Below the pieces are notes generated by a model. The model was not told where the DNA came from, ran no database searches, and saw nothing but the letters and a program-made list of their open reading frames with translations. This document shows, piece after piece, positions 1-26,754 of a stretch of 26,754 nt of DNA; position 1 is the stretch's first letter; every line of letters begins with the position of its first letter. The DNA comes from a virus. Where the stretch lies: positions 1 through 26,754 of the IMG/VR virus record IMGVR_UViG_3300038491_000059, one strand, 5' to 3'. Both the position numbers and the translations under genes were made by a program.

Positions 1-12
1 ATTATATACTGA

Positions 13-438
13 TTATATAGATTTTCCTTTACCTATACGACAGTTTATTATACCATTATAGTACTCTTCCTTTAAGAGTACTTCCTCAGCGAATTGTATT
101 TTCGCTTCTTCGTAACTTAATTGCCATTTTGAATCACAAAATTTGATAATTTCAAACTTAAAGTTTTGTTTTCCCAACTCAATAATATCTATATTAAGCT
201 TATTTGATGACGAAGTATACTCACGCCAATCTGTCTCTTTAATTGTATGCCTTTTATTTTTCTTTCCTTTGAGAGGAGGTCGTTTAAGTGTAGTTATGCA
301 TTGTTTCTTACCAATATATTTCTTACCAGACTGTAAGTTTGTTATTTTATATATAAATCCGAACGGTACTATACTATCTTCACATATAATATCTGATTCC
401 CAATGACCAAAATCAATTTGATTGCTCTTTATCGTCAT
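13..438 (-). CDS. GIY-YIG nuclease-domain protein, SegE-like
   Basis: 141 residues. The N-terminal half carries a GIY-YIG-type core: GFIYKITN at about 27-34, then YIGKK at 41-45, followed by a basic lysine-rich stretch and a conserved-looking WREY at 71-74. The C-terminal part has YYNGIIN at about 126-132, typical of the phage SegE-like GIY-YIG family. Members are annotated as putative homing endonucleases, but many are fixed in T4-like marine phages and their cutting activity is mostly untested. The start codon overlaps the 3' end of the upstream minus-strand gene by 26 nt, so the two are probably co-transcribed from the late promoter near 724-731. I see no promoter of its own. The domain call is good; the function as a mobile endonuclease is inference. 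Confidence 0.75.
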   Translation of the reverse strand: MTIKSNQIDFGHWESDIICEDSIVPFGFIYKITNLQSGKKYIGKKQCITTLKRPPLKGKKNKRHTIKETDWREYTSSSNKLNIDIIELGKQNFKFEIIKFCDSKWQLSYEEAKIQFAEEVLLKEEYYNGIINCRIGKGKSI

Positions 439-718
439 GATTTGCTAGCACTACTGCTTTTTTTTTCTGTACACCTCGTAACTTTTTTACCTTCTTCTTT
501 TTGTTTTTCTCTGTCTCTGTACTTAAGTCGGCGCGGCGCTGTATGCCACCCAATACTTTAGGATTTCTGGCATCTCCAGGAGCGTATGAGTCAGATGAAT
601 TAATATTACCATCCGGGTCAAACCCACCTGCAGAGCCACCTACAGTATTACTAGTAACCATATCTTCATGTAAATAGTATAAAAATATATGTTCAAATTT
701 ACTACTTGATTTTGACAT
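413..718 (-). CDS. Small late protein with basic C-terminus, function unknown
   Basis: I chose the internal ATG at 718 (protein starts MSKSSSKFEHIF) over the longer frame from 754, because a perfect late box (TATAAATA on the minus strand, 724-731) sits 5 nt before it. The product is about 101 residues: a short hydrophobic/aromatic N-terminus, a Gly/Asp/Ser-rich middle with YAPGDARNPK, GGIQRR, then a Lys-rich tail (NKKKKVKKLRG, KKKAVV). It resembles small late proteins of marine T4-like phages that carry similar 'APGDAR-P' segments, but I cannot name it. The late promoter argues for a virion or assembly role. Its 3' end overlaps the GIY-YIG gene. Confidence 0.7.
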   Translation of the reverse strand: MSKSSSKFEHIFLYYLHEDMVTSNTVGGSAGGFDPDGNINSSDSYAPGDARNPKVLGGIQRRADLSTETEKNKKKKVKKLRGVQKKKAVVLANHDDKEQSN

Positions 719-739
719 ATAAGTATTTATATTATATAT
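706..739 (+). promoter_or_regulatory. Sigma70-like promoter of uvsY
   Basis: TTGATT at 706-711, 16 bp spacer, TATATT at 728-733, then 6 nt to the ATG at 740. The same geometry recurs upstream of gp55, queC, uvsX and gp41. The expected start of transcription is at the ATG. The -10 overlaps the late box of the opposite strand (724-731). Confidence 0.7.
719..731 (-). promoter_or_regulatory. Late promoter, TATAAATA box 5 nt before ATG
   Basis: The minus strand reads TATAAATA at 731-724, identical to the T4 gp55-dependent late consensus, followed by 5 nt and the ATG at 718. T4 late transcripts start about 5-6 nt after this box, so the mRNA should begin at or next to the start codon. There is no room for a Shine-Dalgarno site. 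The box overlaps the -10 of the divergent uvsY promoter. Confidence 0.85.
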
Positions 740-1135
740 ATGGAACTTCTTCAAAGATATATTAAAGAGGTTAGTGCAGATTTAGTAATTGATGATTTTA
801 ATCTCAAAAATGTACAACTTAAACTACCTGCAACAAAACATTTTTGGGTAGCTAGACTAATCGAAGCTAAAATCGAGAAGGAATCTCTCATTAAAACAAA
901 AAAGTCTAGCAAAAAGGCTATCATAAAGGATGTAATATACGCCGCACCAGTTAAAATATCACAAGCTGCAGCAGAACAAGCGGCTGAGCGCCATGATACG
1001 ATCCTATCTATTACTAATAAAATTAGAGAGTATGATTTAGTAATTATGTATCTTGAAAAGGTTGAAAAGGTTTTACACCAAATGACATGGGACTGTAAAA
1101 ATATTATAGAAATTAATAGGCTTGAGCAATTATGA
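740..1135 (+). CDS. uvsY: UvsY-like recombination mediator
   Basis: 131 residues, close to the 137 of T4 UvsY. It is rich in charged residues and predicted helical, with a Lys-rich middle (KTKKSSKKAIIKD) and a helical C-terminus. In T4, UvsY loads the UvsX recombinase on gp32-coated single-stranded DNA. The sequence match is weak by eye. The call rests largely on size, charge pattern and its place directly upstream of uvsW, the T4 order. The stop codon overlaps the uvsW start (ATGA), so the two genes are translationally coupled. No Shine-Dalgarno site precedes the ATG. Confidence 0.75.
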   Translation: MELLQRYIKEVSADLVIDDFNLKNVQLKLPATKHFWVARLIEAKIEKESLIKTKKSSKKAIIKDVIYAAPVKISQAAAEQAAERHDTILSITNKIREYDLVIMYLEKVEKVLHQMTWDCKNIIEINRLEQL

Positions 1136-2565
1136 TATTATTTGATTATATCAAAAATACAAATAGACTTGTTGTTAATTGTGAAGATGATAATATTTTT
1201 AATCAAATACGAGAGCACTTTAGTGTTAAAAATGATGATGCTAAATTTGCAAGACGGTTTAACAAGTTTGCTCCAAAGAGAAAATATGTTATAACACCAA
1301 ATGGCACATGTGAGTTAGGACTATATTGGGATATACGCAAGTTTTTGCGGAGTAACCAGATCAATATAGATATACAGGTAACTGATAGTCTAGAAAAGGT
1401 AATTAACATTGGGGTGCCTGGTGTTATTTACAACAATTTTAAGTTTAACTTACGTGATTACCAGCTAGATGTAGTAGAACGTGCATTAAAGTTAGGTAGA
1501 GGTACATGTATATTAGGTACAGGAGCTGGTAAGACGTTTACAACTGCAGCTTTAATTGAAAATTTCTATAGAAAATCGCCGGATATAGATACTTTTAAGT
1601 GTCTAGTTATTGTACCTGACCTAGGCCTAGTCGAACAGACATATAAAGAGTTTATAGAGTGTGGATCCACCTATAAACTTACTAGGTGGACTGGTAGTAT
1701 TGATCCAGACCTTACTGCAAACGTCATTATTGCAAATAATGGTATTATTCAAAGTAGATTTGATAAGAGTGATTGGATTAAATATATAGATTTATTAATA
1801 GTTGACGAGTGTCATAAAATAACAGCAGCATCGAAATTAGCTAAGATAGTTAAGCAGATTAAAACACAGCATAAATTTGGGTTTACTGGTACATTATCTG
1901 AAAACTTGCTCAATCAATGGGCTGTTATAGGAAGATTAGGACCTATTATATATGAAAAGAATAGTTATGAGCTAAGACAAGCAGATCATCTTGTTAATGT
2001 ATCAGTTAAAATCTTAAACATAAAGTATAACGCACCACTTCGCTATATAACTGACAATAAATATAAAGAAGAGCTAGATTTTATATATGACTCACCCGGT
2101 CGTAATGAACTTATACTTAAACTATGTAGTAAGTTGAGTAATAATATACTGCTCTTAGTAAATCATATAAGACATGGTGATATTTTAGAACAATATCTCT
2201 CAAATATAAAGAATAAACAGGTATTTTTTATAAGAGGTGATGTAGGGGTAGATGAACGAGAAAAGATTAAAGAAATTATGGAGACTAATTCAAATGTTGT
2301 TTGTATTGCCATTAGTGCAATATTTTCAACAGGGGTTAATATTAAAAATCTGCATAATATTATATTTACCGCCGGTGGAAAGTCATTTATCCGAACAGTT
2401 CAATCAATTGGCCGAGGCCTTAGAAAACATGATACTAAAGAGGAGCTAATAATTTTAGATATATGTGATGATCTAATATATGGTATTAAACATAATACAA
2501 AACGAAAAGAAATTTATGATAAAGAAAAAATACCATACACAGAGACAACTATTAGTGTTTTATAA
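1132..2565 (+). CDS. uvsW: UvsW, superfamily 2 DNA/RNA helicase
   Basis: 477 residues (T4 UvsW is about 500). Helicase motifs are in order: Walker A GTGAGKT at 129-135, DECH box at 225-228, FTGT motif III at 251-254, and motif VI QSIGRGLR at 424-431. The N-terminal ~100 residues match the small UvsW-specific domain before the RYQ-type Q motif (LRDYQLD at about 107-113). In T4 the enzyme unwinds R-loops and branch-migrates recombination intermediates, turning off origin-dependent replication late. It starts inside the uvsY stop codon, so the two genes form one operon. Confidence 0.95.
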   Translation: MILFDYIKNTNRLVVNCEDDNIFNQIREHFSVKNDDAKFARRFNKFAPKRKYVITPNGTCELGLYWDIRKFLRSNQINIDIQVTDSLEKVINIGVPGVIYNNFKFNLRDYQLDVVERALKLGRGTCILGTGAGKTFTTAALIENFYRKSPDIDTFKCLVIVPDLGLVEQTYKEFIECGSTYKLTRWTGSIDPDLTANVIIANNGIIQSRFDKSDWIKYIDLLIVDECHKITAASKLAKIVKQIKTQHKFGFTGTLSENLLNQWAVIGRLGPIIYEKNSYELRQADHLVNVSVKILNIKYNAPLRYITDNKYKEELDFIYDSPGRNELILKLCSKLSNNILLLVNHIRHGDILEQYLSNIKNKQVFFIRGDVGVDEREKIKEIMETNSNVVCIAISAIFSTGVNIKNLHNIIFTAGGKSFIRTVQSIGRGLRKHDTKEELIILDICDDLIYGIKHNTKRKEIYDKEKIPYTETTISVL

Positions 2566-2566
2566 C

Positions 2567-2600
2567 TTGTTTTTAATCAAACATATACTATAATAGTATA
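2567..2600 (+). promoter_or_regulatory. Sigma70-like promoter of gene 55
   Basis: TTGTTT at 2567-2572, 16 bp spacer, perfect TATAAT at 2589-2594, then AGTATA and the ATG at 2601. There is no ribosome binding site between the -10 box and the ATG, so the transcript is probably leaderless. Confidence 0.75.
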
Positions 2601-3032
2601 ATGTCCAAGGAAAAAGAAGAATATTATATTCAACCTAAGGTCTTTAAGGAGTCGTTACGCGCTTATTATGACACAGATAACTTAACTGATGATCTAGCGG
2701 AAAATATTAAAAAAATTGCATATGGTTTGAGTTATAATTCATCATTTATAAATTATACATATAAAGATGACATGATAGGGGATGCACTTATTAAAATGTA
2801 TTCCGCTTTAAAGTTTAAAAAATATCGGTTTGAAACAGGTTCGAACCCCTTTTCGTACTTTACAACAATTGCATACCATGCTTTTATCAACCGTATTAAG
2901 AAAGAGAAAAAGCACCACGAAGCTATTTGCAATTATAAAGAAAAGATTTATGAAGAATATATGTCTGACCCAAATAACACATGCGGATATATATATGTAA
3001 AGCCAATAGATGATGATTCCGACGATTACTAA
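2601..3032 (+). CDS. 55: gp55, late-transcription sigma factor
   Basis: 143 residues, shorter than T4 gp55 (185). The region DDMIGDALIKMYSAL to about residue 105 matches the sigma region-2-like core of gp55, including FETGSNPFSYFTTIAYHAF (about 77-95) and a basic RIKKEKKHH stretch. gp55 directs host RNA polymerase to TATAAATA late promoters; several such boxes occur in this window. The C-terminus is acidic (PIDDDSDDY). I do not see an obvious hydrophobic sliding-clamp-binding tail of the T4 type, although this region is poorly conserved. It overlaps gene 47 by 23 nt. Confidence 0.9.
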   Translation: MSKEKEEYYIQPKVFKESLRAYYDTDNLTDDLAENIKKIAYGLSYNSSFINYTYKDDMIGDALIKMYSALKFKKYRFETGSNPFSYFTTIAYHAFINRIKKEKKHHEAICNYKEKIYEEYMSDPNNTCGYIYVKPIDDDSDDY

Positions 3033-4077
3033 GCCTAGAGTAGCTATTATATCTGATTTACATCTCGGCGTACATGCAAATAGTTTGGAATGGCATAAAA
3101 ATGCTATAGAGTGGGCAAATTGGTTTAAGGTAGAGTGTTTATCCAATAATATAGTAGATATTATTTTTTGTGGTGATTGGCACCATAACAGAAGTGAGAT
3201 ATCTGTAAGCACATTACAGGTATCAGCTGATATTTTAGATATATTATCTGAATTTAATCTAATTATGATTATAGGTAATCATGATATATACTATAAATAC
3301 AGAACTGATGTCAATTCCCTATCTGTTTTTAGGAATAGAAAGAATGTAACAATCTTGGATAGGTATCAAACTGTTGAAACATTTAATAAAAAGATATCTT
3401 TCTGCCCATGGAATACATCTATATCTGAAATAGAACAGAGTGATATAATATTTGGTCATTTTGAGATTGAAACATTTAAAATGAACGCATTTAAGGTGTG
3501 TGAAGAGGGTATTAAAATAAAGGAGCTCCTCAAAAGGTCGGATTTAATTATTTCCGGGCATTTCCACACAAGACATGAAAAGAACTTTGGGACAGGTACT
3601 ATCTTATATGTAGGTAACCCATTTCAGATGGATTTTGGTGATACAGAGAACCAGAAAGGTTATTATATACTAGATATAACCACTAATAAGTATGATTTTG
3701 TGCCAAACAATGTATCATCTAGGTATAAAAAGGTTAATTTAAGTTGTTTAGTTAAAGAAGAAACAATTACACCTAACATTATTAATATTATATCTAATAA
3801 TCTAGTTAAGTTGAAGATTGATATGAATATATCACAGGAAGACATGGATATACTGTTAGCTGTGTTGTATAAGCTTAACCCCGAGTCATTGACCGTTGAT
3901 TATGACATCAATTATAATAGATTATTAAATGATACAGCAGATGTTGATGATCTGTCAGGTATCGATGTAGAACAAGCTATTCAAGAGTTTGTAAAGGTGC
4001 TTGATTTAGATAATAAGAATGATATTATAGAATATACATTAGATCTCTATGAAAAAAGTAAATTTCAAGCGAATTAG
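3010..4077 (+). CDS. 47: gp47, SbcD/Mre11-type recombination nuclease subunit
   Basis: 355 residues (T4 gp47 is 339). Calcineurin-like phosphoesterase motifs are all present: SDLHLG at 15-20, GDWHHN at 55-60, GNHDIY at 89-94, FGHFEI at about 148-153 and GHFHTR at 183-188. With gp46 it forms the Mre11/Rad50-like complex that resects double-strand ends for recombination-dependent replication. Tandem ATG codons at 3010 and 3013 give the likely start, inside the end of gene 55. The 3' end overlaps gene 46 by 29 nt, so the three genes are coupled. Confidence 0.95.
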   Translation: MMIPTITKPRVAIISDLHLGVHANSLEWHKNAIEWANWFKVECLSNNIVDIIFCGDWHHNRSEISVSTLQVSADILDILSEFNLIMIIGNHDIYYKYRTDVNSLSVFRNRKNVTILDRYQTVETFNKKISFCPWNTSISEIEQSDIIFGHFEIETFKMNAFKVCEEGIKIKELLKRSDLIISGHFHTRHEKNFGTGTILYVGNPFQMDFGDTENQKGYYILDITTNKYDFVPNNVSSRYKKVNLSCLVKEETITPNIINIISNNLVKLKIDMNISQEDMDILLAVLYKLNPESLTVDYDINYNRLLNDTADVDDLSGIDVEQAIQEFVKVLDLDNKNDIIEYTLDLYEKSKFQAN

Positions 4078-5854
4078 TATATTAAATTTTTTATCCGTTG
4101 GTGATGAGGTAGTATCAGTGGATTTTAAAACAGGTTTACATGTAATTACAGGTATTAATTACGACAAACCGGATCGAAGAAACGCAATTGGTAAAAGCAC
4201 AATAGCTGATGCTATATATTTTGCAATTTTTGGCGAAACATTACGTGATATTAAAAAGGACCTTATATCAAATAATGTAACTAGTGGTAACACTCATGTT
4301 GAGCTGGATTTTGAAGTTATTACACCATCAGGGACTAATGAGTATAAGATAGTTCGAACGCTCGGACCATCAAAAGTCTTTATATACAAAAATAATAAAG
4401 ACAAAACACGTGATAGTATATCAAACACCAACAAATATATATGTAATGTAACGAGCGCTTCCCCATCCATATTTAAAAACTGTGTAATTATGACAGTTAA
4501 TAATGCTATACCGTTTATGGCTAAGAATAAGGTGGAAAAACGAAAGTTTATAGAAGATATATTTGGGATGGAAGTATTCTCGCAGATGTTATCCATTCTC
4601 CGCGCTGAGTATAATGATGTTAAGAAAGAATATGAAATTGATCAATCAAAACTAGATGAATTACAGAAAACATATGCTGAATATATAAAGCAGCAGGATG
4701 ACATATTAGCAGCGCGTAAATCTAAGAGGGGCATATATAAAAGTAGGCAGCAGAATAATATAGATGATCTAGCCAAGTTAAATAAAGAGCTTAGCCAATA
4801 TAAAGAGGAAGACTTAGATAGCATTAAAAAATCAATTGAACAGCTTAACAACCTTTTACCTAAATGTGATGCTAGAATTACAGAATATGTAGAGACTATT
4901 AGTTCTGAAAAAGCAAAAACTGGTCATTTAAAAGATATACTTTCTAAAATTGGTACTGATAAAGATACATGTCCAGTATGCTTAAAAAGTATTCAGGACC
5001 ACGATAAAGGGTATATTAATAAGGAGAAGGAGCAGCTTAAAAACACCATAAAGTTGATGGTTGATGGTATTAAGACTGTTAATGACTACCTCAAGAAGTA
5101 TAGAGGGGTTAGAGAGACAATTTGCAAAACTATTACAGATAACAACCAGCGATTATCAGATGCTATGTTATCTAAACAACGCGTTGGTAATATTAATGAT
5201 AAAATTCAGCAGATACATCAATGGCAAGATGAATTACAGGTAGATTTAGATGTTATAGAAAGTACTAACACTGATTTTGATAACTTAATCGAATCTTCAA
5301 ATAGTAGAATAAATGACTTATTGGAAAAAGTTAATAAGTTAAAGAAACATATAGCTAATCTAGATATTGTTAAGTATATTGTATCAGAGGAAGGCGTTAA
5401 ATCCTACATTGTAAATAGACTCCTTGAATTATTAAATAGTAAATTGCTACAATATCTAAAAAGATTAGATGCAAATTCTATTTGTATATTTAATGAGTAT
5501 TTTGAAGAAGAAATAATAAATGAAAAAAATAAAGTCTGCTCTTACTTTAATTTTTCAGGTGCAGAGAGGAAATCTATAGATCTTGCATGCTTATTTACCT
5601 TTTCTGACATTAGAAGATTGCAGGGTGGTGTTAAATATAATGTTGTTATATATGATGAGCTATTTGACAGCTCATTTGATGAGAAGGGTATTGAGATGGT
5701 TACACAGATATTACAAGATAGGGTTAAGGAGCTGGATGAGTGTTGTATTATTATATCACATCGAAAAGAGTCTATTAAAGCGGTCACCGGTGATGTTATA
5801 TATTTAACTAAGCAAAATGGTATAACGAGACGCGTTGCATATACTGAAATCTAA
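4049..5854 (+). CDS. 46: gp46, SbcC/Rad50-type recombination nuclease ATPase
   Basis: 601 residues (T4 gp46 is 560). The Walker A region is unusual: GIN, then an insert (YDKPDRRNA), then IGKST around residues 35-51, instead of a compact GxNGxGKS. A long coiled coil (about 180-440) is broken by a zinc hook CPVC at 308-311. The ABC signature FSGAERKSIDL is at 502-512 and Walker B VVIYDELFD at about 532-540. It pairs with gp47 and starts inside it. No promoter was seen, so expression depends on the upstream gene 55 promoter. Confidence 0.95.
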   Translation: MKKVNFKRISILNFLSVGDEVVSVDFKTGLHVITGINYDKPDRRNAIGKSTIADAIYFAIFGETLRDIKKDLISNNVTSGNTHVELDFEVITPSGTNEYKIVRTLGPSKVFIYKNNKDKTRDSISNTNKYICNVTSASPSIFKNCVIMTVNNAIPFMAKNKVEKRKFIEDIFGMEVFSQMLSILRAEYNDVKKEYEIDQSKLDELQKTYAEYIKQQDDILAARKSKRGIYKSRQQNNIDDLAKLNKELSQYKEEDLDSIKKSIEQLNNLLPKCDARITEYVETISSEKAKTGHLKDILSKIGTDKDTCPVCLKSIQDHDKGYINKEKEQLKNTIKLMVDGIKTVNDYLKKYRGVRETICKTITDNNQRLSDAMLSKQRVGNINDKIQQIHQWQDELQVDLDVIESTNTDFDNLIESSNSRINDLLEKVNKLKKHIANLDIVKYIVSEEGVKSYIVNRLLELLNSKLLQYLKRLDANSICIFNEYFEEEIINEKNKVCSYFNFSGAERKSIDLACLFTFSDIRRLQGGVKYNVVIYDELFDSSFDEKGIEMVTQILQDRVKELDECCIIISHRKESIKAVTGDVIYLTKQNGITRRVAYTEI

Positions 5855-5868
5855 AATAAATAACATCG
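5855..5868 (+). promoter_or_regulatory. Late-promoter-like box before glycosyltransferase
   Basis: AATAAATA at 5855-5862 differs from the TATAAATA consensus only at the first base and lies 6 nt before the ATG at 5869. It occupies the 14-nt gap after gene 46. Position and sequence support late expression, but in AT-rich DNA a one-mismatch match is only moderate evidence. Confidence 0.5.
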
Positions 5869-7098
5869 ATGCTTTCACCTCAACCCTTCTCACAACCCTT
5901 TGCGCAACCCTTTGCATCACCGTTCCCGAGAACGGGTCCTGGATTTTCATCACAACGAAAAAATAACGCGCCCATGCCTCGAGAAATGTCGCTGCCTAGA
6001 TATATTAACTATTTGGCTGACCTAAGTGGTTGTGGCCACTGGCGTGTGCTATGGCCAGAGCAAGTTATTAACGCGACCGGTCGAGGAATTTCTCACTCTA
6101 TAACATCGATGGTAACTGATCCAAGGTTTTATCAAAATGTTAAGGTAGTTAAACTGCAGAGACAAGCATCATCTGTTCAGAAAAAATTTGTTGAATTTCT
6201 CAAAAAGATACAACCTGATTATGGGTTTAAATTGATGTATGAAGTGGATGATGTTATCTTTAGGGAAGAAATACCTGATTATAATAAGTTTAAGTTTGCA
6301 TTTGATAGTGAAGAAGTTCGAAATAACTGTATTGATATTATTAATATGGTTGATGAAGTTACTGTTACTTGTGATTTCATGCGAAGGTTATATTTAGACA
6401 AAACATCGCAGAAGAATATAACAGTTATCCCCAACTTTGTACCAGATTTTTGGATGGGACATTTATACAATGGTAAGGAAGTTGTGCAGCAGTTCGATAT
6501 AAATAAGAAGAAGCCAAGAATTTTATATACAGGGTCTGGAGCCCATTATGATGTAGAAAATAAGACTGGTGGTGAGGATGATTTTTCAGGCGTCCGTGAT
6601 TTTGTTAGAAAGACTGTTGATAAGTATCAGTGGGTGTTTGTTGGCGCTTTTCCTCCCCAGTTAGCTGATCTAGTTAAGCAAAATAAAATTGAATTCTATC
6701 CATGGCAAAATTTACTAAACTATCCTCGTGTAATTAGAAATCTAAATGTGCAGCTTATGGTAGCCCCCTTACAGGTTAATAATTTTAATAAAGCTAAATC
6801 AGATATTAAGTTTATTGAAGCATGCACTTTAGGTATTCCGTGTTTGTGTCAAGATATGGAGACATATAGTAACGCACCACCATCACTTAAGTTTAGTAAT
6901 AGTGAAGAATTTGGTGATAAAATTGATACTATACTAAAGTGGAAAAACAGAAGTAAGTATTATAAAAATGTAGAAGCTCTACATCAAATTGGTGCTGGTA
7001 GAATGCTTGAAAAAGAGTCAAATATTGGTGCCATTATGGAATCGTTAAACACACCATATGACTCACCTGATAGAAAATACGCCGTAGAGTGGAATTAA
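5869..7098 (+). CDS. GT4-like glycosyltransferase with Pro/Phe-rich N-terminus
   Basis: 409 residues. After a low-complexity N-terminus with repeated QPF/SPF units (residues 1-25), the protein has a GT-B type layout. There is an N-terminal domain with YEVDDVIF (about 125-132) and VIPNFVP (about 187-193), then ILYTGSGAHYD, and a donor-binding C-terminal motif KFIEACTLGIPCL near 318-330, as in GT4 enzymes. The acceptor and sugar cannot be told. It sits between gene 46 and gene 43, where classical T4 has other genes, and has a late-like box directly upstream, unlike its early neighbours. This suggests action on virion or cell-surface glycans rather than replication; that is inference. Confidence 0.8.
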   Translation: MLSPQPFSQPFAQPFASPFPRTGPGFSSQRKNNAPMPREMSLPRYINYLADLSGCGHWRVLWPEQVINATGRGISHSITSMVTDPRFYQNVKVVKLQRQASSVQKKFVEFLKKIQPDYGFKLMYEVDDVIFREEIPDYNKFKFAFDSEEVRNNCIDIINMVDEVTVTCDFMRRLYLDKTSQKNITVIPNFVPDFWMGHLYNGKEVVQQFDINKKKPRILYTGSGAHYDVENKTGGEDDFSGVRDFVRKTVDKYQWVFVGAFPPQLADLVKQNKIEFYPWQNLLNYPRVIRNLNVQLMVAPLQVNNFNKAKSDIKFIEACTLGIPCLCQDMETYSNAPPSLKFSNSEEFGDKIDTILKWKNRSKYYKNVEALHQIGAGRMLEKESNIGAIMESLNTPYDSPDRKYAVEWN

Positions 7099-7123
7099 TT
7101 GTAGATTAAAATAGGAACTGACA

Positions 7124-7135
7124 TATAATCTATAT
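7124..7135 (+). promoter_or_regulatory. Promoter -10 box directly upstream of gene 43
   Basis: Perfect TATAAT at 7124-7129, 6 nt before the GTG at 7136. A -35 is less clear: TTGTAG at 7099-7104 leaves a 19-bp spacer. The spacing from the -10 to the start matches the other leaderless promoters in the window and supports GTG as the true start. Confidence 0.6.
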
Positions 7136-9700
7136 GTGGCTTATAGAAATGCAATTTATGATGGACGTGAAGGTGTAGTTAAATTATTTTGCTGGGATGA
7201 GGATGGTAATCGTATTGTTACAACTACCTCTCATGAGCCTTACCTCTATGTTGAAAATCCAACCGGGGATAAGGTATCTATTTTTGGTACAGCAGTTAAA
7301 AAGAAGAGCTTTCAGAATGGGTATCTAAAGTCAAGATTTTTGAAGGATTCTGGCGTTAAGAGAATTTTTGAAAATATGCCACCCGTACAGCAATTCCTAT
7401 TAGATGTATATTGGAAGGATAACGAAAAAGAAGACTTCAGTCAATTCCCACTAAAGTGCTGTTTTCTAGATATTGAAACATTCTCGGTTGATACTTTCCC
7501 TGATATTGACAATCCAACTCATACAATTAATGTCATTACATGTTATGATAACTTTAGTAAAAAGTTTTTTACCTTTGGGTTAAAACCATATACAGGTACG
7601 TTACAAGATAATGTTGTATATGTTCATTGTAAGGATGAAAAGGAATTGCTAATTAAATTTATTGAGTATATGGAATCAGACTACCCTGATATATTATCAG
7701 GGTGGAACTCTGAAGGTTTTGATATTCCATATATTATTAATAGAATGGAGAGAATTCTTGGTGAGGATTATGTTAAGAGGTTATCACCTGTTGGTAATGT
7801 ATATTTTAGATTAATGAGAGGCCAGTTTGGTCAGGAAAAGAAAAGGTATTTTATTACTGGTATTGCCTGCCTAGACTTCCTAGATGTTTATAAGAGGTTT
7901 TGTCTTAAGTTGAGAGAATCATATAAGTTAGATGCGATTGGTGGTGTAGAGCTCGGTGAAACCAAAGTGGATTATGAGGGTATGTCGCTAGCAGAACTAT
8001 CAGAGAAAGATTGGAATAAATTTATTGACTACAACATTCAAGATGTTAATCTACTAGTTAAGTTAGAAGAGAAACTTCAATATATACCACTCTTGAGAAT
8101 GTTATCATATGTTGGGTTAACCAACCTCGAGGGTGCTATGGGTACAATTCAGGTTATTAATGGTGCGTTATGTGTTAGAGCTCGAAATAGGGGTGAGATT
8201 ATATCTACGTTTGTTCGAAATGAGGGTGAAGGTAAAAATCCGGGTGCGTATGTAGCTGAACCTAAATCTGGATTTAAAAATCATATTGTATCATTTGATG
8301 CAAATTCACTATATCCAAATGTGATGATATCACTTAATACATCTCCGGAGACTAAAGTTGGTAAGGTTGATATTATTGATGATAAAGTTATAATTCAGCA
8401 TGTTTCTGGTAAGCAGTTTAGTTTGGATAAACCTGCCTTCGCAAAATTTCTTAAAAAGGAAGAATGTTCATTATCCAAAGCTGGTTTTATGTTTACTCAA
8501 AAAAAGAAAGGTATCATACCTGAATTTTTGGAATACTATTATAATCAACGTGTTGGTATTAAGAAGAAATTATTTATAGCAAAGCAGAAGCTTGAAAAAG
8601 ATTCAACTAATACCAATCTTAAGTATGAGGTTGAGAGACTTAATACCTCACAGATGGTAATTAAAATACTTATTAATTCCTGTTATGGTTATATGGGAAA
8701 CAAAAAGGCCCCTATTGGGGATGATGATATTGCATCATCTGTAACATTAACTGGTCAAGCAGTTATTAAGAAATCAAATGAGTTTATTAAAGAGTATATT
8801 AAGTCACGCGTACCGTCTCTTAGTGATCATCAACTTGAAGAGAATATCATTTACAACGATACAGATAGTTCGTACATCTCTATATCACCTATTATTGAAA
8901 GTGGTTTAATTAAGTTTTGGGATGGTGATCAAGTTCATCAAGAGACCTATGACGAAATTCAAAAAATTGAAGATTATCTTAATAAGAATATGGAAGGTTG
9001 GGCGAAGAAAGCCATCCTCACTAAAAATAGTAGGTTTGTATTTAAGAGAGAGTGTATAGCTGATACTGGAGTGTTCTTACAGAAGAAGAGATATGTTATG
9101 CATATCTTAGACGATGAAGGTATTAAGAAACAAAAGTTTAAGTATACTGGTGTTGAAGTAGTTCGAACTACAATGCCGGATGCAATTAAGCCATATGCTA
9201 AAAGGATCATTGAGACAATGCTCTCTACACAGTCATTGAAGGAGACAAATAAAGTACTAAATGATACCTATGAAATATTTAAAACCTTAGCCCCAGAGCA
9301 AATAGCTTTTGTGATGGGCGTGAAGGGGTATGAAAAATATGCTGTTCAGTGTAAGCAATTTAAAACTTGCAAGGGAATGCCTATACATGTTAAGTCTGCA
9401 TATTTTTATAACATGATGTTAGATATGCTAAATACAGGCAATAAGTATGAGAAGCTTAGTTCTGGTGATAAGGTAAGATATTTATACCTACAGCAACCAA
9501 ATAAATATAGGTTAGATACTATTGGATTTAAATACGAATTTCCAGCTGAGTTGGGTGAACTATTTAAAGTTGACTATGAAAAAATGTTTGAAAAAATTCT
9601 CTTTCAAGGTATCGAGAGGTTCTATAATAACGTTTCATGGGCTATTCGTCGACCAACAGCGAATGTTCAAACAGAACTATTTGATATTTTTGGCTCATAG
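7136..9700 (+). CDS. 43: gp43, family B DNA polymerase
   Basis: 854 residues (T4 gp43 is 898), GTG start. 3'-5' exonuclease motifs: DIE at 112-114, SGWNSEGFDIPYI at 188-200 and YNIQDV at 299-304. Polymerase motifs: A, SFDANSLYP (Asp388); B, INSCYGYMG (about 513-521); C, DTDS at 575-578. The last residues, QTELFDIFGS, resemble the LFDMF-type sliding-clamp-binding tail of RB69/T4 polymerases. All catalytic acids needed for synthesis and proofreading are visible, so the enzyme should be active. It is the replicative polymerase of the phage. Confidence 0.97.
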   Translation: MAYRNAIYDGREGVVKLFCWDEDGNRIVTTTSHEPYLYVENPTGDKVSIFGTAVKKKSFQNGYLKSRFLKDSGVKRIFENMPPVQQFLLDVYWKDNEKEDFSQFPLKCCFLDIETFSVDTFPDIDNPTHTINVITCYDNFSKKFFTFGLKPYTGTLQDNVVYVHCKDEKELLIKFIEYMESDYPDILSGWNSEGFDIPYIINRMERILGEDYVKRLSPVGNVYFRLMRGQFGQEKKRYFITGIACLDFLDVYKRFCLKLRESYKLDAIGGVELGETKVDYEGMSLAELSEKDWNKFIDYNIQDVNLLVKLEEKLQYIPLLRMLSYVGLTNLEGAMGTIQVINGALCVRARNRGEIISTFVRNEGEGKNPGAYVAEPKSGFKNHIVSFDANSLYPNVMISLNTSPETKVGKVDIIDDKVIIQHVSGKQFSLDKPAFAKFLKKEECSLSKAGFMFTQKKKGIIPEFLEYYYNQRVGIKKKLFIAKQKLEKDSTNTNLKYEVERLNTSQMVIKILINSCYGYMGNKKAPIGDDDIASSVTLTGQAVIKKSNEFIKEYIKSRVPSLSDHQLEENIIYNDTDSSYISISPIIESGLIKFWDGDQVHQETYDEIQKIEDYLNKNMEGWAKKAILTKNSRFVFKRECIADTGVFLQKKRYVMHILDDEGIKKQKFKYTGVEVVRTTMPDAIKPYAKRIIETMLSTQSLKETNKVLNDTYEIFKTLAPEQIAFVMGVKGYEKYAVQCKQFKTCKGMPIHVKSAYFYNMMLDMLNTGNKYEKLSSGDKVRYLYLQQPNKYRLDTIGFKYEFPAELGELFKVDYEKMFEKILFQGIERFYNNVSWAIRRPTANVQTELFDIFGS

Positions 9701-9717
9701 ACTATATATATGTACAT
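9681..9717 (+). promoter_or_regulatory. Possible sigma70-like promoter of 98-residue orphan
   Basis: TTGATA at 9681-9686, inside the end of gene 43, then 16 bp and TATATA at 9703-9708, 9 nt before the ATG at 9718. The match is weaker than at uvsX or gene 55 because the region is a run of AT repeats. Confidence 0.4.
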
Positions 9718-10014
9718 ATGGAAAAATACCTAGACAGACCACAAGATGATGGAACACGTAATTCTCACCCATCGTACTGGAGAGGTAGAGCGAGAGGTAC
9801 AGCAGAGATTTTAAATATTATTAAAAATATTGCAGAGGGTAAAGATGTAGGTGATGACATAATTGCATCCCCAGTTGTTGAAGCCGCTAGACGTATTATA
9901 CTAACATACAAAGATACCCTAACACACGCTTCGAAAAAATCTACATACCTAGCTAAACATGCAGGTATAGCTGTAGAAACAGCTGAGAAGTTAGCTGAGC
10001 AGATAAAGCTTTAA
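9718..10014 (+). CDS. Conserved-looking small protein, function unknown
   Basis: 98 residues, not recognised. The N-terminus has SHPSYWRGRARGTAEIL, followed by a predicted helical body with VVEAARRIILTYKDTL and a C-terminal AVETAEKLAEQI helix. It follows DNA polymerase by 17 nt on the same strand and is probably co-expressed. Its TAA overlaps the TAA of the convergent minus-strand gene inside a TTAA palindrome at 10011-10014, so there is no intergenic space and no terminator between them. It marks the edge between the replication core and the glycan island. Confidence 0.7.
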   Translation: MEKYLDRPQDDGTRNSHPSYWRGRARGTAEILNIIKNIAEGKDVGDDIIASPVVEAARRIILTYKDTLTHASKKSTYLAKHAGIAVETAEKLAEQIKL

Positions 10015-11714
10015 TTTTCTCTCCTGTCTTCAGGTTTGTAATGCATGATTCTATCATGCCATATTGGTGAGGCGAGTAGTATACCTGTTTTGAGTTCATC
10101 ATCTACATTTTTTTGATGCATGTATGACATCCATGTTTGCTCGTATGGGTGAGCCCATGTAGTATCAATAAACATCTTTTTATTACCTGCTTTACTAACA
10201 ATCATCGGCCAGTTAGCATAATATACCTCCCCGTCGATGTATGATACACCATCCACATTACCTATATTATTAAATTTAGTTCTAGGGCAATTATTGTCTA
10301 GTCCATGTATTGGTAACTGATCATAATGTGGCCATAATTTAGATCTTACATCTTGTGGTACATTATACCATGAACATTGCTTATCGTTATCAAAGTATAC
10401 CTCTGTAAATGATAGTTTGAGAAAATCAAACTCTTCCTTTATCATTATTTTATGTAATATATCGTATAGACCAGGTATATATTTCTTAAACCCATTCCTA
10501 CAAAATTGACCCTCTAATTCAGGTGGATTAACAGTCATATCATCCTCAAAAAAGAACATATAATCTGCATCTGACTTATCAAAATGTTCAGCCGCGGCTT
10601 GTCGTCCACCACATATACCGGTATTACCGCCTAAATCAATATATTCAAACCCATACTCTTTACATGTTTGTTGGTTTTTAATTTTACTTTGTTCATCTGT
10701 CGAGTTATCTAGTAAAATTAAATCAGGCTTTTCTAACCACTCAGATGCCTTTTCCATTGTATTAATTGTATGTAGTGGCTGCTCAGGAAAATTAAATGTG
10801 AGCATATATAGATTGGTTTTTAGCTTACTAATATCATATGTACTACCAGTAGGTTGATCAGTAGCTTTACGCTCAGGTACCTCTTCTAGCTCTACGTGTT
10901 CCCCTTCCAAAGCATTAACGAAGGTACCTATCATACCGTACTCTTCTAATGCAAATCTCCTATATTTCTCTGGGTGAGATTTGGCCATTATCGAGAAAAC
11001 ACTTTCCTCAGTACCCATGTAACCTTCACCTATAGTCCTATCTAATAACCCGTAGTATTCGCTATTTGCATCGGATATAGCATCCTTATGACCACCAAAT
11101 AACCCTCCGCGGCAAACATAATCTACCTTCTCACCTGCAAATTTATTCATAGCATTAAAATCAAATCCATGTATCTCATTCGCTGCTTTGTAGGGGTAAG
11201 ATAAGAACAAAAACGGATCTAGATAATCCGTTATCTTAGATAAGGTATCTTCACTATACAAGGTATTTGCATTTACAGTCTGAGTAATACCTGCATCTAG
11301 CCAGATGAAATAATCAGTATCAAATGGATCCCATATTTTAGCGTCATGTAAAAAAGGCATTTTCGACATTACAATAGGATTATAATATTCATTCTTACAC
11401 TGCGGTGAATTTTTAAGCCACCCACCTTCTCCTGTTATATTCTGCCACGCTTCACTAGTTCTTATATCTTGAACTCTATCCCAAAAAGGTAAAAACATAT
11501 TAGTTTTAATATCCTCTAATTCATATATCTTAATTAGAGTGTTATCTCGAGATCGTCTTTCTAATACGAATGACTCTAAAGATTTCGGAATAAACAGAAT
11601 CATGTTACACGGTATTTTAAGAAACAAGTCAAAATGTTCTTCATACCTAGACCACTCACGCCCCTCTCTTCCAATATCCCATAAGCCAGAAACTATAGTC
11701 AGATTATTACTCAT
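10011..11714 (-). CDS. Two-domain glycosyltransferase: HtrL/YibB-like plus GT2-like
   Basis: 567 residues. Residues 1 to about 275 match the HtrL/YibB (WlaTC-like) family: IVSGLWDIGREGREW near 7-21, the FIWLDAG motif at 136-142 and GTEESVF at 234-240. From about 298 a second GT-A type domain begins: NLYMLTFNFPEQ, LILLDNS near 332-338, and the acidic metal site FFFEDDMTV at 387-395. A linker rich in Glu, Pro and Thr joins them. Such fusions suggest two successive sugar transfers on one glycan; substrates are unknown. It is the last gene of the minus-strand island. TATTAATA lies 6 nt before the ATG at 11714, a possible degenerate late box. Confidence 0.8.
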   Translation of the reverse strand: MSNNLTIVSGLWDIGREGREWSRYEEHFDLFLKIPCNMILFIPKSLESFVLERRSRDNTLIKIYELEDIKTNMFLPFWDRVQDIRTSEAWQNITGEGGWLKNSPQCKNEYYNPIVMSKMPFLHDAKIWDPFDTDYFIWLDAGITQTVNANTLYSEDTLSKITDYLDPFLFLSYPYKAANEIHGFDFNAMNKFAGEKVDYVCRGGLFGGHKDAISDANSEYYGLLDRTIGEGYMGTEESVFSIMAKSHPEKYRRFALEEYGMIGTFVNALEGEHVELEEVPERKATDQPTGSTYDISKLKTNLYMLTFNFPEQPLHTINTMEKASEWLEKPDLILLDNSTDEQSKIKNQQTCKEYGFEYIDLGGNTGICGGRQAAAEHFDKSDADYMFFFEDDMTVNPPELEGQFCRNGFKKYIPGLYDILHKIMIKEEFDFLKLSFTEVYFDNDKQCSWYNVPQDVRSKLWPHYDQLPIHGLDNNCPRTKFNNIGNVDGVSYIDGEVYYANWPMIVSKAGNKKMFIDTTWAHPYEQTWMSYMHQKNVDDELKTGILLASPIWHDRIMHYKPEDRREN

Positions 11715-11720
11715 AAACCT

Positions 11721-11728
11721 TATTAATA
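11721..11728 (-). promoter_or_regulatory. Degenerate late-like box TATTAATA
   Basis: The minus strand reads TATTAATA at 11728-11721, followed by AGGTTT and the ATG at 11714. It resembles TATAAATA with changes in the centre. A similar TATTAATA occurs at 12573-12566. The AGG in the spacer could instead act as a weak ribosome binding site. Confidence 0.3.
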
Positions 11729-12556
11729 ACCGTTATCAATAAATTTTTTGTATAGACAATCTTCACTGATGTTAAAGTTAGCAGCAGCTTCCGGTGATTG
11801 CCTATACACATTACACCCTTCATACGATTCATGATTAGTGTGTCGTAATACAGGAAATGTTTCAACTCCCCCTCTCTCTCGCCAATCTTCTAAGGTAGGC
11901 AGATCAGGATCGTCAGGATGAAATGTCACGATTCTATTTCTTTTCTTGCTCGAGAAATAAGCTGATATTAACAAATCGTCATCCCATGTAAAATTGTCCT
12001 CAACAAAGTCTGTAAAGTCAGTCTCAAAATATTGTCTTTTGTAAGATACAGATTTGTAGTGCTGTATAATATCTACACGGCTATTTCTTTTATTGGAGGT
12101 ATAATAGTAATCTCTAACATCACCGAAAAAATTATCTCTAGATCTTATCCCGTCATAACCGATAATATCATCAGTAAATAATGATTGGTTATTAACTTGC
12201 TCTCGAACTAGATCTGTATGATACACTAAATCATCATCTACTACGATAATAATATCATCCGGATTAGTTAGACGCTCGATAGTTGGTAATAATTTAGTAA
12301 TAGGACCACTATCCTCGAGATTGTCAAATATAGTAAATTTGTTATTACTACCATGCGATAATTCTCGGATCCAATCTGGAATAATATATTCCTCTCCAGT
12401 GGATGTAAGTAACTTCGGGACATTTAAGTGTATTTCGTAATTATCATGCGATTGATTGAGTAGTGACAATAGGTTACTCTTAATACCTTCTTCATATGAT
12501 TCAGGAGAATTTATCCTTGAAGGGATTGTTGTTAGTGTTAGTACCACGCGTTGCAT
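11723..12556 (-). CDS. GT-A fold glycosyltransferase
   Basis: About 277 residues from the ATG at 12556 (MQRVVLTLTTIPSRI). An ATG at 12562 and a GTG at 12595 are in frame but add only a short unconserved extension. The start LTTIPSRI, the NLLSLLNQSHDNYEIHLNVP segment, the GPITKLLP motif and the metal-binding VVDDDLVYH define a GT-A family seen in phages and other bacteria next to glycan genes. The later TWDDDLLISAYF segment may supply the catalytic acid. Acceptor and donor are unknown. It overlaps the promoter region of the next gene in the minus-strand island. Confidence 0.75.
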   Translation of the reverse strand: MQRVVLTLTTIPSRINSPESYEEGIKSNLLSLLNQSHDNYEIHLNVPKLLTSTGEEYIIPDWIRELSHGSNNKFTIFDNLEDSGPITKLLPTIERLTNPDDIIIVVDDDLVYHTDLVREQVNNQSLFTDDIIGYDGIRSRDNFFGDVRDYYYTSNKRNSRVDIIQHYKSVSYKRQYFETDFTDFVEDNFTWDDDLLISAYFSSKKRNRIVTFHPDDPDLPTLEDWRERGGVETFPVLRHTNHESYEGCNVYRQSPEAAANFNISEDCLYKKFIDNGY

Positions 12557-12671
12557 ATGCATACTTATTAATAAATATGCATATGCAAGCAGCACTCATT
12601 TCTTATCTTTAAAGTGTTAAGGGTTGTAGTAATAACCATAATATTGTGATATGTCTTTAATTTAAAATCTA

Positions 12672-13697
12672 CTATAGAAATTTAAGGTCCTTAAAAATTC
12701 TATACCAACTATCTTCACCTCTCATAAAGGTTTTTGCATAATTAAAGTTATGTTCTATGGCTGGGAGCATTTTCTCATACGGATCCTCTTTATTTAGAAA
12801 ATCTACTATATCTTTTAATTTATTACATAGTACGCGTTGATGAAACTCTTCTACAGGGCAATCAGGATCTGGTAATTCAACTCCCCTCATATTAAACTCA
12901 ACAATACCATCCATATTGATATTATCATCAAAAATCTTCGAGCCGCAATATATAGGAACGCACCCAGATAAAAAACAATCATATAGCTTTTCAGAATTAA
13001 ACCCTGTTTGTTCATATGCATTCTCAATAATAATAACATACTTATAATCATAGTATGCTGTTCTAAATTCACATAAAGTATCGCGTTGAGATTCTTCTGA
13101 GCCGAGAGTAAGGACCCCCCCACAAGGATCTTCATGAGGGTGGTGCTCTCTACCCGTTATTGTCTGGTTTTTGTTCCACATTGCTCCAGATCCATAGAAA
13201 TCAACTAGACCGGTATCATTTAAACTATTATATACAGCGTGACGGAGCCTGTGCCCTAGGCAATAATGTTTCCAAGAAAAGGGACACGATATCATTTTTG
13301 ATTTTGGATGAAGTTTAATATTAGCTTCATCTAACCATGTTGTATAGGCACATTTACTTGAGTAATAAAACTTATCTGGCCTCTCTTCTAATAGATGTCC
13401 GAGTTTGTCCTTGTTGTGAGTAATTACTAAATCAAATTTTTCAAAGTCTGTTTGTATATAGTCATATACATCTGTCCAGGGCGGTGTACAATACGGCTCT
13501 AACAAGATACATACATTCTTATTACCATCTACCGGGATATCGACCAGCTCTGATTTAATAAAATTATCTGTATATACGTTTATAGGCCTCCTTATACCAT
13601 CTCTCATTTTAAGAATATAGTCAGAAGGAGATAAGCATGGAGCTAACCACTCACTACACATAGTACTATCCCAAAAAGTTACATTAACTGGCGTCAT
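12672..13697 (-). CDS. GT10 fucosyltransferase-like protein
   Basis: 341 residues. The C-terminal half carries the alpha-1,3-fucosyltransferase (GT10) signature at about 219-252: YKYVIIIENAYEQTGFNSEK followed by LYDCFLSGCVPIYCG. Upstream, DFYGSGAMWN (about 166-175) matches the VDVYGxG segment of that family. GT10 enzymes transfer fucose from GDP-fucose to lactosamine-type acceptors. No GDP-fucose synthesis gene is in the window, so the donor would come from the host or from elsewhere in the phage. A late-like ATTAAATA box lies 6 nt before the ATG. 76 nt separate it from the next gene. Confidence 0.85.
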   Translation of the reverse strand: MTPVNVTFWDSTMCSEWLAPCLSPSDYILKMRDGIRRPINVYTDNFIKSELVDIPVDGNKNVCILLEPYCTPPWTDVYDYIQTDFEKFDLVITHNKDKLGHLLEERPDKFYYSSKCAYTTWLDEANIKLHPKSKMISCPFSWKHYCLGHRLRHAVYNSLNDTGLVDFYGSGAMWNKNQTITGREHHPHEDPCGGVLTLGSEESQRDTLCEFRTAYYDYKYVIIIENAYEQTGFNSEKLYDCFLSGCVPIYCGSKIFDDNINMDGIVEFNMRGVELPDPDCPVEEFHQRVLCNKLKDIVDFLNKEDPYEKMLPAIEHNFNYAKTFMRGEDSWYRIFKDLKFL

Positions 13698-13711
13698 CTT
13701 AAATATTTAAT
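13698..13711 (-). promoter_or_regulatory. Late-like box ATTAAATA before GT10 gene
   Basis: The minus strand reads ATTAAATA at 13711-13704, then TTTAAG and the ATG at 13697. It agrees with the CTAAATA-type late motif of marine T4-like phages at most positions and has the same 6-nt spacing as the box at 18506-18513. Confidence 0.45.
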
Positions 13712-13801
13712 CAAATATTATAGAGGCTCAACTAGTTGTATATTATAATACTTATGTTAAAAGTTTGCTATCAATGAGGGAGTAGATGAATATAAGTACG
13801 G

Positions 13802-14506
13802 CTATTCTTGAGGAATTTTAATAAATACTGTTTGACGGCCCCACAATATTTTAATATAATCATTGTCCAACAGATATGGGGTTAATAATCTATCCTTACC
13901 TGCACTACCTGTATTAAAATCAGTATCATCTATAGATATCAAATGAACTGGTGCCATCTTACTTTCTGCAGCTTTAAAAGCCTCTAGATGATGTTCAGCA
14001 TATCTATGAGTACCTTTATCCCACCCATCTAAATATAAAAGATCTATAGGCTTATCGAATTTTTCTAAAAATTCGATACCATCTTCCGGTATATGTATAT
14101 ATAAATTGTCTGGGAGAGGTTCTTTGATATGATATTTATATTGATTTTCTAACTGAGATTTACAGTGAGTATCTACATCTACCGTATATACATCAAATCC
14201 CTCCCGGGTCCAGAAGTATGTTGAATGTCCATCCTGACAACATGGAGGAGCGTCTTTACTTTGCAAATTATGCGAATTATTATAGTATTCAATACAGTTA
14301 CTAGTTAGTTCCATTCTAGTAGATCCAATTTCTACTATAGTCTTACCATCAATCAATTTTAAGAGCTCAATAGTTTTAGCAATCCATGGAGCTGGGTAGT
14401 TTCTAATACTGTTTTCTTCATGAGTTAATACATCATGATCCCAGTAATAGCATGTATGTTTAAATTCATCACATGCCTTTAATACATTATAAAAATAATC
14501 TTTCAT
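13802..14506 (-). CDS. Class I methyltransferase-like protein
   Basis: 234 residues. GKTIVEIGSTRMELTSN near 54-70 looks like the glycine-rich SAM-binding loop (motif I), and VYTVDVDTH near 107-115 like the acidic motif II. PIDLLYLDGWDKG near 153-165 and LISIDDTD near 189-196 fit motifs IV and V. The loop has only one canonical glycine, so SAM binding is likely but not certain. It lies within the glycosyltransferase island and may O-methylate a sugar; that is inference. A run of AT repeats separates the ATG from an AATAAATA at 14527-14520. Confidence 0.65.
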   Translation of the reverse strand: MKDYFYNVLKACDEFKHTCYYWDHDVLTHEENSIRNYPAPWIAKTIELLKLIDGKTIVEIGSTRMELTSNCIEYYNNSHNLQSKDAPPCCQDGHSTYFWTREGFDVYTVDVDTHCKSQLENQYKYHIKEPLPDNLYIHIPEDGIEFLEKFDKPIDLLYLDGWDKGTHRYAEHHLEAFKAAESKMAPVHLISIDDTDFNTGSAGKDRLLTPYLLDNDYIKILWGRQTVFIKIPQE

Positions 14507-14522
14507 ATATATATATATATAT

Positions 14523-14639
14523 TTATTTTACTATCGCTATTATTCTATCATTAAATCTACGGGTGTATCGGGTAAAGTCATAGAGACTAAATGACTGTGC
14601 ATTTTGATCTTTAGCTAAACTTTCCAGGCTTGCCGCTAA
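14523..14639 (-). other. Coding-like open stretch without start codon
   Basis: Between the two methyltransferase genes the minus strand is open for 38 codons. Its translation looks protein-like: SFSLYDFTRYTRRF, then NDRIIAIVK and TAA at 14525-14523. It has no ATG, GTG or TTG start. One inserted base near the end of the upstream methyltransferase (around 14637-14642) would make it that protein's C-terminal tail. It could be a decayed gene end, a sequencing indel or chance. Confidence 0.35.
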
Positions 14640-15214
14640 TTAATGTCCGTAGTAACCTCGATCCACCATTGCCCGGGGTGTGTAATATTAGCTCTATTAT
14701 TAAATATGGTATCGACAGCTCGTATAATATCAGGCCAATCTCGAGTATAATCATCCCCACAAATAATCCCACCCTTTCGTATCAATGGTAGCCAATTTAT
14801 AATATCCTCCTTTACAGAATTGTAATCATGTGACGCATCAATATATACAATATCAAAAAAATTCTTGGGATAGTTTTTACTTTCTGTTACAGAATCGTTT
14901 TTAATTAATTTAATATTATCGATTATAGGTTCAAGATAATGGTTAGCTAATTTCCAGTAATCTGTATGTGTATTATGCTCCGCGGAGCCCTTAAAATGGT
15001 CTATAGCATATTGCCTACACTTAATATTATGATGTGTAAAATACTGATTAAATATAGTAGTTCCTTTACCCATATATACCCCAATCTCAGCAAATTTAAT
15101 TTCATCTGATGTCAAGATTTTTGTCTTGCTAATTACCGGCAAAATATCTGTTAGTAGATTATTAATTTGATCCTCTGATAAGAAGCCTGGTATAAGATTA
15201 TGATTAGTTTTCAT
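14636..15214 (-). CDS. SAM-dependent methyltransferase (Methyltransf_24-like)
   Basis: 192 residues. KFAEIGVYMGKGTTIF near 41-56 is the SAM-binding motif I, YAIDHFKGSAEH near 88-99 carries the acidic motif II, and FDIVYIDASHDYNSVKEDI near 138-156 is the typical motif of the Methyltransf_24 family. GGIICGDDY near 167-175 follows it. Such enzymes near glycosyltransferases usually methylate sugar hydroxyls (for example TylF/MycE-like). The start codon follows the DUF3431 stop with no gap, so it belongs to the same operon. The C-terminus may be shortened; see the open stretch directly downstream. Confidence 0.85.
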   Translation of the reverse strand: MKTNHNLIPGFLSEDQINNLLTDILPVISKTKILTSDEIKFAEIGVYMGKGTTIFNQYFTHHNIKCRQYAIDHFKGSAEHNTHTDYWKLANHYLEPIIDNIKLIKNDSVTESKNYPKNFFDIVYIDASHDYNSVKEDIINWLPLIRKGGIICGDDYTRDWPDIIRAVDTIFNNRANITHPGQWWIEVTTDIN

Positions 15215-15889
15215 TTAATACTTATCACACTCATTGTAGTCCCAAATAGCTGGAAATAGTCGCTCAAGCGCGTGAGCATATCCCCATTCTGATCTATCAC
15301 CTATTTGCTCGAGCAAATTTTTCCACCATAATAAAGACTTATTATCTATACAGGCTGACTTATTGACTATAAATTGTATACCGGCGGGGAAATGTCTAAC
15401 TAATTCGTTTTTATCTGTAAGCACTTTAACAGGTAAGCTTATTTCAGATGCAACAACATCTAACCCGTGCCCCCATTCAACAGATAGGCAGGTTGCCATA
15501 TATCCTAACTCGACAAAATTCCCCGCGACTCTACAGAACTGATCGTCATTTAAATCTTTGATAATATTATTATAATCTATTAGATTTTTGCACTTATAAT
15601 TAACATACGGTACAGTATGCGGACAATGATCAAATGGGTGTCCCTGTAGAAATGTAATTGTTTCATAATCTTTATCATAATATTTGCATATATGATAAAC
15701 ATGTGTATGAGCATCCCTACCACTAAAATTATTTGGTAAATGTTCAATAATAGTGTTTGGTATATCAGGTATATCGATACCTACTAAGTCCTCACTTTTA
15801 TTATATATATAAATATCTACATCTTCTAACTGGTTAATCCAATTAATATCTTCATTATATCGCGCTATTACGACTGCATTTTTTTTCAT
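15215..15889 (-). CDS. DUF3431 family protein
   Basis: 224 residues. The start AVVIARYNEDINWI, then IYIYNKSE, followed by FSGRDAHTHVYHICKYYD and ETITFLQGHPFDH, match the DUF3431 family (VVARYNEDxxWL ... YNKG ... GREAHTYLxHI ... FLQG). This family resembles GT-A glycosyltransferases and is common near glycan genes of phages, bacteria and fungi, but its activity is undetermined. The ATG overlaps the stop of the upstream gene (ATGA) and the stop abuts the next start, so it is the middle of a tight operon. Confidence 0.8.
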   Translation of the reverse strand: MKKNAVVIARYNEDINWINQLEDVDIYIYNKSEDLVGIDIPDIPNTIIEHLPNNFSGRDAHTHVYHICKYYDKDYETITFLQGHPFDHCPHTVPYVNYKCKNLIDYNNIIKDLNDDQFCRVAGNFVELGYMATCLSVEWGHGLDVVASEISLPVKVLTDKNELVRHFPAGIQFIVNKSACIDNKSLLWWKNLLEQIGDRSEWGYAHALERLFPAIWDYNECDKY

Positions 15890-17178
15890 AATTGTATTTC
15901 TGCTTTTTCAACCCAGCCTCTACTTTTACTTATAGCCCAATATACAACTTTAACTGGTATTTTTTCTGTCATAAACATCTCTTCGTAGTGAATTGGTTTA
16001 CCATCCCTAACAAGATCTTCCAGTCTCTTATCATTAATATATGTTTGATGTATACCTATACCATCTTCATCATCAAATGACACTAACAGATTCTCATAAT
16101 CATCACCCGGTAACATATCTTTGGTTATATCCACTAAATAGTATATAGAATTTATAAAGGAGTCTTCCCACTCCTCCTCACTATTATAAGGGTATGGGTT
16201 TGGAGGAATTTTATTATCTTTAGTATATTGCTGGAATGCTCGCCGCTTAAAATTTATACCAGCATACCTTTCATAATCCTTTAAAGATCGTGTTTTGCCT
16301 AAATCATACTCACCTAAATCTAACAACCTCTCTTCTACACCAAGCAGCTGTCTAATTCTAGCACGAGCATCATTATTACCCCTCCACCACATATCGTCAC
16401 CCCTACTGGACATGTCGTCCCATACTAACATATTACTTCTCTCTTCTCTCATTGTAGCATGCCAAATTACTACTCGATGCGGATGAAACAAATCATACCC
16501 ATGGGTGAAAGATCTAACTGTGAGATTAATCTCTTCACCAGCGAAGAAAATATTTGGATCATGTCTAATTTCTTTAGCCCACTTATTTGACCCAAACGAA
16601 AAGTGACCACTTAAAAATCTAGCAGGGTATGGCTTTGTAAGTTCCTTCCAATCTCGAACACCTGTCGGTCTAATGAAGATAGTACCAAATGGGTAAAAGC
16701 AAGCCGCCTCTGATACCCATGGCTCTTGCACTCGTCCAGCCGGGTCATTAAAGGGATCATACATAGGTAGATAACCACCTATCACCGGATTGTATCCATC
16801 TTCAACTAGTTCATCATACCAACCAATTAAGGTACTATCCCAATTTTCTGTAAACCGGTGATGTGAGTCCAATTGTAATACAAAATCTTCATCTTCGAGT
16901 AACTCATCATTGATAACTGCGCGCGCGTATGCTAAGCCTTTAGCTTCAGTATAAAGCATTTCTTTAACTTTAAACCTAGAATCGTCTTTAAATTCTGATA
17001 AGTCATCAAAACCATCTTTAGGGTTATATTGCCTACATATACCAAATCTAACCCTATTAGGAAATTCAGCGTTCGTTAGCGCATCCTTAATAGTAGGTAT
17101 AAGCTCTGGATCTCTATATGCGGGCAAATGTATTAGTATAGTTCGTTCTGACATATTAATTGCATCTTGTAAATTCAA
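15886..17178 (-). CDS. GlcNAc-transferase-like glycosyltransferase (paralogue B)
   Basis: 430 residues from 17178. A second ATG at 17154 (MSERTILIHLPAYRDPEL) would start 1 nt after the upstream stop and fits the operon spacing better. Features of the PF11397 GlcNAc-transferase family are: PAYRDPELIPTI; EAKGLAYARAV; the metal-site segment LQLDSHHRFTENWD; RFLSGHFSFG; FAGEEINLTVRSFTHGYDLF; and HPHRVVIWH. The family includes the Dictyostelium Skp1 hydroxyproline GlcNAc-transferase and many phage and marine bacterial proteins of unknown acceptor. It is clearly related to the gene just upstream (tandem duplication). Confidence 0.85.
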   Translation of the reverse strand: MNLQDAINMSERTILIHLPAYRDPELIPTIKDALTNAEFPNRVRFGICRQYNPKDGFDDLSEFKDDSRFKVKEMLYTEAKGLAYARAVINDELLEDEDFVLQLDSHHRFTENWDSTLIGWYDELVEDGYNPVIGGYLPMYDPFNDPAGRVQEPWVSEAACFYPFGTIFIRPTGVRDWKELTKPYPARFLSGHFSFGSNKWAKEIRHDPNIFFAGEEINLTVRSFTHGYDLFHPHRVVIWHATMREERSNMLVWDDMSSRGDDMWWRGNNDARARIRQLLGVEERLLDLGEYDLGKTRSLKDYERYAGINFKRRAFQQYTKDNKIPPNPYPYNSEEEWEDSFINSIYYLVDITKDMLPGDDYENLLVSFDDEDGIGIHQTYINDKRLEDLVRDGKPIHYEEMFMTEKIPVKVVYWAISKSRGWVEKAEIQL

Positions 17179-18499
17179 TAATATTGTTTTCAGCTAGTTG
17201 AACCTTGTTATCCATCTCTACCTCTTCTAGTAATCTAGGACTAATTATACCCTCCAGCCTATCCATCCAACCTTGAGATTTAGAATTTGGCCATACAATC
17301 CATTTATAGGGCGGTACATCTGTATTAAACTGCCTCCATAGTTTGCAATAGTTGTCAGAGTCTTTCTTCATACGATCAATTTCGTCTGGTAAAGCATCCT
17401 CTCGATATATCTCATTACCATCAACATCCTCAAATGCTACAGCCCAGCATGTATAATCATCGAGAGGCACTAGATCATACCCAATATCAATACAGTGTTT
17501 AAAGAAATTTAAGAACGAGCTATTATATTCCTGTTCAGTTGTGTAAGTTGGATTAGGTGGATATTTATTATCTAGAGTATATTGCTGTAATTGTCTCTTC
17601 TCAAATAATACTCCCGCATATTTTTCATAATCTTCTAGAGTACGCTCATTACCCAAGCCATATTCACACTTATCCCCTTCAGCGATAAATTCACCATCTA
17701 TACCCAATAACTTTCTAACTTTGGTATGTGATTGTGTATCTAACTCTACCCACCCGTCATTATCACTCCAATGTCTAGGTTGATCTGATCTAGTATAGTA
17801 ATGCCAGATTACAACTCGATGAGGGTGAAATAAATCATACCCATGGGTATACGCTCGAACTGCTAGACTTATTTCTTCACCGTGGAAGTATATCTCAGGG
17901 TCATGCTGAACTTCTTTAGAGAATATACCTAAAGTAAAGCAGAAATGTGCTGAGAGAAATCTAGCTGCAATAGGGGCATTATAGTTTACCCAGTTTGGAA
18001 TTGTTTCTGGCTTAGTATGTAGAGGACCTTCCGGGGCAAATCTATCAAATACCAAACGCCATGGATCATTTTCAGTTTTACCTGTTTTTGGATCATATGC
18101 CGGTACATATCCTGTTAACAGAGGTTTTTTATGACCTTGTAGCTGCAGCATATAGATCATATTCTTTAGTGTAGTGTCCCAACCCTCTGTAAATCGGTGA
18201 TGTGAATCTAAGTGAAGTGTAAAATCTTCATCATTATAATGTTGCTGAATTAAATTTCTAGCCCAACATACACCTTTAGCTTCCTTATAATCAATATCGA
18301 TAATATTAATATTTTTGTGTTTGTTAAAACTAGTTAGTTTATCCCACTTGTCTTCTTTAGCATGTTGCCAAGCAACACACACCCGTAAATTATCAGGCTC
18401 ATCAGCTTTCTCAAGCATATCCTTTAATGTCTTTTTAAGTTCAGGGTCTCTATATGATGCAATCTGCACAAAAATTAGTTTACCCGTGTAAGGATTCAT
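17156..18499 (-). CDS. GlcNAc-transferase-like glycosyltransferase (paralogue A)
   Basis: About 447 residues from the ATG at 18499 (MNPYTGKLIFVQIASYRD). An ATG at 18508 adds three residues, but a late-like box fits 18499 better. It shares with the downstream paralogue the segments YRDPELKKTL, EAKGVCWAR, LHLDSHHRFTEGWD, ARFLSAHFCF, GEEISLAVRAYTHGYDLF and HPHRVVIWH. The DSH triad is the probable metal site. It is the first gene of the minus-strand island and leads an operon in which the next three genes overlap or abut. The role is inferred as GlcNAc or related sugar transfer; the acceptor is unknown. Confidence 0.85.
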   Translation of the reverse strand: MNPYTGKLIFVQIASYRDPELKKTLKDMLEKADEPDNLRVCVAWQHAKEDKWDKLTSFNKHKNINIIDIDYKEAKGVCWARNLIQQHYNDEDFTLHLDSHHRFTEGWDTTLKNMIYMLQLQGHKKPLLTGYVPAYDPKTGKTENDPWRLVFDRFAPEGPLHTKPETIPNWVNYNAPIAARFLSAHFCFTLGIFSKEVQHDPEIYFHGEEISLAVRAYTHGYDLFHPHRVVIWHYYTRSDQPRHWSDNDGWVELDTQSHTKVRKLLGIDGEFIAEGDKCEYGLGNERTLEDYEKYAGVLFEKRQLQQYTLDNKYPPNPTYTTEQEYNSSFLNFFKHCIDIGYDLVPLDDYTCWAVAFEDVDGNEIYREDALPDEIDRMKKDSDNYCKLWRQFNTDVPPYKWIVWPNSKSQGWMDRLEGIISPRLLEEVEMDNKVQLAENNIIEFTRCN

Positions 18500-18513
18500 A
18501 TTAATCATTTAAT
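18500..18513 (-). promoter_or_regulatory. Late-like box ATTAAATG before glycan operon
   Basis: The minus strand reads ATTAAATG at 18513-18506, then 6 nt and the ATG at 18499. It has one base difference from the ATTAAATA box of the GT10 gene, with identical spacing. Evidence is moderate because the region is AT-rich. Confidence 0.35.
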
Positions 18514-18537
18514 CTGTTAAAAAATAAAATCCAGTAG

Positions 18538-18573
18538 TTGCATTATTAATAATTGACTATAATATATAACTAT
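18538..18573 (+). promoter_or_regulatory. Sigma70-like promoter, divergent from glycan operon
   Basis: TTGCAT at 18538-18543 and TATAAT at 18558-18563 are 14 bp apart. An alternative -10, TAATAT at 18560-18565, gives the 16-bp spacing seen elsewhere. The ATG at 18574 is 8-10 nt downstream. Confidence 0.45.
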
Positions 18574-18918
18574 ATGTCAAATATTACAACAATCGTCGAT
18601 CAAGTCGGAAGAACAGTTATTGGTGTGGAAACTAAATCCACAAAAGATACTATTACACTAAATAATCCAGTTATTATTCATGTACAACCAAACTCAGAAA
18701 ACGGTCAATTACAAGTACAATCGTTTCCTTACCTGTTTATGGAGTTTATTAAAGGTGATAAAACAAAAAACAACTGGACATTCAATAAAGGTGCAATCGC
18801 TATCTCAGATGTTGAATTGGATGATAAGATTATTGAGCAATACAATAATATTAATTCACCAGCAGCTACTGCTGCATCTCCAGAAGAGCCTAGTGTAATT
18901 AAACTGTTTGACGAATAA
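18574..18918 (+). CDS. Small conserved-looking protein, function unknown
   Basis: About 114 residues from the ATG at 18574 (MSNITTIVDQVGRTVIGVET). The longer frame uses a TTG at 18553 that lies in the promoter. The body is beta-rich: GRTVIGVETKSTKDTITLNN, then PVIIHVQPN and FPYLFMEFI. This could form a small barrel reminiscent of Sm-like folds, but I cannot assign it. The tail is acidic and Ala/Pro-rich, ending SVIKLFDE, a pattern that could bind a partner such as the sliding clamp; this is speculative. It lies directly upstream of tRNA-Asn. Confidence 0.7.
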   Translation: MSNITTIVDQVGRTVIGVETKSTKDTITLNNPVIIHVQPNSENGQLQVQSFPYLFMEFIKGDKTKNNWTFNKGAIAISDVELDDKIIEQYNNINSPAATAASPEEPSVIKLFDE

Positions 18919-18933
18919 TTTAAGATAGCTCAT

Positions 18934-19005
18934 TCCGGTGTAGCATAATGGTAGTGCACGTGACTGTTAATCACGCAAGTGTTGGTTCGAACCCAACCAC
19001 CGGAG
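18934..19005 (+). tRNA. tRNA-Asn (GTT)
   Basis: A full cloverleaf: acceptor TCCGGTG (18934-18940) pairs with CACCGGA (18998-19004). The D arm is GCA/TGC, the anticodon stem CGTGA/TCACG holds loop CTGTTAA with anticodon GTT at 18966-18968, the variable loop is CAAGT, and the T arm is GTTGG-TTCGAAC-CCAAC. The discriminator base is G19005. CCA is not encoded, so the host must add it. AAU/AAC codons are common in these AT-rich genes, so it may boost Asn decoding. Confidence 0.95.
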
Positions 19006-19030
19006 TTTATTGCAATTTACCATACTACAA

Positions 19031-19046
19031 ACTAAATATATTTACT
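19031..19046 (+). promoter_or_regulatory. Late promoter ACTAAATA before hsp20
   Basis: ACTAAATA at 19031-19038, 8 nt before the ATG at 19047. CTAAATA is the late motif reported for marine T4-like cyanophages. The identical box with identical 8-nt spacing precedes the membrane protein gene at 22403. Confidence 0.6.
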
Positions 19047-19472
19047 ATGAAACTAACTACAAATAAAAATAACATCCTATCAAATAACCCTATCGTTAAT
19101 CTAGATAAAATATTTGATAATATGTTTAATACAACACCATTATTTCATAATTTAAATGAAATATATAAAACAGGTGATCAGGTCAGGTTCTCACCTGATG
19201 ATGAATCGCTTACAGTTCAAATTGATCTACCAGGAGTAAAGCGAGATGATATTGCAATCACCTCCGATACAGACCAGTCCGAGGTATATATTAAAGCGAA
19301 GAGAGACATTAAAACTCTAGACGGTACACAGGAACAAACATATAACCGTTCCTTTACAGTAGGACGTGAGTATGATATTAAGCAAATTACATTTGTCTAT
19401 CAAGATGGTTTACTTGAAATTGATGTTCCACGGCGGCAAAAGGAACAATATCTTAGAACACATACACTATAA
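19047..19472 (+). CDS. hsp20: Small heat-shock protein, Hsp20/alpha-crystallin family
   Basis: 141 residues from the ATG at 19047. An upstream in-frame ATG at 18948 is rejected because it lies inside tRNA-Asn. The alpha-crystallin domain runs from about residue 45: DDESLTVQIDLPGVKRDDIAI, SEVYIKAKR, and the C-terminal GLLEIDVPRR matching the GxLxIxxP motif. The N-terminal region is short and polar, with LDKIFDNMF typical of the family. T4-like cyanophages and pelagiphages carry this chaperone, probably to stabilise virion or host proteins late in infection. The late promoter upstream agrees. A strong terminator follows at once. Confidence 0.92.
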   Translation: MKLTTNKNNILSNNPIVNLDKIFDNMFNTTPLFHNLNEIYKTGDQVRFSPDDESLTVQIDLPGVKRDDIAITSDTDQSEVYIKAKRDIKTLDGTQEQTYNRSFTVGREYDIKQITFVYQDGLLEIDVPRRQKEQYLRTHTL

Positions 19473-19493
19473 CCTTTAACTTAAAATAATATT

Positions 19494-19536
19494 AAAGACC
19501 TCTATTGCATATTATGTGGTAGAGGTCTTTTTGTTT
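19494..19536 (+). terminator. Rho-independent terminator after hsp20
   Basis: AAAGACCTCTA (19494-19504) and TAGAGGTCTTT (19520-19530) form an 11-bp perfect stem with a 15-nt loop, followed by a T-rich tail (TTGTTTG). It separates hsp20 from the uvsX promoter. It is the only strong terminator I found in the window. Confidence 0.92.
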
Positions 19537-19556
19537 GTATTATACTTAAAAATAAG

Positions 19557-19591
19557 TTGTAAAGTAAGGATCTTAATATATAATATAGTAT
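19557..19591 (+). promoter_or_regulatory. Sigma70-like promoter of uvsX
   Basis: TTGTAA at 19557-19562, 16 bp spacer, perfect TATAAT at 19579-19584, then 7 nt to the ATG at 19592. There is no Shine-Dalgarno site in the short gap. It lies just after the hsp20 terminator. Confidence 0.75.
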
Positions 19592-20737
19592 ATGGATAAA
19601 GATATTGCAAGTGCGTTGGACGAAATTGATACTGTTAACCCCTTTGCAACATATCTAAGTGATAGTACACTTAGTAGAGTAGGTGGGTGGGTTGATACTG
19701 GGTCATATGTATTAAATGCCATAATCTCCGGATCTCTTCATGGTGGTATACCTAAAGGTAGGGTAACTATGCTAGCTGGTGAGTCTATGACTGGTAAATC
19801 CCTGTTTGTTATGAAGATATTAGCTGCAGCTCAAAAAAGTGGGTTAATACCAGTTATTTTTGATACGGAAAACGCGATTGACCCGGAAGGTGCTGAAAGA
19901 CTTGGGTTAGATGTTAGCAAAGTTAAATATGTTCCTTGTATAAGTACAGAACAGACTAGAAATGCATTATATAAGTTCCTTACATCAGTTAAAGAGAAGG
20001 GATTGGAGGGTAAATTTATCGTTGCTATTGATTCCTTAGGAAATTTACAGTCAGAACTGTCATTATCACGAATGAGTAAAGATAATACAGCAGCTGATAT
20101 GGGTACAAATGCTCGAGCTATGAAATCTCTCATGCAGACATGTACTAATTTAGGAGCTGTCACACAAACAACTATTATATGCACTAACCATGTGTATGAT
20201 AATCCTGCAGCTCTGTTCCCATCAATCGAGAAAAATATGCCTGGTGGTAAGTCATGTGTATATCTACCTTCAGTTACCGTTCAACTGGCTAGAAAGCCAA
20301 TGAAAGCTGACGGTGGCAAAACAATGGATGGTGAAACTGCTGTAGCGCAAAAGAGTTATGCTGGCATTATCATTAGAGCTCTAACTCGAAAGAATCGATT
20401 TATTAAACAGTATCTAGAGGGTGAAATGTATCTATCATTCGCATCCGGTTTAGATAGATACTATGGCCTAATTGACTTAGCAGTTGGTTTAGGCGCCGTC
20501 ATTCAAACTGGGGCAACCTACCAACTTGAAGATGGTAAGAAGTTAGGATATTACAAGCAGTTTAGGAAAAATACTGATCTATGGGAAAATACCATCCTAC
20601 CTATTGTAGAGGCTAGAATGAAGGATGAGTGGAACTATTCAAACAAAGAAGAAGAACCACCTGATGAAGTAGCAGAAACGATAGTTGATCCAGTGTCGAC
20701 CTCACTTAAGGATATATTAGAATTAAAGGAAAAATAA
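19592..20737 (+). CDS. uvsX: UvsX, RecA-like recombinase
   Basis: 381 residues (T4 UvsX is about 390). The N-terminal segment ends in WVDTGSYVLNAIISGSLHGG, typical of UvsX. Walker A is GESMTGKS at 63-70, a DTENAIDPEGAERLG segment follows, and Walker B is FIVAIDSLGNL at 142-152. NMPGGKSCVYLPSVTVQLARK covers the DNA-binding/RecA core end. It catalyses strand exchange for recombination-dependent replication and works with UvsY (740-1135) and gp46/47 in the same window. The Asp/Glu-rich C-terminal tail ends SLKDILELKEK. Confidence 0.96.
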   Translation: MDKDIASALDEIDTVNPFATYLSDSTLSRVGGWVDTGSYVLNAIISGSLHGGIPKGRVTMLAGESMTGKSLFVMKILAAAQKSGLIPVIFDTENAIDPEGAERLGLDVSKVKYVPCISTEQTRNALYKFLTSVKEKGLEGKFIVAIDSLGNLQSELSLSRMSKDNTAADMGTNARAMKSLMQTCTNLGAVTQTTIICTNHVYDNPAALFPSIEKNMPGGKSCVYLPSVTVQLARKPMKADGGKTMDGETAVAQKSYAGIIIRALTRKNRFIKQYLEGEMYLSFASGLDRYYGLIDLAVGLGAVIQTGATYQLEDGKKLGYYKQFRKNTDLWENTILPIVEARMKDEWNYSNKEEEPPDEVAETIVDPVSTSLKDILELKEK

Positions 20738-20770
20738 TACTATATGCGACTCAGCTAAGAGGTTCTAACC

Positions 20771-20828
20771 CTATAGGTTATTGTGTTGCATCTTTGCTGT
20801 GAGATATTTGATAACATCTGCAGCCTCA
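20771..20828 (-). other. Possible +1 frameshift extension of late protein
   Basis: The upstream gene ends ATG ATT TGA. Slipping one base at ATT TGA G (or removing one T of the TTT run) continues in frame as EAADVIKYLTAKM then QHNNL to TAG at 20773-20771, 18 more residues. The ATT TGA site resembles the CTT TGA +1 site of prfB, but no strong upstream Shine-Dalgarno-like stimulator is visible. It could equally be a homopolymer error. Confidence 0.35.
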
Positions 20829-21131
20829 AATCATGTTCTCGTCGCGGTAGCCATGTTCATCTTTGACGATTTGCATGAATGTCTCAAATTGATGTTTACC
20901 TAGGTTCATTAAAAAAACTAACCCAGCATCTCCAAGATTATCGACAAATACTTCAGCCTTTTTAACAAACTCGTCGAATTCACCTAGTGATTCATCTTCA
21001 GCTGGGTGTACATCACCTTCAGCCCCCATATGTGGAGGAGCCTCCTCTTGCTCGTAACTCTCGTTAAGAACTTTACCGGTCAAAACCTTAGTGTATTGCT
21101 CTGCCATTAAATCAAACTCATTACGCTTCAT
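20826..21131 (-). CDS. Small late protein, probably virion-associated
   Basis: About 101 residues from the ATG at 21131 (MKRNEFDLMAEQYTKVL). The frame opens at 21173, but a late box CATAAATA at 21144-21137 lies exactly 5 nt before 21131. The N-terminus MAEQYTKVLTGKVLNESY, an acidic Glu/Pro-rich linker (EQEEAPPHMGAEGDVHPAED) and a helical C-terminus (FDEFVKKAEVFVDNL, then FLMNLGKHQFETFMQIVKDEH) resemble small structural or scaffold-related proteins of marine T4-like phages. I cannot name it. The NESY motif also occurs in the repeat protein at 22849-24597. The C-terminus may extend by frameshift. Confidence 0.65.
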   Translation of the reverse strand: MKRNEFDLMAEQYTKVLTGKVLNESYEQEEAPPHMGAEGDVHPAEDESLGEFDEFVKKAEVFVDNLGDAGLVFLMNLGKHQFETFMQIVKDEHGYRDENMI

Positions 21132-21144
21132 AATATTATTTATG
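21132..21144 (-). promoter_or_regulatory. Late promoter CATAAATA, 5 nt before ATG
   Basis: The minus strand reads CATAAATA at 21144-21137, one mismatch from TATAAATA, with the same 5-nt spacing to ATG as the boxes at 724-731 and 24603-24610. It is divergent from the queC promoter. Confidence 0.7.
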
Positions 21145-21151
21145 ATACTAG

Positions 21152-21185
21152 TTGAATTTATATCAAAAGACATTATAATTATTTC
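21152..21185 (+). promoter_or_regulatory. Sigma70-like promoter of queC
   Basis: TTGAAT at 21152-21157, 16 bp spacer, perfect TATAAT at 21174-21179, then TATTTC and the ATG at 21186. Both spacings match the gene 55 promoter exactly. Confidence 0.8.
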
Positions 21186-21929
21186 ATGAATAAACGACTC
21201 CTATTATCTTTATCAGGTGGTGCAGACAGTGTTGTCCTCTTGCATATGGCTGTTGATCGTGGATATGAATATATTCATACTATATCGTTTGACTATGGGC
21301 AGAGACATAAGAGAGAGCTTGATTGTATACAGAAGCAGTTTAATGCTGTCAATGAAAAACATAGCGTTAAACTGTTTAACACTATTATTGATGCGAACTT
21401 TCTTAAACAGATATGCCATACATCATCTCTCACCAATACTGATATCGAAAACCCCAATATCAGTAAGATTGCAGGAGATGCGCAGCCAGTATCATATGTA
21501 CCATTCAGAAATCAGATGTTTAATACCATAGCTTGTGCATATGCAGAGAGTAATGGTATCTCAGATGTTTGGTATGGTGCTGCACAAGTTGATTCCTTAG
21601 CTGGTTATCATGATGGCTCGCGAGAGCATATTGATGCATTTAATCAGTTGATAGCTCTTAATAGAGAACATAGGATAACGTTATCTGCACCACTATTAAC
21701 AATGTCTAAAGCTGATATTATCTTAGAGGGTGTAAGACTAGGTGTCAACTTCGCAGACACATGGACATGTTACAGTAACAGAGAAGATGGTTTAGCTGAT
21801 GCTACAACACCATCAAGTAGCATGCGCTTAGCTGGTTTTATGCAAGCTGGTTATGTAGATCCTATCAAATATGTGCAGCAAAAGGCCCTAAATGATATAT
21901 ACGAACAAAAAGGGTGTAAAGAGATCTAA
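21186..21929 (+). CDS. queC: QueC-like 7-cyano-7-deazaguanine synthase
   Basis: 247 residues. The PP-loop SGGADS at 10-15, SFDYGQRHKREL near 34-45, SYVPFRNQMF near 103-112, GAAQVDSLAGYHD near 131-143 and TMSKADIILEGVRLGV near 172-187 are QueC signatures. QueC makes preQ0 from 7-carboxy-7-deazaguanine, ammonia and ATP. The usual C-terminal zinc site (C-x8-C-x2-C-x2-C) is broken: after Cys195 the positions read ADATTPSSS, with no other Cys. The enzyme is therefore divergent. In phages it normally serves 7-deazaguanine DNA modification that blocks restriction. Other pathway genes (folE, queD, queE, dpdA) are not in the window. Confidence 0.9.
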   Translation: MNKRLLLSLSGGADSVVLLHMAVDRGYEYIHTISFDYGQRHKRELDCIQKQFNAVNEKHSVKLFNTIIDANFLKQICHTSSLTNTDIENPNISKIAGDAQPVSYVPFRNQMFNTIACAYAESNGISDVWYGAAQVDSLAGYHDGSREHIDAFNQLIALNREHRITLSAPLLTMSKADIILEGVRLGVNFADTWTCYSNREDGLADATTPSSSMRLAGFMQAGYVDPIKYVQQKALNDIYEQKGCKEI

Positions 21930-21932
21930 TTA

Positions 21933-22403
21933 TTATAGTAACTCTGCCTTAATTAACCAAACTATTACACTATATAATTGTCCGAAAGCTATTGATAACA
22001 GGCATATTTTTGTTATCCTTCTAGTTTTTCTGCTAGCTCCTAATGTTGGAGCTATAAATGCACGTATATGACAATACGCTGCAATAGTTGTCATTAATTG
22101 CCTAAAAATTATGTTTGGAAAAACACCAAATTCTATCAGATTGGTAGTAAAGGGCATCTCGAGATAATGTGAAGTCCATGGTATAAGCCAGTATAGGTTA
22201 TCCACCGCGTTACCTAAAAATCCTATGGTTATCCCACAAATTATCCAACCCATTTGCGGTGTAATTTTATCATCAGTTCTACGTATTGCATGCCGTAGCG
22301 AATGACTACACTCATATATAATATATGCGCTTAATATTACTAATGGAAAGGTCCATGCAATAGATTGCAGCTCTATTATTGTTTGTATTTGATCGTAATA
22401 CAT
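21933..22403 (-). CDS. Four-helix membrane protein, function unknown
   Basis: 156 residues with about four hydrophobic segments: near 15-31 (IAWTFPLVILSAYIIY), 51-69 (MGWIICGITIGFLGNAV), 90-112, and 132-152 (ICLLSIAFGQLYSVIVWLI). A short basic stretch SRKTRR precedes the last one. The call of inner-membrane protein is firm; function is not. It has its own late box (ACTAAATA, 8 nt before ATG) and follows a single-pass coiled-coil membrane protein gene, which makes a holin/lysis role possible. No endolysin is visible in the window to support this. Confidence 0.75.
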   Translation of the reverse strand: MYYDQIQTIIELQSIAWTFPLVILSAYIIYECSHSLRHAIRRTDDKITPQMGWIICGITIGFLGNAVDNLYWLIPWTSHYLEMPFTTNLIEFGVFPNIIFRQLMTTIAAYCHIRAFIAPTLGASRKTRRITKICLLSIAFGQLYSVIVWLIKAELL

Positions 22404-22419
22404 AACAATAATATTTAGT
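22404..22419 (-). promoter_or_regulatory. Late promoter ACTAAATA before membrane protein
   Basis: The minus strand reads ACTAAATA at 22419-22412, 8 nt before the ATG at 22403. It is identical in sequence and spacing to the hsp20 box at 19031-19038. Confidence 0.6.
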
Positions 22420-22835
22420 TAGTTCCTACCATTACCCCTGCTAATTAATATATCTATCTTAGTCTTAATCGAGCTTACATCCTCTTTAATACTACCTATA
22501 TCTTCCTTTATAGGTGTAGTTTCTTCCAATATAGCGAGCTTTAATTCAGGCTCTCTTATATGTAGTCCGGTATTACTCGAATGTTTCGACACTAAAGAGT
22601 CCATTCTGGTTATTATCGAAGCCACCCCTTTATGATGTGGTTCATATTTATGTTTTACAATATCATCTACAATTACAAATGTTGACCATAGGATAGTAAT
22701 AGAGCCTATAGCAGCCCCAATAACGGTCACCCATCCTAATATTGTTGTAGGGGCAGCAAACTTTATTCGTTTCCTGGAAGCTATTTCAGCTATAGTTGCA
22801 CCAACAACTAACTTTATATGATCTTCATCGGACAT
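22419..22835 (-). CDS. Single-pass membrane protein with coiled coil
   Basis: 138 residues. A cytoplasm-like N-terminus with RKR is followed by one long hydrophobic segment (about 29-54, TTILGWVTVIGAAIGSITIL onward). The soluble C-terminal part ends in heptad-like repeats (IKEDIGSIKEDVSSIKTKID). The layout fits a holin- or spanin-like protein or a membrane anchor, but no family is recognised. It starts 13 nt after the stop of the large repeat protein, so it is probably on the same late transcript. Confidence 0.7.
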   Translation of the reverse strand: MSDEDHIKLVVGATIAEIASRKRIKFAAPTTILGWVTVIGAAIGSITILWSTFVIVDDIVKHKYEPHHKGVASIITRMDSLVSKHSSNTGLHIREPELKLAILEETTPIKEDIGSIKEDVSSIKTKIDILISRGNGRN

Positions 22836-22848
22836 GACTTTTAATTAA

Positions 22849-24597
22849 TTATAGCCCGTAACTTCTGAGTTCTGCAAGCTGACCTATAGTTTTTGGTTTC
22901 ATCTTGTCCTTAAATAATATAAACTTTTCTTTCGGTTTAAGTAGCCGGTCCTTATGAGCCTGATCTGATAGATAAGATAAGGTGTAAGATTCGTTAACTG
23001 TATTCTCGTCCTCACCTCTTAGATGGCCAAGTTTAGCCTTAATAATACGGTACTTAGTGTTAAGTCTAGTTGCGGTTGTGTAATCTTTCCTATCAGTATA
23101 ATATTCAATCTCTTTTCTCAACTCATGAAGCTTGAGCTCAAGCGCATCCGCTCGGTCTTCAGCCGGCTCCTCCAGTCTTTTTAGAAGCCTATCTTTAATA
23201 GCTCTATTATTAGCTATACGTGCCTGGGGATCATCACCATATTGCTGCTCAGTTAAGTAATGTGCAGTATAAGATTCATTAACTGTTTCCTCATCCTTAC
23301 CTCTTAGATTTCCAAGTTTAGCCTTAATAATACGGTACTTGAAGTTAAGTCTATCTGCGGTTGTGTAATCTTTCTTATCACTATAATATTCAATCTCCTT
23401 TCTCAACTCATGAAGCTTAAGCTCAAGCGCAGCAACCCGATCTTCAACCGGTCCCTCTAGTCTTTTTAGAAGCCTATCTTTAATAGCTCTATTATTAGCT
23501 ATACGTGCCTGGGGATCATCACCATATTGCTGCTCAGTTAAGTAATGTGCAGTATAAGACTCTGTAACTGTTGTTTTATCTAGATAATGAGCTACGTCAG
23601 CATCTAACTCTTCTGCCTCCTCTGCCTCCTCTGCATCAAACTTATCAGGTTGTTGATCTACTACCGGCGGTTTAGTTGATGTAGAGTATGGGGTGCGATC
23701 TTGTTGAGCTCTATTTGCAGCCGGCCCAACTGGTTGAATATTAACATTACCTGGCTCGGTAATATATATTTCAAACCTATCTGTAAAACGCTCTATATCT
23801 TGTTGAAGTAAGTCATACAGCTTTTGAACACCAATTTCTTTTACTTTATCTGCTAACGCTCTAGCATTTGCAGATTCCGAATCCGAAGCAAAAGAGAAGG
23901 ATATTAGATTATATCCATCCTTACTTACAATATCAACACCATCTTCATCCGCAAACGCCTCAACCTTATTTCTAATCTTAACCGCATCGTTTGGGTCAAT
24001 TACTTGAATTTCAACAATATACCTTTCATCAAAATATTCGCCGTATAAATCATCTACAACCTCACCAATTTCACCATCAATTTCAGCAACCTTGGATGTT
24101 ATAGGTGGTTCAACTTCCTCTTCAGGCTCTTGTTTATAATTTTTACCCATTATATTTGTCAGCTGTACATCTAAATACCTTGTTGGATTTTGTTTAATAT
24201 CATCCAACACACTATCAATAAGCGGGGGGGTTTCAATCTCCACACCAGTTTCATCTACTTCAGGATGACTATAAAATAGTCTATTAAAAACCTCAGGGTC
24301 TGCTTTTTGAATTTCATTTGCTATAAAGGTTGAAGATGTGGCCTTTTTGCGTAAGATATCAAACAGTTCATCTGTTAGATAATCTCTATGGTATAAAGCT
24401 CTTAGCAAAATTTGGTTTTTAGTTCTAGATGACGCTCCTACTCCTTGACCTGTTTTTTGATTTTTATAATTTTTAAGTATAGGGGTTAATCCGGATTTTT
24501 TAATAGCACCCTTCCATGCACTGGAAGAAGAACTAGTTGCTTCTTCTAAAATATTAATTCGATTAAAAAGATCGTTGAATTTTGCATATGTTTGCAT
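22849..24597 (-). CDS. Repeat-containing late protein, probably structural
   Basis: 582 residues, no recognised family. The N-terminus (MQTYAKFNDLFNRINILEEA) resembles head or neck proteins of marine T4-like phages. The middle has an alternating ferredoxin-like segment (about 191-265), then a disordered Pro/Gln/Glu region (286-335). The C-terminal third holds two 95-residue tandem repeats (344-438 and 439-533) plus a truncated third (from 534). Each begins V-[TN]-ESYT and contains a long charged helix (LELKLHELRKEIEYY). A perfect late box lies 5 nt before ATG. Possible roles are scaffold, internal head protein or fibre-associated protein. Confidence 0.75.
   Translation of the reverse strand: MQTYAKFNDLFNRINILEEATSSSSSAWKGAIKKSGLTPILKNYKNQKTGQGVGASSRTKNQILLRALYHRDYLTDELFDILRKKATSSTFIANEIQKADPEVFNRLFYSHPEVDETGVEIETPPLIDSVLDDIKQNPTRYLDVQLTNIMGKNYKQEPEEEVEPPITSKVAEIDGEIGEVVDDLYGEYFDERYIVEIQVIDPNDAVKIRNKVEAFADEDGVDIVSKDGYNLISFSFASDSESANARALADKVKEIGVQKLYDLLQQDIERFTDRFEIYITEPGNVNIQPVGPAANRAQQDRTPYSTSTKPPVVDQQPDKFDAEEAEEAEELDADVAHYLDKTTVTESYTAHYLTEQQYGDDPQARIANNRAIKDRLLKRLEGPVEDRVAALELKLHELRKEIEYYSDKKDYTTADRLNFKYRIIKAKLGNLRGKDEETVNESYTAHYLTEQQYGDDPQARIANNRAIKDRLLKRLEEPAEDRADALELKLHELRKEIEYYTDRKDYTTATRLNTKYRIIKAKLGHLRGEDENTVNESYTLSYLSDQAHKDRLLKPKEKFILFKDKMKPKTIGQLAELRSYGL
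22930..23568 (-). repeat. Tandem 285-bp in-frame repeat (2 copies plus partial)
   Basis: Copy 1 spans 23568-23284, copy 2 spans 23283-22999, and a partial third starts at 22998. The period is exactly 95 codons. Copies are highly alike at the DNA level as well as in protein (for example the TTGCTGCTCAGTTAAGTAAT block is in both), so the duplication is recent or kept uniform by recombination. Confidence 0.92.
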
Positions 24598-24613
24598 ATA
24601 ATTATTTATATAT
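24575..24613 (+). promoter_or_regulatory. Sigma70-like promoter of HhH gene
   Basis: TTGAAT at 24575-24580, 16 bp spacer, perfect TATAAT at 24597-24602, then 11 nt to the ATG at 24614. The promoter lies partly inside the divergent late gene and its -10 abuts the late box of the other strand. Confidence 0.6.
24598..24610 (-). promoter_or_regulatory. Late promoter TATAAATA, 5 nt before ATG
   Basis: The minus strand reads TATAAATA at 24610-24603, a perfect consensus, with 5 nt to the ATG at 24597. It lies inside the 16-nt gap between two divergent genes. Confidence 0.85.
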
Positions 24614-24958
24614 ATGGGACTTACTTATCAAAATTTTAATGAAATAGGTTATGAAGAGCTATGTAAATTGCCGGGAGTTGGTAAAGCAACTGCAGAGAGA
24701 ATTATTGCTCAAAGACCATTCCTTAGAGATGCAGATTTATCTAAGGTTAGAGGATTAGGTAAAGGTACTTTAAAAAAACTCGGTATAGAAAATGTTAAAA
24801 AGAGACAGAAAGGTATTGAAAAATGGTTATACCATCCATATGAAGGTGATGATGTGGAATACCCACATCACTGCTTCGCGTACGATACTAGAAATAGTCA
24901 ACTAGACTTCTTCTGGCGTATACCTCAAAACTACCGTAAATATTATGGGGTAGATTAA
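24614..24958 (+). CDS. Helix-hairpin-helix DNA-binding protein (ComEA-like)
   Basis: 114 residues. The first 60 form a double HhH domain: IGYEELCKLPGVGKATAERI with the hairpin LPGVGKA, then VRGLGKGTLKKLGIENV with hairpin VRGLGKG. This is the ComEA/PsbU-type non-specific DNA-binding fold. The C-terminal part is aromatic and basic (HHCFAYDTRN, DFFWRIPQNYRKYYG) and not recognised. It probably binds DNA during replication, recombination or packaging. It is early by its promoter. Confidence 0.8.
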   Translation: MGLTYQNFNEIGYEELCKLPGVGKATAERIIAQRPFLRDADLSKVRGLGKGTLKKLGIENVKKRQKGIEKWLYHPYEGDDVEYPHHCFAYDTRNSQLDFFWRIPQNYRKYYGVD

Positions 24959-25020
24959 TTTAAACTTATAACTATATACAATATATTAGTTAGGTTGTTA
25001 GTTATATATAGAAACACATT

Positions 25021-25083
25021 ATGAAATTACGTAATCAAAATAGGAAGGGGGCTTGTTATTTGCGCAATTTTTGGCTCATTTGA
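25021..25083 (+). other. Short ORF overlapping amidotransferase start
   Basis: An ATG at 25021 opens a 20-codon frame (MKLRNQNRKGACY...) that ends at TGA 25081-25083. It is in the +1 frame relative to the amidotransferase. Removing one G from the G5 run at 25047-25051 would join it to the amidotransferase as a 13-residue extension before the catalytic Cys. It is either a chance leader ORF or the true start disturbed by an indel. Confidence 0.3.
25042..25057 (+). promoter_or_regulatory. Strong Shine-Dalgarno site before a non-ATG start
   Basis: AGGAAGGGGG at 25042-25051 is the only strong ribosome binding site seen ahead of a gene here. Its AGGAAGG core ends 9 nt before the ATT at 25058, ideal spacing for that codon. 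A weak TTGTTA (24995-25000), 16 bp, CATTAT (25017-25022) could start a transcript near 25029 that includes this site. Confidence 0.5.
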
Positions 25084-25729
25084 ACCTTCAATGTTTGAAG
25101 TATTATACCAAGCAAATAAATTGCGTGGTAATTTTGCCAGTAGTGTTATTGCAATTGGTCATGAAGATACATATATTCAAAAATTTGAAGGAGATATTCC
25201 TAAGTCGTTTGAATATGTAGATGATATGATATATATTACCGGTCATGTACAAGCACCAACATCATGTAAACGTGAGTGGTCATATGATACATCACATCCG
25301 TTTGAGTCTATTTCATGGACAATATGTCATAATGGCGTTATAACAAATGAACAGCATCTTCGACAGACATACCTACCATATATAGAAAATCCTGTTGATT
25401 CTTCGTTAATAGCTAACCTACTACAATTGTTTGTAGAAAATCAGTCAGCATCTAATGATAATATAGACCCAGTAAATGCTATTAAATCAACACTAACGTT
25501 GCTAGAAGGTACATTTGCATTATCTATTATTGATTCTGATACAGGGGAGTTTTATATTGCTCGTTGTGGGTCTATTCTACATTATGACGATAAAGGCAAT
25601 TTTTCAACTATACCTGGTAAAGGGTTTACAGAGTTGCCAGAAGGTATAATCATGCGACTTGATAAAGATCATCTTAAATGGGTGCAAGTTGCAACTTTTG
25701 AGACTCAATCACCATTTCTTTTTATATGA
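25058..25729 (+). CDS. Class II glutamine amidotransferase, probable ATT start
   Basis: About 223 residues from ATT 25058. The next codon is the expected nucleophile: CAIFGSFEPSMFEVLYQANK, as in class II amidotransferases that start Met-Cys. Other family sites follow: LRGNFASS, GHVQAPT (GHTRWAT-like), HPF, ICHNGVITN (oxyanion Asn/Gly region), PVDSSLIANLL and LEGTFALSIID. The first ATG in this frame is at 25091, after the Cys, and would give a dead enzyme. No ATG, GTG or TTG exists upstream before a stop. It releases ammonia from glutamine for a partner. There is no synthetase domain fused, so the partner is separate; QueC (21186) or a sugar enzyme are candidates. ATGA overlap links it to the next glycosyltransferase. 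Confidence 0.8.
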   Translation: MCAIFGSFEPSMFEVLYQANKLRGNFASSVIAIGHEDTYIQKFEGDIPKSFEYVDDMIYITGHVQAPTSCKREWSYDTSHPFESISWTICHNGVITNEQHLRQTYLPYIENPVDSSLIANLLQLFVENQSASNDNIDPVNAIKSTLTLLEGTFALSIIDSDTGEFYIARCGSILHYDDKGNFSTIPGKGFTELPEGIIMRLDKDHLKWVQVATFETQSPFLFI

Positions 25730-26370
25730 GTAAGATATTTTATTTTTCAGCAACTGCAGGGTCAAAACGAGACACCCTACTATACAAAACGACAGATAAA
25801 GAAGTATTTTTTAAGGAAAATAATACCGACTCTTTACAGAAAACATATAACAAGGCAATCGATTTCTGTATAGAAGAGAGTATTGAATACATTGTGATAT
25901 CACATGATGATATTATATTTGAAAATGTTACAGAAAGTAAACTACTGGAAAATTTTGATAGGTACGATATGTTTGGAGTGGCGGGAGCTACTCAATGTAA
26001 ATTTAATAAACCGGCTCTATGGCATTTAATGGGTGGTGGGGTTCAAGGCAGAGCGTTGAGAGGTGCGGTGGCACACATTAATGGTAAGAAGAAAAATATG
26101 ACTGCATTTGGCCCTTACCCATCTCGAGTTGTGGTAGTAGACGGGGTATTCCTCGCAATTAGTAGGAAGGTTTTTGAAAAAATACGATTTGATGAGGATT
26201 GCCCTGCTAAGTTCCACATGTATGACTTGGACTATTCTCTCGCTGCTCATAATGCGGGATTTAAAGTGGGTGTGAGCGATATATTAATTACACATGAGTC
26301 ACCTGGATTAACAAAAACGACTGATGAGTTTAAGAGGGGTGAAGATTGGTTTTTAACAAAGTATAAGTAG
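25726..26370 (+). CDS. GT2-like glycosyltransferase (StrF-domain type)
   Basis: 214 residues. YIVISHDDIIFEN near 55-67 is the GT-A acidic motif. FDRYDMFGVAGAT near 76-88, the W/H-rich middle, VVVVDGVFLAISRKVFEKIRF near 134-154, then FDEDCPAKFHMYDLDYSLAA and ITHESPGLTKT match the Glyco_transf_2_5/StrF-type family. Its ATG overlaps the amidotransferase stop (ATGA), so the two are co-translated and may act in one pathway. Sugar and acceptor are unknown. Confidence 0.8.
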   Translation: MSKIFYFSATAGSKRDTLLYKTTDKEVFFKENNTDSLQKTYNKAIDFCIEESIEYIVISHDDIIFENVTESKLLENFDRYDMFGVAGATQCKFNKPALWHLMGGGVQGRALRGAVAHINGKKKNMTAFGPYPSRVVVVDGVFLAISRKVFEKIRFDEDCPAKFHMYDLDYSLAAHNAGFKVGVSDILITHESPGLTKTTDEFKRGEDWFLTKYK

Positions 26371-26392
26371 TTAATTACTTGGTTAAGGTCAG

Positions 26393-26426
26393 TTGATTTA
26401 CTCTCATATGATAATACACTATATCT
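26393..26426 (+). promoter_or_regulatory. Sigma70-like promoter of gene 41
   Basis: TTGATT at 26393-26398, 16 bp spacer, TACACT at 26415-26420, then ATATCT and the GTG at 26427. The -10 is weaker than TATAAT, but all spacings equal those of the gene 55 and queC promoters. Confidence 0.65.
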
Positions 26427-26754
26427 GTGAGTAAATTAGATCTAGATTGGATGGAGAATGTTCTTATTTTTAAGAGCCTCACCGATAGTGGTTATTTAGC
26501 ATCTATATCGGATGTTGTACAACCAGAATACTTTAAAAACAAAGCAATTGCTGATGTTTTTTCCATAATTAAAGCGTTTGCTGAAAAGAGAAACAAACTA
26601 CCAACTATTACTGAAATTAAATCATATCTTGTTTCAGATGACCAAAAAACAGCCTTCAAAACTTTAGTTCAATCATTCCAAGATTTAGATAAAGTTCTAG
26701 ATAATGATGAATTATATGAAAATACAGAACGATTTCTTAAAGAGAAGGCTGTAT
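26427..26754 (+). CDS. 41: gp41-like replicative helicase, N-terminal part (partial)
   Basis: 109 codons, cut by the window end. The GTG at 26427 is preferred over the in-frame ATG at 26451 because of the promoter spacing. The visible part matches the N-terminal domain of DnaB-type phage helicases: ENVLIFKSLTDSGYLASI, VVQPEYFKNKAIADVFSII and RNKLPTITEIKSYL, as in T4 gp41 ("EYF...FKLIK...PSIN"). The ATPase domain lies beyond the window. Position downstream of uvsX and close to the other replication genes supports the call. Confidence 0.85.
   Translation, partial: MSKLDLDWMENVLIFKSLTDSGYLASISDVVQPEYFKNKAIADVFSIIKAFAEKRNKLPTITEIKSYLVSDDQKTAFKTLVQSFQDLDKVLDNDELYENTERFLKEKAV

Follow-up and report, generated by a model that had tools for sequence, protein, structure and literature searches.

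Sigma70-type and T4-type late promoters adjacent to start codons suggest leaderless transcripts in a clade of T4-like phages

In the T4-like phage clade that includes IMG/VR record IMGVR_UViG_3300038491_000059, host sigma70-type promoters and phage gp55 promoters are very probably both set so that the first transcribed base is the start codon or lies no more than about 3 nt from it, which would make initiation leaderless. Leaderless transcription, or transcription with a 0-3 nt leader, is strongly supported by sequence patterns because the boxes keep a fixed spacing, the -35 element lies at a fixed 16-bp spacer, and the arrangement is conserved across diverged orthologues; it is further favored by little or no Shine-Dalgarno (SD) signal and by a pyrimidine followed by a purine where transcription is predicted to begin. 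Messages that begin at the start codon suggest translation without the usual ribosome-binding leader.

Start-adjacent promoters in the window

The window is the whole stretch of DNA analyzed (26,754 nt). Its plus strand shows a -10-like hexamer, base-exact as originally predicted, 6 nt before the start codon of genes 55, 43, queC, uvsY, and 41 and 7 nt before that of uvsX. Equally correct were the perfect TATAAT in four of these six genes (55, 43, queC, and uvsX) and the TTGnnn element exactly 16 bp upstream of the hexamer in uvsY, 55, uvsX, queC, and 41. The uvsY promoter (706..740) comprises TTGATT (706-711), TATATT (728-733), and the ATG at 740, with the box in place in 17/17 distinct orthologue upstreams; its -35 element overlaps a divergent gene on the opposite strand. 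Gene 55, encoding the late sigma factor, has TTGTTT (2567-2572), TATAAT (2589-2594), and an ATG at 2601, and the box is in place in 18/18 distinct upstreams. At gene 43 (DNA polymerase), TATAAT (7124-7129) precedes a GTG at 7136, TAGATT stands at the 16-bp spacing instead of a TTG element, and 18 of 31 distinct orthologue upstreams carry a sigma70-type box. The uvsX promoter (TTGTAA, 19557-19562; TATAAT, 19579-19584; ATG, 19592) has its box in place in 23/27 distinct upstreams, that of queC (TTGAAT, 21152-21157; TATAAT, 21174-21179; ATG, 21186) in only 1/21, and that of gene 41 (TTGATT, 26393-26398; TACACT, 26415-26420; GTG, 26427) in 9/18. Two other orthologue sets, orf114 and orf98, retain it in 30/36 and 6/18 distinct upstreams. 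Conservation is incomplete, as seen in gene 43, gene 41, orf98, and queC.

T4-type late boxes also stand beside start codons. On the minus strand, TATAAATA (24610-24603) lies 5 nt before the ATG at 24597 of a 582-aa ORF; CATAAATA (21144-21137) lies 5 nt before the ATG at 21131, the likely initiation codon of the ORF given as 20826-21173; and a second TATAAATA (731-724), which overlaps the uvsY promoter, lies 5 nt ahead of the ATG (718) that begins a divergent ORF. The divergent gene beside uvsY is likewise called with a late box in G006. On the plus strand, AATAAATA (5855-5862) lies 6 nt before the ATG at 5869 of a glycosyltransferase-like gene, whose start the gene caller set further inside. 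The gp55 late sigma factor is encoded here (phrog_234 match, E 8e-23) and in the four larger records searched.

Thirty window starts, hand-picked from ORFs and gene calls, were compared with 2000 dinucleotide-preserving shuffles of their 60-nt upstream sequences. TTG-N16-(-10 box) at -13/-12 occurs at five of the 30 (null mean 0.08, maximum 2), a count reached in 0/2000 shuffles; exact TATAAT at the same positions occurs at four (null mean 0.27; reached in 1/2000), as does a late box at -15 to -13 (null mean 0.16, maximum 3), a count that alone is touched by the inclusion of the minus-strand start at 718 on the ground that a late box points there. For queC and gene 41 the start of the original prediction was retained where the gene caller preferred an internal ATG; without these two genes the TTG-N16-(-10) count falls to 3, which no shuffle reaches. 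Five such promoters against a shuffle maximum of two bear out the argument that the spacing is hard to explain by AT richness, and the check proposed with it, start-aligned upstreams against shuffled sequence, finds box enrichment in the window that recurs in related records.

Enrichment across related records

The main family set comprised six related records with 628 genes, called blind to upstream sequence; its counts are subject to the caveat that a home-made caller set the gene starts and that orthologous genes recur. A sigma70-type -10 box starts at -12 in 36 genes (0.85 expected) and at -15 to -11 in 71 (3.6 expected), and is at chance between -120 and -21 (63 vs 61 expected). The -35 to -10 spacer is 16 in 50 of 66 sigma70-type hits. 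The late box NATAAATA starts at -13 in 69 genes, at -14 in 21, at -15 in 11, and at -16 in 6. In a second set, 48 of 78 further loci with 795 genes, TTGA peaks at -35/-34 (72 and 67), -10-like boxes peak at -13/-12 (100 and 87), and NATAAATA lies at -13 in 53. Leaderless mRNA had been proposed as a property of early genes: spacing, -35 elements, orthologues, and scarce SD signals favor the leaderless reading, but its limitation to early genes falls, given that late promoters sit likewise at -13.

Of the 628 genes, 172 have a strict box of one or the other type next to the start codon, as do 118 of the 298 first-in-unit genes, leaving 180 first-in-unit genes without one. SSB, UvsX, QueD, QueE, and a helicase lie behind sigma70 boxes, and sheath, tail, portal, adaptor, and protease genes, head and tail genes among them, lie behind late boxes. 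One epimerase family occurs in both classes. The extension to "most early genes" was too strong because many genes are operon-internal; uvsW, 47, and 46 overlap the upstream gene and have no box.

It is highly improbable that the AT-rich hexamers reflect mere composition, or an unstructured region for translation initiation, rather than promoters. The genomes are indeed 31-36% GC, and genes without a strict box are also AT-rich upstream, with AATA and TATA enriched; this residual signal, however, consists partly of weaker late boxes (TAAATA at -12/-11 in 18 and 24 cases vs 1.3). Nor would composition account for a -35 element at a fixed 16-bp spacer, enrichment that survives dinucleotide-keeping shuffles, the early/late functional split of the box classes, or a T4 stretch that, at 36% GC, lacks such a pattern.

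The box of the 64 sigma70-class genes resembles TATAAT, and the G frequency is at most 0.03 from -12 to -6. Bacteroidota-type promoters have the form TAnnTTTG, and this type was rejected because the TTTG tail of its -7 element is absent from these 64 genes.

Box-adjacent start codons (172 genes) are ATG in 156, GTG in 15, and TTG in 1. GTG is commoner there than in other genes (15/172 vs 13/456, p 0.004), a ratio that is rough because the caller penalizes GTG and TTG. The caller's own choice of internal ATGs for queC and gene 41 could be taken to mean that start codons are mis-assigned, with real starts downstream and ordinary leaders on the transcripts. We consider this the least probable of the alternatives: orthologues are alike just after the start (GTGAGTAA in 10/14 gene 41 rows and ATGGA in most uvsX rows, among those listed), the genome-wide peaks arise from starts chosen without upstream information, and SD cores are scarce in any case.

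Predicted transcription starts and Shine-Dalgarno signal

The true 5' ends are predicted from box positions and the initiator step. Of the 69 late boxes at -13, 68 have a pyrimidine just before the start codon. Late boxes at -15 (n = 11) and -16 (n = 6) and sigma70 boxes at -14 (n = 7) keep the T-purine step at a constant distance; no such fixed step is seen for late boxes at -14 (n = 21) or sigma70 boxes at -13 (n = 11). The late boxes 1-3 nt further out (21, 11, and 6 of 628), together with the step at outlying boxes, which suggests 2-3 nt leaders, are what would be expected if the promoters were real and +1 fell a few nucleotides upstream, leaving a minimal A/U leader without an SD. We regard such short leaders as an unlikely general explanation, since the modal position puts +1 on the codon for both classes (36 sigma70 boxes at -12, 69 late boxes at -13) and the pyrimidine precedes the codon almost invariably at the late mode.

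SD cores are at or near background: they precede 2-9% of genes in the six records, and a control stretch gives 2-6%. Branch G002-G004 shows a weak excess (10/104 genes vs 2/104 in the control stretch). The operon-internal genes of the clade are mostly without SD cores as well. T4 has SD cores before 25 of 50 genes.

Searches for a host and a translation factor

A gp43 scan of genome contigs for a clue to the host found no relative. QueC returned 80 loci of at most 41% identity from many phyla, which says nothing about the host, and TTGA-N18-TATAAT-N6-ATG had no match in six genomes reached through these QueC matches. In 61 genomes from the phylum to which a Neomarinimicrobiota MAG belongs, TATAAT-N6-ATG seemed slightly more frequent than its reverse, judged by eye and unsummed. 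A phage translation factor as the cause was set aside, as ribosomal protein S21 and IF3_C were unmatched in 10/10 records, mostly fragments.

Comparison with known systems

Bacterial leaderless genes, in the portions of the literature consulted, carry TATAAT/TANNNT about 6-7 bp before the ORF and no leader (PMC3160421, PMC12340547), with TA-like signals around -12 (PMC3160421). The start-adjacent -10 box is common to those genes and this clade. Bacterial leaderless genomes, however, are described there as retaining an SD-led class (PMC3160421, PMC12340547), whereas the phages add a clear fixed-spacer -35 element and a second, unrelated promoter class placed alike. In mycobacteria, according to the part of the report consulted, a 5'-end ATG or GTG suffices for leaderless translation and TTG does not, and the evidence is experimental (PMC4633059); box-adjacent starts here are likewise almost all ATG or GTG, but leaderless translation is predicted from sequence.

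The T4-type late promoter, as summarized in excerpts of PMC2988020 and PMC2984593, has a TATAAATA/NATAAATA box and uses gp55. This clade shares the box, a gp55 homologue, and late structural genes downstream, but differs in placement. Across the portions of T4 and S-PM2 analyzed, the late box begins 22-45 nt before the start codon, against a mode of -13 here. The T4 stretch has it at -36 to -32 in 9/10 sites, commonly with an SD leader where this clade is predicted to have none, and all 12 S-PM2 boxes lie at -27 to -45. The control phages are partial genomes of 42-100 kb, with only 13 genes for Syn9, and the KVP40 and Cr30 stretches, with 1 and 0 late boxes, are uninformative on placement. Pelagibacter phage HTVC008M resembles the clade in having seven late boxes exactly at -13, so that some of its late genes are likewise expected to lack leaders; unlike the clade, it has nine other late boxes elsewhere, SD cores before 46 of 98 genes, and no comparable sigma70 start-adjacent peak.

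In the sections consulted, prediction of middle and late promoters failed in pelagimyophages (PMC7029224), T4 late promoters were searched for in cyanophages (PMC3037559), and phage transcripts are said in passing to be often leaderless (PMC5312081). We recognized no description of leaderless T4-type late promoters in the literature searched, mostly at the level of listings, and the parts of PMC9004378, PMC7403470, and PMC2704228 consulted hold nothing on start-adjacent or leaderless late promoters.

Proposed mechanism and significance

Host sigma70-type promoters (TTGa-N16-TATAAT-N6-[A/G]TG) would drive the early and middle genes, namely those for replication, recombination, gp55, and queuosine, and T4-type gp55 promoters (NATAAATA-N5-[A/G]TG) would drive the late, mainly structural genes. 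RNA polymerase would initiate 6 nt past the -10 box, or 5 nt past the late box, which places +1 at the start codon's first base or at most about 3 nt away. Units with their own promoter would thus mostly begin at the coding sequence, with no room for an SD leader, and ribosomes in a host capable of leaderless initiation would begin at a 5'-terminal AUG or GUG. For operon-internal genes, coupling through short overlaps may serve. More tentatively, and with somewhat more doubt than confidence, we propose that early, late, and structural genes with their own promoters may be leaderless across the T4-like clade and that either host ribosomes favor such mRNA or the phage shifts the ribosomes; in the latter case, phage messages would be set apart from leadered host messages during infection.

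Leaderless mRNA and both promoter types are already known; what is new is that a T4-like clade sets the two together beside start codons genome-wide. Thermus phage P23-45 reportedly makes leaderless transcripts, and to our knowledge the leaderless cases in phages have usually been individual genes. In this clade the host sigma70 and phage gp55 promoter classes, though unrelated, keep the same fixed spacing from the start codon, and whole contigs show SD signals close to background. Start-adjacent boxes also offer a rule for correcting gene starts, and pelagiphage HTVC008M, which is cultured and has both designs, is suited to testing. If true, a T4-like clade would by default translate its own-promoter genes without leaders, which would point to a host with unusual translation initiation.

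Promoter boxes at the start codon

Promoter boxes in this phage clade stand at a fixed distance from the start codon, fall into two classes with a functional split between them, and accompany scarce Shine-Dalgarno (SD) cores. The original prediction had placed -10 boxes 6-7 nt before genes 55, 43, queC, uvsY, uvsX and 41, and every hexamer, distance and TTG spacing was correct when re-located in the window. Positions here denote where a box begins relative to the start codon. Among 30 window starts, TTG-N16-(-10) at -13/-12 was seen at 5 (mean 0.08, maximum 2 across 2000 dinucleotide-preserving shuffles), or at 3 without queC and 41, whose predicted starts were retained although our own gene caller differed. 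Exact TATAAT at -13/-12 was seen at 4 (null mean 0.27), a count equalled by 1 of the 2000 shuffles.

The window is an IMG/VR phage record of 26,754 bases. By profile, its genes include uvsY, a UvsW-like helicase, 55, 47, 46, 43, uvsX, queC, the DnaB-like start of 41, Hsp20 and a glycosyltransferase. Record G001 (IMGVR_UViG_3300038760_000073; 76,845 bases) encodes an identical gp43 and also includes this stretch, in a version 2 bases shorter. Among named phages, the best gp43 matches are ~32% identical and belong mostly to cyanophages, along with the Kyanoviridae record C48C1. A profile search of viral contigs confirmed 146 relatives, 80 of which were kept (53-78% identity).

The family set comprised 120 nt upstream of each of 628 genes in six records (G001, G003, G006-G009), with starts picked from codon statistics and start-codon type, ignoring upstream sequence. 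Sigma70-like sites (TTG, spacer 15-18, A2 and T6, at least 9/12 matches) placed the -10 at -12 in 36 genes, where shuffles predict 0.85; another 11 genes have it at -13 and 12 at -11. Counts were 7 against 3.3 expected at -20 to -16, 14 against 3.5 at -10 to -6, and 63 against 61 at -120 to -21; detectable sites of this type thus exceed chance only beside the start codon. Of 66 matches, 50 have a spacer of 16. A second set of 795 genes came from 48 of 78 further loci, those of at least 9 kb; it is not independent of the first, since 4 loci lie inside records already used and orthologues recur. There, TTGA peaks at -35/-34 (72, 67) and -10-like boxes at -13/-12 (100, 87).

A late class with the same placement

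Among the 628 genes, 69 have the T4-type late box NATAAATA starting at -13, 21 at -14 and 11 at -15; in the second set the box peaks at -13 (53), -16 (28) and -14 (18). The core of the original prediction holds more widely than stated, as late genes share the box placement. Its extension to most early genes narrows to those that have a promoter of their own; strict boxes precede 172/628 genes and 118/298 genes classed as first in a transcription unit. The strict classes (64 sigma70, 108 late) are too small, because a TAAATA core still peaks at -12/-11 in genes lacking a strict box (18 and 24 against 1.3). In the window, 4 of the 17 NATAAATA sites on both strands lie directly before an accepted gene start. 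The 115-aa minus-strand ORF at 20826-21173 probably begins not at 21173 but at 21131, where an ATG follows a late box. The uvsY promoter (706-739) overlaps the minus-strand late box (731-724) of a divergent ORF starting at 718.

The scan of sigma70-class proteins covered 10 of the 18 eligible in G006: SSB, UvsX, QueD, QueE, a DNA helicase, an epimerase, one unknown family and three without a match. The 20 late-class proteins scanned (16/30 eligible of G006, 4/15 of G001) comprise a tail fibre, sheath, tape measure, tail protein, portal, two head-tail adaptors, two head proteases, a DHH phosphoesterase, an epimerase, one unknown family and eight without a match. The epimerase family occurs in both classes.

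Nine partial controls (T4, P-SSM2, HTVC008M, C48C1, G005, S-PM2, Syn9, KVP40, Cr30) showed no sigma70 start-adjacent peak like that of the clade. Late boxes lie at -36 to -32 in 9/10 sites of the T4 stretch and at -27 to -45 in 12/12 of S-PM2. In pelagiphage HTVC008M (L030, L135), 7 boxes are at -13 while 9 lie at other positions, several of the latter with AGGAG leaders; G005 has 2 at -13 and 5 elsewhere, and P-SSM2 has 1 at -13.

Conservation among orthologues

Among distinct orthologue upstreams (near-identical ones removed), a -10 box beginning at -16 to -9 is kept in 18/18 for gene 55, 23/27 for uvsX, 30/36 for orf114, 18/31 for gene 43, 9/18 for gene 41 and 6/18 for orf98, whose upstreams have the late type in 5. 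It is also kept in 17/17 for uvsY, part of which may reflect coding conservation, since the opening codons of a divergent gene run across the -35; in several relatives, those codons in reverse complement give this -35 (TTGATTCCAT). The queC box recurs in 1/21, so this promoter is local. A late box precedes the 582-aa ORF in 2/2, and no orthologue of orf234 was obtained in this comparison. Upstream of many 43 and 41 orthologues (L031-L108), GTGGAA replaces TTGA around -35, perhaps as a second form of this element.

Homologues of QueC, QueD and QueE are present in the clade (window queC; L113:14239-16382 in G006), which perhaps points to a deazaguanine (queuosine-type) pathway. At L117:4252-4661 (G006), ARAGORN called a tmRNA, possibly spuriously, whose 32-residue tag ends in LAA. 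The GATase-like ORF at window 25021-25729 has its expected N-terminal Cys codon in frame at 25061, preceded by ATT with no usual start there; the ATG at 25021 is one frame off, across GGAAGGGGG. Initiation at a rare ATT may explain this, or an indel in the assembly.

Proposed leaderless initiation

In the six records, 2-9% of genes have an SD core (GGAG, GAGG or AGGA at -18 to -5), compared with 2-6% in a control stretch (-50 to -37), and among the 795 genes the two counts are 47 and 47; G002 and G004 fragments with G003 show a weak excess (10/104 against 2/104). Among genes without a box, 19/276 internal and 15/180 first genes carry a core. The same code returned 25/50 for T4, 46/98 for HTVC008M, 35/86 for Cr30, 31/89 for KVP40, 11/47 for S-PM2, 1/13 for Syn9, 7/34 for P-SSM2, 16/45 for C48C1 and 20/47 for G005. 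Overlaps of 1-5 bases in 93/499 same-strand neighbour pairs fit translational coupling of internal genes, without proving it.

Behind the 69 late boxes at -13, the start codon is preceded by T in 57 cases, C in 11 and A in 1. Late boxes at -15 and -16 (n=11, 6) retain T at their +12 position (0.73, 0.83), followed by a purine at +13 (0.91, 0.83), upstream of the ATG; a T-purine pair is likewise retained at +11/+12 of sigma70 boxes at -14 (n=7; 0.86, 0.86), as in those at -12. The T-purine step is not kept at late -14 (n=21) or sigma70 -13 boxes (n=11), and the pattern mostly, though not wholly, fits a promoter-fixed start site. Start codons at the 172 box-adjacent genes are ATG 156, GTG 15 and TTG 1, from a caller that weighs start-codon type; GTG is richer there than elsewhere (15/172 against 13/456, p 0.004).

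The sigma70 enzyme starts ~6-7 nt past the -10 and the gp55 enzyme ~5-6 nt past the late box. The T4 late box is described as standing roughly a helical turn before the transcription start, -13/-12 being positions inside the box (PMC2988020), so a late box at -13 would place +1 on the start codon. Bacteria are known to have start-adjacent -10 boxes (PMC3160421, PMC12340547), and T4-like phages to have NATAAATA late promoters (PMC2984593); our literature search found no report of a phage clade with both promoter classes placed at the start codon. Mycobacteria are described as translating leaderless ATG or GTG messages well, and E. coli as doing so weakly (PMC4633059). In this clade, the mRNA of box-adjacent genes would begin at the start codon itself, and the host would handle such leaderless mRNA.
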